Notes under the pieces: model-generated
What the model saw: the letters and a program-made list of their open reading frames with translations, nothing else
The model's database searches: none
Told to the model about the DNA's origin: nothing
Program-made: the position numbers and the translations under genes
Origin: a virus
Direction: 5' to 3' (one strand)
IMG/VR virus record: IMGVR_UViG_3300009320_000011
Span: 1 to 64,000 of that record
Length of the DNA stretch: 64,000 nt
Part shown: positions 1-64,000 of the stretch, piece by piece
How the letters are laid out: each line of letters opens with the position of its first letter
Position numbering within the stretch: the stretch's first letter is position 1

Positions 1-2
1 AA

Positions 3-143
3 GAAACCACAATGTTTGCATACAAGGAGTTTTGGTTTGATTTAGCTACTCCAAATATTGAGCAAGTAGTTACCGAACATGGATTTGAACTAACACAAAC
101 GTATAAAGATTTATTGATAATACTACAGGAACGAATAATATAA
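3..143 (+). CDS. 3' end of an unidentified protein
   Basis: Open frame running in from the left edge, 46 residues ending in TAA, in good coding style. The visible tail (WFDLATPNIEQVV and onwards) carries no motif I recognise. In T4 the portal gene lies upstream of the protease, so a head gene is expected here, but this fragment is too short to assign. Confidence 0.5.
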   Translation, partial: ETTMFAYKEFWFDLATPNIEQVVTEHGFELTQTYKDLLIILQERII

Positions 144-190
144 CATTGGAATCTACCAATGTCAATCTAAATAGATTATAAAGGAAAATT

Positions 191-1072
191 ATGAAATTAA
201 CAGAAGATATATCAAAAAAATATAAAATTAATGAAGCAAAACCCATAGAGGTTAAAGTTGCTAAATTTATAAATACTTTAGGTGATAATGGTAATGATTA
301 TAATGTTGCTGTAAGAAAATCATCTGGAGATATTCGGAAATATTTAATAACAGTCGTTCAAGATAAGAATGCATATCGAGATTTTTTGAGTAGAGATGAT
401 TTAGAAAAATATATATTCGAGGAAAAAGATGATATTGATGAAATGAATGTTACTGGTAATATGGATGGTGGTGAAGGACCACCAAAAGTACCAGGTGCAT
501 TTGCAAAAAGAACTAAAGATACAGAAGACGGAGCTGGAAACGGTAAATTGCTCGGATATACGAATATTAATAAGAAACAACAGCGTAGAAATTTTAAGGA
601 ATCAAAATTAATTAAGTTGAAAGAAGATTATATTCATATTCTAAAGCGTAATGATGGGTATGCTATAATGCATAGTAAATTTGAAGATCCAAAACTTGGT
701 GGACAAATAATAAAAGGAAAAATGTCTAAAAATGATGCAAATAGTTTTGCTGAAAAAATGGCAAAAAGATGGAAATCAAAAATAAAATCAGAATCAACTT
801 ACAAAAAAATAATGGGCGAATTACATGAGGTAAGTTATCCAGAATATAGAGATGATGAAAAAGTATCTCAAAAGAATAAAGTTAACAATTCAATAAAAGA
901 AATAAATCGAAAATTATTTGAAATTGAGAGAATAGCAAAACAAAATGTAAGGTTAAAAACAGAAACTGGTGTAGCTTCTGATAAATATTGGAAGTCAACA
1001 AAAACAAAATTAATAAAGATAGCTGAAAGAATGATTAGAGTGTCAAAAATGATAAGAGAATTGAATGGGTAA
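191..1072 (+). CDS. Hypothetical head-region protein, 293 aa
   Basis: Starts at ATG after a purine-rich RBS (aaaggaaaatt). The protein is highly charged. The N-terminal part ends its first segment with KINE, and a GGEGPPKVPGAF motif (about residues 93-104) is followed by a lysine-rich middle and a C-terminal predicted helical segment rich in K, R and E. It lies directly upstream of the gp21-like protease, where T4 carries the small prohead core proteins gp67 and gp68, but I see no clear relation to them. Its stop overlaps the next start by one base (TAATG), which suggests translational coupling. A head-associated structural or core role is inferred from position only. Confidence 0.75.
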   Translation: MKLTEDISKKYKINEAKPIEVKVAKFINTLGDNGNDYNVAVRKSSGDIRKYLITVVQDKNAYRDFLSRDDLEKYIFEEKDDIDEMNVTGNMDGGEGPPKVPGAFAKRTKDTEDGAGNGKLLGYTNINKKQQRRNFKESKLIKLKEDYIHILKRNDGYAIMHSKFEDPKLGGQIIKGKMSKNDANSFAEKMAKRWKSKIKSESTYKKIMGELHEVSYPEYRDDEKVSQKNKVNNSIKEINRKLFEIERIAKQNVRLKTETGVASDKYWKSTKTKLIKIAERMIRVSKMIRELNG

Positions 1073-1431
1073 TGATAACAATAGATGTGGAAATAGGCAC
1101 GGTAATTCTTACTGGAAAATTTAAGAATAAGAAAACTGTCGTAAAAACTATCGGCACTGATGATCACGGCATGCCCACAATAAACGGGAAAAGAGCATGT
1201 ACATTTCGTATAGCAAAGGAACAACCAATGGAAAACAAAATACCGAAATTGAAAGATATAATTAAAGAAGATGTATCTATAGATGAGTTGACTTCTAATA
1301 AAAAATGGAGAGATGGTAAAGATTTATTAATAAAGGGATTTTTAGAATTAAAGAAAGAACATCATTTATCTGATAAAAACATAAATACTTTAATAGACTT
1401 AACCGTAGAATTAATTAGACGTAAAGTATAG
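1072..1431 (+). CDS. Hypothetical protein with internal second start (leader-type)
   Basis: Residues 1-46 look like a small beta-rich protein ending GTDDHGMPTINGKRACTFR. It then runs in frame into IAKEQP and an internal ATG at 1228 that begins MENKIPKLKDIIKED, a leader nearly identical to that of the next gene. A purine-rich stretch (caaagga) precedes this internal ATG. I think 1228..1431 is translated separately as a leader-cargo protein, and that the upstream gene lost its own stop codon when the 55-bp repeat at 1208..1262 was created. The alternative is a genuine fusion protein. The IIKE tail of the leader fits the (L/I)xE cleavage rule of T4-type prohead proteases. Confidence 0.6.
   Translation: MITIDVEIGTVILTGKFKNKKTVVKTIGTDDHGMPTINGKRACTFRIAKEQPMENKIPKLKDIIKEDVSIDELTSNKKWRDGKDLLIKGFLELKKEHHLSDKNINTLIDLTVELIRRKV
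1208..1262 (+). repeat. 55-bp direct repeat, copy 1
   Basis: Matches 1426..1480 with a single g/a difference. It contains the RBS and the first codons of a leader gene (MENKIPKLKDI). In this copy the frame stays open from the preceding gene. Confidence 0.9.
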
Positions 1432-1480
1432 CAAAGGAACAACCAATGGAAAACAAAATACCAAAATTGAAAGATATAAT
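1426..1480 (+). repeat. 55-bp direct repeat, copy 2
   Basis: Second copy of the repeat at 1208..1262. Here its first bases supply the TAG stop of the preceding gene, and the rest supplies the RBS and leader of the next one. Confidence 0.9.
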
Positions 1481-1937
1481 GTTAAAAGAATCATACTGGA
1501 CTTTACCACCAAATAGTTTTACTGATTTGGAAAGAGCTAGGGATTATTTAAATGTAGTATATAAGGATGTATATAGCAATAATTTATCAGATATAAAATA
1601 TTTGGATATTATTATTAAAAAACTTCAGTCTATTAGGAAAAAAGCAAAGTTGGTTAACGAAAATAAAATATCAGAAGGAATAGATAATATCTCAGAAGAT
1701 TTAACTAGACGTGATGTGGCTAAAATTAGTTCTAAACTACATCCTGCTAGTTTCAAATCTAAGGGTAAAATTGAATCCATTCGTATATATAAAACAAAAA
1801 AAGGAATAAATTTTATACAAGTAAGATATTCTAATTATGGTGACACCAGTAAAATTACAAAAATTGTAACCGATCTTGGATATCAACAAAAATCCAAACA
1901 ACGAATTGGTGGGAGTAACCAATTATATTTTCAATAA
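1446..1937 (+). CDS. Leader-cargo protein, 163 aa
   Basis: Begins MENKIPKLKDIMLKES, a variant of the leader family, with a candidate cleavage after MLKE (residue 15). The cargo has a helical N-terminal part. Its C-terminal region of roughly 60 residues (KIESIRIYKTKKGINFIQVR) looks like a small alpha/beta fold. The start region is a copy of the leader of the preceding gene, so the two genes probably share a leader by local duplication. The function of the cargo is unknown. The location directly upstream of the prohead protease supports packaging into the head. Confidence 0.7.
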   Translation: MENKIPKLKDIMLKESYWTLPPNSFTDLERARDYLNVVYKDVYSNNLSDIKYLDIIIKKLQSIRKKAKLVNENKISEGIDNISEDLTRRDVAKISSKLHPASFKSKGKIESIRIYKTKKGINFIQVRYSNYGDTSKITKIVTDLGYQQKSKQRIGGSNQLYFQ

Positions 1938-1949
1938 ATAAGGAGAAAA

Positions 1950-2579
1950 ATGAAAAACATATTAGTAGATTACACACCATTTGAAGTATCACCACAACAA
2001 ATCAAAGAATCATTCGCGAAAAATGGGAAATTAGTTGTGAGTGGAATATTGCAGACTTGCGATGTTGTAAATCAAAATAAACGTAAATATCCAAAAAACA
2101 TATTAATGCGTGAAGCAAAAAAATATGCTGGTACTTTTATAAAAGAAAGAAGAGCTCTTGGTGAACTAGACCATCCAGATAGTTCTGTAGTAAACTTAAG
2201 CAATACATCTCACAATATCGTTGAAATGCACTGGAATGGAAATAATCTAATTGGAACAATCGAAGTATTATGCGATCGTCCGGGAGCAAAAGGAACACCA
2301 GCCGGTAATATTTTGAAATCATTATTTGATAATAATATAAAACTTGGGATATCATCTCGAGGAATCGGCTCAGTTAAAGAATTATACGAAGAAGATGAAG
2401 ATGGTGTGGTTGAAGTTCAAGATGATTTTGAATTAGTAGCATTTGATTTTGTAAGTAATCCAAGTACTCACGGAGCATTTATGGGAAAATTACACGAATC
2501 AAAAAATCTAAATTCTGAGCAACAAATATATTCTAATATAGAAAATATAATCATGGATATCATAACAACAAAAATATAG
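1950..2579 (+). CDS. 21: Prohead core protease, T4 gp21-like
   Basis: Length 209 aa, close to T4 gp21 (212 aa). It shows the features of this serine protease family (herpesvirus-assemblin-like clan): an N-terminal segment with NQNKRKYP, a catalytic His in GELDHPD (His75), and the serine motif LGISSRG (Ser135/136) followed by the conserved DFVSNPS. In T4 this enzyme sits inside the prohead, cleaves scaffold, capsid and internal proteins after (L/I)-x-E, and then degrades itself. The start ATG follows a strong AAGGAG. It precedes leader genes, scaffold and capsid in the T4 order. It is the natural candidate for processing the leader proteins in this window. Confidence 0.93.
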   Translation: MKNILVDYTPFEVSPQQIKESFAKNGKLVVSGILQTCDVVNQNKRKYPKNILMREAKKYAGTFIKERRALGELDHPDSSVVNLSNTSHNIVEMHWNGNNLIGTIEVLCDRPGAKGTPAGNILKSLFDNNIKLGISSRGIGSVKELYEEDEDGVVEVQDDFELVAFDFVSNPSTHGAFMGKLHESKNLNSEQQIYSNIENIIMDIITTKI

Positions 2580-2590
2580 GGGATATAATT

Positions 2591-2851
2591 ATGAAATTAT
2601 CAGAATTAAGACAAATAATAAAGGAAGAAATTAAATTTCAATTAGCCGAAAGAAAATCTTATCCAAAGGGAACAAAATCATACTATCAAGTGGATAATGT
2701 TGGGAAAGCAAAATATACTATTAATTTCCACGATGGGTCTAGTACACATAAAGATGGTAGTAAATTCTATGGTATAAAAATTTTAAAAAATAAAAAGGAT
2801 TTAGCGAATTTCATATCAGATTTATCAAAAAAGGGATATAAAGCTGAATAA
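2591..2851 (+). CDS. Leader-cargo protein, 86 aa
   Basis: Starts MKLSELRQIIKEEIKFQLAE, a canonical leader ending in QLAE. The predicted mature cargo (about 66 aa) is a small basic protein rich in Tyr and Lys that ends in KKDLANFISDLSKKGYKAE. It comes 11 bases after the protease stop, so protease and substrate are probably co-expressed. The cargo function is unknown. Confidence 0.8.
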   Translation: MKLSELRQIIKEEIKFQLAERKSYPKGTKSYYQVDNVGKAKYTINFHDGSSTHKDGSKFYGIKILKNKKDLANFISDLSKKGYKAE

Positions 2852-2870
2852 ATAATTAAGGAAAAATATT

Positions 2871-3449
2871 ATGACCAAATTATCAAAATTAATAAAAGAG
2901 TCTTGGTTAGAAGACAAAAAAGAAGAAACATCTAGCGACCAAAAAAAGGAATTTCTAGAAGCAGTATCTAAATTTCATGATTATGGAAAATCAATATATC
3001 GTGAACATGATCTAAAGGATGTAACGAAACAGATTGGTGAGTTAATAACTACTGCATCTGAATTAACAATATCCGAAAATGAGCGGGATGATGGCTGGTT
3101 CGATAAAATGACTATAAATCGCCATGTGAAACAACTTAAAGAGAGTTATAAGGTATTCGAAAAAACAGCAAAAGAGATGACTATACTGCAGAATAGATTA
3201 GATTCTTCATATGATACTATCGGCGAAGTGTTATCTAAATATTTTGAAATTAATGAACGGATTGATGATCAACTCAAAGAAGAAGATTCAGCATACCAAG
3301 AATTCTTCAAACAAGCATTAGCTAAATTTAAGGTTAGTTCACCAAATGATTTTAAGTCAGATGAAGCAAAGAAGAAGTTTTTTGACTACGTAGACCAAAA
3401 CTATAAATCGAAGAATGAATCCACAAAACTAAAATCATTAATAAAATAA
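2871..3449 (+). CDS. Leader-type protein, 192 aa, helical
   Basis: Starts MTKLSKLIKESWLED, a shortened leader with a possible cleavage after LIKE. The remainder is predicted to be almost entirely helical, with long charged heptad-like stretches (residues 30-170) that suggest coiled coils. Its TAA overlaps the ATG of the next gene by one base. Its position between protease and scaffold is compatible with a prohead core protein of the T4 gp67/gp68 or IP type. This is inferred, not seen. Confidence 0.7.
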   Translation: MTKLSKLIKESWLEDKKEETSSDQKKEFLEAVSKFHDYGKSIYREHDLKDVTKQIGELITTASELTISENERDDGWFDKMTINRHVKQLKESYKVFEKTAKEMTILQNRLDSSYDTIGEVLSKYFEINERIDDQLKEEDSAYQEFFKQALAKFKVSSPNDFKSDEAKKKFFDYVDQNYKSKNESTKLKSLIK

Positions 3450-3829
3450 TGGATAAACTAACACCACTACTTAAAAAACTAAATATACCAGCGGGCATAC
3501 ATAGTAAAGTTACACAATTATTAGTATTCTTTGCTGCAAATCCACATTATTTGAATATAGTAATGAAACAACTAGGAGAATCAAAAATGGATGCAAATGA
3601 AAAACTAAGAAAATCAATCAGAGAAGAAATAAAAAATCAACTAAAAGAATACTCCTTCAAAGATTATGTTGTATCATACCAGGGAACAAGTATAGTAATT
3701 AAAAATGCATACAAATACTCAGATGATGAAAAAATGTGGAATAGTATATATGAAAAGCTTGCAACAATATCCTTAAACATAGCAAGACAAACAAAAGCAA
3801 AACCAAAAGAAATATCAATTACATTATAA
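3449..3829 (+). CDS. Hypothetical protein with internal leader start at 3587
   Basis: Residues 1-46 form a small hydrophobic helical unit (QLLVFFAANPHYLNIV). They run in frame into an ATG at 3587 preceded by AGGAG, which starts MDANEKLRKSIREEIKNQLK, a leader ending in QLKE. As at 1072, I suspect that 3587..3829 is translated as a separate leader-cargo protein of about 80 residues, either instead of or in addition to the fused form. No function is recognised for either part. Confidence 0.65.
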   Translation: MDKLTPLLKKLNIPAGIHSKVTQLLVFFAANPHYLNIVMKQLGESKMDANEKLRKSIREEIKNQLKEYSFKDYVVSYQGTSIVIKNAYKYSDDEKMWNSIYEKLATISLNIARQTKAKPKEISITL

Positions 3830-3840
3830 AAATAAGTTAT

Positions 3841-4119
3841 ATGAAAAAAAATGTAGAGAACAAAACCCATAGTTTCAAAAAATCAAAAATTAACGGCACT
3901 AAAGTCATCGTTAAAGACAACTCAGACCAGGCAATCGATTCAGCAATATATAGTTTTAAGAAACTGGTAAAAGACAGCGGTAAATTAAATGAGTTACGAG
4001 ATAGACAAGAATATTCAAAACCATCTAAAAATCGTAGAGAAACAATACAATATGCTGTCAGAAGACAAAAAAGACTGACAGAATATGAAAAATATATCGA
4101 TTCTCTGTCATATAATTAA
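3841..4119 (+). CDS. rpsU: Phage-encoded ribosomal protein bS21 homologue
   Basis: The 92-residue basic protein matches the bS21 layout: a short beta segment (GTKVIVKDNSDQAIDSAI), then SFKKLVKDSGKLNELRDRQEY, then the KPSKNRRE turn and an Arg/Lys-rich helix. Viral bS21 genes are known from other phages. bS21 sits near the 3' end of 16S rRNA on the 30S subunit platform. In Bacteroidota, bS21 takes part in hiding the anti-Shine-Dalgarno sequence, so a phage version could change start-site choice on host ribosomes. Many genes here have strong AGGAG sites. The gene lies just upstream of the scaffold gene. Confidence 0.8.
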   Translation: MKKNVENKTHSFKKSKINGTKVIVKDNSDQAIDSAIYSFKKLVKDSGKLNELRDRQEYSKPSKNRRETIQYAVRRQKRLTEYEKYIDSLSYN

Positions 4120-4272
4120 CAGATTTTCTATTTTTCTGATATGTATATATGATTGGTAATTCAATCAAGAAATACACTGTCCTACCTTTATATAGTGTTT
4201 ATAATTAATATTCCTATTATAGTTTTTCAATAACTATATTTCCTAAACTAAAAATAATTTTGGGAGAAAAAA

Positions 4273-5256
4273 ATGCCAAAGAAAAAACAATTATTAGACG
4301 AGGTTATTCTCGATGCTAAACTTGTCAGGGAAACAGCTCTTGAACAAGCCAGACTAGCACTTGAAGAAGCTTTTAAACCAAAGATTCAGTCGATGTTGTC
4401 TAAAAAATTACAACAAGAACAAGAAGACGAGGAAATCGAAGACGAAGAACTTCCAGTCGAAGATGAATTTCCAGTTGAAGATGAAATTGAAGATGAAGAA
4501 GAAGTAACTGAAGAAGAAGAAATCGAAGATGAAGAAGAAATTCCAGTTGAAGATGAAGAAGAAGAAACTGAAGATGAAATCGAAGATGAAGAAGAAGTAA
4601 CTGAAGAAGAAACAGAAATTGAAGATGAAATCGAAGATGAAGAAGAAATTCCAGTTGAAGATGAAGAAGACTTAGATTTAGAAGCCGTTATCAAAGAGCT
4701 TGAAGATGAATTAGATGAAGAAGAAGTTCCTCCAGTTGAAGATGAAGAAGAAGAAGTAACTGAAGAAGAAATTCCAATCGAGGATGAAGAAGAAGATGAA
4801 GAAATCGACATCGAAGAAATCATTAAAGCTTTGAAAGAAGAAGATGATGAAGAAGCAGAAGAAATGACTGAAGAAGATGCAGAAGAGGGAGTTGAAGAAT
4901 TAAAAACAGAACTCGAAGAAGCGTATAATGTAATTAATGAATTGAAAAATGAATTAAATGAAATCAATATGTTAAATGCTAAACTGTTGTACTCAAACAG
5001 ACTATTTAAGAAACACAATATGACTCAAAATCAGAAGATGAAAGTTATTGAAACTTTTGATAGAACGAATAGTATTCGTGAAATTAAACTTGTTTACGCA
5101 ACACTAGCAGAAACATTAAACAACACAACTAAAACAAGAAAAAACTTGAAAGAAAGTTTTGCATCTGATACCGTAAAATCAACGAAACCAACAAAAATCA
5201 TCAAAGATGAAGATTCGTTAGCATCAAGGTTCAGAGAATTAGCAAATCTTAAATAA
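4273..5256 (+). CDS. 22: Prohead scaffold protein, T4 gp22-like
   Basis: The protein has 327 residues. Residues 50-215 are an extremely acidic run of E, D, I, V and P with repeated EEIPVEDEEE-type units, followed by a predicted helical C-terminal part (residues 215-270) and a basic tail with DSLASRFRELA. The position between protease and capsid gene equals T4 gene 22, the major scaffolding core protein that is destroyed by gp21. The acidic repeat makes the DNA a gaa/gat-rich simple sequence. An ATG after GGGAG gives the start. Confidence rests on position plus composition, because scaffolds diverge quickly. Confidence 0.82.
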   Translation: MPKKKQLLDEVILDAKLVRETALEQARLALEEAFKPKIQSMLSKKLQQEQEDEEIEDEELPVEDEFPVEDEIEDEEEVTEEEEIEDEEEIPVEDEEEETEDEIEDEEEVTEEETEIEDEIEDEEEIPVEDEEDLDLEAVIKELEDELDEEEVPPVEDEEEEVTEEEIPIEDEEEDEEIDIEEIIKALKEEDDEEAEEMTEEDAEEGVEELKTELEEAYNVINELKNELNEINMLNAKLLYSNRLFKKHNMTQNQKMKVIETFDRTNSIREIKLVYATLAETLNNTTKTRKNLKESFASDTVKSTKPTKIIKDEDSLASRFRELANLK

Positions 5257-5268
5257 TAGGAGAAATAA

Positions 5269-6918
5269 ATGAGTTTACAGAAAATTATGGAATCAACTAA
5301 AGTTTACGACAAGAAACTTCGTGACGAAACTGAAGTGTTGGTTTCAAAATGGAAAAGAACTGGTCTCATGGATGGTCTCGAGAAAACGAAATACGAAAAA
5401 TACTTCGTAGCTCAATTACTCGAAAATCAAGCCAAGCAATTAGTCGTTGAATCATCTAGGACTGGAACAGCATCAAACTCAGAGGAATGGTCAGGAGTAG
5501 CTCTACCGTTGGTACGTAGAATTTTTAGCGAAATAGCAGCTAAAGATTTTGTTAGCGTTCAACCAATGAGCCTACCATCAGGACTAGTATTCTGGGTAGA
5601 CTTCAAATACGGAACTGGGCAACCAGGATTCACTACAGGATCTGGTAAAGATTCTGAAGCTGACTCTGTATTTGGTATAACAGGAACCATCGGATCTGAC
5701 GCAAGTCAAGGTCTTTATGGAGCCGGCAGATTTGGTTATTCAATCAATGAAGCTGATACAGCAAATCTTGTAACAGGATCAACACCATCATCAACAGAAG
5801 TTGCTACTGCATCTATTGCTGCAGCTGACTATAATTATGATACGTCATTCTCACAGTCATACGCAGGACAATTTGATAGTAGCGCAACTGCTGGTATGTT
5901 TAAGATAACAATGGCGTCGTCTTCAATGACTAATCCAGACTTTGAAGGTATTCGTGCATATAAAATTCGTGGACCTGGTATTTCAACATACTTCCCACAA
6001 TTTACAGTAGCCAATTCAAACAATTCACAGATATCGTTTATTATATCTGGGTCTCAATCATCGTTTAATGGTGGTGGTATTGCTGTAACATACCATAAAC
6101 AACCAACTGATATTACTCGTGGTGACTTTGAAGCTACATCTGATACGGACATCAATATTCCGGAAATCAACGTAGAAATGAAATCTGAACCTATCGTAGC
6201 TAAAACGAGAAAACTAAAAGCTATCTGGACTCCTGAATTCGCACAAGACTTAAATGCATATCACTCAATTGACGCTGAAGCTGAACTAACATCAATGTTA
6301 TCTGAGTACATCTCAATGGAAATTGATCTTGAGATTTTGGATATGTTGATCAAAAATGCAGCAACAACTGAACGTTGGTCAGCACAAATCGGTAGATATT
6401 ATGATAACGCAGCAAGTGCATTCGTTGATTATGCAACGGCTCAAGCACAAGCAGCAGCATTTAACCAAGGAACATGGTTCCAGACTCTGGGAACAAAAAT
6501 CCAGAAGGTATCTAATAAAATCCATCAAAAAACAATGCGTGGCGGAGCGAACTTCTTAGTTTGTTCACCTGAAGTAGCAACTGTTCTGGAATCAATCCCA
6601 GGATATTCAGTTGACACTGACGGCGATAAACCACAATTCGCGATGGGCGTACAGAAAATTGGTCAAATCAATAACAGGTTCCAAGTTTATAAAAATCCAT
6701 ATATGTTAGAAAATACAATTCTTCTAGGATATCGTGGATCACAATTCTTGGAAACAGGAGCTGTTTTTGCACCATATATTCCGTTGATTTTAACTCCATT
6801 AGTATATGATCCTAACAACTTTACTCCAAGACGTGGAGTTATGACACGTTATTCGAAGAAGTTGATTAGACCGGAATTCTACGGAAAGATACATGTAACT
6901 GATCTACCAAACGTGTAA
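5269..6918 (+). CDS. 23: Major capsid protein, T4 gp23-like
   Basis: 549 aa against 521 in T4. The N-terminal delta domain (residues 1-61) ends KQLVVE before SSRTGTASNSEEWSG, which fits removal by the prohead protease at a V/L-x-E site (T4 cleaves after residue 65). Conserved landmarks are LPLVRRIF, QPMSLPSG, the P-domain segment MKSEPIVAKTRKLKAIWTPE, ELTSMLSEYISMEIDLEILD and the C-terminal TPRRGVMTRYSKKLIRP. A strong AGGAGAAATAA precedes the start and a rho-independent terminator follows the stop, as expected for the most highly expressed late gene. Confidence 0.95.
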   Translation: MSLQKIMESTKVYDKKLRDETEVLVSKWKRTGLMDGLEKTKYEKYFVAQLLENQAKQLVVESSRTGTASNSEEWSGVALPLVRRIFSEIAAKDFVSVQPMSLPSGLVFWVDFKYGTGQPGFTTGSGKDSEADSVFGITGTIGSDASQGLYGAGRFGYSINEADTANLVTGSTPSSTEVATASIAAADYNYDTSFSQSYAGQFDSSATAGMFKITMASSSMTNPDFEGIRAYKIRGPGISTYFPQFTVANSNNSQISFIISGSQSSFNGGGIAVTYHKQPTDITRGDFEATSDTDINIPEINVEMKSEPIVAKTRKLKAIWTPEFAQDLNAYHSIDAEAELTSMLSEYISMEIDLEILDMLIKNAATTERWSAQIGRYYDNAASAFVDYATAQAQAAAFNQGTWFQTLGTKIQKVSNKIHQKTMRGGANFLVCSPEVATVLESIPGYSVDTDGDKPQFAMGVQKIGQINNRFQVYKNPYMLENTILLGYRGSQFLETGAVFAPYIPLILTPLVYDPNNFTPRRGVMTRYSKKLIRPEFYGKIHVTDLPNV

Positions 6919-6951
6919 TAACTAACTAAATCTTAATTGATATATTGAAAA

Positions 6952-6978
6952 AGACGGTCATATGACCGTCTTTTTTTA
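6952..6978 (+). terminator. Rho-independent terminator after capsid gene
   Basis: Inverted repeat AGACGGTCA / TGACCGTCT followed by seven T, 34 bases after the gp23 stop. Confidence 0.9.
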
Positions 6979-7007
6979 TGCTCTATTGAAAATATAATGG
7001 TTATTTC

Positions 7008-7038
7008 TTGTATCTATTAATTATTTTTTGTATATTTA
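7008..7038 (+). promoter_or_regulatory. Bacteroidota-like promoter
   Basis: TTG at 7008-7010, 20-base spacer, TATATTTA at 7031-7038. It drives the homing endonuclease whose ATG is at 7071. Confidence 0.65.
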
Positions 7039-7070
7039 TATGTGAGTACACCAATAATTGGAGTGAAATT

Positions 7071-8846
7071 ATGAAAAATAAATGTAAAATTTGCGGAAAA
7101 GAAATATTAAAACATAGGATATATTGTTCAAATGCTTGTAAGTTTTCTGACGATGAATATAATAAAAGTAGGTCAATTAAAAAGGAAAATGATGGAAGTA
7201 ATGAAATGCGATGTACTATATGTGGATGGCAAACACTAGATATATATAATTATGGTGGACATTTAGCGACGCATTTAAGAAAAAAACATGATATACTTGA
7301 TAAAAATTACAATTTATATTATAACAAAATATCAGTACCGCTAAAGGATGTATTTAAGTGTCCATACTGTGATTGGAAAACAAATGATATAATTAATAAA
7401 TCTGGAGCATTTACAAAGCACTTAATTAATGAACATAAAAAAAATATATTTGATTATATAAAAGAATACCCCGACCACGATAAATTATTTGTTAAATATG
7501 TTAAAAAAACTAATTATGATGAGTTTATAGCTGATGATGCGCGGAATGGTATTAAGTGTGAAGTGTGTGGAAAATATTTTAAGAAAATATCAAATTCACA
7601 TCTAAAACACCATAACATGTCGCCGCAGGAATATAAAGATAAATATAATATAGTAAAAACTACATCAAACACAACTTCATTAATACAATCTACCAAAACT
7701 AAAAAACACAATGCGCGCATGATGAAGTATTATCAAGATAATAATATTCCAATGCCGTGGCATTCTAGTGAAGTATATACCAAAAAAGTACAAAGTAAAT
7801 TTGAAGATTATAAAACCAAACTTGGAGATGAATTTACTATATGTTTTGATTATAATACATATTGGCATGGGAGTGTATTTCAATTTATATGTGTGAAGTG
7901 TGGAAATAGTTTTGATAGCGGATATAGGTATCCACGATGTTATGTATGTAATCCACCGTCATCTGGAGTGAGTGATGAAGAGAAAGAACTTCAGAAATAT
8001 ATTCGAGATGATTTGAAAATAAATATAGAATGTAATAATAGAAAATTAGTTAAACGAACTGAAGTTGATATATATATACCAAGTATGAATATAGGAATAG
8101 AATATGATGGGCTATATTATCATTCAGAATTATCTGGTAAGAAGGACAAAAACTACCACATTGAAAAGACTTTCAAATTATCTAATTGTGGAGTTAAATT
8201 AATTCATATAACTTCCGATGAATGGCTAAATAAGCAAACCATAGTTAAAAATAGGATAAAACATATGTTAGGTGTAACTGATAGTAGTATACATGCTAGA
8301 TTGTGTGATATTAAAGAGATTGATTCAAAATTAAAAAATAATTTTTTGAATAATAATCATATACAGGGAGGTGATAATAGTAGTATTAAAATAGGAGCGT
8401 TTTATAATAATGAATTGGTTGCTGTGATGACTTTTGGTAGCTTGAGGCGAGCATTGGGTAGTGAAAAAAAAGACAACGAATATGAAATGGTTAGATTTTG
8501 TTTGTCTGATCATAAAATAACTGGCATTTTCGGAAGGCTTTTGGGGTATTTTGTAAATAATTATAATCCATTAAAAATAATAACTTATAGTGATATACGC
8601 TGGTCTCCAGATAAATTAAATAATGTTTACGTTAAAAATAATTTTAAGTTAATTTCTCAGACTCCTCCAAACTACTGGTATATGAGTGGTTATAAATCTA
8701 GATTACACCGATTTAATTTTACAAAGCACCGCATAGTTGAAAAACACGGAGGTGATCCAACTTTATCCGAGTGGCAAAATATGCAGTTAATGGGATACGA
8801 CCGAATCTGGGATTGCGGATCATATAAATATGAGTTTATAGTATAA
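7071..8846 (+). CDS. Free-standing homing endonuclease (zinc fingers + Vsr-like/EDxHD nuclease)
   Basis: The frame is open further upstream, but the ATG at 7071 after GGAG and downstream of a promoter is the credible start. The N-terminal half holds several cysteine/histidine modules (CKICGKEIL, CTICGWQTLD with HLATHLRKKH, CPYCDWKT, CEVCGKYF, then CVKCGNSF and CYVCNPP), probably zinc-binding DNA-recognition units. Residues around 340-400 carry the nuclease core EVDIYIPSMNIGIEYDGLYY and HSE, typical of Vsr-like homing endonucleases. The C-terminal part (LLGYFVNNYNPLKIITYSD) is shared with the minus-strand endonuclease at 20361..21827. It is inserted between the capsid gene and the phosphorylase gene and probably promotes its own spread. 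Confidence 0.82.
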   Translation: MKNKCKICGKEILKHRIYCSNACKFSDDEYNKSRSIKKENDGSNEMRCTICGWQTLDIYNYGGHLATHLRKKHDILDKNYNLYYNKISVPLKDVFKCPYCDWKTNDIINKSGAFTKHLINEHKKNIFDYIKEYPDHDKLFVKYVKKTNYDEFIADDARNGIKCEVCGKYFKKISNSHLKHHNMSPQEYKDKYNIVKTTSNTTSLIQSTKTKKHNARMMKYYQDNNIPMPWHSSEVYTKKVQSKFEDYKTKLGDEFTICFDYNTYWHGSVFQFICVKCGNSFDSGYRYPRCYVCNPPSSGVSDEEKELQKYIRDDLKINIECNNRKLVKRTEVDIYIPSMNIGIEYDGLYYHSELSGKKDKNYHIEKTFKLSNCGVKLIHITSDEWLNKQTIVKNRIKHMLGVTDSSIHARLCDIKEIDSKLKNNFLNNNHIQGGDNSSIKIGAFYNNELVAVMTFGSLRRALGSEKKDNEYEMVRFCLSDHKITGIFGRLLGYFVNNYNPLKIITYSDIRWSPDKLNNVYVKNNFKLISQTPPNYWYMSGYKSRLHRFNFTKHRIVEKHGGDPTLSEWQNMQLMGYDRIWDCGSYKYEFIV

Positions 8847-8853
8847 TTTCTCT

Positions 8854-8883
8854 TTGAAAATTCAACTATTCTTTGTATATTCG
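8854..8883 (+). promoter_or_regulatory. Bacteroidota-like promoter
   Basis: TTG at 8854-8856, 19-base spacer, TATATTCG at 8876-8883, 16 bases upstream of the phosphorylase ATG. The 5' leader would be very short and has no Shine-Dalgarno site. Confidence 0.7.
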
Positions 8884-8899
8884 TAAAAAACCAAATCAC

Positions 8900-9706
8900 A
8901 TGCAAGACTATAAAATCACACACACGATAGATTTCTTATCTTACGGAATCACTGAAAAACCAACTATTGGCATCATAACTGGTACTGGTATGGGTGATAT
9001 CGTAAATCATCTAACCAAACCATCAGCAGTGGACTATCGAGAAATTCCAAATTTCGTAACATCAACTGTCGAGTCGCATCGTGGAAAACTAGTATTTGGA
9101 AAACTGGAGGATAAGAATGTAGTTGTTATGCAAGGCCGTTTCCATTATTACGAAGGATATTCAGCTGAAGAGATTACGTTTCCAGTTAGAGTGATGAAGA
9201 AATTAGGAGTAGAGCACTTGATAATAACTAACGCGGCTGGCTCGCTTAATCCTGAGTTTAAGAAGGGATCCATAATGTTAATTGATGATCACATAAATTT
9301 GATACCAGACAATCCACTGCGAGGCACGTTTCATGAACCACGATTTCCGGATATGTCTCAGCCATACGACAGAAAAACGAATCAAAAAATAGAGAATATA
9401 GGTTTGGATGAATTAATATCAGTGCATCGTGGAGTTTTCGTTGCAGTACCAGGACCAAATCTTGAAACAAGTGCTGAGTATAAATATCTTAGAATAATCG
9501 GAGCTGATGCAGTTGGAATGTCAACTGTCCCAGAAGTGATCGTTGCAAATCAGTGTGGAATTAAGTGTACAGCTTTTTCGATTTTAACAGACGAAGGATT
9601 CCACGAGGTATTAGAGCCAGTAAGTTTATCAGATGTAATTGAAGTTTCACGACAAGTTGAACCAAAACTGATAATTTTAATTGAAAAACTTGTAAAGTAT
9701 TTGTAG
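8900..9706 (+). CDS. Purine nucleoside phosphorylase
   Basis: Cleaves purine (deoxy)nucleosides with phosphate to base and (deoxy)ribose 1-phosphate. Family marks of the trimeric PNP-I class are the phosphate loop GIITGTGMG, the motif VESHRGKL, QGRFHYYEGYS, ITNAAGSLN, PGPNLETSAEYKYL and the purine-site segment VGMSTVPEVIVA. Its length (268 aa) is normal. The frame extends upstream to 8873, but that part overlaps the promoter, so the ATG at 8900 is chosen. An enzyme of nucleotide salvage inside the structural region, with its own promoter, looks like an acquired metabolic gene. It could recycle host purines, or supply precursors together with the ribonucleotide reductase. Confidence 0.9.
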   Translation: MQDYKITHTIDFLSYGITEKPTIGIITGTGMGDIVNHLTKPSAVDYREIPNFVTSTVESHRGKLVFGKLEDKNVVVMQGRFHYYEGYSAEEITFPVRVMKKLGVEHLIITNAAGSLNPEFKKGSIMLIDDHINLIPDNPLRGTFHEPRFPDMSQPYDRKTNQKIENIGLDELISVHRGVFVAVPGPNLETSAEYKYLRIIGADAVGMSTVPEVIVANQCGIKCTAFSILTDEGFHEVLEPVSLSDVIEVSRQVEPKLIILIEKLVKYL

Positions 9707-9712
9707 AATTTC

Positions 9713-9743
9713 TTGTTTCTTTCAAGAATTAGTATTATATTCG
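9713..9743 (+). promoter_or_regulatory. Bacteroidota-like promoter
   Basis: TTG at 9713-9715, 20-base spacer, TATATTCG at 9736-9743. The box lies in AGTATTATATTCGTACT, also present at 16567-16583, whose ends AGTA/TACT are inverted and could serve as an operator. Confidence 0.65.
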
Positions 9744-9778
9744 TACTGTAAATTAGTAATATAGTGGAAGATAAAAAT

Positions 9779-9871
9779 AATGTTTCATTAATCTGTGATA
9801 CGCATCTTACGAATCGAGAGAGATTGCAACTTGTGGATCGTCGATATGGAGATAACAATGACTGAAAAAAT
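9779..9871 (+). repeat. 93-bp duplicated segment (copy of neck gene end plus leader start)
   Basis: Identical to 12704..12796. In the other copy it is the last 84 bases of the gp14-like gene together with the RBS and first codons of a leader gene. Here the gp14 fragment is a meaningless remnant, so this is the derived copy. Confidence 0.95.
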
Positions 9872-9917
9872 TAGAGAAATAATTAGAGAAGAAATTAAAT
9901 TCAGTAAAACCAAATAA
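9858..9917 (+). CDS. Orphan leader micro-ORF, 19 aa
   Basis: Reads MTEKIREIIREEIKFSKTK then TAA. It is a leader peptide with almost no cargo, created by the 93-bp duplication. It ends one base before the ATG of the following gene. Either it is debris, or its translation couples ribosomes to the next gene. Confidence 0.45.
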   Translation: MTEKIREIIREEIKFSKTK

Positions 9918-9918
9918 T

Positions 9919-10293
9919 ATGGACAAAATTGCAATTAAACTACAGGAAAATATTGATGCATATAAAGTCAAAAGATCAAAAAAAGGTTTTATGGCAAAAA
10001 ACTTATCTAAATTCGAAATGTTTACAGTTAGACTTGATTACTTACTATCCATCTTGAATAAAATGACCGATCAGAAACATATTACCGTGACTGAAAAGCT
10101 TGAAAGAATTAAAAAAATAAACGACATTAAACAGCACGCATTTTCATCTAAAAATAAGCACGGCAAATTTACTGGAATGAGCAAAGATGAAATTGATTAT
10201 TTGGCTGAAGTATGGAATTTGTATGTTAAATTTTTGAAAGAACAAAATATTTCTGATGAAAAAATTAAATCTCTCCTTATAGTAACTCAGTAG
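9919..10293 (+). CDS. Hypothetical helical protein, 124 aa
   Basis: The charged, mostly helical protein starts one base after the orphan leader stop. It has no leader of its own: the N-terminus MDKIAIKLQENIDAYKVKRS is basic. Motifs such as GKFTGMSKDEIDYLAEVWNLYV suggest a compact helical domain. The function is unknown. Because a leader copy was placed directly in front of it, it may be a cargo in the process of losing or gaining a leader. Confidence 0.65.
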   Translation: MDKIAIKLQENIDAYKVKRSKKGFMAKNLSKFEMFTVRLDYLLSILNKMTDQKHITVTEKLERIKKINDIKQHAFSSKNKHGKFTGMSKDEIDYLAEVWNLYVKFLKEQNISDEKIKSLLIVTQ

Positions 10294-10321
10294 CATTTCT
10301 CAATTTATTTTTTTCTTTTTT

Positions 10322-10340
10322 GATATTTATATTAAAGAGG
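10322..10340 (+). promoter_or_regulatory. Late-type promoter element
   Basis: GATATTTATATTAAAGAGG, one of seven sites sharing TAT(A)yTTATAnnAAAGnGG just upstream of structural or leader genes. It precedes the neck gene at 10360. Confidence 0.5.
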
Positions 10341-10359
10341 AAATTAATGGAGTGCTCTA

Positions 10360-11508
10360 ATGGCAGTTAATATACCAATCTGGGACGGCAGTCCTGGAAT
10401 AATATCTGGTTCCACACCGTTTGGATTTTACGATGACGACTCACAGTTTCAAACTGATGGTCCTAAATTTGCTAAGTATTGTGCGAAAAGATTGGGCTAT
10501 CCAATCATGGACGTCGAGCTACAATCCGGATCACTATATACAGCATTTGAAGAAGCAATAACTGAATATAGTCACCAGGTTAATCAGTTTAATATACGTG
10601 AAAATTTATTAAGTTTACAAGGATCATCAACCGGCAGTAATTTAACTCAAAGAGTAATTACACCAAATCTTGGTATGATATCCACTATATCTGAACAGTA
10701 CGGGACAGAAGCTGGAACGGGTGGATCTGTGAAATATCATACTGGCTCAATCGCAGTATCTTCTAGTATACAACGATATGATTTAGATGTATTATATAAA
10801 GATCACTATCACTCGGGCGATGAAATTGAAATCAAAAAAGTATATCATGAAGCAAAACCAGCAATCGTTAGATATTTTGATCCATATGTGGGTTCCGGCT
10901 TAGGTAGTCAGAATTTATTAGACTCGTTTGGATGGGGAGCATACTCACCAGCGGTATCATTTCTTATGATGCCAATGTATGCTGATATTCTTAGAGTCCA
11001 AGCCATAGAATTCAACGATCAAATCCGAAAATCAGGATATAGCTTTGAATTGATTAATAATGAAATCCGAATATTCCCAATACCAACAACAGATTATAGA
11101 TTATATTTTGATTATATTGTCAAATCAGATAGGAGCGATCCGCTCAAATTAACCAACCAAAATTTAATATCAGATGTGTCAAATGCTAGTTACCAAAATA
11201 TGCAGTATACATTTATTAATTCTGTTGGCAAGCGTTGGATAAATAAATATGGTTTGGCAATTGCAAAGGAAATGCTTGGTTGGATTCGTAGTAAATATAA
11301 TACAGTACCAATACCCGATAATGAAGTAACATTGAATGGCGACGCGCTGATTACGTCAGCTGAAACTGATAAACAACATTTAATTGAGGAATTGCAAGCA
11401 ACATTAGAGGAATCAAGTAGAACAAAATTATTAGAAAAACGAAAAGATGAATCAGAATTCGTTCAGGAAGAAATGAATAAGATTCCTCTCCAAATTTACG
11501 TTGGGTAA
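10360..11508 (+). CDS. Neck / head completion protein, gp13-like
   Basis: 382 aa. The N-terminal third has the conserved-looking segment KRLGYPIMDVELQSGSLYTA followed by FEEAITEYSHQVNQFNIREN, seen in neck proteins of T4-like marine phages. The C-terminal part includes FELINNEIRIFPIPTTDYRLYF and a helical end. It is followed after two small genes by the gp14-like gene, as in T4 where 13 and 14 are adjacent. In T4 the neck seals the filled head and provides the tail attachment site. The exact gp13 assignment rests on position and general resemblance. Confidence 0.6.
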   Translation: MAVNIPIWDGSPGIISGSTPFGFYDDDSQFQTDGPKFAKYCAKRLGYPIMDVELQSGSLYTAFEEAITEYSHQVNQFNIRENLLSLQGSSTGSNLTQRVITPNLGMISTISEQYGTEAGTGGSVKYHTGSIAVSSSIQRYDLDVLYKDHYHSGDEIEIKKVYHEAKPAIVRYFDPYVGSGLGSQNLLDSFGWGAYSPAVSFLMMPMYADILRVQAIEFNDQIRKSGYSFELINNEIRIFPIPTTDYRLYFDYIVKSDRSDPLKLTNQNLISDVSNASYQNMQYTFINSVGKRWINKYGLAIAKEMLGWIRSKYNTVPIPDNEVTLNGDALITSAETDKQHLIEELQATLEESSRTKLLEKRKDESEFVQEEMNKIPLQIYVG

Positions 11509-11512
11509 AATT

Positions 11513-11935
11513 ATGATAAAATTAAAACAAATATTAGAGTATGGAGAAACTCTTAAAGCTTTGCATAAAGCATCATCCACAAAAGAGATTGAAGCACTTA
11601 AGAAAGACATAAGAAAGGATTCAGGCTGGAGTAATAGTGATATTGATTATATGTTGAGAAAATATAGAAAAGACATAAAATATAAAGGACCGGATATATA
11701 TCAACCACCACCAAAAACTGTTCCAGTTAAAAAAATACAATGGAATGATTCAAAATATAAGAAATGGATTAAAGACTCAGCATCTGGTGGTGGAAAATAT
11801 CATTCATATGATATGGCACAGAATGCAAAAATGGAGCATGGTTTATTGGATTTTGTAAAGAAAAAAATTAGAAGAGAATATGGTGATGAAACGCCTTTAG
11901 AAAGAATTCAATGGGATATTGAAGCTCATATATAA
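11513..11935 (+). CDS. Leader-type protein, 140 aa
   Basis: The ATG at 11513 starts MIKLKQILEYGETLKALHKA, a short leader variant with the (L/I)xE-like segment QILE. The cargo is basic and lysine-rich with a PPPKTVPVKK linker and a WIKDSASGGGKYHSYDMAQN motif that recalls small phage-borne nuclease or peptidase-like domains without a clear match. The stop is one base before the next ATG. It sits between neck genes, so it is expressed late. Confidence 0.6.
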   Translation: MIKLKQILEYGETLKALHKASSTKEIEALKKDIRKDSGWSNSDIDYMLRKYRKDIKYKGPDIYQPPPKTVPVKKIQWNDSKYKKWIKDSASGGGKYHSYDMAQNAKMEHGLLDFVKKKIRREYGDETPLERIQWDIEAHI

Positions 11936-11936
11936 T

Positions 11937-12287
11937 ATGAAATTACTCGAAAAAATAATAGGACAACTATCTGATAAAATTGATGTAGTGGTTATGATCG
12001 ATAAAACGCAGCACGCCGGAAATCGTCAAGATCGACATGAAGATCATATTGAAGAACCCGAAATTATGACTGTAGCGAATAAATCAATTGAACAAGTAGC
12101 AAAATTATTAATGTTCGATAGAATAGATGTAGGTGATTATATTCATATACATGATAAAAGGTCTGATCTAAATTTAGTTGGGTTAATACAAACAAATGGA
12201 AATCGGCTACAAATTAAAGTAATTACTGTGATGAGAAAAAAGAATTTCAAAGCAAAAGAAAATACATATACAGTGGAGGTGAATTAA
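11937..12287 (+). CDS. Hypothetical protein, 116 aa
   Basis: The ATG at 11937 (MKLLEKIIGQLSDKIDVVVM) is preferred over an upstream in-frame start because it follows the preceding stop closely. The protein has a notable HAGNRQDRHEDH segment (about residues 23-35) and a beta-rich C-terminal half (VGDYIHIHDKRSDLNLVGLI). It ends by overlapping the ATG of the gp14-like gene by one base. Small phage proteins of this look occur next to neck genes, but I cannot give a function. Clustered His, Arg and Asp could form a nuclease-like site. Confidence 0.65.
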   Translation: MKLLEKIIGQLSDKIDVVVMIDKTQHAGNRQDRHEDHIEEPEIMTVANKSIEQVAKLLMFDRIDVGDYIHIHDKRSDLNLVGLIQTNGNRLQIKVITVMRKKNFKAKENTYTVEVN

Positions 12288-12790
12288 TGCTCTGGGGATC
12301 TGATCGGGATGTGAGCTTCATTAAAAAAATTAATGAAGAATTAATAACAGATGTTATTGATACCGAAGTTGCGGTATATAAACTTATTGTCGGACAATCA
12401 GGAAAAAATGTATATGATGAATCTGGTGGCAAAAATAAATCGTATTATTATCCAATTAAAATATCATGTCTGATCAAACGAGATGTACAGCAATTTGAAT
12501 CAGACGAATTTGGTGTCAACTATAAAGCAGCTGGTAGATTTGCATTCTTACGTGATACGTTAGTTGAAAAATCATTATATGTTGAAGTGGGTGATATAAT
12601 CGAATGGGATAATGAATTTCATGAAATCGATACAGTTGAAGAAAATAAATATTTTGTAGGCAAAAATACAGAAACAGATCTAGGCGGAAATACGCATGGA
12701 TACAATGTTTCATTAATCTGTGATACGCATCTTACGAATCGAGAGAGATTGCAACTTGTGGATCGTCGATATGGAGATAACAATGACTGA
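12287..12790 (+). CDS. 14: Neck protein, T4 gp14-like
   Basis: 167 aa. The beta-rich protein has the family-like stretch EFGVNYKAAGRFAFLRD and a C-terminal VEVGDIIEWDNEFHEIDTVE typical of gp14 and related head-tail connectors. In T4 gp13 and gp14 complete the neck. Its last 84 bases are duplicated at 9779. The stop overlaps the following leader gene, whose ATG at 12783 lies inside this gene. Confidence 0.7.
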   Translation: MLWGSDRDVSFIKKINEELITDVIDTEVAVYKLIVGQSGKNVYDESGGKNKSYYYPIKISCLIKRDVQQFESDEFGVNYKAAGRFAFLRDTLVEKSLYVEVGDIIEWDNEFHEIDTVEENKYFVGKNTETDLGGNTHGYNVSLICDTHLTNRERLQLVDRRYGDNND

Positions 12791-12796
12791 AAAAAT
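12704..12796 (+). repeat. 93-bp duplicated segment (source copy)
   Basis: Identical to 9779..9871. This copy lies in intact genes, so it is the likely source. Confidence 0.95.
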
Positions 12797-13001
12797 AAGA
12801 CAAATAATTAGAGAAGAAATCAAAAAAGCAATCAACGAAGGATCAGCCATAAATAAAGCAGATAATGAGATATATCGTGGTCTAACTGAATTAAGAAAAG
12901 CAATTATGAAAGAGAAACCCGAGGCTATAGAGGAATTTAGAAAGATAAAAAAGGCGGTAGATAAAGCATTGTCTAATTTTTATCAAAAATATGATTTATA
13001 G
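12783..13001 (+). CDS. Leader-cargo protein, 72 aa
   Basis: The ATG at 12783 (RBS GGAG inside the gp14 gene) gives MTEKIRQIIREEIKKAINEG, a leader ending in AINE. The remaining about 53 residues are a charged helical protein (ELRKAIMKEKPEAIEEFRKI). It overlaps the gp14-like gene by 8 bases. Its stop TAG is followed in the same frame by another open stretch (13065..13226). Confidence 0.75.
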   Translation: MTEKIRQIIREEIKKAINEGSAINKADNEIYRGLTELRKAIMKEKPEAIEEFRKIKKAVDKALSNFYQKYDL

Positions 13002-13064
13002 GAGATAATCGAGAGTGTTAGGCTTAGTATACGTCCACACCCATATAGTAAAAAAGATGAAAAA

Positions 13065-13226
13065 ATGATAATGAAAGTTGTAAAGGACTATGGTGGTAAA
13101 CTCGAAGATGTGGGAGATAAAGGAGCAACATTCATTTTCAACTCACCAACAATGAATGATTATAAATTAGCGCAAGCACTTAGAAATGCAAAACTAAAGA
13201 ATTATGATGTTACTGAAATAGGATAA
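13065..13226 (+). CDS. Small ORF, possible leaderless cargo remnant
   Basis: 53 codons from ATG at 13065. The frame is open back to the TAG at 12999 and encodes a plausible small alpha/beta unit (MKVVKDYGGKLEDVGDKGAT, then FIFNSPTMNDYKLAQAL). No RBS is seen at this ATG. An AGGAG at 13000-13004 is followed by no in-frame ATG nearby. Either a non-ATG start is used or this is a cargo that lost its leader. Confidence 0.4.
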   Translation: MIMKVVKDYGGKLEDVGDKGATFIFNSPTMNDYKLAQALRNAKLKNYDVTEIG

Positions 13227-13228
13227 AC

Positions 13229-14107
13229 ATGGCACGCACTTACCGAAAACCGGAACTAAAAAAGACTTACAGCTCAACTTCTGATAACAAGGAATTTGTT
13301 AGAGCGGAACAGGTTCGTCATGATAAAGACGATGTAAAAGACCTTGGAATTGGGTTAGAGGATATTGATGAAGCATTTAAGTTCTTTTTAACTGATATAA
13401 TTAAACCACATATAACTGAAGGCGGTGAAAGAATAAAAGTGCCGGTGTTATATGCAAATTCTGATAAGTGGGTCTCAATACAAAAAAATGGCGTATTACG
13501 TGATGAAAAAAATAGACTAATGCTGCCATTAATTGCATTTAGACGCAATTCAATTGAAGAGAGAGCTGATCTAAAAAGATTGGAAGTCAAAAAATTCGAT
13601 AATGATGCTAGATATACATTTTCAACTCAATATAACAAATATAATAGCTATAGTAAATTTTCAAAATTAAATAATGTAAAACCAGCAAAAGAATTTTATA
13701 CAGTAACAATACCAGATTATGTACGAATTCCATATGATGTGATTATTTGGACGCAATATAACGAACAAGTTAATAAAATTATCGAACAAATAATATTTCA
13801 TGAAGGCAGTGCATATGGTGAAAAATATAAATTCACAATTAAATCTGATGATTTTACGTTCGAATCTGTAAACGAAACAGGACAAGATAAATTGGTCAAA
13901 TGTACAGCTACACTACACGCGAATGCCTACATAGTACCAGAGGATGTTGGATTTATTACAAATATGAAGAAATCATTTTCACCACAAAAAATAGTATTAA
14001 CTGAAAAAGTAACGGACGATATCAACCAAGTATCAGCTCCAGCGAATACTGTGAAGAAAAGTTACATTTCTAGTGAAAAAATTAACGAAAAAAACAGAAT
14101 AAATTGA
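13229..14107 (+). CDS. Tail completion / sheath stabiliser, gp15-like
   Basis: 292 aa. It follows the gp14-like gene and precedes the sheath gene, the place of the T4 tail terminator (gp15). The N-terminal part has LGIGLEDIDEAFKFFLTDII and KVPVLYANSDKWVSIQKNGV. The middle has FYTVTIPDYVRIPYDVIIWT followed by YNEQVNKIIEQIIFHEG, which is shared by T4-like tail-terminator proteins. In T4 gp15 caps the tail and joins it to the neck. The assignment is from order plus recognisable motifs. Confidence 0.68.
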   Translation: MARTYRKPELKKTYSSTSDNKEFVRAEQVRHDKDDVKDLGIGLEDIDEAFKFFLTDIIKPHITEGGERIKVPVLYANSDKWVSIQKNGVLRDEKNRLMLPLIAFRRNSIEERADLKRLEVKKFDNDARYTFSTQYNKYNSYSKFSKLNNVKPAKEFYTVTIPDYVRIPYDVIIWTQYNEQVNKIIEQIIFHEGSAYGEKYKFTIKSDDFTFESVNETGQDKLVKCTATLHANAYIVPEDVGFITNMKKSFSPQKIVLTEKVTDDINQVSAPANTVKKSYISSEKINEKNRIN

Positions 14108-14167
14108 TTTTGAAGTTTTTTTCTTATATATATAGATGAACAATTAATCAAAAAAAACAAAAAATTT

Positions 14168-14431
14168 ATGGAAGAAAAAATTAAGTTTTCAGAAGAAGAA
14201 TTATCCAAATTAAAGGATATTCAAACTGAGTTTGCAAATATTGTTAGTAATCTTGGCCAACTTGAAGCACAAATTATTAACATAAACAATCAAAAAGGAT
14301 TTTTAATTGAAAAATACAATGAAATCCAGACAAATCAAAATAAACTAGCACAAGAATTTAGTGCTAAATACGGAACGGGGACATTAGATCTTGAAACAGG
14401 TGAGTTCGTTCCACAAGAACAAACGGAGTAA
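14168..14431 (+). CDS. Small coiled-coil protein, 87 aa
   Basis: The acidic helical protein has heptad-like spacing of I, L and F over residues 5-65 and a short C-terminal tail (GTGTLDLETGEFVPQEQTE). It is probably a small coiled-coil phage protein. It lies between the gp15-like gene and a leader gene, and no function is evident. Confidence 0.65.
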   Translation: MEEKIKFSEEELSKLKDIQTEFANIVSNLGQLEAQIININNQKGFLIEKYNEIQTNQNKLAQEFSAKYGTGTLDLETGEFVPQEQTE

Positions 14432-14433
14432 AA

Positions 14434-14658
14434 ATGAAAAAATCTGAATTCCGAGAATTAATACGAGAAGAAGCTAAGAAACAATTAAATGAATACGCAC
14501 TAGATGCATCACATAGACGCTTAAATGAATCTATAAAACATTATGTTAAAGAATACCAAAGTGCGTTCGGTGATGAATTTTTACATGAAGGAATAGCACA
14601 GTCATTAAAAAGATTCGTACCAGCAGACCAAGTTAAAAAGATAAAAGAATATTTATAG
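14434..14658 (+). CDS. Leader-cargo protein, 74 aa
   Basis: Starts MKKSEFRELIREEAKKQLNE, one of the clearest leaders, ending in QLNE. The mature cargo would be about 54 aa and helical (SIKHYVKEYQSAFGDEFLHE). It begins two bases after the preceding stop and lies upstream of the sheath gene. Confidence 0.8.
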   Translation: MKKSEFRELIREEAKKQLNEYALDASHRRLNESIKHYVKEYQSAFGDEFLHEGIAQSLKRFVPADQVKKIKEYL

Positions 14659-14719
14659 TAGGAATTTAGAAAATTAACAAAAAAACAAACATAATTAATA
14701 ACAAAAAAGGAGTTAAATA

Positions 14720-16486
14720 GTGAGTAGTGAAAAAATTATTTCTGCTGGTGTATTTACCAGAGAAAATGATCAATCTTTTTTACCACAAGGAATAGGAGAA
14801 ATTGGAGCAGCAATAGTTGGTCCAACCGTAAAAGGTCGAGCATTGGTACCGACGTTGGTATCATCTTATGCTGAATACCAGGAATTGTTTGGTGATACAT
14901 TCGATTCGGGTAGTGACTCATATCAATACTTGACATCAATGTTAGCCGATAGTTATCTGAAATATGGTAATAATTTATTGGTAACAAAAATATTAGCTGG
15001 CAGTTATAGTGCAGCTGATAGTCAAATTCCAAAAACCGGTAGTCTTTGGACAGATGCAGAGAATGTAGCTGCATCAGCATCATTTACATTATATACACTG
15101 GGTGATGGAGCTATTTTGAATAGTACAAGCTCAATCGGCACAAATAACCTATTATCAAGTGGTTCAAAAGATAACTTCCAGTGGGAAGTATCAAACGTAA
15201 ATAGTACTAAAGGAACATTTACATTATTGATTCGTCGTGGTGATGATAATATAAAACGTAAGGTTATTCTTGAACAATGGAATAACTTGAACATGGATCC
15301 AAAATCATCCAATTATATTGTAAAAAGAATCGGAGATCAAGTATATACAATACGTGATTCTGGTACGACAACACCATTCTTACAATTAAGTGGATCATAC
15401 GAGAACAAATCAAAATATGTACGCGTATCAATTAATAGTACATACCAAACACCAGATTATCTTGATGAAAACGGGAACGTAAGAAAACCAGAATATAGTG
15501 GTTCACTACCAGGACCATCAAGTGGATCATTCGCAAACGGCTCAGACGGTAATGTAAAACATCCACAAAATTTCTATGAAAATATCGCAAACGCAAATAC
15601 ACAAGGATACGATCCTAATGTAGAAGGCAGCGGTAGTACAGCATATTTAGATGCTTTGAAAATTTTATCAAATCAACTAGAATACGACTTTAACTTACTA
15701 TTGTTACCGGGAATCATCGACAACCAATCAAACCATGAAGCAGTAGCAACTAAAGCAGTTGATGTATGTGAAGATCGTGGTGATTGCTTCTGTATACTTG
15801 ATCCATGTATTTATGCATCATCAATTACAGATGCAACTACTGAAGCGGGGACACGTGATACAAACTACTCGGCACACTACTGGCCGTGGGTAAAAATGCC
15901 AGATATTCAAACGGGCAAAAATGTGTGGGTACCAGCGTCAATCGCTGCAGCACGTGCATTTACATTCAATGATAAAATCGGTTATCCATGGTATGCACCA
16001 GCAGGTCTAAATCGTGGAGCATTAGATAATGTAATATCAGCAGAAAGAAAACTGACTAGAGGTAATTTAGATGATCTATATGATGCTAATGTTAATCCAG
16101 TAGCAACATTCCCAAGAGAAGGTGTAGTAATTTGGGGACAAAAAACACTCCAAAAGAAAGCATCGGCACTTGATCGAATTAATGTTCGTAGATTGTTAAT
16201 AGCAGCTAAGAAATTTGTTGCATCAAGTTCGAGATATTTAGTTTTCGACCAAAATACAACAGCATTAAGAAATAAATTCTTGAATATCTGTAATCCTTAT
16301 TTCGAGGACATACAGAGTAAACAAGGACTTTATGCATTTCGTTGTGTTATGGATGAAACAAATAATACATCTGATACTATTGATCGTAACGAATTACATG
16401 GAGCAATATATCTGCAACCTTCTAGAACAGCGGAATTTATTTTAATTGATTTCAACATTTTGCCGACTGGCGCTGTTTTCGCTTAA
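14720..16486 (+). CDS. 18: Tail sheath protein, T4 gp18-like
   Basis: 588 aa with a GTG start after AAAGGAG. The N-terminus (SAGVFTRENDQS, IGEIGAAIVGPTVKGRA) and C-terminal domain (NVRRLLIAAKKFVASSSRYL, then FDQNTTALRNKFLNIC and AEFILIDFNILPTGA) are those of contractile sheath proteins. It polymerises around the tube and contracts to drive the tube through the cell envelope. A strong terminator follows. Confidence 0.95.
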   Translation: MSSEKIISAGVFTRENDQSFLPQGIGEIGAAIVGPTVKGRALVPTLVSSYAEYQELFGDTFDSGSDSYQYLTSMLADSYLKYGNNLLVTKILAGSYSAADSQIPKTGSLWTDAENVAASASFTLYTLGDGAILNSTSSIGTNNLLSSGSKDNFQWEVSNVNSTKGTFTLLIRRGDDNIKRKVILEQWNNLNMDPKSSNYIVKRIGDQVYTIRDSGTTTPFLQLSGSYENKSKYVRVSINSTYQTPDYLDENGNVRKPEYSGSLPGPSSGSFANGSDGNVKHPQNFYENIANANTQGYDPNVEGSGSTAYLDALKILSNQLEYDFNLLLLPGIIDNQSNHEAVATKAVDVCEDRGDCFCILDPCIYASSITDATTEAGTRDTNYSAHYWPWVKMPDIQTGKNVWVPASIAAARAFTFNDKIGYPWYAPAGLNRGALDNVISAERKLTRGNLDDLYDANVNPVATFPREGVVIWGQKTLQKKASALDRINVRRLLIAAKKFVASSSRYLVFDQNTTALRNKFLNICNPYFEDIQSKQGLYAFRCVMDETNNTSDTIDRNELHGAIYLQPSRTAEFILIDFNILPTGAVFA

Positions 16487-16512
16487 CATACACTAAAATA
16501 AAAACTGAGAAA

Positions 16513-16538
16513 AGATGGTAGAAATACCATCTTTTTTT
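16513..16538 (+). terminator. Rho-independent terminator after sheath gene
   Basis: Perfect stem AGATGGTA / TACCATCT with loop GAAA followed by a T run. Confidence 0.93.
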
Positions 16539-16547
16539 ATGCAAAAC

Positions 16548-16578
16548 TTGTTTTTCTCAACTAATAGTATTATATTCG
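16548..16578 (+). promoter_or_regulatory. Bacteroidota-like promoter
   Basis: TTG at 16548-16550, 20-base spacer, TATATTCG at 16571-16578. It shares the extended box with the site at 9736. Confidence 0.65.
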
Positions 16579-16603
16579 TACTACAATACTTTCTTAATTT
16601 TCT

Positions 16604-16626
16604 TATATTTATACTAAAGTGGAGCA
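16604..16626 (+). promoter_or_regulatory. Late-type promoter element plus RBS
   Basis: TATATTTATACTAAAGTGG followed by AGCAT. Almost the same string recurs at 23402. It lies 4 bases upstream of the ATG at 16630, so the element carries the RBS of the gene. Confidence 0.5.
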
Positions 16627-16629
16627 TAA

Positions 16630-16908
16630 ATGAAATTGAAGGATATTCTCAGAGAATCAAAAGAACGAATAATAGCTAATGACATATCAGATTACTGGAG
16701 AACACATATTGGCAAATGGTCTCCAATATTATTCAAATCAAAACTAGAAAAATATATAGATGACGTACTACAATATCACAGCGTAACATCAGATGATTTA
16801 CCAAAAAAAGTAGCTGACTACTGGTTTAATAAACTGCATGGTACAACAAATGAAAATTCCATAAAACAAAAGATTAGAAGCTTTATTGAAAAGGAGCTAA
16901 AAAAATGA
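16630..16908 (+). CDS. Leader-type protein, 92 aa
   Basis: Starts MKLKDILRESKERI, a short leader with candidate cleavage after ILRE. The cargo is helical and basic and contains YWRTHIGKWSPILFKSKLEK. The first gene of the 16.6-26 kb leader island, it has two promoter-like elements directly upstream. Its last bases overlap the next gene by 4 bases (ATGA). Confidence 0.75.
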   Translation: MKLKDILRESKERIIANDISDYWRTHIGKWSPILFKSKLEKYIDDVLQYHSVTSDDLPKKVADYWFNKLHGTTNENSIKQKIRSFIEKELKK

Positions 16909-17123
16909 AAAGATCAGAACTAAGAAAATTAGTACGAGAAGAAGTTAAGAAAGCGCTTTTAAAAGAAAATGCTAAAGAAAAACTGATAGATAAATTACTA
17001 AACACAAAATATGCGGACGATGATCCAAAATACGATCAATCAAATTATAAATATCTAAATAGTTTGCCTATTCAGAAGTTGAAAAAGATGATCGACGACT
17101 GGGATGATTATGAAGAAAGATAA
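16905..17123 (+). CDS. Leader-cargo protein, 72 aa
   Basis: Starts MKRSELRKLVREEVKKALLK then EN: the leader ends LLKE. The cargo has about 50 residues, is charged, and contains YADDDPKYDQSNYKYLNSLP. Translation is coupled to the previous gene through ATGA. Confidence 0.78.
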   Translation: MKRSELRKLVREEVKKALLKENAKEKLIDKLLNTKYADDDPKYDQSNYKYLNSLPIQKLKKMIDDWDDYEER

Positions 17124-17126
17124 TAT

Positions 17127-17186
17127 ATGAAAACATCTGAATTCCGAAAATTAGTACGAGAAGAAATTAGAAAAGAATTAAAATAA
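17127..17186 (+). CDS. Orphan leader micro-ORF, 19 aa
   Basis: MKTSEFRKLVREEIRKELK then TAA: a perfect leader that stops before the (L/I)xE site and has no cargo. It begins three bases after the preceding stop. It may be a remnant after cargo deletion or an expressed small peptide. Confidence 0.5.
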   Translation: MKTSEFRKLVREEIRKELK

Positions 17187-17202
17187 GTGGAGTAAAACAA
17201 TT

Positions 17203-17282
17203 ATGAAACGATCAGAATTAAAACAAATATCAAAAAGTTAATTGACAAATGGTCAACTGACGTAAAAAAGAAAGGTATTTAA
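17203..17282 (+). pseudogene. Leader gene with internal deletion
   Basis: ATG at 17203 reads MKRSELKQI and then stops at 17239-17241. The other frame continues with a cargo-like end KKLIDKWSTDVKKKGI up to TAA at 17280-17282. Leader start and cargo end are joined out of frame, as expected after deletion of the middle of a gene. Confidence 0.65.
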
Positions 17283-17287
17283 ATAAA

Positions 17288-17614
17288 ATGAAACGAAGAA
17301 AGATAATATATGAATCAGAACTAAAACAACTAATTCGGGAAGAAATTAGAAAGCAATTAAGTGAAGTAAATTTAGACAATAATCAAAAGCTTGAATTAAT
17401 TAAAAAAGAAAAGGGATATATCGAATTTCGGGGCCAAAAAATGGAAATCATCTCAGTGAGAAATAAATTAATATTTTTTGATAATGGTTCGACTTTACAA
17501 GACATATATCCAGAAGCTTTAACTCTTTCAGATAAAAAGTATAAAGGCAAAAATGTTTGGAAACTGAGTTTGGACAAAGCATTCCAGAAACATTATCTAT
17601 ATAATATAAGGTAA
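17288..17614 (+). CDS. Leader-cargo protein, 108 aa
   Basis: Starts MKRRKIIYESELKQLIREEI, a leader extended by six residues at the front, with the end KQLSE. The cargo (about 80 aa) is beta-rich with KGYIEFRGQKMEIISVRNKL and LIFFDNGSTLQDIYPE, looking like a small SH3- or OB-like barrel. It is basic at the C-terminus. The function is unknown. Confidence 0.75.
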   Translation: MKRRKIIYESELKQLIREEIRKQLSEVNLDNNQKLELIKKEKGYIEFRGQKMEIISVRNKLIFFDNGSTLQDIYPEALTLSDKKYKGKNVWKLSLDKAFQKHYLYNIR

Positions 17615-17666
17615 AAACATTTGGATTTGGAATGCAGGATTCAAAATAAATGGGAGTAATAACATT

Positions 17667-17748
17667 ATGAAACGATCAGAACTAAAACAATTTAGTTAAA
17701 AAATTAAAAGGCTGGAAATATAAACTAGTATCAGGAAAAATCATATGA
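17667..17748 (+). pseudogene. Second leader gene with internal deletion
   Basis: ATG at 17667 gives MKRSELKQ then FS and a stop. Another frame encodes LVKKLKGWKYKLVSGKII up to TGA at 17746-17748, overlapping the next ATG. This is the same type of scar as at 17203: leader start joined out of frame to a cargo end. Confidence 0.6.
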
Positions 17749-18005
17749 AAAAATCAGAACTAAGACAAATCATAAAAGAAGAGATTATAAAAGAGTTGAA
17801 TGAATTTAATTGGCCACAATCGAAATTGAGTCCAATATTTGTCAATCATTTAAAAACTGAACTTGATTCTAAATTTCGTGGATATGATATATATGGGAAA
17901 GGATATGACATATATGTAGATGGCATAAAAATAATGACTGTGAATCCAGATAAAGACTCAGTTAATACTATAGTTCAAAAAATAAAACAAACACTGGGAA
18001 AATAA
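17745..18005 (+). CDS. Leader-cargo protein, 86 aa
   Basis: Starts MKKSELRQIIKEEIIKELNE, a canonical leader ending ELNE. The cargo shows an internal repeat (GYDIYGKGYDIYVDG) within a small alpha/beta fold and ends IVQKIKQTLGK. It overlaps the remnant before it and is followed two bases after its stop by another leader gene. Confidence 0.8.
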   Translation: MKKSELRQIIKEEIIKELNEFNWPQSKLSPIFVNHLKTELDSKFRGYDIYGKGYDIYVDGIKIMTVNPDKDSVNTIVQKIKQTLGK

Positions 18006-18007
18006 CT

Positions 18008-18256
18008 ATGAAAAAATCAGAATTAAGACAAATCATAAGAGAAGAAATCAAAAGTATTCTAAAAGAGAGCTATAAAATTGATACCGACTCAGCATCTGAT
18101 GCTGATAAAATAAAAGATATACTAAGGAAAAAGAAAATTAAATTCAAACAAACTGGATCTATAATTACAATTATGTTAAATAGAAAATCAGCACAATCAT
18201 CTATGATAAATTCACAATTTGATAAGATTGTTGGCAACCATTGGAAAGAGATATAA
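18008..18256 (+). CDS. Leader-cargo protein, 82 aa
   Basis: Starts MKKSELRQIIREEIKSILKE, a canonical leader ending ILKE. The cargo resembles a small alpha/beta domain: DADKIKDILRKKKIKFKQTG, then SIITIMLN. Three leader genes in a row (17745, 18008, 18260) have nearly identical first 40 bases, consistent with tandem duplication followed by replacement of the cargo. Confidence 0.8.
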   Translation: MKKSELRQIIREEIKSILKESYKIDTDSASDADKIKDILRKKKIKFKQTGSIITIMLNRKSAQSSMINSQFDKIVGNHWKEI

Positions 18257-18259
18257 TTT

Positions 18260-19141
18260 ATGAAAAAATCAGAAATAAGAAAAATAATTAAAGAGGAAAT
18301 CAAAATTGCTATACGTGAATCTAATATTCCCAGCAATATCGAAAAATGGATTAAGCAACGTGGACCAGAAACTACTAGAGATGTTAGAACGATAGGCAAT
18401 TGGGTGAAAAAAATTACAGGTCACGGAATTTCTGGTGGGACTGCAATTGGGAAAGGATATGATACTCTCGTACTAGACATTAAATACCAAGATGCTGCTA
18501 TTTATTATGATACTTATGAAGGAACAATAAAATTATATGGAAAAAAGGTCGTTGGATTTCAAGAATTCAAAAGAGTATTTCAATATTACAACACTAAATT
18601 AACTGAATCCAAAATCAAAAAAGGTGATATCGTAAAACCAAAAATTGGTCCACACAAAGGACTAAAACATAAAGTTATCCATGATTTTGGTAATGGTAAA
18701 TATAATATACAGCCAATCGGATTGAAACCAAAACAAATAAGATATAGATTGGGAGCTGCTGGAGCAAAAGAACAAGATTTGGAATTAGTGGAATCAAAAG
18801 AACCAATTTTAGAGAAAGAAGATATAACCCCACAAGACGGACAATATCTAAGTTTCAGTGATGCAGATAGAAATATTAGACCAATTTGGGTAAAGGGTAA
18901 AAAGATTAAGGTTGGAAACAAAGGAAAAGCACCATATGCTGTTATAGGAAAAAAGAAAGATAAACTTCAATTTATAGGCAATTATTTTTATGTTGATATT
19001 GATAACATAAAACAAAGAGGAACAATATCTGGTAAACCGGCTTGGATACTAAAAAATTATAAGAAAGCAATCAATGGAAAAGACTTAGAAGCAAAATTAC
19101 TCAATCGAAGCGGTGATTTTGTATATTATATAAATCTATAG
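18260..19141 (+). CDS. Large leader-cargo protein with KOW-like domain, 293 aa
   Basis: Leader MKKSEIRKIIKEEIKIAIRE is followed directly by SNIPSNIEKWIKQRGPETTR, a segment also found near the end of the tape measure protein at 30510. The middle contains KKGDIVKPKIGPHKGLKHKV, which resembles a KOW/SH3-like domain (residues about 118-150), followed by a C-terminal beta-rich part. It is the longest cargo in the island. A candidate cleavage lies after AIRE (residue 20). A role after injection, for instance binding nucleic acid or ribosomes, is speculation from the KOW-like motif. Confidence 0.75.
   Translation: MKKSEIRKIIKEEIKIAIRESNIPSNIEKWIKQRGPETTRDVRTIGNWVKKITGHGISGGTAIGKGYDTLVLDIKYQDAAIYYDTYEGTIKLYGKKVVGFQEFKRVFQYYNTKLTESKIKKGDIVKPKIGPHKGLKHKVIHDFGNGKYNIQPIGLKPKQIRYRLGAAGAKEQDLELVESKEPILEKEDITPQDGQYLSFSDADRNIRPIWVKGKKIKVGNKGKAPYAVIGKKKDKLQFIGNYFYVDIDNIKQRGTISGKPAWILKNYKKAINGKDLEAKLLNRSGDFVYYINL
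18323..18379 (+). repeat. 57-bp segment shared with tape measure gene
   Basis: Matches 30510..30566 with one mismatch and in the same reading frame (NIPSNIEKWIxQRGPETTR). Confidence 0.93.
18744..18770 (+). repeat. 27-bp segment shared with baseplate hub gene
   Basis: Identical to 34894..34920 but read in another frame there (GAAGAK here, WELLEQK there). Confidence 0.85.
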
Positions 19142-19143
19142 AT

Positions 19144-19323
19144 ATGAAACTAAAACATCTCATAGAATCTGATCCGCAAACATATAAACGATTATCATAT
19201 GTCCGAGCGAGCATTGGTAATATAAGGCGAACACTTCGTCAAATAGACTGGACGAAAGCAACTGATAATGAAAAACGAGAAATCAAAAGAACGATACAAC
19301 AGTTAGTTCAAATTATAAAGTAG
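19144..19323 (+). CDS. Small leader-type protein, 59 aa
   Basis: Starts MKLKHLIESDPQTYKRLSYV. The short leader MKLKHLIE matches the MKLKxLI(x)E type seen at 16630, 25475 and 25993. The cargo is basic (RASIGNIRRTLRQIDWTKAT). It begins two bases after the preceding stop. Confidence 0.6.
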   Translation: MKLKHLIESDPQTYKRLSYVRASIGNIRRTLRQIDWTKATDNEKREIKRTIQQLVQIIK

Positions 19324-19330
19324 GAGAAAT

Positions 19331-19554
19331 ATGAAAAATCAGAATTAAGACAAATCATAAGAGAAGAAATTCAAAAAGCATTAAATGAAATTTCTAGATT
19401 ATCATTTCGAGAATGGTTTGCTGAAAACAAAAATTCAGATGAGCTAACACATATGTATAATGATTATAAACACGAACAAAAACAAATGGGACTTAAAGCA
19501 GATCCATTCATTAAATGGGCTAAAGAATACTTCAAGTCTGTAATAGATAAATGA
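19331..19554 (+). pseudogene. Leader-cargo gene broken by a one-base frameshift at the start
   Basis: From ATG at 19331 the frame stops after five codons. One base over, an intact leader and cargo run to TGA at 19554: KSELRQIIREEIQKALNE then ISRLSFREWFAENKNSDELT. The start has five A after ATG-like bases where relatives have six (ATGAAAAATC instead of ATGAAAAAATC). Either a real inactivating deletion, a sequencing error in a homopolymer, or slippage-dependent expression. Confidence 0.7.
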
Positions 19555-20153
19555 AAAATCTACTAAAAATACTACTAATAGTACTTCTTACATCATGTGC
19601 AACATTAACATATGATTATGATGATGTATATTATACTACAGAGCAAACCGTTAATTTTATACCTGGAATATATCAATACTATACTCCACCACTAATATTC
19701 TATTGGGACTATACGTATTCCGGATGGCAGTATAATTTATATTGTAATTGCTATCAGTATTATAGTTGGTATTCATGTCGTTGGTATAATTATTATTGGA
19801 TATACAATCAATATCCAAGATGGTATGCATACAATCACTATTATGGAAGACGCTATTCACCAATGCCGAATCATAAAAGACAGGTTCAAAAAATTACAAC
19901 ACCAAACCAAAGACCAGTAACATCAAATAAAAGACAAATCATACCAAAACAAAGACCATCAAATAATCGAACTAGACAAATCACACCAAAACGAAGACCA
20001 CCAACTTACCAAAATTTTACACCAAGAACTCAATCAAATAAAAATAAATCACATATATATAATAGAAGCACACCACAAAGAAGAAGTGAACCACAAAGAA
20101 TTAATCCAATACGAACTGCACCAAAATCAAAAATAGGAGCTAGAAGAAAATGA
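19551..20153 (+). CDS. Predicted lipoprotein, Tyr/Trp-rich with basic tail, 200 aa
   Basis: The N-terminus MKNLLKILLIVLLTSCATL is a lipoprotein signal peptide with lipobox LTSC (Cys16). Residues 25-105 are extraordinarily rich in Tyr and Trp and include four Cys. Residues 108-200 form a very basic low-complexity tail with repeated QRP and KRQ units. A phage gene with such a signal suggests an envelope protein made during infection, for example a superinfection-exclusion factor or lysis modulator. I recognise no family. Its ATG overlaps the stop of the broken leader gene, and its end overlaps the next ATG. Confidence 0.75.
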   Translation: MKNLLKILLIVLLTSCATLTYDYDDVYYTTEQTVNFIPGIYQYYTPPLIFYWDYTYSGWQYNLYCNCYQYYSWYSCRWYNYYWIYNQYPRWYAYNHYYGRRYSPMPNHKRQVQKITTPNQRPVTSNKRQIIPKQRPSNNRTRQITPKRRPPTYQNFTPRTQSNKNKSHIYNRSTPQRRSEPQRINPIRTAPKSKIGARRK

Positions 20154-20371
20154 CCGAAATCAAACAAAAAATTAGAGACATGATTGCGGAGGAAATCAAA
20201 AATTTCAAATCAATCAAAGAAGCAACCACTGAAAAAGTGGATGGAATTCTTGTCGTAACAAATTCAAACGGATCAGTTGAACTGCATTTACCACAAGGTA
20301 TGAAAGGCGTAGAGCTTAAGAAATGGTTAGCAAAACATCCAGACATAGATAAGAAGTGGTCTAAGAAATAG
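20150..20371 (+). CDS. Leader-type protein, 73 aa
   Basis: Starts MTEIKQKIRDMIAEEIKNFK and continues SIKEATTEK: a leader variant with two candidate sites (MIAE and SIKE). The cargo is small and beta-rich (GILVVTNSNGSVELHLPQG) with a helical end. Its 3' end overlaps by 11 bases the 3' end of the convergent homing endonuclease. Confidence 0.7.
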   Translation: MTEIKQKIRDMIAEEIKNFKSIKEATTEKVDGILVVTNSNGSVELHLPQGMKGVELKKWLAKHPDIDKKWSKK

Positions 20372-21827
20372 TCAATAAGAATTTATAGTTACCACAATCC
20401 CAGAATCTCTTATATCCATTATTATACATATTAGCGACTTCAGTTAGGAGAGGATCAAAATTCTCCAACCGGTCCTTTAATTTATGTTTCTGAAATACTT
20501 GTCGATTATATATATTTAAGGCATTCTTAAAATAATAGTAATTTGGTTTGGTAGCATTAATTAATTTGAATCCATTTTTGGTGTATAAATCACCGATACT
20601 AAAACATCTATCAGCATATGATAAGATGTTTTTTGGTGCGTAGTTTTTTATAAAATGGGATAACATTTTTGAGAATCCACCCGTAATAGTTGTGAACAAT
20701 TCAGATGAATATCTGGTTAGTTCCCAATCGTAGTTTTTATCAAATCTCGATTTATTAAAACAAATCATAGATACTAATATATCGTCATAATATAATCCAA
20801 TATTTATTGAGGTATTACAATTACCTTGCAGGTGAGTTCTATCTAAAAAATCTTTTTTATCTTTAGCGGATACTAGTTTGATGATACATTTTCTTGCATA
20901 TATTCTGGTATTCTTATTTAGTTTAGAAGATAATATAGACTTTACAATATCTTGTTTTAATATCCACTGGTGGGAGAATATATGTATTAACTGAATGCCC
21001 TTAAAAGCGCATTTTTTTGTTTTATTAATGTGGTATTTTTCATCTATAAATAGATTTGAATGCCAATATAATCCATCATGCTCTACTCCAATATTGTGAT
21101 CCGGAAGGAGTATATCTATTTCAAACCCATTTAATATTTTTCTATCATTTCGAATTATTGGAATATTAAAGTTGGATAAATATAATGCTATCTCATCTTC
21201 TGGTTTTGATTTATTTGAACTAGATGACTTAGAGCACATTCTACAATGTGGTATATATCCATCATCTAAACAAGCTTTTATTTTATAACCACATACGGCA
21301 CACTCAAAGTCATATTGCACTCTGGTTGAAACACCATTTTTTTCAAAGAAATCTTTATCAAATAATGGAGTGATATGTTTCCAGTTTAATACTTGATCAT
21401 ACTTTTTTAATCTTCTGGCCATAAAATTATTGTACCCACGACTGCCATATCTTTTTAATTTTGTTTCCATCATCTTTTTTGGGTTGCTGTAATTTAGATT
21501 ACCATATCGATCTAATTTTGTTTTATTTATCTTTGATATAATTTCATCAGAATGGAACGGAGAATCAACGCCATATCGCTCTATCATGGTCTGCTTGTAT
21601 TTATCTTTAACATCAGGATGGTTGGTATAATGCACGCCACCATACTTAGTATCTACTGTATTTTTCATTGAATTATTTTTTTTGTTTATTTCAATTGGTG
21701 ATGTGTTCGAACATTTTTTACTACAATATAATTTTGGTCTTTTTTTATTGATTTCAAATGTGTTACTGCAATCTGGATGACTACATAATCTAATTTCATA
21801 CAAATCATTGTTCTTTTTTCTTGGCAT
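20361..21827 (-). CDS. Free-standing homing endonuclease (Vsr-like/EDxHD), only minus-strand gene
   Basis: The start is taken at the complement of 21827 (MPRKKNNDLYEIRLCSHPDC); the open frame begins further upstream with TTG. The N-terminus has a CxxxC...C..C zinc module. It is followed by repeated units ending in RYG plus N/S (DTKYGGVHYTNHPD, MIERYGVDSPFHSDE, KLDRYGNLNYSNPKK, KLKRYGSRGYNN), probably DNA-contact repeats. A second zinc module is followed by the nuclease core GFEIDILLPDHNIGVEHDGL and YWHS, and by the same C-terminal extension as the protein at 7071. It sits between the leader island and the tail tube gene, convergent to the leader gene, as expected of an invading mobile gene. 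Confidence 0.85.
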   Translation of the reverse strand: MPRKKNNDLYEIRLCSHPDCSNTFEINKKRPKLYCSKKCSNTSPIEINKKNNSMKNTVDTKYGGVHYTNHPDVKDKYKQTMIERYGVDSPFHSDEIISKINKTKLDRYGNLNYSNPKKMMETKLKRYGSRGYNNFMARRLKKYDQVLNWKHITPLFDKDFFEKNGVSTRVQYDFECAVCGYKIKACLDDGYIPHCRMCSKSSSSNKSKPEDEIALYLSNFNIPIIRNDRKILNGFEIDILLPDHNIGVEHDGLYWHSNLFIDEKYHINKTKKCAFKGIQLIHIFSHQWILKQDIVKSILSSKLNKNTRIYARKCIIKLVSAKDKKDFLDRTHLQGNCNTSINIGLYYDDILVSMICFNKSRFDKNYDWELTRYSSELFTTITGGFSKMLSHFIKNYAPKNILSYADRCFSIGDLYTKNGFKLINATKPNYYYFKNALNIYNRQVFQKHKLKDRLENFDPLLTEVANMYNNGYKRFWDCGNYKFLLTIS

Positions 21828-21857
21828 AATAATTTTGTTTTGGTTTGAATACAACTA

Positions 21858-21888
21858 TAATTATATCTTTTTTATTAAATAAATACAA
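21858..21888 (-). promoter_or_regulatory. Bacteroidota-like promoter on the minus strand
   Basis: On the minus strand TTG (21888-21886), 20-base spacer, TATAATTA (21865-21858), correctly placed for the homing endonuclease. Confidence 0.55.
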
Positions 21889-21903
21889 GAAATAAAAAAA
21901 AGT

Positions 21904-21918
21904 TATATTTATACTAAA
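21904..21918 (+). promoter_or_regulatory. Late-type promoter element
   Basis: TATATTTATACTAAA upstream of the tail tube gene, which follows after AAAAGGAG. Confidence 0.5.
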
Positions 21919-21948
21919 CAAAGTACAACAACAAAAAAGGAGAATAAA

Positions 21949-22437
21949 ATGCCAGACTTGTTAGATCCACAAGAAATAATGTTCACAAGTTTTGAACCGA
22001 AAGTAGCTAATAGGTTCATTATGTACGTAGATGGAATACCAGCATATTTAATTAACGCAGCAGGCACGCCGAATCCATCATTTGGTGAAATTACACTTGA
22101 ACATATAAACGTAAAACGCAAATTAAAAGGAAAAGCTGTTTGGGCTGATATCACGATATCATTATACGATCCAATTGTACCATCAGCTGCTCAAGCGGTA
22201 ATGGAGTGGATTCGTCTATCTCATGAAGCAGTAACTGGCCGCGACGGCTACTCAGATTTCTATAAAAAGGATTTGACATTTAATGCACTTGGACCAGTGG
22301 GCGATAAAGTTGGTCAGTGGACATTAAAAGGAGCTTGGATCAAAGATGCTAAATTCGGTGATTACGATTGGGCAACTGAAGATGCTATAAAAGTTGAGGT
22401 ATCAATAGCATATGACTACGCAATATTAGATTACTGA
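21949..22437 (+). CDS. 19: Tail tube protein, T4 gp19-like
   Basis: 162 aa (T4 gp19 is 163 aa). It has the tube-protein pattern with KVANRFIMYVDGIPAYLINA, EITLEHINVKRKLKGKAVWA, LYDPIVPSAAQAVMEWIRLS, GQWTLKGAWIKDAKFGDYDW and the end VEVSIAYDYAILDY. Hexameric rings of it form the tube inside the sheath. It has a strong RBS and its own late-type promoter element, separated from the sheath gene by the leader island and an endonuclease. Confidence 0.95.
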   Translation: MPDLLDPQEIMFTSFEPKVANRFIMYVDGIPAYLINAAGTPNPSFGEITLEHINVKRKLKGKAVWADITISLYDPIVPSAAQAVMEWIRLSHEAVTGRDGYSDFYKKDLTFNALGPVGDKVGQWTLKGAWIKDAKFGDYDWATEDAIKVEVSIAYDYAILDY

Positions 22438-22498
22438 TTTTTTAACAATTAAATCTAAGAAAACATAATCAAAACTCATTCTAAAACTTCTTTTTCGT

Positions 22499-22518
22499 AT
22501 ACTTATATGAAAGAGGAG
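22499..22518 (+). promoter_or_regulatory. Late-type promoter element
   Basis: TATACTTATATGAAAGAGG, immediately followed by the RBS AGGAG of the endonuclease gene at 22526. Confidence 0.5.
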
Positions 22519-22525
22519 TTTTTTT

Positions 22526-23403
22526 ATGCAACAATTTCAATGTAAAATATGTAATAAAGAATTTGAATCATATGATTCTTTACGTCGTCATTCGGGAAAT
22601 GTTCACAAAATTAAGTCTGAACAATTTAATGTCGACTTTTACCACAACGGAATCCATCCGACTTGCAAATGTGGTTGTGGAGAAGAAACAAATTTCAATG
22701 GTCGCGGCTTTAAAGATTATAAGCGGGGACACATAGCCAGAATCCATAACAACTGGGGACATAACCAGAAAGCAATAGATAATTCATCTAATACAAGACG
22801 CGAACAATTCAAATCTGGCGAACGAATCCAATGGAATAAAGGAAAATCATGGGACGAAACATTCAGTAAAGAAGTACAAGAAAAATTGTTGAATGATCTA
22901 AGAGATCCAGTTCGATGCAAAAAAATATCAAAATCACACACCGGCAAAAAACATTCAGAAGAACATAATAAGAATAATGCCGCTTCAGTTAAAAAAGCTT
23001 GGGAAAATCCAGAGTTGAGAGAAAAACAGAGATTCAATAGGATCGAATATTTTACAAAACATAGAAAAATAGCAAAACAAAATTAGAAGAAGTGTTTTGT
23101 AAAATATTAGATGACATGGGAATAGATTATTATTTTCAATATGCAGTTGATGGATATTTATATGATTTTAGGATTAAGAATCAAAATATATTGATCGAGG
23201 TTGATGGTGATTGGTACCATTGTAATCCAGAAAGAGGAATTATACCGGAATATGCTATTCAGAAACATACAGTGGAACATGATTTGGTAAAAGATAAAGC
23301 AGCTAAAGATAATGGTTATACCCTACTTCGTTTCTGGGAAAATGACATAAACAACAATCGAAAAAATGTTATAAAAGAGCTAATTAAAAACATTTATTTT
23401 TGA
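22526..23403 (+). pseudogene. Frameshifted homing endonuclease (C2H2 finger, NUMOD3, PD-(D/E)XK)
   Basis: The first frame (22526..23086) holds a C2H2-like finger CKICNKEFESYDSLRRHSGN plus VH, a second CKCGCG module, and a NUMOD3-like motif KISKSHTGKKHSEEHNKNNA. It ends in TAG. Another frame (to 23403) continues with SKTKLEEVFCKILDDMGIDY and the nuclease core YLYDFRIKNQNILIEVDGDW with YHC. Adding one A to the A5 run near 23067-23071 fuses both parts without a gap. It is therefore one gene of about 290 codons with a one-base deletion, or a sequencing error in a homopolymer. Confidence 0.75.
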
Positions 23404-23424
23404 TATTTATACTAAAGTGGAGCA
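23402..23424 (+). promoter_or_regulatory. Late-type promoter element plus RBS
   Basis: GATATTTATACTAAAGTGG followed by AGCAT, nearly the same as at 16604, just before the leader gene at 23428. Confidence 0.5.
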
Positions 23425-23427
23425 TGT

Positions 23428-23688
23428 ATGAAAAAATCAGAATTTCGAAAATTGATCAGAGAAGAAGTCAAATCAATACTTAAAGAGGGAGCTGACTGGA
23501 TTGTATTAGATTCTATACATTCTTTAATTGATAGTTATACTCTAGCAATATATCCAATGGTTAATGGTAAAATCAATATACACGTTGAAGTTGAGCCAGG
23601 AACTAAAGATTATAATATGTTGATCAAGAAATTAGATTCCAAAGATCGTAAAATATACACATCAGTTAAAAAAGAGGCAGGAAAATAA
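23428..23688 (+). CDS. Leader-cargo protein, 86 aa
   Basis: Starts MKKSEFRKLIREEVKSILKE, a canonical leader ending ILKE, followed by GADWIVLDSIHSLIDSYTL. The cargo is a small alpha/beta protein (NGKINIHVEVEPGTKDYNML). It is the first gene of the second half of the leader island. Confidence 0.8.
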   Translation: MKKSEFRKLIREEVKSILKEGADWIVLDSIHSLIDSYTLAIYPMVNGKINIHVEVEPGTKDYNMLIKKLDSKDRKIYTSVKKEAGK

Positions 23689-23689
23689 A

Positions 23690-23953
23690 ATGAAAATATC
23701 AGAACTAAGACAAATGATAAGAGAAGAATTAAAATTATTTGAAGCATCACAAGCAACATGGGAAGTCATATTTGATGATTTGAATTTAAGTGGATTTGAT
23801 TTTCCACGTGGAGTAGAATTGCGTAGAAAAAATAAATATAAAGTTAAAGCTAGAGGAACTGATGAAGCAATTAGAAAAGCAGCCAAAGAAGCTGGTGTAA
23901 AAGGCAATGGTTGGATGGCAGTTGATGTATATTCTGTGAAAAAAATGGGTTAA
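23690..23953 (+). CDS. Leader-cargo protein, 87 aa
   Basis: Starts MKISELRQMIREELKLFEAS; the likely cleavage is after LFE (residue 17). The cargo has a basic segment (VELRRKNKYKVKARGTDEAI) and a helix AIRKAAKEAGVKGNG, resembling a small RNA/DNA-binding alpha/beta fold. It starts one base after the preceding stop. Confidence 0.78.
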   Translation: MKISELRQMIREELKLFEASQATWEVIFDDLNLSGFDFPRGVELRRKNKYKVKARGTDEAIRKAAKEAGVKGNGWMAVDVYSVKKMG

Positions 23954-23958
23954 AAATT

Positions 23959-24477
23959 GTGAAAAAATATACCATATATCGTGGATGGCATTATGCATTT
24001 TTTCTAATCGGAAGATTATTCGGATGGCACTATAATAAGAAAAAATTCAAAATTACATTTAAGGTAGACCAAGATGGGTATTGGGAACCACCTCGTAATT
24101 ATGATGATTATGATCTAAATAAGGTATCAGGACTAACTTTTGGATTATTTGGCATTCATGAAAATAGCGTACGGCTAACATCTGTTCCAGATTTTGATAC
24201 TAAAAATATTTTGGATATATATGGATATACATATGATTCATCTATAAAAGAGCATACTGCTAAAATATTATGTAGTATAACATGTGGTATAGAACAAGTA
24301 GCAATAGTAGAATTACATGAGAAGCATTATTATTTTTTATTGAATGGTCGTGTATTAAAAATGAATAATAAAACACCAGACCCAAAACTCCAAAAAGAGA
24401 ATTATCCATTTCATGGTGGAAATAATACAGCACCAAATACATATAGAGTTTGGACAAAAGTAGAGGTAATAAAATGA
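23959..24477 (+). CDS. Hypothetical protein, 172 aa
   Basis: GTG start (MKKYTIYRGWHYAFFLIGRL) close behind the preceding stop. It has no leader. The N-terminal 30 residues contain a hydrophobic, aromatic segment (HYAFFLIGRLFGWHY). The C-terminal segment has HGGNNTAPNTYRVWTKVEVI, recalling small bacterial proteins of unknown function with a GGNxTAP motif. It lies inside the leader island and ends in ATGA overlap with the next leader gene. Confidence 0.65.
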   Translation: MKKYTIYRGWHYAFFLIGRLFGWHYNKKKFKITFKVDQDGYWEPPRNYDDYDLNKVSGLTFGLFGIHENSVRLTSVPDFDTKNILDIYGYTYDSSIKEHTAKILCSITCGIEQVAIVELHEKHYYFLLNGRVLKMNNKTPDPKLQKENYPFHGGNNTAPNTYRVWTKVEVIK

Positions 24478-24986
24478 AAATATCAGAACTAAGACAAATA
24501 ATACGAGAAGAAATCAATCTTCAGTTAAATGAGAAAAATATAAAAACCCAAAAGTGGAATAAAGTACAGAGTTGGGAGACCACACCAAAAGGTGTTCCAC
24601 CAAAATATGAAGCCGACCAGATATTATTTAAAATTGAAGATGATAAAGGAAAAATAAAAGAATCATTAATAAGAGAAGCTAGTCTTGATGGCGAAATCCA
24701 GAAAATGCTTAGAACATTAGCAAAAATTAAAGCCGATCCAAATAGGGAAGAATATGTAATAGATGTTGGTGAGTGGACAAGACACCCAGCAAATTTAATG
24801 GTTACTCTGAATTACAGAGATAAAAAAATGAATAATAAAATGAAATTTCAACCATTACTTGCGTTTCCAAAAAAATTAGATATATATAAGGTTGTTAGAA
24901 AAACACTAACAAAATTAGAGAAGGCGGGTTATTCTATTAATATAGGTGGCGGTGAAAAAAATCTTATAAAATATACATTAAAATAA
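24474..24986 (+). CDS. Leader-cargo protein, 170 aa
   Basis: The ATG at 24474 (overlapping the preceding TGA) gives MKISELRQIIREEINLQLNE, a canonical leader ending QLNE. The cargo of about 150 residues is a charged alpha/beta protein with WNKVQSWETTPKGVPPKYEA and a C-terminal AGYSINIGGGEKNLIKYTLK. An in-frame start 24 bases upstream is less likely because it would put extra residues before the leader. Confidence 0.8.
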   Translation: MKISELRQIIREEINLQLNEKNIKTQKWNKVQSWETTPKGVPPKYEADQILFKIEDDKGKIKESLIREASLDGEIQKMLRTLAKIKADPNREEYVIDVGEWTRHPANLMVTLNYRDKKMNNKMKFQPLLAFPKKLDIYKVVRKTLTKLEKAGYSINIGGGEKNLIKYTLK

Positions 24987-24997
24987 GGAGAAACAAA

Positions 24998-25153
24998 ATG
25001 AAAAAATATATTATACCAGCATGCATTTATGCAGCAATAATAGGATTACTAATATTTACAATTGTTGAAAAGGCGTGGGTTGGAACTGGAATATTTAGTG
25101 CAGCATTACTAGGATTCTCAGGATTTTTATTTTACAAATCAAAACAGAAGTAA
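24998..25153 (+). CDS. Small membrane protein with two predicted TM helices, 51 aa
   Basis: Starts MKKYIIPACIYAAIIGLLIF after AAGGAG. Hydrophobic segments span about residues 4-22 and 29-46, with a basic end KSKQK. Such two-helix proteins in phages include holins and holin-like regulators, but no lysin gene is next to it, so this is only a possibility. Confidence 0.6.
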   Translation: MKKYIIPACIYAAIIGLLIFTIVEKAWVGTGIFSAALLGFSGFLFYKSKQK

Positions 25154-25156
25154 AAA

Positions 25157-25456
25157 ATGGAATTAAGTAAAATAGCTAGAGAATTAATTAAAGAGGATGC
25201 ATCTACTCTAATAGATTTGAAAAAAATAGCAAAATTAATACAAGCAAAAACCAATGGTAAACTAAAATATATATCAAATTTACGTAATTCTGTTAAAGTA
25301 TCAATAATGGGAAACGATGATATATTAGAAAAAGTATCTAGGAAAGGTGTGTATAGAATAAAAAAATTGGGATTTGTAGATACGCCAAAATATTTGATAG
25401 ATTTGGTAAAAGATTATAGTCCTCCAAAAGGCGGAACTCAATCTTCACAATTTTGA
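25157..25456 (+). CDS. Leader-type protein, 99 aa
   Basis: Starts MELSKIARELIKEDASTLID, a leader variant with candidate cleavage after LIKE. The cargo (KIAKLIQAKTNGKLKYISNL, VKVSIMGNDDILEKVSRKGV) is a small basic alpha/beta protein. Three bases separate it from the membrane protein gene. Confidence 0.7.
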   Translation: MELSKIARELIKEDASTLIDLKKIAKLIQAKTNGKLKYISNLRNSVKVSIMGNDDILEKVSRKGVYRIKKLGFVDTPKYLIDLVKDYSPPKGGTQSSQF

Positions 25457-25474
25457 AAAGTAGAGGAAAATGAT

Positions 25475-25996
25475 ATGAAACTAAAAAATCTAATTATAGA
25501 AGCATTACCATCCAGCATAACAGATAAGTATTCTCTGCATGATTGGAGACATTATTTAAGACAACTGGGACTAAAGCCATGGCATATTAAAATAACACAA
25601 AATGGGTTTGAAGCTAGTTTAAGTTCTGCTAGTAAAAATAAACCAAACTTAAGTGATTTTACACAAGTAAAAGGTAGTTGGGTTAGACTATCTTTTAAGG
25701 ATGTACATAATAAAAAAATAACAAAATCATTATATGCTCTATTTCAACCCATAAAAGAAGAAACCGGTCTAACTAAAATATTTGATAAAACTGTATCTGA
25801 ATATAAGGAACTTCTTGTAAAACAAGAGAAGATAAAAAAGGAATATTTATCAAAATCACCAGAAGAAAAAGCAAAAGCTAAAGATGCTTACATAAGATCA
25901 ATTAAAAAAATCAATAATGATATTAAAAAAGCTGAAGTTAAATTAAATAGCGCGATAATAAATTTAAGAGTTCCGGCGGAGGATGAATTATTATGA
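25475..25996 (+). CDS. Leader-type protein, 173 aa
   Basis: Starts MKLKNLIIEALPSSITDKYS, a short leader with LIIE before A. The N-terminal domain contains LHDWRHYLRQLGLKPWHIKI and a beta-rich stretch. The C-terminal 80 residues are a lysine-rich helical coil (KELLVKQEKIKKEYLSKSPE). The end overlaps the next ATG by 4 bases. Confidence 0.7.
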   Translation: MKLKNLIIEALPSSITDKYSLHDWRHYLRQLGLKPWHIKITQNGFEASLSSASKNKPNLSDFTQVKGSWVRLSFKDVHNKKITKSLYALFQPIKEETGLTKIFDKTVSEYKELLVKQEKIKKEYLSKSPEEKAKAKDAYIRSIKKINNDIKKAEVKLNSAIINLRVPAEDELL

Positions 25997-26295
25997 AATT
26001 AAAAAATTTACTTAAAGAAGAAAAACTGGCTGAAGCAACTCAAAAGGCATTTGGAGGCATAAAATTCAATGTTAGATTTTATCCAAAAGATAATATTATT
26101 AATTTTACACAAGTAAATTCAAGAGATAACCCAGATGAAAGTAAAATAAAATCTGAAATATCAACGTATCTAAATAAAAAATTAAATTTGAAAATTAATG
26201 CCCCCAGATATCCAATAAAATCACCAATATCAGGAATCAATTTCAAATTATATGACAATGACATCGAAGAACTAATACTTCGACAATTAAAATAA
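25993..26295 (+). CDS. Leader-type protein, 100 aa
   Basis: Starts MKLKNLLKEEKLAEATQKAF. The leader type is the same as in the preceding gene, with (L/I)xE sites LLKE and KLAE. The cargo is a basic alpha/beta protein with KFNVRFYPKDNIINFTQVNS. This is the last leader gene before the tail assembly genes. Confidence 0.72.
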   Translation: MKLKNLLKEEKLAEATQKAFGGIKFNVRFYPKDNIINFTQVNSRDNPDESKIKSEISTYLNKKLNLKINAPRYPIKSPISGINFKLYDNDIEELILRQLK

Positions 26296-26322
26296 ATGTT
26301 ACATTAAAAAGGAGTTACAAAA

Positions 26323-27141
26323 ATGACAAAAGTTACAGATCAAGAATTAAAAAAAATGGCCCTAGAAGGGCACACTAAAAAATCAAATTTTCCTACTGAA
26401 GTAATTGATTTACCAAGCAAGGGCTTGTTATATCCAGAAAATCATCCATTACGAGAAGGCAGAATCGAAATCAGATATATGACTGCAAAAGATGAAGATA
26501 TTCTAACAACTCAATCCCTAATTAAGAAGATGATTGTTATTGATAAACTATTGGAATCAGTTATAGTCACACCAGTTAACATGAATGATTTGCTTATTGG
26601 TGATAAAAATGCTATTATGATAGCAACTCGTATATTGGGATATGGTGCTAAATATAACGCGACAATATTATGTCCCAATTGTGGTTTCAAAAATAAAAAA
26701 ATTGTAGACCTAAATTCACTAGAACATAAACCAATTGATGAATCACTATATAAGAGCGGCAATGAATTTTCATTTGAATTACCACAATCAAAGGTAAAAA
26801 TTAAATTCAAATTATTAACACATCTTGATAATAAGCTGATTGACCGTGAGATTGAAAAAACAAAAATCAACTTGAAGAAATCTGGTGTCGAAGGAATTGA
26901 TTCTAGTCTAACAACCAGACTATCTAGTTCAATTACATTAGTTGATGGCAATGATGATCCAAAACACATTAAAGAATTCGTTGATACCATGTTATCAAGC
27001 GACTCAAGAGCGTTGAGATCATATATTTCAGAAGTATCACCTGACGTTGATATGGATATACCATTTGATTGCGACGATTGTGGTAACGAGGATATGGTTC
27101 GGTTAGTACCAGACGTTGAATTTTTTTGGCCTGGGGTCTGA
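26323..27141 (+). CDS. Tail/baseplate assembly protein, T4 gp26-like
   Basis: 272 aa. The central pattern VIDLPSKGLLYPENHPLREG, then RIEIRYMTAKDEDIL, is the hallmark of the T4 gp26 baseplate hub family. A zinc-ribbon-like pair CPNCGFKNK and CDDCGNED is present, with C-terminal VEFFWPGV. Its end overlaps the next frame at a run of seven T (27121-27127). The position directly before the tape measure is that of tail assembly chaperones in other phages. Confidence 0.8.
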   Translation: MTKVTDQELKKMALEGHTKKSNFPTEVIDLPSKGLLYPENHPLREGRIEIRYMTAKDEDILTTQSLIKKMIVIDKLLESVIVTPVNMNDLLIGDKNAIMIATRILGYGAKYNATILCPNCGFKNKKIVDLNSLEHKPIDESLYKSGNEFSFELPQSKVKIKFKLLTHLDNKLIDREIEKTKINLKKSGVEGIDSSLTTRLSSSITLVDGNDDPKHIKEFVDTMLSSDSRALRSYISEVSPDVDMDIPFDCDDCGNEDMVRLVPDVEFFWPGV

Positions 27142-27358
27142 ATATAGGCCCGTTCTACATTCCGAGATATTCGACTTGGTTTTCCATTCAAAGGGCGGAT
27201 TCGACTGGGCATCAGTATATTTTGACATGCCCATCTATTTACGACACTTTTATATCAAAAAATTAGATGAGTACAATAAAAAACGGAACAAGGAAATTGA
27301 AGATGCAAATAAAGGTTCTAGCGGAAAATCAATTAGCAAACCTGGCATTCATCAATAA
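27116..27358 (+). CDS. Small tail assembly protein, start by TTG or by frameshift from gp26-like gene
   Basis: 80 aa with the conserved-looking core YRPVLHSEIFDLVFHSKGGF, then DWASVYFDMPIYLRHFYIKK. No ATG precedes this core. Translation must begin at TTG 27116 (no clear RBS), or reach the frame by a +1 or -2 slip on the T7 run in the gp26-like gene, giving an extended chaperone-like product. The C-terminal tail is charged. It lies 42 bases before the next gene. Confidence 0.75.
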   Translation: MNFFGLGSEYRPVLHSEIFDLVFHSKGGFDWASVYFDMPIYLRHFYIKKLDEYNKKRNKEIEDANKGSSGKSISKPGIHQ

Positions 27359-27372
27359 AAAAGTTAAAATTT

Positions 27373-27393
27373 TATATTTATATAAAATGGGAG
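27373..27393 (+). promoter_or_regulatory. Late-type promoter element plus RBS
   Basis: TATATTTATATAAAATGGG followed by AGC, same type as 16604, upstream of the gene at 27400 and the tape measure. Confidence 0.45.
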
Positions 27394-27399
27394 CATAAT

Positions 27400-27588
27400 A
27401 TGAAAAAAAGGAGACTTACCGAAGGAATACTAACATCAGTATTTAAGGTGTTATTTAAGGGAAAAGTAGATGTTATAGAAAAAGCATTAAGAGACGACCC
27501 AATATTAAAACAACAAGTAAAAAAAATACACAAAAATTTAGATGAATTAACAAAATATGTTGAAGATAATTTTGGTGAAAATTATTAA
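27400..27588 (+). CDS. Small helical protein, 62 aa (possible leader)
   Basis: MKKRRLTEGILTSVFKVLFK continues into a charged helical protein ending VEDNFGENY. RLTE would fit the (L/I)xE rule with cleavage after residue 8, so it may belong to the packaged set in short form. Its stop overlaps the tape measure start by one base. Confidence 0.65.
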   Translation: MKKRRLTEGILTSVFKVLFKGKVDVIEKALRDDPILKQQVKKIHKNLDELTKYVEDNFGENY

Positions 27589-30500
27589 TGGGAAATAATG
27601 ATAATCTAATAAAACAACAGATTCAAAAATTAAGTTTACAAGAGAAAGAGCTTAAAAGCAAGAGGAGTGCTCTGCAATTGGAAAAACAGACAGAATCTGT
27701 CAAAAAGAAAATATTAAAGTTAGATAAAGAAATTCAAGATGTTAAACAAAAAACAAATGAAATTCAAGAAAAATTTAATACTTCTGAAGCCGAGATTAAT
27801 CAATCTGAAGCCGAGATTAATCAAATATTATCACAAAATAGAGATAAAATAAAAGATATACTTAATTTGTCTAACGACTTGAGTGCTGATTTATCTAAAC
27901 AACTTGGGGTTAAACAATTAATCAATATTGTAGATCGGGTACAAACTGATAATGCTAGAAGAATCAATCAGGATAAGGCTAAGGAATATAATATAAGATT
28001 GCAAATAAATGATATAGGTGATGAAATATTAAATAATGAAAAAGAAATATTATCCGGCAATTCAGATGGGTTGGATATTTCTCAACAATTATTAGATGTC
28101 GAGTATATTAGGCGAGATATACTAGAATCATCTAAGGATCTGAGTGATGAGCAACAAAAAAAATTATTAAAAGAATTAAATGTAAGAGAGAAATTACTAG
28201 AGACTCAACAAGAAATAATTATACATGAAAAACGCAGGAATGAATTAATAGACGAGGGAGTGGGCAAGATAGAATCAGCATTTGAATCTATTGAGTCTGG
28301 TTTGAAATCTATTCCTGGCGGAGGTATGCTCTCTAAAGTTCTTGGAATAGAAACATTTGGAAAAGATTTTACCAAAACAATTAAGGATAATTTAGTAGCC
28401 GGAAGATCGGCATTTGAAGGACTTGGATCAACTGTGTCATCATCATTCAAGGTGATTGGAAGCGCACTTACATCAACACTTGGATCTGTATTGGGATTAG
28501 TTGCGATTTTTGCAATATTGTATAGTGTATTATCTGGAATCACAGAACAAGTAATGGAAACTTCCAAAGAGTTGGGAATATCTACTGGTCAAGCTAAGAA
28601 ACTGGTCGATAATTCAAAGGAATGGGTCGGGCGTCTGGGACATGGATTAGCGACATCAGAGGAAATATTAAAAGCTCAAGGCGCTATTGTTAAAGAATAT
28701 GGATCAACTAATAATATATCAGAAGAACTAACTGATAACATACTAACAATGGAACATGCATTCGGCGTCGCGGGGGAAACTACAGCCAAAGTATCAAAAT
28801 CATTGGAAGGAATGGGGCTTAGCAAGGAATCAATTGCAACATCTAATATATTAGCCGGAAATTTAGCGGAAGCAGCTGGTGTACCAATCGATGCTGTTAT
28901 GGAGGATGTTGCAAATAGTTCCGAAATGATACACAAGTTTTTACCAAAAATGGGTCCAGAAATATATAAGGCAGCAGTTGAAGCAAAACGTCTTGGTCTA
29001 ACATTGAGTGAAATTGGTAAAGTTGGTGAACAATTACTAGACGTACAATCAAATCTTGAAAAGGAAATGACAGCTCAAGTAATGTTGGGTAAACAAATCG
29101 ATTTTGATAAATCAAGACAATTATTTGCAAATAAAGAACCACTGAAAGCAATTGAAGTTTTAATGAAAGGTATTGGCGACATAAATGATCTTAATTATTA
29201 TAAACAACAAGCAATCACAGAAGCAACTGGATTGACTGTTGATCAAATCGCTGAATATCAAAGAAAACAAAAAGAGATTAATGAATTAAAAATAAAAGAT
29301 CCAATCGCACACCAAGCATATAAGAAAGCTATAAAGGATTTGGAAGATCTAAACAAATTGAAGAAACAATCAGTTGAAGAAGAAGCAGCATCAAATCTCG
29401 AAGCCAGGAGAATGGCTATTTTGTGGGATGAAATAAAGCAATCGTTGATAAAAGCATTGGCGCCAATAGCTGAAAGACTGCTCCCAATATTGAAGGCTAT
29501 AGCTTGGGTACTTAGCGGTATAGCAGAACAAGGTTGGATAATCCAGGGAATATTTATTACATTGGGAACAATATGGGCTGGAAAACTTCTATTAGGAACA
29601 ATAACTAAATTGAAAAAATTGGGAAGTTTAGCGAAAACAGTTTTTACTAAAATGATTTCGCAAAGAGCGGCAGCAACAGGAGGATCTGGTGGTTATAGTT
29701 CTTTATTTAATAAACAAGCAACACCGAAAACACCCACCGCAGGTACTGGTGGCAAACCATCCAAAATGATGCAAGGTTTATCAAAAATTGACTGGAAAAA
29801 AATGTTAGCCGGAGCAGCCGCGATGTTGATAGTAGCGGCAGCAGTTTGGGTAATGGCTAAAGCGATGCAAGAATTTAGTACCGGCGTTAAATGGTCGGGA
29901 GTAGCGAAGGGGTTAGTTTCTCTAGGAGCACTAGCAATTGTTGTTGCTGCATTAAGTTTTATATCTCAAAATATTATTCTTGGTGCTGTCGCCATGGTGA
30001 TAATGGCCGGTGGATTGTGGGTATTAGCAAAAGCAATGCAAGAATTTAGTACTGGCGTTGAATGGGATGGTATATGGAAAGGATTGACCGCGCTGGGCGC
30101 CTTTGCAATAGTTACAGCGGCCATGGCATTCGTGGCACCATTAATTTTAATTGGTGCAGCTGCTATAATAGTTATGTCTGCTGGGCTTTGGGTTTTTGCT
30201 ATAGCGTTACAAGCAATTGCTAGTGTTGATACTGATTCCATCTTTAATGGGCTCAAATCATTAGCCGATATAGGACCAGGGTTATTATTGGCGGCAATAG
30301 GCATCGGAGCTATATCTCTGGCAATGGCCGCGTTTGCTGGAGGATCTATATTGGGATTAATTGGGTCTGTATTTAGTGAAATTGGTATAGTTCGCACATT
30401 AACAAAACTAAGCAATTTGGCACCAGGATTAAATAGTGTCGCTGAATCATTAAACTCAATAAAAGCATCAATGGATAGTTTGGATGGAACCAAAGCCGAC

Positions 30501-30833
30501 ATCAGTATAAATATTCCCAGCAATATCGAAAAATGGATTGAGCAACGTGGACCAGAAACTACTAGAAGTACCAATAAAGCGGAAACAATAGGAACTGAAG
30601 GACAGAAAATTACACCACAAACACAAAATATACCAGTAACTGCTACAACAACTTCAGGAACAGATGGGTTGGATCGTATTGCATTATTGATTCAACAATT
30701 AATTGGATCTGTAAATCAACCACAAAAGATATATATTGGAAACAAAGTAATAAATGAAATAACAAGACAACAGCAATTATCAAGACACCAATCCGCTGGA
30801 TTTGATGGTAAGTATGGATATGCAATACAGTAA
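27588..30833 (+). CDS. Tail tape measure protein
   Basis: 1081 aa. Residues 1-230 are long charged coiled coils. A hydrophobic segment lies near residues 290-320 (LGLVAIFAILYSVLSGI). A globular alpha-helical part follows, and residues about 740-940 consist of three hydrophobic repeats of roughly 57 residues. The repeats contain AKAMQEFSTGVKW, AKAMQEFSTGVEW and a diverged third copy. The C-terminus has the SNIEKWIEQRGPETTR segment shared with the leader protein at 18260 and ends in KVINEITRQQQLSRHQS. Such proteins fix tail length and are ejected to help DNA entry. It is the longest gene of the tail module. Confidence 0.88.
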   Translation: MGNNDNLIKQQIQKLSLQEKELKSKRSALQLEKQTESVKKKILKLDKEIQDVKQKTNEIQEKFNTSEAEINQSEAEINQILSQNRDKIKDILNLSNDLSADLSKQLGVKQLINIVDRVQTDNARRINQDKAKEYNIRLQINDIGDEILNNEKEILSGNSDGLDISQQLLDVEYIRRDILESSKDLSDEQQKKLLKELNVREKLLETQQEIIIHEKRRNELIDEGVGKIESAFESIESGLKSIPGGGMLSKVLGIETFGKDFTKTIKDNLVAGRSAFEGLGSTVSSSFKVIGSALTSTLGSVLGLVAIFAILYSVLSGITEQVMETSKELGISTGQAKKLVDNSKEWVGRLGHGLATSEEILKAQGAIVKEYGSTNNISEELTDNILTMEHAFGVAGETTAKVSKSLEGMGLSKESIATSNILAGNLAEAAGVPIDAVMEDVANSSEMIHKFLPKMGPEIYKAAVEAKRLGLTLSEIGKVGEQLLDVQSNLEKEMTAQVMLGKQIDFDKSRQLFANKEPLKAIEVLMKGIGDINDLNYYKQQAITEATGLTVDQIAEYQRKQKEINELKIKDPIAHQAYKKAIKDLEDLNKLKKQSVEEEAASNLEARRMAILWDEIKQSLIKALAPIAERLLPILKAIAWVLSGIAEQGWIIQGIFITLGTIWAGKLLLGTITKLKKLGSLAKTVFTKMISQRAAATGGSGGYSSLFNKQATPKTPTAGTGGKPSKMMQGLSKIDWKKMLAGAAAMLIVAAAVWVMAKAMQEFSTGVKWSGVAKGLVSLGALAIVVAALSFISQNIILGAVAMVIMAGGLWVLAKAMQEFSTGVEWDGIWKGLTALGAFAIVTAAMAFVAPLILIGAAAIIVMSAGLWVFAIALQAIASVDTDSIFNGLKSLADIGPGLLLAAIGIGAISLAMAAFAGGSILGLIGSVFSEIGIVRTLTKLSNLAPGLNSVAESLNSIKASMDSLDGTKADISINIPSNIEKWIEQRGPETTRSTNKAETIGTEGQKITPQTQNIPVTATTTSGTDGLDRIALLIQQLIGSVNQPQKIYIGNKVINEITRQQQLSRHQSAGFDGKYGYAIQ
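30510..30566 (+). repeat. 57-bp segment shared with leader gene at 18323
   Basis: One mismatch to 18323..18379, read in the same frame. Confidence 0.93.
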
Positions 30834-30847
30834 GAGAGGTATATTAA

Positions 30848-32800
30848 ATGGCGTTAGTTGATATGAAATCTAATTTGGTTAAAGAACCAATCAAGCGTGT
30901 AATTGATCCATATGGTTTGCATAAAAAACCACACATAGCCGATCATTCGAAGTTGGATATAGATACTTTACCAGAAGTATATAACAGAGAAAGCGCTTTC
31001 TCTAATGATGCTATTAACCAACAATACGATAAATTTAATCTTCGAAGAGATGCTCATAATTCTAGTTATATAAAGGAACCATATATACTTCATGGAATTC
31101 AAAAGGACGGAGGATCAACACCAAATACACCACCATATTTAACTGGAGCAGAGCATCTGGTTGAAGATATTGCTCGCATAGGGAAATTCTTTATTAGTCC
31201 AAAGGGACTGGTATTTTTAGCAAAACAGGTTGGATTACAATTAATGAATCCAAAGGTGGAAACTTTACCAAATTGGCCAGTGGCGCTTATACCAAGTACT
31301 AGGATATATAATCTTGGTGTTAATACAATGGCAGCGGTTGCTACACCTATGTTACACCCATGGATATATATGCAGAGACATGGAGTGGATCCATTGGGAA
31401 TAATAGGTCCGGATTACGGAAAAGTTGTAAAGTGGAATAATGTGCTTGGACTTAATAGATTGGTTAGTATGACGAGTGATAATATGATATCAGACAGCGC
31501 TGACGGAACAGAGGCCAGCGAAACTCGAAGAGATAATAGAAAAAAATATTATAATATACTACAGGCTAAAGCGGGGAATGATCCACTGTTTAATTTCTTG
31601 AAAGGTTTCTTTGGATCATCATTCGGACAAAAGGTATTTAATATAATAAACCAACCAAAATATTTTGAAAAAAGAAGTATACTTAAAGAATTTAGACAGA
31701 TGAATATTGGATCGGTGTCTGGTCGGATGGGTCCAAATTCATTTTTTGGCATCGGCCGGACAAATATAAAAATTAGTAAAGACAGAACTCCACAGAGTTC
31801 TCTAGGATCATTGCCATGGTTCAACCTTCTTCCAGGAAGCAAACCAGAAAAATATTCAATAGGCACAGATCCGGTTTCACTAAATAGACCATTAAATGAA
31901 GCTGAAAAAACTGATTTTACTAAAAAATTAAGAGAATCAGTAAAACATCCACCGTCTTTTAGTGATGAATCAAGATATTCGACATTAGCATATAAGAACT
32001 TTCCAGTAAACGGGCAGTATCTAGATACACTATCACCCATGCCGATTCCTGTGGGAGAATTTCCCGATTTTAGAAATGGATTAGCTGAACCTTCGCGCAA
32101 GATTTATAAAGATTATAATCCGAAAACTAAATTTGGGATGGCTGATTATAAGCAATCAACTGACAAGGATAAGAGTGATTATACAACAGAACTGCCAGAT
32201 GCTTCAGATAAAATCAATGCACGGGACTATGATGAAAAAACTAAAAAGAGCCTAGAATTACCAAATAATATTCGTGATTACGTAACATTTAGATTTAGTA
32301 ATTTTAATGAAAAAGAACACATTATATTTAGAGCAACAATAACTGGTTTAACTGATACATTTTCTCCATCATGGAACTCAGTAAATATACTGGGAAGAGC
32401 CGATCCAGCTTACATATACTCTCAGTTTGAGAGAACAGTATCATTTAATTTTGCTGTTGCAGCTATGTCAAGAGCTGAATTAACAACAAATTATAAAAGA
32501 CTTAACGCTTTGGCTGGATATACAACACCAGAATATTCAGATCATGGTATGGTAGCTCCTTTTATTCGTGTAACAATCGGCAATTACTTTAAAAATACAC
32601 CAGCAATAATAACTGGACTAACATATACTGTTAATGATGAATCACCGTGGGAAATTAATTTAGAAGGAAAACCAGAAGCACCACAATTACCGCACGTTAT
32701 TGATGTACAACTAGGATTGACAATCATAAATAACTATAGACCTGAATTTGGTGGAAAATTCTTTAGCGTTGATAAAGAAATAATAGAAAATCCAGTTTAA
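30848..32800 (+). CDS. Baseplate/tail tube-associated structural protein, 650 aa
   Basis: The long N-terminal region has low complexity in places (residues 380-450 are hydrophilic). The C-terminal 180 residues have the pattern VTFRFSNFNEKEHIIFRATI, then WNSVNILGRADPAYIYSQFE, SRAELTTNYKRLNALAGYTT and PWEINLEGKPEAPQLPHVID. This resembles tail tube initiator and baseplate tube proteins of T4-like phages (gp48/gp54 class). It lies between the tape measure and a LysM-like protein, which fits. The precise T4 equivalent is not certain. Confidence 0.65.
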   Translation: MALVDMKSNLVKEPIKRVIDPYGLHKKPHIADHSKLDIDTLPEVYNRESAFSNDAINQQYDKFNLRRDAHNSSYIKEPYILHGIQKDGGSTPNTPPYLTGAEHLVEDIARIGKFFISPKGLVFLAKQVGLQLMNPKVETLPNWPVALIPSTRIYNLGVNTMAAVATPMLHPWIYMQRHGVDPLGIIGPDYGKVVKWNNVLGLNRLVSMTSDNMISDSADGTEASETRRDNRKKYYNILQAKAGNDPLFNFLKGFFGSSFGQKVFNIINQPKYFEKRSILKEFRQMNIGSVSGRMGPNSFFGIGRTNIKISKDRTPQSSLGSLPWFNLLPGSKPEKYSIGTDPVSLNRPLNEAEKTDFTKKLRESVKHPPSFSDESRYSTLAYKNFPVNGQYLDTLSPMPIPVGEFPDFRNGLAEPSRKIYKDYNPKTKFGMADYKQSTDKDKSDYTTELPDASDKINARDYDEKTKKSLELPNNIRDYVTFRFSNFNEKEHIIFRATITGLTDTFSPSWNSVNILGRADPAYIYSQFERTVSFNFAVAAMSRAELTTNYKRLNALAGYTTPEYSDHGMVAPFIRVTIGNYFKNTPAIITGLTYTVNDESPWEINLEGKPEAPQLPHVIDVQLGLTIINNYRPEFGGKFFSVDKEIIENPV

Positions 32801-32812
32801 GGAGAGCGAATC

Positions 32813-33124
32813 ATGAATATTGAAAGATACGGAACAAACAAAATCATTCTAAAGAATAAAAAACGGATGTATAATACAACAATATATCCTAAAATAGAAA
32901 AAAGCGCTAAAGATATATATATTTATACTGTCAAAGGCGATCGACTGGATTTGATAGCTGAAGATTATTATAATGATGTTGAACTGTGGTTTGTTATAGC
33001 ACATGCAAATGGCATTGGACGTGGTAGTATGTATGTCGAACCAAATAAACAGGTTAGGATACCAGAGATAACAAAAGTAAATCAATTTCTATTGGAATTA
33101 GAAGACTTGAATAAAGTAAGGTAA
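32813..33124 (+). CDS. LysM-like baseplate protein, gp53-like
   Basis: 103 aa. A LysM-type core IYTVKGDRLDLIAEDYYNDV, then ELWFVIAHANGIG, and VRIPEITKVNQFL matches the small baseplate wedge protein gp53 of T4-like phages. It probably joins baseplate parts around the tube. Starts after GGAG. Confidence 0.75.
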   Translation: MNIERYGTNKIILKNKKRMYNTTIYPKIEKSAKDIYIYTVKGDRLDLIAEDYYNDVELWFVIAHANGIGRGSMYVEPNKQVRIPEITKVNQFLLELEDLNKVR

Positions 33125-33128
33125 CCAA

Positions 33129-33455
33129 ATGAAATATTCAGAAATAATTAAAAATTATACCGATAAAATATCTGGTGGTAAAGGCGATAATAGTAAACCA
33201 GAAGATTTTGATAAAAAAGAAGTAATCGTAGGACTATACGTGGAAAGAGAGCATACAAGCAATCCACAAGAATCATTATCAATTGTGCTGGATCATCTCA
33301 CTGAAAATCCAAAATATTATACCGACTTAGTTAATTCTGGAATCGTTGATGAAAAAGAAGCAATCACCGCAGCCAAAAAATTTGGAATGATAAATGATGA
33401 ATCAATTAAAGAAATGGTCAGACTATTAATAAGAAAAGAATTAAAAGGTTTTTAA
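33129..33455 (+). CDS. DUF5661-like protein, 108 aa
   Basis: Contains LYVEREHTSNPQESLSIVLD, then HLTENPKYYTDLVNSGI, a pattern of small phage and bacterial proteins with EHT and DHLxExPxYY. No biochemical function is known to me. Helical, charged, within the baseplate gene run. The N-terminus MKYSEIIKNYTDKISGG only faintly resembles the leaders. Confidence 0.75.
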   Translation: MKYSEIIKNYTDKISGGKGDNSKPEDFDKKEVIVGLYVEREHTSNPQESLSIVLDHLTENPKYYTDLVNSGIVDEKEAITAAKKFGMINDESIKEMVRLLIRKELKGF

Positions 33456-33456
33456 C

Positions 33457-35280
33457 ATGGCAGGCCGCTCAAAAGCATATTGGGAAAAGGATAGAACAAA
33501 ACCAATAGCATATGAATTCCCGTATCAAAAAACGGTGAAGGCATCTGTTAGTTGTAAGGGTCAAATTATATCTACTGATCAAAGTAAGTTCGATGATTTT
33601 TATGATACTGACCGGCACTTACCAAAATCAGCAACACTAACATCTATTGATATATCAACAGAAGGATATATGGGTACAATAAAAAAAGCAAGTGTTAATT
33701 TTACAATTCACGACATTAGAGATATAGGATCATATGAAAATGGATTACTTAGACCAGGAACAACTGTGACCATTAATTATGGTTGGTCGGGAGATGGCAA
33801 ATCTCAAGGCGGAGGCGAGTTCGTGGGAGAGACATTTAATTTTGGTTTTTCAATGAATGATTATGGTGGAGCGGATTGCAATTTAGAATGTCTAGGACCA
33901 GGCGCTAGTGCTTTATGGTTGTCTGTAAATAGAGATATACCAAATGGACCAGAGGATGAAGATGAACACGGACACAGCATGATAGTAAATACAATAATGG
34001 CATTTATTAGAGATTATATACGCGTGAATAGAGAAAAGTCTATACCAAAATACATGATAAATACAAAGAACGGCGTCGGTCAGTTTGAAATAAATGGAGG
34101 AGAAGAAGACAAAGATGAAGACAGTGATTCTTTTTCATATCCAGGATGGTATATTTCTTTAGGATCTTTAATAAAGTTAATGAACAAATATTGTTTATAT
34201 ACGGCGATCATATCTGAAGATAAAGCATATGAACCAATAAATACTATGCCGACGGCACGATATGTAAAGGGCATACCATCTGGCAATTATCTAAAATTTG
34301 CATTTCCAAATCCAGAGGGATATTATAATAAGAAAGTAACTTTCGAAAAGCATTCAGCTGCTCAAAAGGTGCCTTTTGTTGAAGGCGATAAAGCTCTTTT
34401 GGGAAATGCATTAATAAATATTGATTATCTATTTTCTATTTTTGAACGTGATATTGCTAAAGATGATAATGTTGATGTTACCGTAAAAACTCTATTCAGG
34501 GTTCTTTTTAGAGATTTATCTGAAGTTAGTGGAGGCGCCTATAATTTAGCACTAACACTTAAACCGAACGTCGGCTCCAACAATTTATGGTACAATAAAA
34601 GAGTAGCGTTACACATACATGATATATCGGATTATGGTAAAGACGGACCCAAAGAATATACATTTACACCATTTGTAGAGGGATCTGTTGTCCGAAATAT
34701 GTCATTATCAACTCAAATACCTGATTTACTGGTTAAAGAAATGTATTTGGTTGCTAGGGGAGAAGCATCCAAAAATAAACTTGTAAATTTTATGATGGAT
34801 AAATCAGATAATGCGATAGATCAAAATCAAACTTCAACTAATCCGTTTGCTTTCCCATTGCCCGTCCCAGAAAGTACGTATAGTGGCGTCGGCATAGATT
34901 GGGAGCTGCTGGAGCAAAAGCAAAAGCAAAAGCAAAAGGAATTACAAGCTGCCTATGAAAAAATTAAAAAATTAAAAGAAACACTTGCTGAACACAATGG
35001 AGCACCTGAAATGGCTACACAACTTATATCAGCGAATAGAGATGCCGTTAGCCAAGACCCAAAGTCTACAGTAAATGATTCTATATATCCATTAAATTTA
35101 AGCGTAACACTTGATGGTGATGATAAAATTTTACCAGGAGATTATATAACTAGTGGTTGGCTTCCAAGAAAATATCAAAAAGGTCTTGATTTTATGGTAA
35201 CAAAAATTTCACATAAAATAACTGTCAATGATTGGGAAACAGACATAGAAACACAGTGCAAGGTTAAGAAATCATCATGA
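33457..35280 (+). CDS. Baseplate hub protein, gp27/gpD-like
   Basis: 607 aa. The N-terminal half carries KKASVNFTIHDIRDIGSYEN, GTTVTINYGWSGDGKSQGGG and EFVGETFNFGFSMNDYGGAD. The C-terminal part has YPLNLSVTLDGDDKILPGDY, then FMVTKISHKITVNDWETDIE. This is the architecture of late-control-D/gp27 hub proteins that form the torus at the end of the tube. A Q/K-rich coil (KQKQKQKELQAAYEKIKKL) is inserted near residues 480-510. Its DNA shares a 27-base string with gene 18260 in another frame. Confidence 0.72.
   Translation: MAGRSKAYWEKDRTKPIAYEFPYQKTVKASVSCKGQIISTDQSKFDDFYDTDRHLPKSATLTSIDISTEGYMGTIKKASVNFTIHDIRDIGSYENGLLRPGTTVTINYGWSGDGKSQGGGEFVGETFNFGFSMNDYGGADCNLECLGPGASALWLSVNRDIPNGPEDEDEHGHSMIVNTIMAFIRDYIRVNREKSIPKYMINTKNGVGQFEINGGEEDKDEDSDSFSYPGWYISLGSLIKLMNKYCLYTAIISEDKAYEPINTMPTARYVKGIPSGNYLKFAFPNPEGYYNKKVTFEKHSAAQKVPFVEGDKALLGNALINIDYLFSIFERDIAKDDNVDVTVKTLFRVLFRDLSEVSGGAYNLALTLKPNVGSNNLWYNKRVALHIHDISDYGKDGPKEYTFTPFVEGSVVRNMSLSTQIPDLLVKEMYLVARGEASKNKLVNFMMDKSDNAIDQNQTSTNPFAFPLPVPESTYSGVGIDWELLEQKQKQKQKELQAAYEKIKKLKETLAEHNGAPEMATQLISANRDAVSQDPKSTVNDSIYPLNLSVTLDGDDKILPGDYITSGWLPRKYQKGLDFMVTKISHKITVNDWETDIETQCKVKKSS
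34894..34920 (+). repeat. 27-bp segment shared with gene 18260..19141
   Basis: Identical to 18744..18770 but translated in a different frame, at the start of the Q/K-rich coil. Confidence 0.85.
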
Positions 35281-35921
35281 CAGTCTATAGAAAAAGAATA
35301 TATTATCCCGAATCCCAAATGACGTTGGGACTAACTACTGATGGTGGCGAATATATGACATTAGATGATGTTGAATATATAGGAGCGTATCATAAATATA
35401 GTGATGGCGCAATATATACTGGTGGTTCATATACATCTAATTCAAAACCATTGATCAAATATAGATTAAATGAACCAGAATCGTCTTTGTTATATGATAA
35501 AATAGTCCAACATGCATTTCCTAAAAAATCACTATTAACACCACAGCAACCAATATTAACAGAAGATGATTATAAGATTGGCAGCATTTCGAGATATATA
35601 GCAGTGAGAATTAATGATTATACTGGTGATTCTGTAATTGAAATATCAGAAAAAGACTATACAAAATTTAGAGTAAAGAAAACATCAGCGTCGTTCATAT
35701 ACAATCTCATCGAAATCAAATGGAAATTAACTGGATCAATGAATGATATATATGATAAAGATGTTAGATTGGAAAGTGGCGTGTATGATACAAACAAACG
35801 GATCATAGAATCAGCGTCACAGAGAACTGGATTCTCATGTCTAAAAAATGTTATAACTGACTATTTGAGATATACCATATATGATCCAAATACACCAGTT
35901 CAGATTAAAAATATGTTTTGA
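35277..35921 (+). CDS. Baseplate-region structural protein, 214 aa
   Basis: The beta-rich protein overlaps the hub gene by 4 bases (ATGA). It has MTLDDVEYIGAYHKYSDGAI, YTGGSYTSNSKPLI and VRINDYTGDSVIEISEKDYT. Similar conserved virion proteins occur next to hub genes in marine T4-like phages. A structural role in the baseplate is inferred from position. Confidence 0.6.
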   Translation: MTVYRKRIYYPESQMTLGLTTDGGEYMTLDDVEYIGAYHKYSDGAIYTGGSYTSNSKPLIKYRLNEPESSLLYDKIVQHAFPKKSLLTPQQPILTEDDYKIGSISRYIAVRINDYTGDSVIEISEKDYTKFRVKKTSASFIYNLIEIKWKLTGSMNDIYDKDVRLESGVYDTNKRIIESASQRTGFSCLKNVITDYLRYTIYDPNTPVQIKNMF

Positions 35922-35947
35922 TAATTCAAGTTTTTTTTGTATATTTG
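35918..35947 (+). promoter_or_regulatory. Bacteroidota consensus promoter, nearly leaderless
   Basis: TTG at 35918-35920, 19-base spacer, TATATTTG at 35940-35947, an exact TAnnTTTG. The ATG of the polymerase-like gene starts only 4 bases downstream, so the mRNA probably begins at or next to the start codon. Confidence 0.75.
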
Positions 35948-35951
35948 TATA

Positions 35952-37289
35952 ATGATTATTGATAATTTAGATGGCTTTAATGTTTTTTTGGAAGATGCTT
36001 CCAAAAAGAATGTATTATTGATTCCAATATATTCTGATATAAACAAACATTCGGTTAATAACCGAATCAGTCTGCTTTATATTCATGTAATTGGCGGCAA
36101 TACATATGTGATTCCATCAAATCATTCCGAATCACTAGTGGATAAAAAGTTAATTGACAAAATAAAACTCGATGGTCTGGTTTTTGTATTAAACAAAAAG
36201 AGGTTCATGTATCATATGAAATTTGAATCAATGTTTGATTATAATACATTGAATTACTTTTATACAAATAATCCAATTGACATAGAATCATATGAAAATA
36301 ACTGTATATCATATTATACTAGACGTCGTGGCAATATCAAGAATATTATTGACATAGTACCGCTTATAAAAATAGTGGAAATGTGTAATAAGATCAGAGA
36401 TAATTTTATAGAATTCTATAAAAATACAAAAATCACCGATCAATTTGCATACTATGATCTGGCGTTTAATGATACATTGTTTAATATTGAAAAAAATGGA
36501 TTAAAAGTAACTGATAGATTCCATCACTTGTTTAACTACAATCAACTAGTGTCATCTCTTGTGTACAGCGAGTATAATATATTCACACGCACAGGTCGTA
36601 CGAGCAATGCATTTGGTGGCGTAAATTTTTCTGCAATCAATAATAACGAAGATCGAGAGTGCTTTATTAGTAGATTTGGCAAAGATGGCATGATGATCCA
36701 ATTTGACCATACAGCATATCATTTATATTTGGTTGCATCTTTAATTGGTTATACATTTCCAAAGGACGTGAGTGCTCATGAATATCTGGGTAGATTTTAT
36801 TATAATAAAGAATCACTGACTGAAGATGAAATTGCAGAAGCAAAAAAAATAAATTTTAATATATTGTATGGCGGCATAGATGAGGATTTCTTGAGCATAC
36901 CATTTTTCAATTTAACAAATTCTTACATAGAAGAACAATGGAAAAGTTTTGAAAATGATACTTATATCTGTAGTCCGATTTTTAAGAGGAAAATCAAAAA
37001 ATCATCTATCGATGATATGAGTCCAAATAAACTGTTTAACTATTTAATTCAATCAATGGAATCGGAAACAAGTATAATGAATATTAATAAGGTCGTTAAA
37101 CTACTGGATAGTTTCAAATCAAAAATAATATTATATACTTATGATAGCATATTGGTTGATTTTAATAAAGCTGATGGGGGTGAATTGATTACGGATATTA
37201 AGAATACTTTGGAATGTGAAGGAAAATATCCGACATCAGTTAAAATTGGTTATGATTATTTCAATATAATAAATGTAGATAAACTATGA
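35952..37289 (+). CDS. Family A DNA polymerase-like protein
   Basis: 445 aa from ATG 35952; an upstream in-frame start would overlap the promoter box. The palm/fingers motifs are in order: FTRTGRTSNAFGGVNFSAIN (template/thumb motif), motif A FDHTAYHLYLVASLIGYTF with catalytic Asp, motif B AEAKKINFNILYGGI, and motif C LYTYDSILVDF where the usual HDE is YDS but Asp is kept. No 3'-5' exonuclease motif is evident in the N-terminal 180 residues. Because a family B replicase is also encoded (49621..52362), this enzyme could serve gap filling, primer processing or repair. It starts the early/middle gene block after the baseplate genes. Confidence 0.8.
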   Translation: MIIDNLDGFNVFLEDASKKNVLLIPIYSDINKHSVNNRISLLYIHVIGGNTYVIPSNHSESLVDKKLIDKIKLDGLVFVLNKKRFMYHMKFESMFDYNTLNYFYTNNPIDIESYENNCISYYTRRRGNIKNIIDIVPLIKIVEMCNKIRDNFIEFYKNTKITDQFAYYDLAFNDTLFNIEKNGLKVTDRFHHLFNYNQLVSSLVYSEYNIFTRTGRTSNAFGGVNFSAINNNEDRECFISRFGKDGMMIQFDHTAYHLYLVASLIGYTFPKDVSAHEYLGRFYYNKESLTEDEIAEAKKINFNILYGGIDEDFLSIPFFNLTNSYIEEQWKSFENDTYICSPIFKRKIKKSSIDDMSPNKLFNYLIQSMESETSIMNINKVVKLLDSFKSKIILYTYDSILVDFNKADGGELITDIKNTLECEGKYPTSVKIGYDYFNIINVDKL

Positions 37290-38893
37290 TAAATCAAAAA
37301 TTAATACTTAAAAAGTGGGCACAAAGTATACCCAATGGTGTAATTGATACTAAAAATATTGTACATCAAGCAAATTTAATTGAAATATTGCGAGATATGA
37401 ACATTGAAGAAGATCAAATTCAAGAAGTAATGTCGAGTATTCGTGGCGAAATCAATGAAGAACAAATGGTACCCAATCCAAATCCGAGTCCAAATAAAAA
37501 AAAGGACATGGTTACACTAGCGTATGCTAGAACATTTTATGAGAAGGGCGGTGATACTGGACTATCTGATGATGAAATAGTGAAAAAAGCAAAAGAGGAT
37601 AGTAAAGGTAAAGATAAAAAGGAAACTGAAGACACCAAACAGAAAAAGGATGTAATTAGTGTATCTGATAAAACTAAACAGGATTATTCCGAAATCTTAT
37701 CAAATATGGATACGATGACCGAACAAGCTGATCAAACCACAAAAGATAGAATAAAAATTCTAAAGCAATCAATTAATAAATTTATGGAATCGGATAACTA
37801 TGAAGACCAAGTATCAGCAATACGTGAAATGGTTGAATATGGTTTAATAGAGGCTCCAATTGGATCTAAAAGTAAAAAAATATATTTATCAGATAATACA
37901 ACACTACCATATAAATTTATTACTAAAAGTAGTGGAACTCAACTAACAGCTGCTATGATAAAAATTATTAGGGCTGAAGGAATAGACGTTCCACTCCGAT
38001 CAAGTGGCAGAAGAACCGGATCAGCATACTATGGAGCTCACAATGAGAGTGGAATTGCATCTTATGTTTTTTCAAGTAAAGAAAATAAAGATATATATGA
38101 ATCTGCTAAAACAGAACTAATTGGAGCTGGAGAAACCGAAGAACAAAAATATGATGATATAAATAAAAAAACAGCAAAACTTATATTAGAAGCATTGCCG
38201 GAAGGATCTAAGGTTACGGATTGTTTAGCCGTTGGTGGAATAGGTAAATTGGAATTAGAAAAAATGGGAATATCCAATAGAACGGATCCAACCGATATCG
38301 TGGTTACCTATAAAGATAAGGAAGGCAACACTAAATACACGAAATTATCAGCCAAAATATATTCTGATCCGAGTAGAATTACAATGAAAAATGCTGGAAT
38401 GACAGACGCTGGAGTAACATATTTGGGTGACGCTGGAAAAGAAGTAGATGATGTTGTTCTAGCTATGAGAGAAAAACACAAGTGGGATGATTCGATGTCT
38501 GTTCAAGAGAAAAAACAAAAAAAGGTAGATTTTAAGAAGGAATATATGAATATGTTTTTCTCAAAAATGGAGGAATTATCCAAAACAGATGCGGGACAAG
38601 ACCAACTCATTAAAATGTGGAGTGATATACATGGCTGCGGTGCAGATGTAAGTACATCAATAGCAAATAAACGCACAGGGAATGTTGAATTAAAACCACC
38701 AAATTATTATTGTATTGGTATAAAAAAACCACTCAAAACATCACACGATGGAACTAAAATGATAATTGAAGTAGATGGTAATAATGATTCTTTTATTCAA
38801 ATTGATGTTAAAACAGAGGATAAAGCAGCACCGGTATTGTTATTTAGACATATAACAAAAAAAATTAAAAAAACAAAAGATGATAAAAAATAG
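37286..38893 (+). CDS. Hypothetical protein, possible nuclease-like fold, 535 aa
   Basis: Overlaps the polymerase-like gene by ATGA. The N-terminal part is helical; residues 65-125 are a charged linker (KKKDMVTLAYARTFYEKGGD, then many K/E/D). The C-terminal half contains ISNRTDPTDIVVTYKDKEGN, then YTKLSAKIYSDPSRITMKNA, arranged like the D...K core of PD-(D/E)XK nucleases. No certain family. The last residues are lysine-rich. It could be a structural or DNA-handling protein. Confidence 0.6.
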   Translation: MINQKLILKKWAQSIPNGVIDTKNIVHQANLIEILRDMNIEEDQIQEVMSSIRGEINEEQMVPNPNPSPNKKKDMVTLAYARTFYEKGGDTGLSDDEIVKKAKEDSKGKDKKETEDTKQKKDVISVSDKTKQDYSEILSNMDTMTEQADQTTKDRIKILKQSINKFMESDNYEDQVSAIREMVEYGLIEAPIGSKSKKIYLSDNTTLPYKFITKSSGTQLTAAMIKIIRAEGIDVPLRSSGRRTGSAYYGAHNESGIASYVFSSKENKDIYESAKTELIGAGETEEQKYDDINKKTAKLILEALPEGSKVTDCLAVGGIGKLELEKMGISNRTDPTDIVVTYKDKEGNTKYTKLSAKIYSDPSRITMKNAGMTDAGVTYLGDAGKEVDDVVLAMREKHKWDDSMSVQEKKQKKVDFKKEYMNMFFSKMEELSKTDAGQDQLIKMWSDIHGCGADVSTSIANKRTGNVELKPPNYYCIGIKKPLKTSHDGTKMIIEVDGNNDSFIQIDVKTEDKAAPVLLFRHITKKIKKTKDDKK

Positions 38894-38940
38894 AATTTTG
38901 GTATTGAAAATTTAATTAGCAAAATACTCGGAGAAAATGA

Positions 38941-39333
38941 TTGAAGTTACAACTAATAGTCACATTCACTAACAAAAAATCACTACAAAATGTTACTAAA
39001 AACATCGTAGATAAATTTGATAACATATTAAATAATAAAATATATGTACTATCAACATCTGGCGAAAAATTAATATGTAGTTATTCTGTTCAGTTAAAAG
39101 AGCCAATAGCTTTTCTATCTGATAGTATTTTGGTACATAGGAAAAAATATACGAATACGTTATATTCTATAAATGCACTAAATTTCATAATAAAAAGAAT
39201 GAACAATGGTTTGTTAGATAAAACATTACAAATTCCATGGGACAATTATGAGAATTGCTTATTAATTATTGATAACGGAGAATTAAAAAAAATAAATACA
39301 AACCTATCAGAAATAATAAATATTGAAAAATAA
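38941..39333 (+). CDS. Hypothetical protein, 130 aa, TTG start
   Basis: TTG at 38941 follows GGAG at good spacing; an ATG three bases earlier is in another frame that closes after 11 codons. The protein is alpha/beta with NKIYVLSTSGEKLICSYSVQ and a helical C-terminus. No family recognised. It sits just upstream of the SSB promoter. Confidence 0.6.
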   Translation: MKLQLIVTFTNKKSLQNVTKNIVDKFDNILNNKIYVLSTSGEKLICSYSVQLKEPIAFLSDSILVHRKKYTNTLYSINALNFIIKRMNNGLLDKTLQIPWDNYENCLLIIDNGELKKINTNLSEIINIEK

Positions 39334-39336
39334 AGC

Positions 39337-39367
39337 TTGTACAACTGAAAAAAAAGTTGTATATTCG
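39337..39367 (+). promoter_or_regulatory. Bacteroidota-like promoter for SSB
   Basis: TTG at 39337-39339, 20-base spacer, TATATTCG at 39360-39367, followed by a 43-base leader with AAAAAAGGAG before the gp32-like gene. Confidence 0.75.
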
Positions 39368-39410
39368 TGTAAATTAAACATTAATTAAAACTAAAAAAGG
39401 AGAATTAAAA

Positions 39411-40232
39411 ATGCCAATTGACAAAAAAATTATTAAAGAGAAATTAGAAAGAATTTCACAATCAGCCAGACGTAGAAAAATCGTTTGGAAACCAGACGCA
39501 GGAGACCAATATGTACGTATTGTTCCTTATAAATCAAATCCGGGCTTCCCATTTATTGAACTATATTTCCATTATGGATTTATGGGTAAGAACATTTTAT
39601 CACCAACAACATTTGATGAACCAGACCCATTGGTAGAATATGCCAATAAACTGAGAGAATCAGGTGATAAAAAGGATTATGAAAATTCTAAAAAGTTATT
39701 TCCAAAAATGAGAGTTTATGCTCCGATCCTTGTTCGTGGTGAAGAAGGAGAAGGTGTTAAATTCTGGGGATTTAATAAAACCATTTATGAAGAATTCTTA
39801 GGAATATTAAGTGATCCTGTTTGGGGCGATATTACTGACCCAGCAGAAGGTAGAGATGTAAAAGTAACATTTATACCAGCAAAGAGTAAGGATACATATC
39901 CAAAAACTACTATTGTGGTACAACCAAATATTACACCAATTAGTACAGATACGGCGATCATATCTGAAGTGAAGAATCAAGCACCAATATCTGATGCTTA
40001 TACAACACCAACATATGAGGAAATGGTTGATTTGTTAAATGAATATTTGGAGGTTACACCTGAATCAGATGAAGAAGAAGAAGACAAACCGAAAGAGCCA
40101 ACAGAAAAAGGTTATGATGATCTACCATTCGATAGCAAAGAAGTTCCAGAAAAAAAGGAATCAACCAAGAATGTTAGAGGCATCGATAAACTAAAAAGCG
40201 AGTTGGATAACTTATTCCCATCAGAAGAATAA
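39411..40232 (+). CDS. 32: Single-stranded DNA-binding protein, T4 gp32-like
   Basis: 273 aa. The basic N-terminus is followed by the OB-fold region DQYVRIVPYKSNPGFPFIEL, YFHYGFMGKNILSPTTFDEP and FPKMRVYAPILVRGEE. An acidic, disordered linker (ESDEEEEDKPKEP) ends in a conserved acidic tail (LDNLFPSEE) for partner binding. Classical gp32 layout, although the zinc module of T4 gp32 is not apparent. It coats ssDNA for the replisome and for UvsX, which is encoded next. It has its own promoter and strong RBS. Confidence 0.88.
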   Translation: MPIDKKIIKEKLERISQSARRRKIVWKPDAGDQYVRIVPYKSNPGFPFIELYFHYGFMGKNILSPTTFDEPDPLVEYANKLRESGDKKDYENSKKLFPKMRVYAPILVRGEEGEGVKFWGFNKTIYEEFLGILSDPVWGDITDPAEGRDVKVTFIPAKSKDTYPKTTIVVQPNITPISTDTAIISEVKNQAPISDAYTTPTYEEMVDLLNEYLEVTPESDEEEEDKPKEPTEKGYDDLPFDSKEVPEKKESTKNVRGIDKLKSELDNLFPSEE

Positions 40233-40250
40233 ATAAATTAAGAGATTTTT

Positions 40251-41447
40251 ATGGAAAATAAAAGAAGTGAACTCGCTGAGTTATTAGCGAACACGCTTAA
40301 TAATAAATTTAAAGCAACCAATTATAAAACAGCCTATTTTCTTGAAGACGATCCCGATGCACCCACAAATGTAAATGAGTGGGTGCCAACTGGGTCATCT
40401 ATACTTGATATTAAAATATCAAATAAACCAAATGGAGGATTTCCCGTTGGTCGTATAATTGAGCTTCTAGGATTGGAGGCTAGCGGAAAATCTTTACTAG
40501 CCGCGCATGCACTAGCCAATACACAGAAACTGGGAGGCATAGCAGTTTATATTGAAACTGAAAGTTCAGTAAGCAAAGAATTTCTAAGAGCAATCGGGGT
40601 TGATTTGAAGAATTTGGTATATGTACCACTTGATACAATTGAAGACGTATTTGAAGCGATTGAATCAATTATCGAAAAAATCAGAAAAACAAGTAAAGAT
40701 GTTCTAGTAACTATAGTAGTTGACTCAGTTGCAGCAACAACTACAAAACTGGAAATGTCATCTGACTATGATAAAGCCGGATATAATACTGGTAAGTCTA
40801 TTATCATTTCACAGGCCTTACGTAAAATAACCAATACAATCGCTCGTGAGCGAGTGTGTTTAATATTCACAAATCAGCTTAGAAAAAACATGAACTCAAT
40901 GCCTGGAACCGATCCATATACCACAAGTGGTGGTATGGCTCTTGCGTTTCATTCATCTGTTAGAATCCGATTGAGAAATATGGGCAAATTAAAAACCAAG
41001 GCAGGCGGTGTTGAAGAAGTAGTCGGTATGAAGACTCGAGTTGTTATTACAAAGAACCGAGTTGGTCCACCGTGGAAGGAATTGGTGTATGATATATATT
41101 TCAATTCTGGAATTGATAATTGTGGTGGTTGGTTGACCACAATGAAGGAAAGAAAACTTGTCAAACAAGCGGGAGCTTGGTACGAGTATACAGATAAAGA
41201 TACTGGTGAAGTTCTAAAATTTCAATCTAAAACATTTGAATCAGACATATTATCTGATGAAACTAGAAAAGAAACAATATATAATGATATATGTAATTCA
41301 TTGATATCAAAATATAGAGCCAATGAAGATGGTGGTATTGATGATATCAAAGTTGATGAGAACATATATGATGAAGATATTGATGAACTAACAGACTCGG
41401 AAGATGATGCAAAACCATCAGCAAAAATAAAACCAAATGTCAAATAA
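40251..41447 (+). CDS. uvsX: Recombinase UvsX (RecA/Rad51 family)
   Basis: 398 aa (T4 UvsX 391). Walker A GLEASGKS (about residues 75-82), the catalytic Glu region VYIETESS, Walker B VTIVVDSVAATTTK, and loop elements LIFTNQLRKNMNSMPGTDPY, then TTSGGMALAF. The acidic C-terminus (DEDIDELTDSEDDAK) ends in a basic KIKPNVK. It catalyses strand exchange for recombination-dependent replication together with gp32. The stop is followed by AGGAG and a large hairpin before the nuclease gene. Confidence 0.92.
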   Translation: MENKRSELAELLANTLNNKFKATNYKTAYFLEDDPDAPTNVNEWVPTGSSILDIKISNKPNGGFPVGRIIELLGLEASGKSLLAAHALANTQKLGGIAVYIETESSVSKEFLRAIGVDLKNLVYVPLDTIEDVFEAIESIIEKIRKTSKDVLVTIVVDSVAATTTKLEMSSDYDKAGYNTGKSIIISQALRKITNTIARERVCLIFTNQLRKNMNSMPGTDPYTTSGGMALAFHSSVRIRLRNMGKLKTKAGGVEEVVGMKTRVVITKNRVGPPWKELVYDIYFNSGIDNCGGWLTTMKERKLVKQAGAWYEYTDKDTGEVLKFQSKTFESDILSDETRKETIYNDICNSLISKYRANEDGGIDDIKVDENIYDEDIDELTDSEDDAKPSAKIKPNVK

Positions 41448-41468
41448 TATAATAAATAGGAGTAAAGC

Positions 41469-41521
41469 AGAGTCCATCCACCAAGACATTAATTCAAAGG
41501 TGTTGATAGTGGATGGACTTT
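41469..41521 (+). other. 11-bp perfect inverted repeat at broken 5' nuclease start
   Basis: Arms AGTCCATCCAC (41471-41481) and GTGGATGGACT (41509-41519), extendable by a G-U and an A-U pair to 13 bp; loop 27 bases. The 3' arm encodes the conserved V-D-G-L, and the in-frame TAA begins at 41521. Confidence 0.85.
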
Positions 41522-41562
41522 AACTCAACTTATATATTCGTTGTTTTGCCGCTATACCCGCA

Positions 41563-42462
41563 ATGAATGGCGAAGGATATCATGTCGGTGGTATAACAGG
41601 ATTTTTGAAATCAATTGCGTATGCCATCCGACAATTTAATCCAACAAGATGTATAATTGTGTTTGATGGAAAAAATGGATCGGTTAGACGCAGGAAATTA
41701 TACCCAGATTATAAACATAAAAGTACTATTTCATCAAAGTATAATCGGATGTATAAAAATGATGCTGACGAAGTGGCATCGATGAAAAAACAATTTTCTA
41801 GATTACTTGATTATTTAAGTACTTTACCTATATCTATAATATCAATAGATGGTATTGAAGCTGATGATACAATAGCATATGCATCAACTGAAATACTAAA
41901 AGATAGTGATGTAGTTATATTATCAACTGATAGGGATTTCTTACAATTGGTCGACAAACGAATCAATGTGTGGAGTCCTATTAAAAAGATACTATATAAT
42001 GTTGATACAATTAAAGAGGAATTTGGTATAAGTCCTAATAATTTTTTATTGTATAAAATGTTCGTCGGAGATAATTCAGATAATATTCCGGGAATCAAGG
42101 GAGTTGGAATTAAAACAATTGAAAAAAGATTTTCATTTCTAAAAGAGGACAAAGAATATAGCATTAATGATATTATTAATGAATGTGTATTAAATCAAAA
42201 TACTAAAATCAAAATATATGATTCCGTAATAAACCAAAAAGATCAACTGTTGTTAAATAAACAACTGATGGATTTGAAAAATTTAGACATATCAGGAAAC
42301 TCAAAATTATTAATAGGATATAAAATAGAAGAGAAAATAGAAAGCTTAAATAAAATAGCATTCGTTGGAATGTTATTAAAGGATGATATTATTAACTTGG
42401 TTGGTGATGTACATTTCTGGCTAAAAAACTCATTCGATAAATTGAACTACTATGCAAAGTGA
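41563..42462 (+). CDS. 5'-3' exonuclease / RNase H (FEN family), N-terminus interrupted
   Basis: 299 aa from ATG 41563. Family motifs are GGITGFLKSIAYAIRQFNPT, CIIVFDGKNGSVRRRKLYPD, IDGIEADDTIAYASTEIL, STDRDFLQLV and the helix-hairpin-helix FVGDNSDNIPGIKGVGIKT. The usual N-terminal residues with the first metal-binding Asp are missing from this start. They are present just upstream in the same frame as SKVLIVDGL, then TAA, then LNLYIRCFAAIPAMNG. The real protein may depend on bypass of TAA, or the gene may be damaged. It removes RNA primers from lagging strands in T4. Its 3' end overlaps the helicase gene. Confidence 0.8.
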   Translation: MNGEGYHVGGITGFLKSIAYAIRQFNPTRCIIVFDGKNGSVRRRKLYPDYKHKSTISSKYNRMYKNDADEVASMKKQFSRLLDYLSTLPISIISIDGIEADDTIAYASTEILKDSDVVILSTDRDFLQLVDKRINVWSPIKKILYNVDTIKEEFGISPNNFLLYKMFVGDNSDNIPGIKGVGIKTIEKRFSFLKEDKEYSINDIINECVLNQNTKIKIYDSVINQKDQLLLNKQLMDLKNLDISGNSKLLIGYKIEEKIESLNKIAFVGMLLKDDIINLVGDVHFWLKNSFDKLNYYAK

Positions 42463-43846
42463 TAACTTAAAAGAACACGACGATAACTTTCAAGCTAAAT
42501 TAATAGCTTCTTTTATCACTGATAAGTTTTTCTTTCAACAAGTAATTGATGTTATTGATCCAAAGCATTTTACTACAGAGATGGACCAGTTTGTCGTTAA
42601 ATTAATGTTTGATCACTTTTTGGATTATAAACAATTACCGACAGGAACTGTAATAAAAACTGAAATTGAAAAGATTAAAGATGATGTATTGAGATCATCA
42701 ATATATGATAGATTAAAAAAAGTTCAATCGGTTATTGACTCGACTGATTTACAATATGTCAAGGATGAATATTTGAAATTCTGTCTAACCAAAGAAATCG
42801 AATCAGCACTAATAAAATCAGCTGACTTATTACAAGTTGGTGAATTAGATGGAATAAAAACACTAGTCAGTAATGCATTTAATTCAATATCGGATCGCGA
42901 TTTTGGTCATAATTACTTAAAAGGATTTGAAGATAGATACGAGAAAGATATCCGAAATCCAATACCAACTCCATGGCCGGTTATTAATAAAATAATGGAT
43001 GGCGGATTATCTGGAGGAGAACTTGGGTGTGTAATCTCACCGCCCGGAAGAGGAAAAACATGGAGTTTGTCGGCAATTGGTTCTCACGCTCTTAAGATTG
43101 GAAAAAATGTATTACATTATACACTTGAAATTAATGAGCATTATGTGGCAAAACGATATGATTCAATATACAGCGGCGTACCATTTTCAGAACTAAGGTT
43201 CAAAAAAGAAGAGGTATTTGATAGTATTAAAAGTTATGATGAATCAACTCTAATAATAAAAAAATATGGTGGCAAAAAAGCATCAATACAAACTCTTACT
43301 GCTCATATTGAAAAATGTATCAATAATGGAATAAAGCCAGATTTGATTGTTGTAGATTATGCTGATTTACTAAAACCTACAATATATCATAATAAAGAAT
43401 CACATGCGATATTGCAAGACATATATGTCGACTTATGCGTATTGGCCGAAGAATATAATATACCGTGCTGGACTGCATCACAAACCGGAAGACATGCTAT
43501 AAACTTAGATATTATTGAAGATGATTCAATTGCCGGATCATATGGCAAAATAATGGAATCATATTTTGTTATGACAGTATCAAGAAATGTAACAGATAAA
43601 GAAGGCGGAACAGCAAAAATCTTTGTGGCAAAGAATAGATTTGGTCCAGATGGATTAACTTTTCCTTCGAAATTTAATGCAAGCAACGGCCGGATATTGA
43701 TATATGAAAAAGATAGCATTGAAGGAAAAAAAGTAACGAATGATCTAGACAATGATATACCAACAAGAGTTGAATTACGTGATAGGTTCAATGATTTGAT
43801 GGGCAAAGACAAAAAATTAGATGATAAAAAAATAGATTTAGGATAA
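42452..43846 (+). CDS. 41: Replicative DNA helicase, T4 gp41-like (DnaB family)
   Basis: 464 aa. N-terminal helical domain; RecA-like ATPase with Walker A SPPGRGKTW, ALKIGKNVLHYTLEINEHYV (conserved Glu), Walker B DLIVVDYADLLKP, WTASQTGRH and an arginine-finger-like KNRFGPDGLTF. The acidic/basic C-terminal tail is flexible. It unwinds DNA at the fork. Unlike several neighbours it is unbroken, although gp41 is a known host of split inteins in related environmental phages. Confidence 0.92.
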   Translation: MQSDNLKEHDDNFQAKLIASFITDKFFFQQVIDVIDPKHFTTEMDQFVVKLMFDHFLDYKQLPTGTVIKTEIEKIKDDVLRSSIYDRLKKVQSVIDSTDLQYVKDEYLKFCLTKEIESALIKSADLLQVGELDGIKTLVSNAFNSISDRDFGHNYLKGFEDRYEKDIRNPIPTPWPVINKIMDGGLSGGELGCVISPPGRGKTWSLSAIGSHALKIGKNVLHYTLEINEHYVAKRYDSIYSGVPFSELRFKKEEVFDSIKSYDESTLIIKKYGGKKASIQTLTAHIEKCINNGIKPDLIVVDYADLLKPTIYHNKESHAILQDIYVDLCVLAEEYNIPCWTASQTGRHAINLDIIEDDSIAGSYGKIMESYFVMTVSRNVTDKEGGTAKIFVAKNRFGPDGLTFPSKFNASNGRILIYEKDSIEGKKVTNDLDNDIPTRVELRDRFNDLMGKDKKLDDKKIDLG

Positions 43847-43867
43847 TATTTAGGAGGATATATATAC

Positions 43868-45070
43868 ATGCTATACAATTATAATGATGTTTTAGAAAAA
43901 ACAAAACAGTATTTTGATGGTGATGAGTTAGCAGCTATAGCTTGGATCAATAAATACGCTTTAAAGGACTCAGATAAAAATATATATGAGCTAACTCCAG
44001 ATGATATGCACAATAGACTGGCTGATGAAATATCTAGAGTGGAAAATACATATGATAATCCAATAACCAGACAACAAATATATGAATTATTAAAAGACTT
44101 TCAATATGTTATTCCACAAGGCGGACCAATGGCCGGCATAGGAAATAACTATCAGATTACATCCTTATCAAATTGTTTTGTCGTTGGCAGTGATCCACCG
44201 GCAGATTCATATGGTGGTATATTAAAAACTGACGAACAACAAGTTCAACTGATGAAACGTAGGGGAGGAGTTGGACATGATTTGTCGCACTTAAGACCAT
44301 CAAATTCATCTGTACAAAATTCAGCATTAACGTCAACTGGTGTTACTTCATTTATGGAGAGATATTCTAATTCAACTAGGGAAGTAGCACAAGACGGTCG
44401 TCGTGGTGCTTTAATGCTAACACTATCGATAAAACACCCCGATGTACTTGAATTTATTAAGATTAAATCTAATTTAGATAAAGTTACTGGAGCAAATGTG
44501 TCTATAAAATTGACTGATGAATTTTTGAAATCGGTTATTGCTGATAAAAAATTTACACATACATTTCCAATTAATGCAACTGGCGATGATATAAAACAGA
44601 CAAAAGAAGTTAATGCTATTGACTTATGGAATCAAATTGTATTTAATGCTTGGAATACTGCTGAACCTGGAATATTATTTTGGGATAAAATTATATCTGA
44701 AAGTCCAGCTGATTGTTATAAATCAGATGGATTTGAAACAGTGAGCACGAATCCATGTGTTTCGGGCGATACAATAATAACAACCAATATTGGCAAATTG
44801 ACAGTTAAAGAAATTTTTGAAAGATTTAATAATGGTGAAAAATTTATTATTGATTCGTTTAATGTTAAAGAAAACAAACTAGAAAAAGATGAAATAGAGG
44901 ATATATTATTGACAAAAAGAAATGCGAATACTATAGAATTAATTTTAGAAGATAATTCAACACTTGTTTTAACACCAGACCATAAAGTGTTTACTAAAAA
45001 TAGAGGATGGGTCAATGCGTGCCAGCTTTGTGAAGAAGATATTTTATTAAAGATTGATGAAAAAAGTTGA
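43868..45070 (+). CDS. nrdJ: Class II ribonucleotide reductase, N-part fused to split-intein N-half
   Basis: 400 residues. Residues 1-296 are the N-terminal part of a B12-dependent ribonucleotide reductase (GPMAGIGNNYQITSLSNCFV, MKRRGGVGHDLSHLRPSNSS, AQDGRRGALMLTLSIKHPDV), stopping at STNP. Cys297 starts an intein N-half of 104 residues: block A CVSGDTIITT and block B LVLTPDHKVFTKNRGW with the catalytic Thr/His. The frame ends DEKS-stop without the C-terminal intein blocks. The matching C-half is at 45885. Protein trans-splicing would join TNP to CSEIPL, so the +1 Cys is the radical (thiyl) cysteine of the reductase. Confidence 0.9.
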   Translation: MLYNYNDVLEKTKQYFDGDELAAIAWINKYALKDSDKNIYELTPDDMHNRLADEISRVENTYDNPITRQQIYELLKDFQYVIPQGGPMAGIGNNYQITSLSNCFVVGSDPPADSYGGILKTDEQQVQLMKRRGGVGHDLSHLRPSNSSVQNSALTSTGVTSFMERYSNSTREVAQDGRRGALMLTLSIKHPDVLEFIKIKSNLDKVTGANVSIKLTDEFLKSVIADKKFTHTFPINATGDDIKQTKEVNAIDLWNQIVFNAWNTAEPGILFWDKIISESPADCYKSDGFETVSTNPCVSGDTIITTNIGKLTVKEIFERFNNGEKFIIDSFNVKENKLEKDEIEDILLTKRNANTIELILEDNSTLVLTPDHKVFTKNRGWVNACQLCEEDILLKIDEKS

Positions 45071-45120
45071 AAAATTTATTTTCGTGATATATATAGTATA
45101 TTAAAGATGGGCACAGATTT

Positions 45121-45888
45121 ATGGAAAATGAAAATTTAGATGAGTTTAGAAATTTTATATCTGATATATATGAGCAAAAATTTTTTGATGTTAAAGGTAA
45201 GGCGCGATTTCATAATATTGAAAAAATTAAAAATGACAAAAGATATGAAAATTCTAAAAAGATTATTGAAAAATATTATTATGAAAAAGGATTTGGCATA
45301 AAATATTTTATAAAATATTTCAAATTGAATGTTTCTTACCCAGTTCTTAGAAAGTGTTTCTTAAATTTTTTTGAAATAAAATTGAGGAGTTATGAAGAAA
45401 TAACAGATAATTTACGCAAACTAAGAAGGGAAAAAATAGAATATGAGAGAGAAAACAATATGGGATGGTTTTCTGAAGAATCAAGAAGAAAGACAAAAAT
45501 AAGAAATTCTATACAGAGGGGGATCCAAGGTTATTTTTTTAATGAGAGCAGAAATAAATTCGTTTGGTTAAGAAGTTCTTGGGAATATATTTTTGCAAAA
45601 TGGCTTAATAAAAATAAATTTGATTGGGACGTTGAAGTAGAAATGTATAATGTGGGAGGCAAGAAATATAGGCCAGATTTCTTTATATTTGAAAATAGCA
45701 AGATAACAAAAATTATAGAAGTTAAAGGCTATTGGAAAAATAATAATTGGAAATTTGAAGTATTAGGTGAACAATTAAAAGATAAAAATATAGAATTTAT
45801 TTTGATAGAAAATATTTTACCCTATTGTTCACTTAAATTCAAAGATGAGGTGGAAACTTGGAAACTAGAAAGAAAGGCAGACAAATGA
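45121..45888 (+). CDS. Free-standing homing endonuclease in split intein 1 (PD-(D/E)XK)
   Basis: 255 aa. The N-terminal 100 residues are helical and charged (possible DNA-binding domain). The C-terminal part has the nuclease core SRNKFVWLRSSWEYIFAKWL, GKKYRPDFFIFENSK and IIEVKGYWKNNN (D...ExK). It sits exactly between the two halves of the first split intein, in the same orientation, and its TGA overlaps the ATG of the C-half (ATGA). A promoter-like AT box (GATATATATAGTATATTAAAG) lies upstream. This is the fractured-gene arrangement described for environmental phage-like sequences. Confidence 0.85.
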   Translation: MENENLDEFRNFISDIYEQKFFDVKGKARFHNIEKIKNDKRYENSKKIIEKYYYEKGFGIKYFIKYFKLNVSYPVLRKCFLNFFEIKLRSYEEITDNLRKLRREKIEYERENNMGWFSEESRRKTKIRNSIQRGIQGYFFNESRNKFVWLRSSWEYIFAKWLNKNKFDWDVEVEMYNVGGKKYRPDFFIFENSKITKIIEVKGYWKNNNWKFEVLGEQLKDKNIEFILIENILPYCSLKFKDEVETWKLERKADK

Positions 45889-46931
45889 AAGTTATAGAAA
45901 CAAAAATAAAAAAAATCAATATTCATAAGAATGAAACTGTTTATGATTTGAAAGTTAAAAAAAATAATAACTTTTTTGCTAATGATTTATTGGTCCACAA
46001 TTGTTCAGAAATTCCGTTGTGTATTTTTGATTCTTGTCGTCTATTAGCAATAAATTTATATAGTTATGTTTCAAATCCATTTACAAAAAAAGCAAAATTT
46101 GATTTTGATTTGTTTAAACAACATATTGGATTTGTTACACGTATTATGGACGATATTATTGATTTGGAGCTTGAAAAAATTAAAGTGATTATTACAAAAA
46201 TAGATAATGATCCAGAACTACCCGAGATTAAATTGGTTGAAAAACGCCTATGGGAAAATATTTATCACAAAACATCAGCTGGTCGCAGAACAGGAATTGG
46301 AATCACAGCTGAAGGAGACATGTTAGCCGCATTGGGTATTCAATATGCTAGTAAAAAGGCCATTGGATTCTCTACACGCGTGCATAAATTATTGGCAATA
46401 GAATCATATCGTGAATCAATTAATCTATCAAAAGAGAGAGGTAGTTTTTCAATATGGAATTTAGATAAAGAAAAAGATAATCCATTTATTAAAAGAATAA
46501 TGGAAGCTGAACCTGATTTATTGGATGATTACAAAAAATATGGTAGACGAAATATATCAATGTTAACTGTCGCGCCGACTGGGTGTTTAGTTGATTCAAC
46601 TAAAATTAAAACAGATCACGGATATATAACATTGGCAGAATTATTTTTGGTTAATGGATATGATCTGGAGAGACTTAGGGGACTACGAGATATGTGGATA
46701 GAACCAACCCAGGATATATATGTGTATAATATATTTGGTGAGAAGAATAGAATCACGAAATTATATTGGGCGGGTGAATATAACACGAAAAGAATTAGAT
46801 TGAGCGATGATAATTTGTTGGAGTCAACCATGAATCATAAATTTTTAGTTAAACTAAATAATAAAGAAGCAATATGGAAGAAGGCAGTTGATTTACGGGT
46901 TGGTGATATTATTATTAAGAAAATTGAATAA
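45885..46931 (+). CDS. nrdJ: Ribonucleotide reductase middle part flanked by C-half of intein 1 and N-half of intein 2
   Basis: 348 aa from ATG 45885. Residues 1-39 are the C-half of intein 1, ending in the blocks TVYDLKVKKNNNFFAND and LLVHN before the +1 Cys. Residues 40-233 are the reductase middle part (CSEIPLCIFDSCRLLAINLY to SMLTVAPTG). Cys234 starts intein 2 N-half of 115 residues (CLVDSTKIKTDHGYITLAEL; block B STMNHKFLVK). The protein therefore needs two trans-splicing reactions, one at each end. Two similar but distinct inteins must avoid cross-reaction. Confidence 0.9.
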   Translation: MKVIETKIKKINIHKNETVYDLKVKKNNNFFANDLLVHNCSEIPLCIFDSCRLLAINLYSYVSNPFTKKAKFDFDLFKQHIGFVTRIMDDIIDLELEKIKVIITKIDNDPELPEIKLVEKRLWENIYHKTSAGRRTGIGITAEGDMLAALGIQYASKKAIGFSTRVHKLLAIESYRESINLSKERGSFSIWNLDKEKDNPFIKRIMEAEPDLLDDYKKYGRRNISMLTVAPTGCLVDSTKIKTDHGYITLAELFLVNGYDLERLRGLRDMWIEPTQDIYVYNIFGEKNRITKLYWAGEYNTKRIRLSDDNLLESTMNHKFLVKLNNKEAIWKKAVDLRVGDIIIKKIE

Positions 46932-46956
46932 ATATTTGATATTTTTACTATTGCTC

Positions 46957-46975
46957 TATACTTATACTAAAGGAA
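46957..46975 (+). promoter_or_regulatory. Late-type promoter element before endonuclease
   Basis: TATACTTATACTAAAGGAA, same type as the elements at 16604 and 22499, followed by an RBS (AGGAG) and the GTG of the endonuclease. Confidence 0.45.
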
Positions 46976-46992
46976 CATAAATAGGAGCAATA

Positions 46993-48117
46993 GTGAGAAA
47001 TATAAAAAAAATATCGTATTTGGAAAAATATAACAAACTAGTTGAAGAACATGGACCAATAGAGGGAATGAATCAATATTACCGATTTATTAGGGGGGTG
47101 TCATTAGAAAAATATATATTGAAATATGGTGAAATAGATGGTAAGAAAAAATACGACGAATGGAAAGATATACAAAAGAATTCGGGGGTTTCTTTGGATA
47201 AAATGATTAAAAAATATGGTGAAATAGATGGTAAGAAAAAATATGAGAATTGGAAACAAGATACTAGACAAGATTTAAACGCGTTTATAAAAAGATATGG
47301 CCGCATTAGTGGTGAAGAAAAATATAATGAATTTAAAAGAAAATCATTGGCCGCATTATCTAAAGTGGATCAATCAAAAAAGAAGTCAATTAGAAAATTA
47401 AATTATTGGATGGATGTTACTAACGGTGATGTTCAACTTGCAAAAAGAAAATTATCCGAATATCAAAATACAGCAAGTTTAGATAAATTTATAAATAAAT
47501 ATGGGGATGTAGATGGTAAAAGACGGTATTTGGAAACAAATGCAAAAAGAGGAACGACACTACGAACAATGATCGAAAAATATGGTGAAGTAGAAGGTAA
47601 AGAAAAATACGAGATTTGGAGGAATACCAATAAGCACTTGAAAGAGGATTGGATAAAAAAATATGGTGAAGTAGACGGTAATAGGAGATATCTAGAATTA
47701 ACAAAAAAGAAAATAGAAAGAACCAAAAGATATTCTGATATTGGTTTGGAATTCTGTGAAGAAATATATAAGAAACTTTGTCATAAATATAGCAATTTTT
47801 ATTACGGGGAATCAGAATATATGTTTTTTATATTTGAAGATGATGTAAGGATAATAGTCCCAGATATGTATATAAAAGATATAAATTTGGTTATCGAATT
47901 TTATGGTGATTTCTGGCATAAAAATCCATTAATATATGATATTTCGCAAGAATTTGTAAAAGAAACATGGGAACGAGACGAAAAACGGATCTCCATACTA
48001 GAAAAGAAAATAAATTCCAATGTAATAATAGTGTGGGAATATGATTATCGCAAAGATCCGGATGGTGTAATAAATAAAATAGTGGATGAAATAATTATGA
48101 ATTATGGAAAAGATTAA
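46993..48117 (+). CDS. Free-standing homing endonuclease in split intein 2 (YGEVDG repeats + Vsr-like core)
   Basis: 374 aa, GTG start after AGGAG. Seven imperfect repeats of about 25-40 residues with the consensus (I)KKYGE(V/I)DGKKKY occupy residues 10-240 and are probably DNA-binding units. The nuclease core is DVRIIVPDMYIKDINLVIEF followed by YGDFWHKNP, the EDxHD/Vsr-like signature. It lies between the halves of split intein 2 and overlaps the C-half gene by 14 bases. The sequence is clearly different from the endonuclease in intein 1, so the two insertions were independent. Confidence 0.85.
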   Translation: MRNIKKISYLEKYNKLVEEHGPIEGMNQYYRFIRGVSLEKYILKYGEIDGKKKYDEWKDIQKNSGVSLDKMIKKYGEIDGKKKYENWKQDTRQDLNAFIKRYGRISGEEKYNEFKRKSLAALSKVDQSKKKSIRKLNYWMDVTNGDVQLAKRKLSEYQNTASLDKFINKYGDVDGKRRYLETNAKRGTTLRTMIEKYGEVEGKEKYEIWRNTNKHLKEDWIKKYGEVDGNRRYLELTKKKIERTKRYSDIGLEFCEEIYKKLCHKYSNFYYGESEYMFFIFEDDVRIIVPDMYIKDINLVIEFYGDFWHKNPLIYDISQEFVKETWERDEKRISILEKKINSNVIIVWEYDYRKDPDGVINKIVDEIIMNYGKD

Positions 48118-49255
48118 TATAGAGAATATACAATATGAAGAATTAACTGTGATTAGTGTAGATGATAATGTTGCTGAAACAATGGATATTGAAGTTGAGA
48201 ACGATCATTATTATGAACTAGATGGTGGGATATATTCGCACAATACTGTATCATTATTAACACAAACCACATCGGGCATTGAACCGTTATTTATGCCATA
48301 TTATAAAAGAAATAAAAAAATTAATTCAAATGATGTTGATGCAAAGGTACATCATACGGATGCTTCGGGTGATAGTTGGGAACAATATAATGTATTTCAT
48401 CCAAAACTAAAACACTGGATGGAATTGATGGGGCATACTAATATTGAGGATAAAATAGATGATGAGTTAAATAATATATTTGAAAAATCTCCATACTTTG
48501 GATCAACTGCAAATGACATTAATTGGTTGGATAAAGTTAAAATGCAAGGTGAAATACAAAAGTGGGTCGACCATTCAATATCAGTAACAGTTAATTTACC
48601 AAATACAGCAACAGAAGAATTAATATCAGATATATTTAAGCAGTCTTGGAAATCAGGCTGCAAGGGCATTACAGTATATCGCGATGGTTGTCGTGCCGGT
48701 GTTTTGATATCAAATAACGATTTAGATAGAAATGGGACTAAAATCCAACATAACTCAGCACCAAAACGTCCAAAAATACTTGATTGTGATATACACCAAA
48801 TAACAGCTCTTGGTAAAAAATGGGTTGTATTGGTTGGTTTATTAGAAGGAGATCCATATGAAGTTTTTGCATTCAAACAAGATAAAATAACTATATCACC
48901 AAAATTTACAAAAGGATTATTAACACGACATAAGAGCGGCCATTATAAACTAGAAATACCAGACACAATAGAATTCAATGATATTACAAATTTGTTTGAA
49001 CGTGATGAGCAAGAATCTCTCACTAGAATTTTATCATGGGGATTACGACACGGCGGCGGCGTTAAATATGCAATGGAACAACTGAATAAATCGGGTGAAT
49101 CAATAGCATCATTTAGTAAAGCTATTTCACGAACATTGAAAAAATATATTAATGACGGTGATAAATCTAGTGTGCTATGTCCTGAGTGTGGCGGTGAAAT
49201 GATATATCAAGAGGGATGCATACGCTGCAAATCTTGTTCGTGGAGTAAATGTTAA
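48104..49255 (+). CDS. nrdJ: Ribonucleotide reductase C-part with C-half of intein 2
   Basis: 383 aa. Residues 1-47 are the intein C-half (DNVAETMDIEVENDHYYELD, GGIYSHN) before +1 Thr. The extein starts TVSLLTQTTSGIEPLFMPYY and rejoins the preceding APTG to the canonical APTGTVSLL. It continues with DHSISVTVNLPNTATEELIS and CKGITVYRDGCR, and ends in a zinc-ribbon-like CPECGGEMIYQEGCIRCKSC, usual for class II enzymes. The three pieces together supply a full-length reductase that makes deoxyribonucleotides for replication. Confidence 0.9.
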   Translation: MEKINIENIQYEELTVISVDDNVAETMDIEVENDHYYELDGGIYSHNTVSLLTQTTSGIEPLFMPYYKRNKKINSNDVDAKVHHTDASGDSWEQYNVFHPKLKHWMELMGHTNIEDKIDDELNNIFEKSPYFGSTANDINWLDKVKMQGEIQKWVDHSISVTVNLPNTATEELISDIFKQSWKSGCKGITVYRDGCRAGVLISNNDLDRNGTKIQHNSAPKRPKILDCDIHQITALGKKWVVLVGLLEGDPYEVFAFKQDKITISPKFTKGLLTRHKSGHYKLEIPDTIEFNDITNLFERDEQESLTRILSWGLRHGGGVKYAMEQLNKSGESIASFSKAISRTLKKYINDGDKSSVLCPECGGEMIYQEGCIRCKSCSWSKC

Positions 49256-49259
49256 AATT

Positions 49260-49592
49260 ATGAAAAAGGTATTACTTGAAGAATTGAATTGGCCAAATGA
49301 TTTCGATAGCGATTGGTTAAATGAGATAATAGAATCTGTTAATGAAACATCTGATTGGAATGGAAAAGCTAAAATGGTAATTACACAAAAAGATGTTGAT
49401 GATTATAATGGATTATTTGATAATATGCTGGGATGGGAATTCCAAATTCAACAAAATAAACATGAAGACCATAAGACCGATGGCCAAATGGTTGAATATC
49501 AAATTAGCATAACTGATAATAAAAAACAAAAAACACAATTTTATACTGAAATGTGTTTGATGGTTGGTTGGAACATTAAGTTATTAAAATAG
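49260..49592 (+). CDS. Hypothetical protein, 110 aa
   Basis: The acidic alpha/beta protein (MKKVLLEELNWPNDFDSDWL, MVITQKDVDDYNGLFDNMLG) starts 4 bases after the reductase stop. No family recognised. Although it begins MKKVLLEE, it lacks the basic helix of the leader family and is in the replication half, so I do not count it there. Confidence 0.6.
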   Translation: MKKVLLEELNWPNDFDSDWLNEIIESVNETSDWNGKAKMVITQKDVDDYNGLFDNMLGWEFQIQQNKHEDHKTDGQMVEYQISITDNKKQKTQFYTEMCLMVGWNIKLLK

Positions 49593-49620
49593 TATTGAAA
49601 TGAAAAAAAATAAATAACGA

Positions 49621-51498
49621 ATGTACCAAAATCTTTTTTTCGATCGAGAAAGTTATGTAATGCACGTCTTCGACGATGCTAAAGGATACTATAAATCCAA
49701 ATACAATTCGTATGCCTATGTATTAGATGCTGGTGGTATGTATAATACACTGGATGGCAAAACTGTTAAGAGGATACCGGGATATAAGGTTAAAGAATAT
49801 GATAAAAGTTTATTATATGAATCAGATGTAAAACCAGAAATAAGGTTTTTGATCGACAAGTACGGACTATCAGATGAACCATCCAAAAATCATATTACAC
49901 TATTTTTTGATATCGAAGTCGAATCAGCTGATGGTTTCCCAGACCAAGTATTAGCTGAGCAAGAGGTAACTGCAATATCATGTTGGATAAAAGAGATAGA
50001 TTCATCTATACTACTTCTTCTTGATAAAAGCGACATTATAAAAGATGTAAATAAGAAAAATGTTAAAATTATATCATTCAAAGATGAAGTATCTTTATTG
50101 GATGAATTTATTAATATATTACACAAAATCAAACCAACGATACTAACTGGTTGGAATATAAATAACTTTGATATACCATATCTATATAATAGGTATACCA
50201 ATATATTTGGTGAAGATGTAGCAAAACAATTAAGTCCAATTAACATAGTTAAAGAGGATCATTATAACGACGGTGAATATAAAATAGCTGGTGTAAATTG
50301 TTTAGACTATTTATTATTATATAAGAAATTCGAATCAAACCAGAAACAAGCATATTCACTTGATTTTATTGGTGAATTGGAGATAGGACTTGGCAAGGTA
50401 AAATATGACAAATCATTGGATGATCTATACAATACAGACATCGAAGGATTTATTGAGTATTGTTTTCGTGATGTTGAAATTGTAAAACAACTTGATGAAA
50501 AATTAAACCATATTGAACTGACTAAGATGGTATGTCATAAAGGACACGTACCATACGAAGATATATTTATGTCGTCTAGATATTTAGAAGGAGCGATATT
50601 AACGTATTTGAAAAATAATGAAATAGTATCACCCAATAAAAAACCAGAAATCAAACTTGTATTATCTCGAGATCATAACTTAGATGAATCAAAATTATAT
50701 GTTAGAAGCATACCAAAAGAAACACCATTAAGTGGTATGTTAGGCATAAAGAAATCAAAATCCTCATTTGTATATGTCGACTATAAAGAATATAAGGGGA
50801 ACTATTTCATATTAAAGGAACCACTAAAAGAATATATAGATAAAACTTATAAGGTATCGTTCGAGTTTACAGGAGCTAGAGTTAAACCACCAAAACCAGG
50901 TAGGTTTAAGTGGATGTTTGATTTAGACTTAAAATCAATGTATCCGTTTTCAATTATTACATTGAATATATCTCCAGAAACAAAAAAAGGCAAAGTATTT
51001 GAATTTGACCCATATGAGTTTTATAATAATAAAGACGCAAATATAAGAGTCATATTTGACTCAGATGAATTATTGATTACGTATTCTGAATTAAGGAAAT
51101 TGTTGATAAAATATAATTGTTCTATATCATCCAATGGAATAATTTATTCACTTGAAAAACGTGGTTTGATACCAAATATACTTGAATTGTGGTCTTTTGA
51201 GCGCGATGATGTAAAGGAAAAACGCGATGAACATAAAGAAGGATCAAAGAAATATCAGTATTTCGATAGACTCCAGGAAAGGCAAAAGGTTTTGCTTAAC
51301 TCAATTTATGGGTGTCTTGGTCTGCAATCATTTCGTTGGTATGATTTAGATAATGCGGAAGCAACAACGTCGAGTGGAAGGACATTAATAACATATTCAG
51401 AAAAAGTTGCAAATTTATTTTATAATAAAGAGTTAAATATCGATGTAAGTGCATCAAAAAATAATCAAGTAGATTATTGTGCTTACATCGATACGTAG
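49621..51498 (+). CDS. 43: Family B DNA polymerase, N-part (exonuclease, fingers, palm up to motif C)
   Basis: 625 aa. The exonuclease domain has Exo I LFFDIEVESADGF, Exo II ILTGWNINNFDIPYLYNRY and Exo III EYCFRDVEIV. Polymerase motif A is MFDLDLKSMYPFSII and motif B QKVLLNSIYGCLGLQSF. The frame ends AYIDT-TAG, in the middle of motif C (YxDTDS). The next gene starts MDSLFF without any spacer. Together they give about 912 residues, near T4 gp43 (898). A 6-base TAGATG is all that separates the halves. A strong hairpin precedes the stop. The two chains presumably assemble, with the motif C aspartates on different chains. Confidence 0.92.
   Translation: MYQNLFFDRESYVMHVFDDAKGYYKSKYNSYAYVLDAGGMYNTLDGKTVKRIPGYKVKEYDKSLLYESDVKPEIRFLIDKYGLSDEPSKNHITLFFDIEVESADGFPDQVLAEQEVTAISCWIKEIDSSILLLLDKSDIIKDVNKKNVKIISFKDEVSLLDEFINILHKIKPTILTGWNINNFDIPYLYNRYTNIFGEDVAKQLSPINIVKEDHYNDGEYKIAGVNCLDYLLLYKKFESNQKQAYSLDFIGELEIGLGKVKYDKSLDDLYNTDIEGFIEYCFRDVEIVKQLDEKLNHIELTKMVCHKGHVPYEDIFMSSRYLEGAILTYLKNNEIVSPNKKPEIKLVLSRDHNLDESKLYVRSIPKETPLSGMLGIKKSKSSFVYVDYKEYKGNYFILKEPLKEYIDKTYKVSFEFTGARVKPPKPGRFKWMFDLDLKSMYPFSIITLNISPETKKGKVFEFDPYEFYNNKDANIRVIFDSDELLITYSELRKLLIKYNCSISSNGIIYSLEKRGLIPNILELWSFERDDVKEKRDEHKEGSKKYQYFDRLQERQKVLLNSIYGCLGLQSFRWYDLDNAEATTSSGRTLITYSEKVANLFYNKELNIDVSASKNNQVDYCAYIDT
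51438..51493 (+). other. 12-bp perfect inverted repeat before polymerase break
   Basis: Arms TATCGATGTAAG (51438-51449) and CTTACATCGATA (51482-51493), continued inward by two G-U and two Watson-Crick pairs to about 16 bp with a 24-base loop. Its 3' arm encodes the conserved A-Y-I-D of motif C; TAG follows 2 bases later. Confidence 0.88.
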
Positions 51499-52362
51499 AT
51501 GGATTCATTATTCTTTTCAACTTTACCAATTATTGAAAAAAGATATCCAACTGAGGATTATGAAAATGATTCTTTTATGATTAATAAAACACTTGAAATC
51601 ACTAGAGAAATACAAAACTTTATTAATGATTCGTATAAAAATTATTCAAATGGATTTCATTGTGTTAAAAATCATAGCTACAAAATTAAGCAAGAACTTG
51701 TAGCAAAATCCGGATTTTGGTTAGATGTAAAGAAACGATATGCATTACTAATAGTTGATAAAGAGGGCGTGAGACTTGAAAAACCAAAATTAGATGTAAA
51801 GGGATTGGATACTGTACGTAGTGATTTTCCAAATAGTATGCGTGAGTTTATGAAGGAAACATTAATGCATATATTAGAGTTTAAGTCAAAAGAGTTTTTG
51901 GATAAACATATTGAGCAATTCAAAGAAAAAATAAATTCAATTGAAGTAAAAGATATCGCTCGACCATCTTCAGTAAATGGTATTGGTAAGTATTCTGGAA
52001 GAAAAACACCAGGAGGATTGACTGAAATTAAAAAAGGAGCTCAATCACATATAAAAGGATGTATATATTATAATGATTTGATTAATATATTTGATCAATC
52101 AAAAGATTACGAGCACATCAGGAATAAAGATAAAATTAAGAGTGTTTACTTGAAAGACAATCCATATCAATTTGAATCTTTATCTTATCGGGGATATGAC
52201 GATCCGCCAGAAATTATTGAATTTATTGAAAAATATATAGACCGAAATAAAATCTTTGAATTATTGCTGGTAAATAAATTAAATTCATTCTATAAAGCTT
52301 TGGGCTGGGGCGAGATTAATGCGTTAATAAATAAAAACATAAATAAATTTTTTGATTTTTAG
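51499..52362 (+). CDS. 43: Family B DNA polymerase, C-part (rest of palm and thumb)
   Basis: 287 aa beginning MDSLFFSTLPIIEKRYPTED. The DS completes motif C, and later segments AKSGFWLDVKKRYALLIVDK (KKRY motif), VKGLDTVRSDFPNSMREFMK and the basic thumb region follow. The ATG directly abuts the TAG of the N-part, and no clear RBS is present inside the upstream gene. Expression by termination-reinitiation is likely. A similar break of gp43 into two genes is known in some T4 relatives, but I know of no case at this exact point. Confidence 0.9.
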   Translation: MDSLFFSTLPIIEKRYPTEDYENDSFMINKTLEITREIQNFINDSYKNYSNGFHCVKNHSYKIKQELVAKSGFWLDVKKRYALLIVDKEGVRLEKPKLDVKGLDTVRSDFPNSMREFMKETLMHILEFKSKEFLDKHIEQFKEKINSIEVKDIARPSSVNGIGKYSGRKTPGGLTEIKKGAQSHIKGCIYYNDLINIFDQSKDYEHIRNKDKIKSVYLKDNPYQFESLSYRGYDDPPEIIEFIEKYIDRNKIFELLLVNKLNSFYKALGWGEINALINKNINKFFDF

Positions 52363-53115
52363 ATGATATACAATTATAAAGACGGAGACATAGACTTTAG
52401 TGATATAACTCTTAATTTAAGAGCTGATCAAAAGAGAAAAGTAAGAACTAAAAATACTGATATACTATACAAATATCAGAATAAGTATTATACGAAATAC
52501 AAATCGAATTACCGACGGTTGCTTTGGAATACTAAGACCGCGATGAGTAATAATTATATTTTGGCATGCAAATTTATAGATTTCAGCACGGTCGATTCAT
52601 TTATCGATATTGGATGTGGAACTGGAGAGTTTATAGATTATGTTATATCAAATCATGAAATAGACAATATTGTTGGCGTCGATGCCGTACCAAATTTTGT
52701 TGATTATGCTAAAAAAGAAAATAAAAATCATAATGTAGAATTTATAAATGACAATCTATTTAATATACCAAATAACGATGGCATTAAAACATATGATCTC
52801 TGCACTATGATTGGTGTATTGCAGGTATTAGATCTAAATTCAATGGAGCATATTTTTGATGTAATCAAAGAAGTAGTAAATAGTGGCGGTCAAATTTGGC
52901 TAACATCAGTTAATTATTATAAGTATATAAAACATCGTTTTAGTACAGACAATCGACGATTGGCTGGAACTTGGAAACATAAAGTTGAAGAAGTGGTATA
53001 TTATATGAAAGATGATTTTCATGATATTAAATTCGGTTCTTTCGATAAAGATGGAGAAATAGCTGAAAATAAATACGACGGCAGATATATTTTCGTTTAT
53101 GGAGTTAAAAACTAA
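52363..53115 (+). CDS. Class I SAM-dependent methyltransferase
   Basis: 250 aa. The SAM-binding motif I is DSFIDIGCGTGEFIDYV; then IVGVDAVPNFVDYA (motif II), DLCTMIGVLQVL (motif IV region) and SGGQIWLTSVNYYKY. The ATG abuts the polymerase stop. The substrate is not clear; there is no DNA-MTase motif such as DPPY, so it may act on a small molecule, a protein or a modified base. Confidence 0.75.
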   Translation: MIYNYKDGDIDFSDITLNLRADQKRKVRTKNTDILYKYQNKYYTKYKSNYRRLLWNTKTAMSNNYILACKFIDFSTVDSFIDIGCGTGEFIDYVISNHEIDNIVGVDAVPNFVDYAKKENKNHNVEFINDNLFNIPNNDGIKTYDLCTMIGVLQVLDLNSMEHIFDVIKEVVNSGGQIWLTSVNYYKYIKHRFSTDNRRLAGTWKHKVEEVVYYMKDDFHDIKFGSFDKDGEIAENKYDGRYIFVYGVKN

Positions 53116-53121
53116 TTAAAA

Positions 53122-53955
53122 ATGGATCCAAATAAAATTAAAATAGATGATTTTTTCTCGTTGCCATATTATATTTCATTTTATAATCTGATGTGCAAGC
53201 CACTTCCAAATAATATTGGATTCATAAAGAATAAGAATCAAATGGTATTATTCAAGCAAGAATATATCGAAGACGCTCAGCCATTTCTAGACGGCATAAA
53301 GAAAATTATACTGTTTAATATGAGCGAGGATAATTATGATTTATTTCTGAAACGTGGAATAAAGCATGCTAAATCTAAAAATGATAGCATTATTTCAATA
53401 TTTGATGGTGATTTTTTCAAATTGGAAGGAAAAAAACATAGACATTTAAGATATAGAAGAAATCATTATACAAAACGATTTAATTTTGAGGTTAGAGACA
53501 GCGTTAGATCAATGTATGATTTTGATATTTTTATAAAGAAGTGGAATAATATGAGAAAAGATGCACACTTTCAATTACATACTGGCTATGATGTTAGATT
53601 CATTAAAGAGAATCTGAACAATTATAAAGATAAACTAGTGCAAAAGTGGTTTTATGATGATAATGAATTAGTCGGATATTCAGTCGTTGATAGAGCGTCT
53701 AATGGCAAATATAATCTATTATGTAGGAAAGCTTTCACTGATGAAAAATATACTGATTTATGTATGTATATGGATTATTGTGTATTCAAATTAATCTACG
53801 ATGATATAAAAAAACCTTATTTAGTTAATATGGGCGCTGGACAATCTGGAGTTAAACAATATAAAGAGACTAAATTTCCATATTTTGCTTCATATAAATT
53901 GATAACAGCTAAATATGATGTAGTTAATGACCAGGTAGTAAATAATTTCTGGTAA
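53122..53955 (+). CDS. GNAT-like acyl/aminoacyl transferase (DUF2156/FemAB-like)
   Basis: 277 aa. It has GKKHRHLRYRRNHYTKRFNF followed by VRDSVRSMYDFDIFIKKWNN, and a second half with WFYDDNELVGYSVVDRASNG, then KPYLVNMGAGQSGVKQYKET. This resembles the tandem acyltransferase folds of lysyl-phosphatidylglycerol synthase C-domains and related enzymes. The assignment is tentative. Next to several methyltransferases it could belong to a DNA or envelope modification pathway. Confidence 0.45.
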   Translation: MDPNKIKIDDFFSLPYYISFYNLMCKPLPNNIGFIKNKNQMVLFKQEYIEDAQPFLDGIKKIILFNMSEDNYDLFLKRGIKHAKSKNDSIISIFDGDFFKLEGKKHRHLRYRRNHYTKRFNFEVRDSVRSMYDFDIFIKKWNNMRKDAHFQLHTGYDVRFIKENLNNYKDKLVQKWFYDDNELVGYSVVDRASNGKYNLLCRKAFTDEKYTDLCMYMDYCVFKLIYDDIKKPYLVNMGAGQSGVKQYKETKFPYFASYKLITAKYDVVNDQVVNNFW

Positions 53956-53958
53956 AGC

Positions 53959-53989
53959 TTGTAGCTGTCCCATAATTTTTGTATATTTA
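53959..53989 (+). promoter_or_regulatory. Bacteroidota-like promoter, nearly leaderless
   Basis: TTG at 53959-53961, 20-base spacer, TATATTTA at 53982-53989, ATG 5 bases later at 53995. Confidence 0.7.
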
Positions 53990-53994
53990 TATAA

Positions 53995-55527
53995 ATGAAG
54001 TATTTTTACGAGAAAACAGATTTCGACAAATTCAAATCAAATATATCATATGATGATATACTGGGCATGGACGAATGTCAATTTACCGCTTGGGTAAAGC
54101 TATTGAGATTAGAAGTCATCCAGAACTGGAACAATGGAATCCCTCCGGTCGTAGGAAAAAATGAAATTGATATCATAAAGTCATTCCGGAAAATCAGAGG
54201 GTTTTTTACACCAGACTTGATTTTACCAGACAAGGATTGCTTGGGAATAATCCGAAATTTCAATAAAACTGGAAGTGAAATAAATCAATTTTTCCCAACA
54301 ATGCTCAAAACTAAAATTACTATAAGTAAAAACCCAGATAAAGCAAAATCAATATATGATGTGATTTCAAAGGATTGTTTTCTAGATAGGTTTATTCATA
54401 TAATGAAGCGGACACTCAAACGTGATTCAATGTACATATATTCAAAATCGCTAACAAAACAGACAAATGAGGATGAAATTTGTTATATGGGCGGTGATGG
54501 ATATAAATGGATTATTGATAATATTAAAAAACTAACAAATTATGGCATATGGTTAAATGAAGTAGATGATTGCAGTGATGATGAATACGTATATCTCATC
54601 AAATCAGACATCGAAAAATTAATTGAATCAAATCATATAACGCAAAAAGAACTAACAAATATATCCGATCTAAAAGACGATAAAAAATACTTAATTCGAT
54701 ATTATAAAAAAAATCAACAAATATTTCCAGGAATAATTCAAATACTCAGACTAAGTCTTGGAACGCAACCAGTTGTGAATTTTCCACCAACTACTGCAAA
54801 ATTACTGTACGAAAAGTATACAGAACACATAGATAAGGATGTGATCAATATATATGATCCAAGTGCTGGCTGGGGCGGTCGTATTTTGGGAGCAATGTCA
54901 TTATCAAAAAGAGTACATTATGTTGGAGTAGATCCAAATATAGATAATTTCATATCAGGACCCAATATTACAAGGTATGAATACTTAGCTGACTTCTATA
55001 ATGAAAAATGTATTGGATCAACAAATGAAAATTTTAATAAGTTTTTTGAATCAAAAGAAAATAAAAATACATATGACATATATCCATCGGGAAGTGAAAA
55101 TATACACTTGAATCCCGATTTTCAAAAATATAAAGGAAAGATTGATTTTGTGTTTACGTCGCCTCCCTACTTTAATCGAGAACAATATGGCGATTCTGAT
55201 GGTCAATCATATATTCAATATCCTAAATATGAAGACTGGAGGGATAATTTTCTAAAACCAACATTGAAAACAGCAGTTGAATATCTGGACAATGATAGGT
55301 ATTTGGCGTGGAATATAGCATCAATTAAAATAGGCAAAGATGAGTATTTACCGTTACAAGAAGATTCAGTGCAAATACTGAAGGATTTGGGAATGGAATA
55401 TATTGGATATTATCGGATGTTAATGACGAAAATGATTGGAATCCGACCGAAAGGAGTATTAAATTGGATAGAGATAAAAGGAGTTTGGTATAAATATGAG
55501 CCAATATTTCTGGCATATAAAAATTAA
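53995..55527 (+). CDS. DNA methyltransferase-like protein with TSPPYF motif, 510 aa
   Basis: The C-terminal 250 residues hold the SAM-binding segment INIYDPSAGWGGRILGAMSL, then VHYVGVDPNIDNF and the catalytic-type motif FVFTSPPYFNREQYGD. They end in RPKGVLNWIEIKGVWYKYEP. The N-terminal 270 residues are of a distinct, unknown helical domain, possibly for target recognition. A paralogue with the same GWG and TSPPYF motifs lies at 56797. N4/N6-type methylation of DNA is the simplest reading. It has its own promoter. Confidence 0.75.
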   Translation: MKYFYEKTDFDKFKSNISYDDILGMDECQFTAWVKLLRLEVIQNWNNGIPPVVGKNEIDIIKSFRKIRGFFTPDLILPDKDCLGIIRNFNKTGSEINQFFPTMLKTKITISKNPDKAKSIYDVISKDCFLDRFIHIMKRTLKRDSMYIYSKSLTKQTNEDEICYMGGDGYKWIIDNIKKLTNYGIWLNEVDDCSDDEYVYLIKSDIEKLIESNHITQKELTNISDLKDDKKYLIRYYKKNQQIFPGIIQILRLSLGTQPVVNFPPTTAKLLYEKYTEHIDKDVINIYDPSAGWGGRILGAMSLSKRVHYVGVDPNIDNFISGPNITRYEYLADFYNEKCIGSTNENFNKFFESKENKNTYDIYPSGSENIHLNPDFQKYKGKIDFVFTSPPYFNREQYGDSDGQSYIQYPKYEDWRDNFLKPTLKTAVEYLDNDRYLAWNIASIKIGKDEYLPLQEDSVQILKDLGMEYIGYYRMLMTKMIGIRPKGVLNWIEIKGVWYKYEPIFLAYKN

Positions 55528-55530
55528 ATT

Positions 55531-55755
55531 ATGAAAAAAGAAGAAAAAGTAATTAATGGGGTCTTAGAACATATTTCATCAATAGAAGAAAAAACTGGTT
55601 TTGCTCATAGAATAATATTTGAAGTCGTAAACTGGTCTTCAATGAATTATTATGAAGCAATGGGATTACTAGAGGGAGTAAAAATTGATTATCACGAAAC
55701 TTGGAGCAAAATCATACAAGAAGAAAATGAAGAAGATAGAAAAAAATTAAATTAA
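55531..55755 (+). CDS. Small acidic protein, 74 aa
   Basis: MKKEEKVINGVLEHISSIEE continues into a helical acidic protein with VVNWSSMNYYEAMGLLEGVK. It starts three bases after the methyltransferase stop. Similar short phage proteins of unknown role exist; nothing more can be said. Confidence 0.6.
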   Translation: MKKEEKVINGVLEHISSIEEKTGFAHRIIFEVVNWSSMNYYEAMGLLEGVKIDYHETWSKIIQEENEEDRKKLN

Positions 55756-55765
55756 ATAATAAATT

Positions 55766-56056
55766 ATGAAAGAATATAATGTAAAATATAAAGTGGGTGC
55801 CGATGTTTATATATTATCATCAAAGAAAATTTATAAAAGTAGAATTGACAAAATTAGAGTTATAGAAAGTCAACCATACAGTGAATTTGAGTATGGTAGA
55901 CATCCTGGAGAAAAAGGAAGCGTTGTTGAAAAAGATGGAATTGAAATTGATTATTTAGTAATTACGTATAAAACCGATAATTATACATCATATGATTGGT
56001 ATAGTCAAGATGATATTTTTGATAATGAAGAAGAACTAATAAGGAAAATTAAATAA
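55766..56056 (+). CDS. Hypothetical small beta-rich protein, 96 aa
   Basis: Beta-rich protein with VKYKVGADVYILSSKKIYKS (SH3-like start), HPGEKGSVVEKDGIEIDYLV and a C-terminal DNYTSYDWYSQDDIFDNEEE. It looks like a small KOW/SH3-like barrel. Lies just upstream of the sliding clamp gene. Confidence 0.6.
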   Translation: MKEYNVKYKVGADVYILSSKKIYKSRIDKIRVIESQPYSEFEYGRHPGEKGSVVEKDGIEIDYLVITYKTDNYTSYDWYSQDDIFDNEEELIRKIK

Positions 56057-56071
56057 TAATAAAAACAAATC

Positions 56072-56794
56072 ATGAAAAAAGAAAGTTTATTACAATTCAT
56101 TGACAAGTACAGTCTCGGAGATAATATCTCTACTGTACTAATTAAATCAGAGAACGACACAGTATCTGTTGATTTTATATCTGATGATAAAACAACAAAA
56201 GGAACTGTCGTGATGAATGATTTTAAGGACTTGGGTGAAGCCGAACTTGGAATCTATAATACCGGAAAGCTAAAGAAAATGCTTGATGTACTGGACGATA
56301 CTATTGATATTGAGTACAAAAAAGAATCTTCAGCAAACAAAATATCATCTGTCATTTTATCGGATAAAAAAATCAAAACAAAGTATGTTGTATGCGAACA
56401 GAGTGTAATTCCGGTAGTTCCAAAAATGAAAGCAGAACCACCATATGAAATCGAAGTTGATATCGACACAGATTTTATTGATGATTTTATTCGAGTAAAT
56501 AATGCTATTGATGCAGAAACATTTACTGCAATTGCAGACGATGATTCTATTAAGTTTGTTTTTGGTTATGTAAAACATACCAATACAAATACAATTACAC
56601 TTGATATTAAGGCAAAAACGCAATCAAAAATTGATGAAGTAACATTAAATTCAAATATGTTAACTGAAGTATTGAAAGCAAATAGAGGCTTAAGTGGATC
56701 AATTAAAATATCATCTGCTGGGTTATCATTTATTAAGTTTACTTCTACTAAATTTGAAACTGAATATTATTTAGTTGCTGCTCAAAGTATTTAA
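56072..56794 (+). CDS. 45: Sliding clamp, T4 gp45-like
   Basis: 240 aa (T4 gp45 is 228 aa). It shows the two-domain clamp pattern: DFKDLGEAELGIYNTGKLKK and MLDVLDDTIDIEYKKES in the first half, ADDDSIKFVFGYVKHTNTNT and the end SFIKFTSTKFETEYYLVAAQ in the second. The trimeric ring holds the polymerase on DNA and in T4 also activates late transcription. It is followed, after two genes, by the clamp loader as in T4. Confidence 0.85.
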   Translation: MKKESLLQFIDKYSLGDNISTVLIKSENDTVSVDFISDDKTTKGTVVMNDFKDLGEAELGIYNTGKLKKMLDVLDDTIDIEYKKESSANKISSVILSDKKIKTKYVVCEQSVIPVVPKMKAEPPYEIEVDIDTDFIDDFIRVNNAIDAETFTAIADDDSIKFVFGYVKHTNTNTITLDIKAKTQSKIDEVTLNSNMLTEVLKANRGLSGSIKISSAGLSFIKFTSTKFETEYYLVAAQSI

Positions 56795-56796
56795 TT

Positions 56797-58002
56797 ATGT
56801 CTGCTAAAACTGGATATACACCAACACCACTACATCCTTATTTTGAGAGATTTTTGAATCGGGAACCATACCTCTATATTACAAAAGAGGAACACGATTA
56901 TATAGTTAAAAATTTCGAAGTAAGAGAAGGTAGGATACAGTTAGCAAATGTTATGGTTACTTATCCACCACCGATCCGCGAACATTCGTTGAAAGATTGC
57001 TATGTCGATTATCTGAAATTGAAGTCTACTCGTCTTAATGAGTTGTTTGTTACTGGCGATTGGAATTTTAGGAATGAAAAGGATTTTAAGCATTCTGTTA
57101 AACTAGATGGTAAGAACACATACATAAGACGCATAATGACTGGCAATATATCTAGTGATTTCTTCCATATAAAAAATAGATGGAGTTCATCTTCAATTAG
57201 GTTTCCAGCTCCAATTGATGTATGGAATCAACACAAATATTCGTACTTAATAGCTGGAGCTTTTTATACACTTGGGTTTGAAGAATTCAATCTAAGTGCG
57301 TTTAAGACTATGACAGCATTGCGTACATATATATGTTCTCAGTTTAAGCCAAACGTAGCTAAAGTACTGTATGATTATTTCAAAGCAGAATCTGTCTTGG
57401 ATTTCTCGATGGGATGGGGAGATCGACTAGCTGGGTTTTTCGCAGCAAACACAGCACAATTATATGTTGGCGTAGATCCAAAAGTTGATAATCATCCGAT
57501 ATATAATGAACAAGCCGAGCATTATCAAAAATGGAACGGCTGGTTTGAAGTTAGCAAAAAAACAGACTTCATAATTGCTCCAGCTGAAGATGCTGATTTA
57601 TCAAAATATGAAAATAAAATTGATTTGGTATTTACATCACCACCATACTTCGATACAGAAGTATATTCTGGTGAAGAAACTCAATCATGCAATAAATATA
57701 AAACAATCAACGACTGGAATGAATTATTTCTACATAAAGCAATAGACAATGTATGGAAAACAATAAAACCAGGCGGACATATGTTGATCAATATAGCTGA
57801 CGTAAAAAGAGGCAATACATATATGAATATATGTGATATAATGATTGAATATGTTGAAGGAAAACATAAAGCAAAATACATAGGAGCAATTGGAATGCAA
57901 ATGACGCTGAGACCAAATTCAGCCGCGAGAACTGAAGAGTTCGAAGGTGATAAGAATTCAGTATTTTGCGAGCCAGTTTGGATATTTAAGAAACTAGGAT
58001 AA
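56797..58002 (+). CDS. DNA methyltransferase-like protein with TSPPYF motif, 401 aa
   Basis: SAM-binding region SVLDFSMGWGDRLAGFFAAN, then LYVGVDPKVDNHPIYNEQ and the catalytic-type motif LVFTSPPYFDTEVYSGEE, followed by TIKPGGHMLINIADVKRG. It is a paralogue of the C-terminal half of 53995. Starts two bases after the clamp stop. Two such enzymes plus the DLPYG enzyme at 61706 suggest extensive modification of phage DNA, perhaps for protection against restriction. Confidence 0.75.
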   Translation: MSAKTGYTPTPLHPYFERFLNREPYLYITKEEHDYIVKNFEVREGRIQLANVMVTYPPPIREHSLKDCYVDYLKLKSTRLNELFVTGDWNFRNEKDFKHSVKLDGKNTYIRRIMTGNISSDFFHIKNRWSSSSIRFPAPIDVWNQHKYSYLIAGAFYTLGFEEFNLSAFKTMTALRTYICSQFKPNVAKVLYDYFKAESVLDFSMGWGDRLAGFFAANTAQLYVGVDPKVDNHPIYNEQAEHYQKWNGWFEVSKKTDFIIAPAEDADLSKYENKIDLVFTSPPYFDTEVYSGEETQSCNKYKTINDWNELFLHKAIDNVWKTIKPGGHMLINIADVKRGNTYMNICDIMIEYVEGKHKAKYIGAIGMQMTLRPNSAARTEEFEGDKNSVFCEPVWIFKKLG

Positions 58003-58005
58003 ATT

Positions 58006-58251
58006 ATGAAAAATAGAACAAAACAGGAAGTAGTAGTGAATAATATAATATTAGACACTCCAAAAAAGTATAAATCAGCCGTTAATAAAATGGCAAAAAT
58101 GTTAGCAAAAGATGACCCAGATGGTAAAATTTTAGAGGAAATGAAAAAACTAGAGAAGGCTGGATTTGATAATAATTATATCATGAAATATATGGTCCAT
58201 GCAATGAAACACAGTAATAGAACTGATGCTGATATGGAATTATTTGATTAA
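58006..58251 (+). CDS. Hypothetical small protein, 81 aa
   Basis: Charged helical protein with NKMAKMLAKDDPDGKILEEM and NNYIMKYMVHAMKHSNRTDA. It lies between a methyltransferase and the clamp loader. No family recognised. Confidence 0.6.
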   Translation: MKNRTKQEVVVNNIILDTPKKYKSAVNKMAKMLAKDDPDGKILEEMKKLEKAGFDNNYIMKYMVHAMKHSNRTDADMELFD

Positions 58252-58266
58252 TAAATTTAAGATTAT

Positions 58267-58515
58267 ATGATTGACAAAAATAAAGAACATTTTTTCTGGA
58301 ATGAGCGGTACCGCCCCCAAAATTTAGATGATTATGTGGGCAATGAAGCATTAATACAGAGCGTCAAAATATGGATAGAAAGTGGCGAAATCCCAAATCT
58401 ATTATTATATGGGAAAGCTGGGACGGGCAAATGTTTGGATTATTCTGAGTATATTGATATTGAGATGGAAGTATCTGATGATGAATATAAGATACTAAAA
58501 CAATATGAAATTTGA
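58267..58515 (+). CDS. 44: Clamp loader large subunit N-part fused to a 27-residue split-intein N-half
   Basis: 82 aa. Residues 1-55 are the start of gp44 (WNERYRPQNLDDYVGNEALI, NLLLYGKAGTGK). Cys56 replaces the Walker A Thr as the first residue of an intein N-half: CLDYSEYIDIEMEVSDDEYK and seven more residues, then stop. This is an atypical split with a very short N-half. Trans-splicing with the C-half at 58637 would restore GTGKTSLAKLL. The ATPase site is therefore complete only after splicing. Confidence 0.88.
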   Translation: MIDKNKEHFFWNERYRPQNLDDYVGNEALIQSVKIWIESGEIPNLLLYGKAGTGKCLDYSEYIDIEMEVSDDEYKILKQYEI

Positions 58516-58527
58516 AATATTTTCTAG

Positions 58528-58653
58528 AAAACATATACTAATTTAATATTCTTATGCCATTCGTGTCATGCTAGAACCGCAAACTCGCATGATGATGGTT
58601 GGATTGATTATTATGTAAATAAAAATAAACAGTTTTATGAAAAAGAAATTTAG
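58528..58653 (+). pseudogene. Remnant of an HNH homing endonuclease between intein halves
   Basis: After a TAG the frame reads NLIFLCHSCHARTANSHDDG and then WIDYYVNKNKQFYEKEI before TAG at 58651. The CHSCHAR segment with surrounding residues is the C-terminal part of an HNH finger. No start codon or N-terminal nuclease part remains. It overlaps the start of the C-half gene by 17 bases. This looks like the decayed endonuclease of the clamp loader intein. Confidence 0.72.
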
Positions 58654-59812
58654 GTTACCAGTTGGAGAACTTTTTAAGTTTTTTAATTTATTGGATATTG
58701 ATGATAATGATACTGTTGATATTAATAGATATTTAGCTATTAAAAATCAATATAATAAATATAAACGTATTAATTCTTTAATAAAAAAACAGGGTCAAGT
58801 AAATATATATAAATTTGAAGATGATATAAATATTAAATGTGATGAAAAACATTTAGTTAGATGTAATAATAGATTTATATGTATAAAAGATGCCGATACA
58901 GTTGATACAATATATGGAAATAAAAAAAAGATGGGGGCAATATCAGGAACTATTAAAGATGTTTATGATTTTTCAATAGATAGTCCACACGAATATATAA
59001 CATCTAATGGTGTTATTTGCCACAATACATCTTTAGCAAAATTATTGGTTAAGAATATAGATTGTGATTTCATGTATGTTAATGCCAGTGATAAAGGTAA
59101 TATTGATTTTCTTAGAAACGAAATCATACCATTCGCAACATCAATTGGATTTAAGGATCGTAAAATTATAATTCTTGATGAAGCGGATTATTTATCATTT
59201 GGTGGAATGGGTGGTTCTCAACAAGCACTTAGAAATACAATGGAAGCATCATCTAGAAATACAAGATTTATTTTAACTTGTAATTATGTTGAAAAAATAA
59301 TTGATCCAATCAAAAGTCGTTGCGATGTATACCATATAACACCACCATCCAGGAAAGAGGTCGCTGTATTATTAACTAAAATTCTTAATAAAGAGCAAGT
59401 GGAATATGATGTATCTGATTTAGCAGTAGTTGTTAATTCAACATATCCGGATATGAGGAGAGCTATTAATTTGATTCAACGACAATCCATTAATGGTAAA
59501 CTTAAGATTAGCAAACAATCAATTATTGAATCAAATTATATGCTAAAAATAGCAGAAGAACTAAAATCCAATAAAGAACCAAAAGAAAAATTCAAATCAA
59601 TACGTAAAATAATATCAGATAGTAAAGTAAGAGATTTCGAAGATTTATATAGATTTCTATTTGATAATGTAGATGACTATGCAAAAGGAAATATAGCATC
59701 TGTTATATTAGAAATAGCCGAGACTCAGTTTCAGTCGACTTTCGTGGTGGATAAAGAAATTGCGGTAACAAGCTTATTGGTGAAATTAATTAGGACCATA
59801 AATGAAAAATAA
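58637..59812 (+). CDS. 44: Clamp loader large subunit C-part with split-intein C-half
   Basis: 391 aa. Residues 1-130 are the intein C-half, including a block-B-like IKCDEKHLVRCNNRFI and the terminal blocks DVYDFSIDSPHEYITSNGVI and CHN. +1 Thr131 begins TSLAKLLVKNIDCDFMYVNA of gp44. Walker B is KIIILDEADYLS, sensor 1 FILTCNYVEKIIDPIKSRCD, with SRC. The rest is the AAA+ lid and collar (T4 gp44 is 319 aa; the extein total here is about 316). It loads the gp45 clamp together with gp62. Confidence 0.9.
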   Translation: MKKKFRLPVGELFKFFNLLDIDDNDTVDINRYLAIKNQYNKYKRINSLIKKQGQVNIYKFEDDINIKCDEKHLVRCNNRFICIKDADTVDTIYGNKKKMGAISGTIKDVYDFSIDSPHEYITSNGVICHNTSLAKLLVKNIDCDFMYVNASDKGNIDFLRNEIIPFATSIGFKDRKIIILDEADYLSFGGMGGSQQALRNTMEASSRNTRFILTCNYVEKIIDPIKSRCDVYHITPPSRKEVAVLLTKILNKEQVEYDVSDLAVVVNSTYPDMRRAINLIQRQSINGKLKISKQSIIESNYMLKIAEELKSNKEPKEKFKSIRKIISDSKVRDFEDLYRFLFDNVDDYAKGNIASVILEIAETQFQSTFVVDKEIAVTSLLVKLIRTINEK

Positions 59813-59827
59813 AGGAGGAATAAAATA

Positions 59828-60028
59828 ATGACAAAACAAAATATTAATATATCTGGTTTACCAAAAATTACATGTGAAGAATGCGATAGCGAAGTATTTG
59901 AACAAGTGTTCGTAATACATAAATTATCAGCATTAGATCCAGTAAATCCAGATGGACAGGAAAGAATAATTCCTGCAATGGCTTTTAGATGTGCAAAATG
60001 TAGAGAAATACTTGACTATGAATACTAA
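59828..60028 (+). CDS. Small zinc-ribbon protein, 66 aa
   Basis: Contains ITCEECDSEVFEQVFVIHKL and MAFRCAKCREILDYEY, two CxxC pairs forming a zinc ribbon. Starts after AAAGGAGG. It overlaps the next ATG. Small zinc-ribbon proteins occur between gp44 and gp62 genes in marine T4-like phages, but the role is unknown to me. Confidence 0.7.
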   Translation: MTKQNINISGLPKITCEECDSEVFEQVFVIHKLSALDPVNPDGQERIIPAMAFRCAKCREILDYEY

Positions 60029-60488
60029 GAAAAAAGATGGCAACAAGGCAAAGACTATATTTGATAATATAAATGACCTAACAAATAAAAAAACACCGTG
60101 GTCAGAATATGATGAAATGGATAGAAAATCATTTAATGTATTTATGTTAAATAGATGGTTATCTATGGATTTTGATTTAATTGATCTAGTTGATTATTTA
60201 CAACAATATACAATTAATATACTGGATAAAGCATCTACATATAAAGTATATTTTGATCTATTACCAAAAAAGAAAATATATAACAAATATATTGGCAAAT
60301 CAAAGGGAAAAAGTAATAAGGAATTACTCGAAATATTATCAAAACATTTCCAAATCAGCCACACAGAAGCAGAAGATTATTTGGAAATAATAAATAAAAA
60401 TGAAGATGGAAGATTATATCTTATTGGTGTAATGAAAATATACGGAATGGACGATAAAGAAATAAAAAAAATAATCGGAAAAACATGA
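60018..60488 (+). CDS. 62: Clamp loader small subunit, gp62-like
   Basis: 156 aa from ATG 60018 inside the end of the zinc-ribbon gene. Conserved-looking core FNVFMLNRWLSMDFDLIDLV, then TYKVYFDLLPKKKIYNKYIG and a helical end. It follows gp44, as T4 gene 62 does. gp62 joins four gp44 subunits to form the clamp loader. Divergent family; assigned by position and the LLPKK motif. Confidence 0.65.
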   Translation: MNTKKKDGNKAKTIFDNINDLTNKKTPWSEYDEMDRKSFNVFMLNRWLSMDFDLIDLVDYLQQYTINILDKASTYKVYFDLLPKKKIYNKYIGKSKGKSNKELLEILSKHFQISHTEAEDYLEIINKNEDGRLYLIGVMKIYGMDDKEIKKIIGKT

Positions 60489-61429
60489 TTAATCATAAAG
60501 CGATAGAAGGTGTTAGAAATACTGTGGATAATAAATCTGGCACAATAGTGTCGTATACTCAGTTTAGTATGTACTCATCATGTCCGTTATCATGGAAACT
60601 AAAATATATAGATAAGTTAGGCGATGATGTTTACAGCATCCACTTGCTTTTTGGATCGGCAATGCATACTGTGATCCAACGATATCTTCAAATGATGTTT
60701 GATACAACAATACAAAAACTAGAGGATTTTGACTGGAATAAATTATTAATGACTGAAATGTTAAATGAATTTACTAATGCTAAAAAGAAAGGCAGTAAAG
60801 TTCAAATCACAAAAGATGAAATGTATTCTTTCTTAGAAGATGGTATAAAGATATTAACTTGGTTCCGAAAAAATAGAGCAAAATATTATTCAAAACGAGG
60901 ACACGACTTCGAAGGATCAGAAATACCAATCTATATACAGTTAACTGATATAAATGAGAATATTTGGTTTTTAGCATATATTGATTTGATTATATCTGAT
61001 ACAACATATAAAAAGTTCTATATGCAAGATATTAAAACATCAACAAAAGGTTGGAATCAATACCAAAAGAAAGATAAAACAAAACTAGCTCAATTGGTTC
61101 TGTATAAATATTTTTTTAGTAAATTATATAAGATTAATATTGACGATATTGAAGCAAGTTATTTTATATTGAAGAGAGAAATATATGAGGATTCTATATA
61201 TCCACAAAGAAGGGTACAAGAATTTAAACCATCAACTGGAAGTGTTACTACAAATCGGGTGCTAAAGGAATTTAGAGAGTTTATTGAACACTGTTTTAAT
61301 GATGATGGAAGTTATAATATAGAAGCAGAATATAAAGCTGTACATGGACCGAGAGAATACAACTGTACTTTTTGTGATTTTAAGGATAAACATGAATTAT
61401 GCCACCTAAATAAAAGAACTGAATCATGA
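60485..61429 (+). CDS. PD-(D/E)XK nuclease, Cas4/RecB-like
   Basis: 314 aa. SYTQFSMYSSCPLSWKLKYI at the start (first Cys), the His motif FGSAMHTVIQ, the active-site Asp FLAYIDLIISD and MQDIKTSTKGW (DxK), the QLVLYKYFF helix, and C-terminal cysteines NCTFCDFKDKHELC. The four cysteines could bind an iron-sulfur cluster as in Cas4/AddB-type nucleases. It overlaps gp62 by ATGA. A role in recombination or host DNA processing is likely. Confidence 0.82.
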   Translation: MINHKAIEGVRNTVDNKSGTIVSYTQFSMYSSCPLSWKLKYIDKLGDDVYSIHLLFGSAMHTVIQRYLQMMFDTTIQKLEDFDWNKLLMTEMLNEFTNAKKKGSKVQITKDEMYSFLEDGIKILTWFRKNRAKYYSKRGHDFEGSEIPIYIQLTDINENIWFLAYIDLIISDTTYKKFYMQDIKTSTKGWNQYQKKDKTKLAQLVLYKYFFSKLYKINIDDIEASYFILKREIYEDSIYPQRRVQEFKPSTGSVTTNRVLKEFREFIEHCFNDDGSYNIEAEYKAVHGPREYNCTFCDFKDKHELCHLNKRTES

Positions 61430-61713
61430 GCAAAAAAGAAAAACCAATAATATTAGTTGTATATGTCGGCATATTCGATACAGACGCTGCATATACAAAA
61501 CAATATATATGTGAAATTGAAGAATCACTAAATAAATCAAGGGGTATGTTTGGTGATGAAGATATTGTAATGTTTATCGTTCCAGATTACGATGATACTG
61601 GCATACGAATTGAGTGTATAAATCCTGTCTTCGTATCAGAATCAGAATTTAATGAAATTGAAATCAAACTAAAAGAAACCAAAAAGAAACTTGATAAATA
61701 TCTAGATGAATGA
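61426..61713 (+). CDS. Hypothetical protein, 95 aa
   Basis: Alpha/beta protein starting MSKKEKPIILVVYVGIFDTD with KSRGMFGDEDIVMFIVPDYD. Overlaps both neighbours by a few bases, so it is part of a tightly coupled operon. No family recognised. Confidence 0.65.
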   Translation: MSKKEKPIILVVYVGIFDTDAAYTKQYICEIEESLNKSRGMFGDEDIVMFIVPDYDDTGIRIECINPVFVSESEFNEIEIKLKETKKKLDKYLDE

Positions 61714-62491
61714 AATAGTAAAATATGAATTGGGCGAAGTCCGACTAGGAGATTGCTTGGAACTTATGAAAGACATACCAGAAAAAAGTATTGATATGGT
61801 TCTTTGTGATCTGCCGTATGGAACTACTAGCTGTAAGTGGGATACTATTATTCCACTTGAACCTCTCTGGAATGAATATGAAAGAATAATTAAAAAAAAT
61901 ATTGCAGTAGTATTATTTTGCCAACAACCATTTACTAGTTTTTTGATTAGTAGTAATTTTGAAATGTTTAAGTATATGTGGTATTGGAGAAAGTCGCGAC
62001 CATCTGGTTATGTTAATGCAAAACTTAAACCACTAAAGGATATTGAGGAAATAACAGTATTCTCATACGGAACTACAGCAAACGGATCAGCTAATAATAT
62101 GACATATTATCCGCAAAATTTGGTTGAAGTGAATAAAGAGTGGAAAAGACCAAAAACATATAATACTAATAGAGCGGTTAATCCCGGTAGAAAGAGTAAT
62201 AAGCTAAAAAGAATTATACGATTTGAAGGATATCCAAGGCAAATTTTAGATTTTAGTATGCATAATGAGAACCAATATCATGATACTCAAAAACCGGTCG
62301 CACTTTTTGAATACTTAATTAAAACATATACGAACGAAGGAGATTTAGTTTTAGATAACTGCGCGGGAAGTGGAACGGCTGGGGTTGCTTGCATAAATAC
62401 GAACCGTAGATTTATTCTTATGGAGAAAGAACAAAAATACTTTGAAATCATAAAAGAAAGATTAAATAAACTAGAAAATAAATGGTGGTAA
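61706..62491 (+). CDS. DNA (adenine-type) methyltransferase, N6_N4_Mtase family
   Basis: 261 aa. Catalytic motif DMVLCDLPYGTTSCKWDTII (DPPY-type, here DLPY), the target region WYWRKSRPSGYVNAKLKPLK, and the SAM-binding end HDTQKPVALFEYLIKTYTNE, then LVLDNCAGSGTAGVACINTN and RRFILMEKE. The motif order (catalytic first, SAM-binding last) is that of beta-class enzymes. It probably methylates N6-adenine or N4-cytosine in phage DNA. Confidence 0.9.
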   Translation: MNEIVKYELGEVRLGDCLELMKDIPEKSIDMVLCDLPYGTTSCKWDTIIPLEPLWNEYERIIKKNIAVVLFCQQPFTSFLISSNFEMFKYMWYWRKSRPSGYVNAKLKPLKDIEEITVFSYGTTANGSANNMTYYPQNLVEVNKEWKRPKTYNTNRAVNPGRKSNKLKRIIRFEGYPRQILDFSMHNENQYHDTQKPVALFEYLIKTYTNEGDLVLDNCAGSGTAGVACINTNRRFILMEKEQKYFEIIKERLNKLENKWW

Positions 62492-62494
62492 AAA

Positions 62495-62902
62495 ATGAAA
62501 ATAGCAATAGTTGGCAGTAGAACTTTTTCTGATGAGATGATGATTCGAGATTGCGTAAATCAACTCAAAGAAAAATATGAAGATAAACTAACAATAGTGT
62601 CGGGAGGAGCAAAAGATGGAGCTGATGCATATGCTAAGAAATATGCTATATTTTTTAGCATTGAATACCACGAATATAATCCAGCTCATACTAGAAAGAA
62701 CCAATATTCAATAATGCCACAATCATACTTTGGAAAAGGATATCATCCGTCTCACTTCTTCCATCGTAATACATTGATAGTTAAGAACTCAGATGTAGTT
62801 ATAGCATTTATTAATCCACATACAAAATCAACTGGAACAAGACATACAATAAGTGAAGCAGAAAAGATTAATAAACCGGTATTAATTTTTGAACAAATAT
62901 GA
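62495..62902 (+). CDS. SLOG-family (DprA/YspA-like) nucleotide-binding protein
   Basis: 135 aa. MKIAIVGSRTFSDEMMIRDC (Rossmann start), TIVSGGAKDGADAYAKKYAI (SGGAxGAD motif), FFHRNTLIVKNSDVVIAFIN and KSTGTRHTISEAEKINKPVL are typical for the DUF2493/YspA branch of SLOG proteins. These bind nucleotides or nucleotide-like ligands. It ends in ATGA overlap with the radical SAM gene, so the two may act together. Confidence 0.85.
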   Translation: MKIAIVGSRTFSDEMMIRDCVNQLKEKYEDKLTIVSGGAKDGADAYAKKYAIFFSIEYHEYNPAHTRKNQYSIMPQSYFGKGYHPSHFFHRNTLIVKNSDVVIAFINPHTKSTGTRHTISEAEKINKPVLIFEQI

Positions 62903-64000
62903 ATAAAGATCTAACTATAGATGTGGATGATATTGTATTGTTAGTTGAACCACGACACAAAACTATTACATATAATATAGCGTTACTTAAATTTGCTAGA
63001 TATTGTAAAGATAATAATGTTAAGTTTCAATATATAAGGGGGGTAATTAGGCCAGATATAGTTCCTACAAAAATATTTATGTCATGTATATTTTCATGTT
63101 ATACTAGTACGTATGATAAAACTATAGATTTTTATCAAAGATTGTTTCCATCTGCAAGGTTTATTGTTGGTGGGGTTTTTCCAACTATGAGTCCTGGTTA
63201 TTTTGATAAACATAAGTCGTTTTTTTATGATATCGAAACATATAGTGGGGTGTGTTCTTTAATTGATAATGTGGTACCATTATATAATTGTGATATTAAA
63301 GATGAAGAAGTACCATTGCGGTTTGGTGGAAGATTAGAAAAATTAAAAAATAAAAAGAATTTATTTGCATACTATACATCAAGAGGATGTAATAATAAAT
63401 GTAAATATTGTGCTGTCCCAATGGTTGAAGGAAAAATATCTTGTAAAAAATCTATGAGTGATGCAATAAGGTTTGCAAAAATGGAATTGGGATATAATTG
63501 TAAAAAATTAATACTACTTGATAATAATTTTGTAGCAAATCCAGAATATAATAATATAATAACAGAAATAGTTGATGCTAATTTAAAGGTGGACATTGTA
63601 TCTGGATTTGAAATGAAATTGTTTACTGATGAGGTTGCAAAAAATATTTCTAGATTAACATTCACTTCTCAAGGAAATGCACCAGGCACTGTGCCATATA
63701 TTAGATTTGCTTATGATAGAAAGGCAGATAAGAAATGGTTGGATAGAACCATTCTTTTAATTAAAAAATATAATATTAAGGCATATCCATTTTTATATAT
63801 GCTGTATAACTTTAATGATACTCCAGAAGAAATATATGAAAGAATACAATATTGTTATGAAATAACTCTAAAGTATAAACAATCTATTTTTATATTTCCA
63901 CAAAGATACATACCATATGATTCGTTAAAAGTAAATGAATATGTATCACCAAATTGGACTGAAGATCAAGTACGGGGATTTAGATATTTAACAACAGTGG
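62899..64000 (+). CDS. Radical SAM protein, cut by the right edge
   Basis: Open frame from ATG 62899 to the window end, at least 367 codons. The iron-sulfur motif YTSRGCNNKCKYCAV (CxxxCxxC) is near residue 160. The N-terminal 150 residues include FIVGGVFPTMSPGYF, recalling the cobalamin-binding-like domain of B12-type radical SAM enzymes (class B-like layout). Further along are KLILLDNNFVANPEY and SGFEMKLF. Coupled to a SLOG protein and next to DNA methyltransferases. A role in nucleotide or DNA modification is an inference from context. Confidence 0.78.
   Translation, partial: MNKDLTIDVDDIVLLVEPRHKTITYNIALLKFARYCKDNNVKFQYIRGVIRPDIVPTKIFMSCIFSCYTSTYDKTIDFYQRLFPSARFIVGGVFPTMSPGYFDKHKSFFYDIETYSGVCSLIDNVVPLYNCDIKDEEVPLRFGGRLEKLKNKKNLFAYYTSRGCNNKCKYCAVPMVEGKISCKKSMSDAIRFAKMELGYNCKKLILLDNNFVANPEYNNIITEIVDANLKVDIVSGFEMKLFTDEVAKNISRLTFTSQGNAPGTVPYIRFAYDRKADKKWLDRTILLIKKYNIKAYPFLYMLYNFNDTPEEIYERIQYCYEITLKYKQSIFIFPQRYIPYDSLKVNEYVSPNWTEDQVRGFRYLTTV

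What the first reader, a model, noticed from the sequence alone, without database searches (positions are those of the whole stretch)
191..27588. Large family of proteins with a T4-like capsid-targeting leader next to a gp21-type protease
Seen: many short genes start with MKKSELRQIIREEIK-like helices ending in (L/I)-x-E. The ends are QLAE 2591, QLKE 3587, AINE 12783, QLNE 14434, LLKE 16905, QLSE 17288, ELNE 17745, ILKE 18008, AIRE 18260, ALNE 19331, ILKE 23428, LFE 23690 and QLNE 24474. Shorter MKLKxLIxE or similar types occur at 1228, 1446, 2871, 11513, 16630, 19144, 20150, 25157, 25475, 25993 and perhaps 27400. All lie in the virion half and none in 36-64 kb. Cargoes are unrelated to each other. 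Established: in T4 the internal proteins IPI-IPIII and Alt carry a short N-terminal targeting sequence (MKTYQEFIAE in IPIII) that gp21 removes after (L/I)xE; IPI counters a host restriction enzyme. Inference: this phage packages and injects an unusually large, modular set of proteins, possibly anti-defence factors, using this leader as an address tag.
Basis: partly seen in the sequence, partly recalled or inferred. Interest (0 to 1): 0.92.

Follow-up and report, generated by a model that had tools for sequence, protein, structure and literature searches.

The report
Phage capsid address tags on proteins
This uncultured T4-related phage, like many of its relatives, puts the same short removable "address label" on over a dozen unrelated small proteins; the evidence suggests that the label directs them into the virus head and is then cut off by the phage's own head protease, so that they could be delivered into the host at infection.

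Summary
The window is part of a 75-kb T4-like ("Far-T4"-type) virus record. About a dozen genes begin with MKKSELRQIIREEI-x(2-5)-(L/I)xE, with 0 such matches in 100 shuffles, near a PF03420 (gp21-type) protease and a gp23 capsid gene. 303 leader ORFs carry 201 non-redundant cargoes. Conservation stops exactly at the Glu; the next residue is enriched in Ala/Asn/Gly/Ser. The same (L/I/V)xE|small motif lies at predicted cleavage sites of the capsid protein and the protease itself. Cargo domains occur elsewhere without the leader, starting right after the Glu position, or inside longer proteins behind an internal LxE. Every leader-bearing record spanning the head module has the protease (22 of 22); apparent exceptions examined are truncated contigs. 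Best reading: a capsid-targeting propeptide, as in T4 IPI-III and Alt, with its own consensus, a far larger cargo repertoire and polyprotein-like cargoes. Cleavage is strongly inferred, packaging likely, injection and anti-defence untested. Corrections: the 19331 leader is out of frame; some relatives match this count (16); relatives also carry leaders beside replication genes.

The parts
191..1072 (+). conserved head-module protein next to the protease; internal junction LHE|VSYPEY after residue 213 (nt 829/830), whose C-terminal domain exists elsewhere as a leader-bearing protein; likely core protein or polyprotein
   Evidence: AlphaFold model: low-confidence 207-212 directly before a confident helical domain
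1228..1269 (+). possible short leader MENKIPKLKDIIKE|D (internal Met of ORF 1072-1431)
   Evidence: near copy of the 1446 leader
1446..1490 (+). short leader MENKIPKLKDIMLKE|S of ORF 1446-1937
1950..2579 (+). gp21-type prohead protease (Peptidase_S77); own putative self-processing sites QIKE|S (res. 20) and KLHE|S (res. 183)
   Evidence: PF03420 4.3e-27; phrog_207 6.2e-49; sites conserved in relatives
2591..2650 (+). long leader MKLSELRQIIKEEIKFQLAE|R, ORF 2591-2851
2871..2900 (+). short leader MTKLSKLIKE|S of a conserved head-module gene (ORF 2871-3449)
3587..3649 (+). long leader MDANEKLRKSIREEIKNQLKE|Y (internal Met of ORF 3449-3829)
4273..5256 (+). acidic coiled-coil-like protein just upstream of the capsid gene; candidate scaffold/core protein (the presumed docking partner); several LxE|small sites
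   Evidence: position and composition; sites; no family hit, role inferred
5269..6918 (+). major capsid protein gp23; predicted propeptide cleavage LVVE|SS after residue 61, the Glu invariant in the relatives aligned
   Evidence: PF07068 7e-77; alignment
9858..9917 (+). leader-only stub MTEKIREIIREEIKFSKTK*
11513..11539 (+). possible short leader MIKLKQILE|Y
12783..12839 (+). long leader MTEKIRQIIREEIKKAINE|G
14434..14493 (+). long leader MKKSEFRELIREEAKKQLNE|Y, ORF 14434-14658
16630..16656 (+). short leader MKLKDILRE|S, ORF 16630-16908
16905..16967 (+). long leader MKRSELRKLVREEVKKALLKE|N, ORF 16905-17123
17127..17186 (+). leader-only stub MKTSEFRKLVREEIRKELK*
17288..17365 (+). long leader with N-terminal extension, ...ESELKQLIREEIRKQLSE|V, ORF 17288-17614
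17745..17804 (+). long leader MKKSELRQIIKEEIIKELNE|F, ORF 17745-18005
18008..18067 (+). long leader MKKSELRQIIREEIKSILKE|S, ORF 18008-18256
18260..18319 (+). long leader MKKSEIRKIIKEEIKIAIRE|S
18320..19141 (+). multi-domain basic cargo with internal LTE|S (res. 116) and LVE|S (res. 178) flanking a domain shared with another phage's short-leader protein; predicted polyprotein
19144..19167 (+). possible short leader MKLKHLIE|S
19331..19390 (+). broken leader: the leader frame is out of register with the ATG (MKNQN*)
20150..20221 (+). possible leader MTEIKQKIRDMIAEEIKNFKSIKE|A
23428..23487 (+). long leader MKKSEFRKLIREEVKSILKE|G, ORF 23428-23688
23690..23743 (+). long leader MKISELRQMIREELKLFE|A, ORF 23690-23953
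24474..24533 (+). long leader MKISELRQIIREEINLQLNE|K; basic 150-aa cargo
25157..25195 (+). possible leader MELSKIARELIKE|D
25475..25501 (+). short leader MKLKNLIIE|A; basic 164-aa cargo
25993..26019 (+). short leader MKLKNLLKE|E

Best explanation
The leader is a capsid-targeting propeptide. It is a short helix that docks precursor proteins onto the prohead core (inferred). The phage's gp21-type serine protease then cuts it off after the Glu of (L/I)xE during head maturation (strongly supported by sequence). This frees small, often basic cargo proteins inside the DNA-filled head, from which they are probably ejected into the host with the genome (inferred from T4). The tag and its cleavage site act as an interchangeable joint: unrelated cargoes are swapped behind it, and some cargoes are chains of domains separated by internal LxE sites. 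The likely role is early host take-over or counter-defence, and this last step is speculative.
For: A scrambled pattern gave 0. There were 0 leader ORFs in 1.0 Mb of random viral contigs, and only 2 true leaders, both in one MAG, among prokaryotic genomes. Cleavage: information content drops from 3.7 bits at the Glu to 0.4 and then about 0.1, and P1' is enriched in A/N/G/S. Own-protease specificity: the same (V/I/L)xE|(S/A/T/G) site is conserved in capsid and protease N-termini. Joint behaviour: LNE|GTRSRIG versus leaderless M|GTRSRIGV; ILKE|DFDNSIY versus internal VVKE|DYDNSIY; ELNE|VTYRQYK versus internal LHE|VSYPEY. Co-occurrence: protease in 22 of 22 leader records that span the head module, with no HK97 capsid or S78 protease in the protease-negative records. 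Selection acts on the protein: synonymous codons vary freely. Window cargoes are small and nearly all (14 of 16) net basic, like T4 internal proteins. In T4 the tag targets proteins into the head and gp21 cuts after L/I-x-E (PMC9026906).
Against: No proteomics for any carrier was found, so neither presence in the virion nor cleavage has been seen. About 13% of non-redundant leaders (26 of 197) have no LxE within 12 residues. The leader consensus differs from T4's (MKTYQEFIAE), so homology to it is not shown. Across relatives the cargoes are only marginally more basic than neighbours (p=0.04). Cargo function is unknown. Many gp21-type phages lack this leader, including all 6 random protease-positive records.
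Confidence: 0.77

Rival explanations
1. Leader proteins are prohead core/scaffold components (like T4 gp67/gp68): the helix docks them on the core, they are cut up during maturation and mostly leave the head, and nothing useful is injected.
For: Conserved head-module genes (191-1072, 2871-3449) carry leaders or internal LxE sites; in T4, core proteins are cut at several L/I-x-E sites and removed.
Against: About 200 non-redundant cargoes, with different sets in each phage, do not fit structural parts; some cargoes have leaderless homologs in other phages.
Confidence: 0.15
2. The leader is an uncut docking helix that ties proteins to a scaffold, membrane or host protein, and the LxE is only the helix end.
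For: The sequence is strongly helical in character and nothing was assayed.
Against: Sharp conservation edge, small P1' residues, a motif shared with capsid and protease sites, and cargo homologs starting at P1'; strict link to gp21-type protease phages.
Confidence: 0.06
3. The leaders are recently copied DNA (a mobile 5' module or a translation-enhancing start) without a protein-level role.
For: 80% DNA identity among window leaders; leader-only stubs and a broken copy exist.
Against: Synonymous codons vary widely across phages while residues are kept; no conserved upstream sequence beyond A-richness; position-specific residues run through the LxE.
Confidence: 0.02

Closest known systems
T4 capsid targeting sequence of IPI, IPII, IPIII and Alt, processed by gp21 (PMC9026906)
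   Same: Short N-terminal propeptide ending in (L/I)xE on small, mostly basic, mutually unrelated proteins; same protease family (S77); same kind of gp23/gp20/gp21 head module.
   Different: Different, longer consensus (MKKSELRQIIREEI..LxE, plus a short M(I)KLxxLLxE form); up to 16 tagged loci per record instead of four T4 proteins; about 200 distinct cargoes; polyprotein-like cargoes; cleavage and packaging not yet shown.
SPN3US-type giant phage head ejection proteins with propeptides cut by gp245 (PMC10052503)
   Same: Many internal head proteins, with protease-removed N-terminal propeptides.
   Different: Different phage group and protease; most head proteins there are not cleaved; no shared short leader on many small cargoes reported in what I read.
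Far-T4 phages (PMC4360716) and Flavobacterium phage immuto / Microcystis phage Mel-JY01
   Same: The phage group to which this record belongs by capsid protein; immuto carries related leaders (MKKSQLRQIIKEAL.., MKKSELVKLIKEEL.., FLKE|S).
   Different: The Far-T4 paper mentions neither a prohead protease nor internal proteins (text search).

Membership tests
T4-type capsid targeting sequence (CTS) | Short N-terminal sequence ending in (L/I)xE shared by unrelated proteins | tested here: met
T4-type capsid targeting sequence (CTS) | A gp21-type (S77) prohead protease encoded by the same phage | tested here: met
   exceptions examined are truncated
T4-type capsid targeting sequence (CTS) | Cleavage after the Glu by that protease | tested here: inconclusive
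   Indirect only: conservation edge, P1' bias, shared motif with capsid/protease sites
T4-type capsid targeting sequence (CTS) | The tag directs proteins into the head | not testable with these tools
   needs a fusion-packaging assay or virion proteomics
T4-type capsid targeting sequence (CTS) | Sequence homology with T4 CTS (MKTYQEFIAE) | tested here: inconclusive
   Only the terminal (L/I)xE and helix-like pattern agree; too short to establish homology; compared by eye, not by profile
T4 internal proteins (IPI-III) | Mature part homologous to an IP | tested here: not met
   PHROG/Pfam scans of window cargoes and of 109 relatives gave no IP family
Peptidase_S77 prohead protease | Match above curated cut-off | tested here: met
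   95.3 bits vs cut-off 27
Far-T4 / T4-like myovirus | gp23-type capsid, gp21-type protease (and gp20 portal) | tested here: met
   gp23 and gp21 found; capsid closest to Mel-JY01, immuto and RM378. The portal was seen in relatives but not looked for in this record

The most novel reading that the evidence does not exclude
Far-T4 phages use one address-and-cut joint as a general packaging platform: any protein fused behind it, alone or in polyprotein chains, is loaded into the head, released by the head protease and injected. The hundreds of unknown cargoes would then be a large untapped pool of injected early effectors, including anti-defence proteins.
Probability: 0.42. Interest if true: 0.92.

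Novelty: new variant of a known kind. Interest (0 to 1): 0.8.

Why it matters
If right, the leader lets anyone list by sequence the proteins that a very large group of uncultured phages carries into the cell in its virions. These act before any phage gene is expressed, where T4's IPI (anti-restriction) and Alt act. It turns "hypothetical protein" genes into a testable effector catalogue, and gives a new, longer packaging tag alongside T4's. The LxE-joined multi-domain cargoes would be a phage example of polyprotein processing of packaged cargo.

Tried and rejected
Close relatives of the window protease by peptide patterns in viral contigs: none. Near-identical DNA among phage records: none. 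tblastn of the bare 20-residue leader in named phages: one marginal hit, query too short for that database. HK97 capsid / S78 protease as an alternative partner in protease-negative leader records: none. AlphaFold of the 293-aa cargo alone: pLDDT 32, unusable. Solved-structure match for it: none. Pfam/PHROG naming of cargoes: mostly unknown families; single weak hits such as a kinase/zeta-toxin-like ATPase were not pursued as functions. One search ran on wrongly labelled loci after a failed fetch and is not used for G007, G008, G014 or G027; it was redone. The cluster statistic (13 of 28 junctions exact, background 2.1%) includes some dubious short-motif queries, so it is supportive only. No library paper contains the leader strings searched for.
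Full report
WHAT IS THERE. The window is bases 1-64000 of a 75,151-bp virus record. ORF 1950-2579 is a prohead protease (Peptidase_S77/PF03420 4.3e-27; phrog_207 6.2e-49). ORF 5269-6918 is a gp23 capsid protein (PF07068 7e-77). By capsid protein the nearest named phages are Microcystis phage Mel-JY01 (61%), Flavobacterium phage immuto (52%) and Rhodothermus phage RM378 (43%). RM378 is the cultured reference of the Far-T4 group (PMC4360716).

THE OBSERVATION. The core pattern with up to 3 mismatches gives 11 matches in the window, none in 100 shuffles. A leader profile gives 16 matches in the whole record. The short type (MKLKxLLxE) is seen 4 times in the first 30 kb, with 0.1 expected under residue shuffling, and none further on. 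Mature cargoes share no detectable similarity. Corrections: 19331 is out of frame (MKNQN*); 3587 and 1228 are internal Met codons of longer ORFs; 27400 is weak; two leader-only stubs exist at 9858 and 17127.

HOW WIDESPREAD. A scrambled pattern of the same composition hit none. In 1.0 Mb of contigs fetched by a random 14-mer there were no leader ORFs, against 283 in 1.17 Mb of leader loci. The leader loci were chosen for the pattern, so the fair figures are the scrambled-pattern and random-contig zeros. In 257 Gb of prokaryotic genomes there were 6 pattern hits, of which only 2, both in one MAG, are N-terminal leaders. 303 leader ORFs reduce to 201 non-redundant cargoes. Relatives carry 1-16 profile matches per record, and 16 records from the random set, six of them protease-positive, carry none. 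So this phage is at the top of its group, not an outlier.

EVIDENCE FOR CLEAVAGE. (a) Aligned on the Glu, information is 2.6 bits at P3 (L, I), 3.7 at P1, 0.4 at P1' and about 0.1 beyond. P1' is enriched for Ala, Asn, Gly and Ser and depleted for Lys and Phe. The P1 and P3 values are imposed by the alignment rule; the P1' bias and the downstream collapse are not. (b) The capsid proteins of relatives share an invariant Glu at the expected gp23 propeptide site, (V/I/L)xE|(S/A/T). (c) The protease itself has the same motif just before its catalytic domain and near its C-terminus in most relatives, for example QQIKE|S, LLTE|S, KLHE|S. T4 gp21 cuts after L/I-x-E (PMC9026906). (d) Cargo homologs break at the predicted bond: LNE|GTRSRIG versus a leaderless homolog M|GTRSRIGV; ILKE|DFDNSIY versus internal VVKE|DYDNSIY; ELNE|VTYRQYK versus internal LHE|VSYPEY in window gene 191-1072 and its homologs. 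In an AlphaFold model of 191-1072 the internal site (residue 213) follows a low-confidence stretch (207-212) and precedes a confident helical domain. ORF 18260-19141 has LTE|S and LVE|S around a domain that another phage carries in a different short-leader protein. I read these as polyprotein-like cargoes.

CO-OCCURRENCE. Of 50 leader-bearing records of at least 20 kb, 22 have the gp21-type protease, against 6 of 37 random records. 20 have gp23, all among the 22. 24 have the gp20 portal, and the two of these without protease end inside or 2.4 kb after the portal. Eight protease-negative records examined in full are syntenic T4-like contigs cut off before the head module; the rest were tested only for gp20, gp23, HK97 capsid and S78 protease. 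No HK97 capsid or S78 protease was found in the negatives tested. So every leader record seen to span the head module has the protease. The converse fails: many gp21-type phages lack this leader.

ALTERNATIVES. A pure DNA or translation-start effect is unlikely: synonymous codons vary freely while residues are kept, and upstream DNA is not conserved beyond A-richness. An uncut docking helix does not explain points (a)-(d). The serious rival is that many of these are prohead core proteins that are digested and lost; some conserved head-module genes probably are. The diversity of about 200 cargoes, changing from phage to phage, argues for accessory packaged proteins, as T4 reviews propose for the CTS (PMC9026906).

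WHAT IS SHOWN AND WHAT IS INFERRED. Shown: the leader, its phage-specificity, its modularity, the conservation edge, the shared motif, and the protease association. Inferred: actual cleavage, packaging, ejection. Speculative: anti-defence roles; almost no cargo has a known domain. Window cargoes are small and nearly all (14 of 16) basic, as T4 internal proteins are.

COMPARISON. It works like the T4 CTS/gp21 system and sits in the same kind of head module. It differs in leader consensus and length, in scale, in having two leader classes, and in the multi-domain cargoes. Homology to the T4 tag itself cannot be claimed from so short a sequence, and no cargo is an IP homolog. Hence: new variant of a known kind.

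Noticed in passing
L135, L138, L140, L141 (protease genes of leader-bearing records G013, G034, G028, G012): The protease has 2-3 in-frame TGA codons at positions where relatives have Trp (e.g. IIC*DFVSNP vs CWDFVSNP), suggesting TGA=Trp recoding in some Far-T4 relatives.
   Followed up: partly
18323-18379 and 30510-30566: A 57-bp stretch 98% identical in DNA and in the same frame lies directly after the leader of ORF 18260 and near the 3' end of the tape-measure-like gene 27588-30833 (NIPSNIEKWI[K/E]QRGPETTR), a recent transfer.
   Followed up: partly
7008-8846, 20361-21854 (-), 22526-23403: Two related ORFs that look like homing endonucleases (7008, 20361), and a zinc-finger/endonuclease-like pair at 22526 and 23092 that matches a single ORF in a relative, so probably a split gene.
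   Followed up: no
43868-49255 and 58267-59812: Ribonucleotide reductase and clamp-loader genes appear interrupted by intein-like insertions with endonuclease-like ORFs (by eye).
   Followed up: no
L309-L316 (G007), L006: A related MKITK-type helix occurs at both the N- and C-terminus of some proteins (e.g. ...LNKIIQEEFRNVLLEMGSK at the end), perhaps a C-terminal processing tag.
   Followed up: no
L009 ORF at 4269; L115 ORF at 535; L271 ORF at 8571: Leader proteins that join domains found elsewhere as separate leader proteins, with LxE-type sequences at or near the joints.
   Followed up: partly
9807-9870 and 12730-12800: A repeat covers the end of one gene and a leader start; one copy is the leader-only stub at 9858, the other the intact leader gene at 12783.
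   Followed up: no

Follow-up and report, generated by a model that had tools for sequence, protein, structure and literature searches.

bS21 is the commonest ribosomal protein encoded by viruses. In Bacteroidota, ribosomes normally ignore Shine-Dalgarno (SD) sequences, and bS21 sits over the anti-SD. Freshwater Bacteroidetes jumbo phages have been described in which a bS21 gene is located in the capsid/protease/major capsid protein (MCP) region of myovirus genomes (Chen et al. 2022, PMC9723584), an arrangement like the one analyzed here. In those phages, bS21 is expressed together with the structural genes, and the proposal was made that it directs ribosomes toward late phage mRNAs. The same study places the N-terminal helix of bS21 over the anti-SD at the mRNA-binding site and infers that the phage protein continues to block the anti-SD. 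The phage studied here is represented by a 64-kb stretch of DNA (hereafter, the window) out of a 75,151-base IMG/VR virus record. Unlike in those phages, its bS21 gene lies on the MCP strand rather than on the opposite strand, and its bS21 is N-terminally extended and carries Arg54, whereas 61 of 61 phage bS21 proteins in the published set have an aromatic residue at position 54. Its late genes are SD-led.

A second precedent is the autoregulation of rpsU in Flavobacterium johnsoniae (McNutt et al. 2023, PMC9976891), which resembles the system proposed below in that SD reading depends on the bS21 state of the ribosome. Loss of the bS21 contact, whether through Y54A, deletion of the C terminus, or depletion, results in more translation of strong-SD reporters, and rpsU, practically the sole SD gene of this organism, is read by bS21-free ribosomes (PMC9976891). 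The two systems differ in which genes bear the SD. In F. johnsoniae it is rpsU that has one, unlike the other genes, whereas the window phage has SDs on its late genes and none on its bS21 gene, such that an SD-less phage bS21 gene among SD-led genes is the mirror image of the host arrangement.

The T4-like pelagiphage HTVC008M (Mizuno et al. 2019, PMC6375957) likewise encodes bS21, although its protein has no N-terminal extension and SDs are present on about half of its genes, late or not. So far, incorporation into ribosomes has been demonstrated only for this pelagiphage protein, in E. coli, and bS21 is loosely bound to the ribosome and exchangeable (PMC6375957). Microcystis phage Mel-JY01 (PP395634) has an MCP 61% identical to that of the window phage, bS21 in the same place, late SDs, and Bacteroidota-type promoters, but differs in having an SD on the bS21 gene, weak SDs kept on replication genes, and a cyanobacterium as its listed host. 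Flavobacterium phage immuto (NC_055915) shares a 52% identical MCP, a similar head gene order, and Bacteroidota promoters, but has no bS21 at that place and an SD on no gene class.

The idea that a phage bS21 may redirect ribosomes has already been published (PMC6375957; PMC9723584, in which it is tied to late genes) and is echoed elsewhere (PMC9976891). A search of an open-access library found no account of late-gene SDs in such phages, of an SD-less phage bS21 gene, or of the N-terminal extension of the protein.

A bS21 gene among the head genes of a T4-like myovirus

The open reading frame at 3841–4119 of the window (+ strand) encodes a 92-amino-acid bS21. It matched PF01165 in a profile search with 35.1 bits (cut-off 27) and corresponds to PHROG 21469 ('ribosomal protein S21'). 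An AlphaFold2 model reproduces the three bS21 helices (residues 29–46, 48–54, and 61–91) with high pLDDT, and the N terminus of the model is unordered and of low confidence. The gene is co-oriented with the head genes and is flanked by the protease side of the module and by the scaffold and MCP genes. These findings identify the product as a true bS21 and uphold the original prediction of a bS21-like gene in the head module. A sequence search of IMG/VR with this bS21 did not find close relatives, and the clade was therefore reached through the MCP.

Gene starts were called with a simple caller, and the contig is incomplete, with much of the early region probably missing. The T4-like myovirus markers were all found, namely the gp23-type MCP, sheath, tube, gp32, UvsX, and a T4-type clamp loader, and the phage also encodes a hub, a tape measure protein, and a DnaB-like helicase.

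Several further features of the gene map were observed. The DNA polymerase gene (49621–52362) is interrupted by one in-frame TAG (51496–51498), and its two halves match successive stretches of PHROG 262. General recoding of TAG is unlikely because this codon terminates 12 of the 79 genes, and we regard the split as either natural or an error. The large subunit of ribonucleotide reductase (RNR) is encoded in three pieces (43868–49255) with endonuclease-like genes (45121 and 46993) in between, an arrangement that suggests introns or homing insertions. Homing/HNH endonuclease genes are also present amid the structural genes, at 7071–8846 and 20361–21827 (−), one of them immediately 3′ of the MCP gene. 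The head module further includes a purine nucleoside phosphorylase (PNP) gene of the Bacteroidota type (8900–9706).

Promoters and the probable host

Promoters were scored with a matrix (TTG-N20-TAnnTTTG) derived from two relatives that have clear TTTG-N19/20-TAnnTTTG promoters, G005 (10 observed versus 0.8 expected) and Mel-JY01 (20 observed versus 1.2 expected). The window contig contains eight sites scoring at least 14, all on the + strand and ahead of genes, whereas 60 third-order simulations yielded a mean of 0.5 sites and a maximum of 3. Among the control genomes, T4, HTVC008M, and S-PM2 were not enriched, whereas the Bacteroidota-infecting phages crAss001 and immuto were. The promoters had initially been described as fitting TAnnTTTG. 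This description holds for the excess of matrix sites but not for the exact motif, which ends only the site at 35916, the remainder being near variants such as TATATTTA and TATATTCG. A cruder count of TAnnTTTG in the intergenic DNA of the window showed no enrichment (3 versus 2.9).

The exact site (TTTG-N19-TATATTTG; 35916–35948, +) precedes a DNA polymerase-like gene with a leader of only a few nucleotides, which leaves no room for an SD. Other Bacteroidota-type sites lie upstream of gp32 (39336–39368, +), upstream of an HNH gene (a variant at 7007–7039, +), and before a methyltransferase-like gene with a 4-nt leader (variant TATATTTA at 53958–53990, +). In the related record L028 (IMGVR_UViG_3300033182_000581), many Bacteroidota-type promoters are located 2–7 nt upstream of the start codon, and the resulting mRNAs would thus be almost leaderless.

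The nearest proteins to the PNP of the window are from Bacteroidota, the first match being to a Flavobacteriales genome (57%). Together with the eight promoter sites (versus 0.5 simulated), this finding makes a Bacteroidota host, as was originally proposed, the most likely one for this metagenomic contig. A host outside Bacteroidota, considered because of the match to a Microcystis phage, was rejected because Mel-JY01 itself has Bacteroidota-type promoters. About 20 canonical promoters of this kind are present in Mel-JY01 (L002 and L085–L087; PP395634), whose true host may be a member of the Bacteroidota within the cyanobacterial culture.

SD sites concentrate on late genes and are absent from the bS21 gene

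SD strength was expressed as the energy (kcal/mol) of the duplex that the 16S tail can form with the last 18 nt upstream of each start codon, and mock windows were taken farther upstream. All genes named in this section are on the + strand. In the head module, the prohead protease gene (1950–2579; PHROG 207) has the SD AAGGAG (−8.2), the acidic scaffold-like gene in the bS21–MCP interval (4273–5256; assigned by position and homologues) has GGGAG (−7.3), the gp23-like MCP gene (5269–6918) has AGGAG (−7.3), and the head-tail adaptor gene of the neck (10360–11508; PHROG 211) has TGGAG (−5.9). Among the tail genes, the sheath gene with its GTG start (14720–16486; PHROG 23) is preceded by AAAAAAGGAG, the tube gene (21949–22437; PHROG 4542) by AAGGAG (−8.9), the gp26-like baseplate hub gene (26323–27141; PHROG 150) by AAGGAG (−8.4), and the tape measure gene (27588–30833; PHROG 4372) by the SD-like GGTGA (−7.4). 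The gene for the gp32-like single-strand DNA-binding protein (39411–40232), which has the promoter at 39336 upstream, carries AAGGAG (−8.9). AGGAG-type ribosome-binding sites on the protease, capsid, sheath, tube, gp26-like, and gp32 genes had been noted from the sequence, and this list proved correct. The underlying observation, a phage bS21 gene accompanied by strong SD sites, is confirmed.

The pattern goes beyond that observation, in that replication genes and the bS21 gene are without SDs. Late genes of the window average −6.7 versus −2.3 for mock windows, whereas replication genes average −1.7 (n = 17) versus −2.9, and late SDs are stronger than replication SDs (p = 1e-4). The replication and nucleotide module (35937–62902, +; polymerases, UvsX, helicase, RNR, clamp, and clamp loader) is mostly free of SDs, with gp32 and the first NrdA piece as SD-bearing exceptions in this part. 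By position, SDs are present on 57% of the genes before 35 kb versus 19% of those at 35–64 kb. The leader of the bS21 gene itself, ataagttatATG, revealed no SD in the duplex energy check.

bS21 and SD-led late genes occur together among relatives

Eighty IMG/VR loci were collected through the MCP, with bS21 mostly at the same spot, and three more scans resulted in 147 dereplicated loci whose bS21 state is known. In the first locus set, the mean late SD was −4.5 with bS21 versus −0.5 without it (Mann-Whitney U = 0, P = 4e-9). Across the 147 loci, late genes are SD-led in 77 of the 78 that have bS21, the exception being L021. The 69 loci lacking bS21 comprise 53 clearly without SD-led late genes, 9 that are intermediate, and 7 with such genes, and the MCP gene has its own SD in 73 of 77 bS21-bearing versus 8 of 69 bS21-lacking loci. 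Late SDs exceed replication SDs in all 13 of the 13 long bS21-bearing contigs, that of the window among them (Wilcoxon 2.4e-4), and the pooled means are −4.57 (n = 191) versus −1.31 (n = 79) kcal/mol (p = 1e-12). Phage bS21 and SD-led late genes, first seen side by side in the window, are thus tightly linked across the relatives. SDs are found in neither gene class of four bS21-lacking contigs, which include the Flavobacterium isolate immuto, and none was seen over a 140-kb stretch of L306, a bS21-lacking record with Bacteroidota promoters. The Bacteroidota phages crAss001 and phi14:2, which have no bS21, fall below mock overall.

The signal has the properties of genuine SDs in position and in letter order. 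GGAG/AGGA/GAGG form a sharp peak about 9–13 nt upstream of the start, and do so only in late genes of bS21-bearing phages. AGGAG is present in 36 of 191 late leaders versus 1 for GAAGG and 6 for GGAAG, which have the same composition, and mere purine richness was rejected as an explanation because these same-letter permutations are far rarer. A reversed anti-SD decoy was uninformative because CCUCC is identical backwards, and a scrambled decoy retained part of the signal. The phage bS21 gene averages +0.50 versus −5.10 kcal/mol for its neighbors (75 loci, p = 8e-14), and an SD on this gene occurs only in the Mel-JY01 subclade.

Because the loci are related, and the MCP tree contains only 3–5 independent bS21 changes, the association might reflect shared ancestry, with a few lineages having by chance both traits or neither and no causal link between them. 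Concordance between SD state and bS21 is about 2.6 of 3 for the supported pairs, which is not significant by a sign test, yet none is clearly opposed and all supported changes are concordant or neutral. Moreover, the restriction of SDs to late genes and the lack of one on a bS21 gene within an SD-rich cluster require a reason, and we consider shared ancestry a distinctly improbable explanation.

The association has exceptions in both directions. L021 (IMGVR_UViG_3300009537_000008) is the sole clade member with bS21 and without late SDs, and bS21 without SD use is seen in two huge phages as well, LR756508 and LR745206. Conversely, a subclade comprising L479, L485, and L496 has SDs on some late genes, with no bS21 found and no Bacteroidota promoters. 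A search for bS21 elsewhere in the records of this subclade found none, and the hosts of these phages may differ from those of the other relatives. In immuto, gp069 was rejected as a hidden bS21 because it gave no profile match.

Residue 54 and the N-terminal extension

A comparison with host bS21 at the anti-SD contact had been suggested along with the original prediction. Aligned without gaps on a KPS/RR anchor, the window protein has Arg at the position of F. johnsoniae Tyr54, and thus lacks the aromatic residue of a Bacteroidia-type occluding bS21. Among hosts, this residue is Tyr in 38 of 40 Bacteroidia and Arg in 30 of 30 Rhodothermia/Balneolia genomes. The phage clade has Arg in 35 proteins, Tyr in 32, Phe in 9, Asn in 2, and Lys in 1. 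Residue 54 was rejected as the switch itself because late SDs are equally strong whether or not position 54 is aromatic (mean −4.49 for Tyr/Phe54 versus −4.65 for Arg/Lys/Asn54 phages), and in phages it may simply track host class.

Judged from the protein sequence, the host of the window phage may belong to the Rhodothermia/Balneolia, themselves Arg54 bearers, whose bS21 profile scores slightly higher than that of Bacteroidia (50.6 versus 47.5 bits). The late SDs could then merely mark the most highly expressed genes in a partly SD-using Arg54 host (e.g., Balneolales), with bS21 as no more than a marker of the host group that leaves the anti-SD as it is. Such an account draws on the profile fit and on Arg54, and also on T4 and HTVC008M, in which late SDs are likewise somewhat stronger than replication-gene SDs. 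However, two Balneolaceae genomes do not exceed mock in SD use, as in Bacteroidia, although their rpsU genes have strong SDs. Furthermore, the replication genes of the window phage do not exceed mock, whereas T4 has SDs on 61% of all genes, and the late-only pattern is equal in Tyr54-type phages, some of which (G004) have Bacteroidota promoters. We judge this account to be unlikely.

The N-terminal extension of the window bS21 measures about 18–20 amino acids, and host bS21 proteins are without such an extension. Its length in the clade is 10–29 residues, with (I/V)PG frequent and PG present in 50 of 81 proteins; that of the window has no PG but retains the conserved Gly19. The extension is present in every SD-using clade member. 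It is missing from the bS21 proteins of HTVC008M, LR745206, and LR756508 and is shortest (8 residues) in L021, whose bS21 score is also the most Bacteroidia-like; L021, LR745206, and LR756508 are the SD-less phages with bS21. Given the placement of the N-terminal helix over the anti-SD (PMC9723584), the extension could act on the SD helix.

A candidate late translation switch

We propose that the phage bS21 serves as a late translation switch that favors SD-led late phage mRNAs, a proposal to which we assign about even chances. More tentatively, and at slightly under even chances, we suggest that this phage clade makes an SD-ignoring host read SDs, with an extended bS21 made from an SD-less gene remodeling the 30S platform late. 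Early transcripts, those for replication, and that of bS21, all led without an SD, would be translated by unmodified host ribosomes that, judging from Bacteroidota biology, would not use SDs. The phage bS21 would subsequently replace host bS21 in 30S subunits and would either leave the 16S 3′ tail free for mRNA or, through its extension, support the SD/anti-SD helix. The late structural mRNAs, which are mostly SD-led, would then outcompete host mRNAs.

Some observations count against such a switch. These include the small number of independent bS21 changes (3–5), the SD on the bS21 gene of the Mel-JY01 subclade, the presence of bS21 without SD use (L021, LR756508, and LR745206), and partial SDs without bS21 (L479, L485, and L496). 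In addition, late SDs are just as strong in phages with Tyr54-type bS21 proteins, although such proteins are expected to keep hold of the anti-SD. The apparent ability of these Tyr54-type proteins to hold the anti-SD would suit a different explanation, in which SD reading is the work of bS21-free host ribosomes that accumulate late, while the phage bS21 has some other role, e.g., keeping the remaining ribosomes active or countering host bS21 autoregulation. F. johnsoniae ribosomes without bS21 indeed gain SD use (PMC9976891), but reading by bS21-free ribosomes leaves unexplained both the clade-wide co-occurrence of bS21 with late SDs and the way in which the extension tracks SD use, and we regard it as improbable.

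The near-constant pairing of bS21 and SDs among the relatives suggests a retuning of the ribosome by the virus, and the clade data question the published view (PMC9723584) that such phage bS21 proteins simply keep the anti-SD blocked. The presence of SDs on late genes and their absence from replication and bS21 genes constitute a built-in readout in hosts known or likely to ignore SDs, by which the idea of a phage-specialized ribosome becomes a simple reporter experiment. If the proposed switch is true, it would represent a virus-built specialized ribosome that favors the SD-led late genes of the phage.
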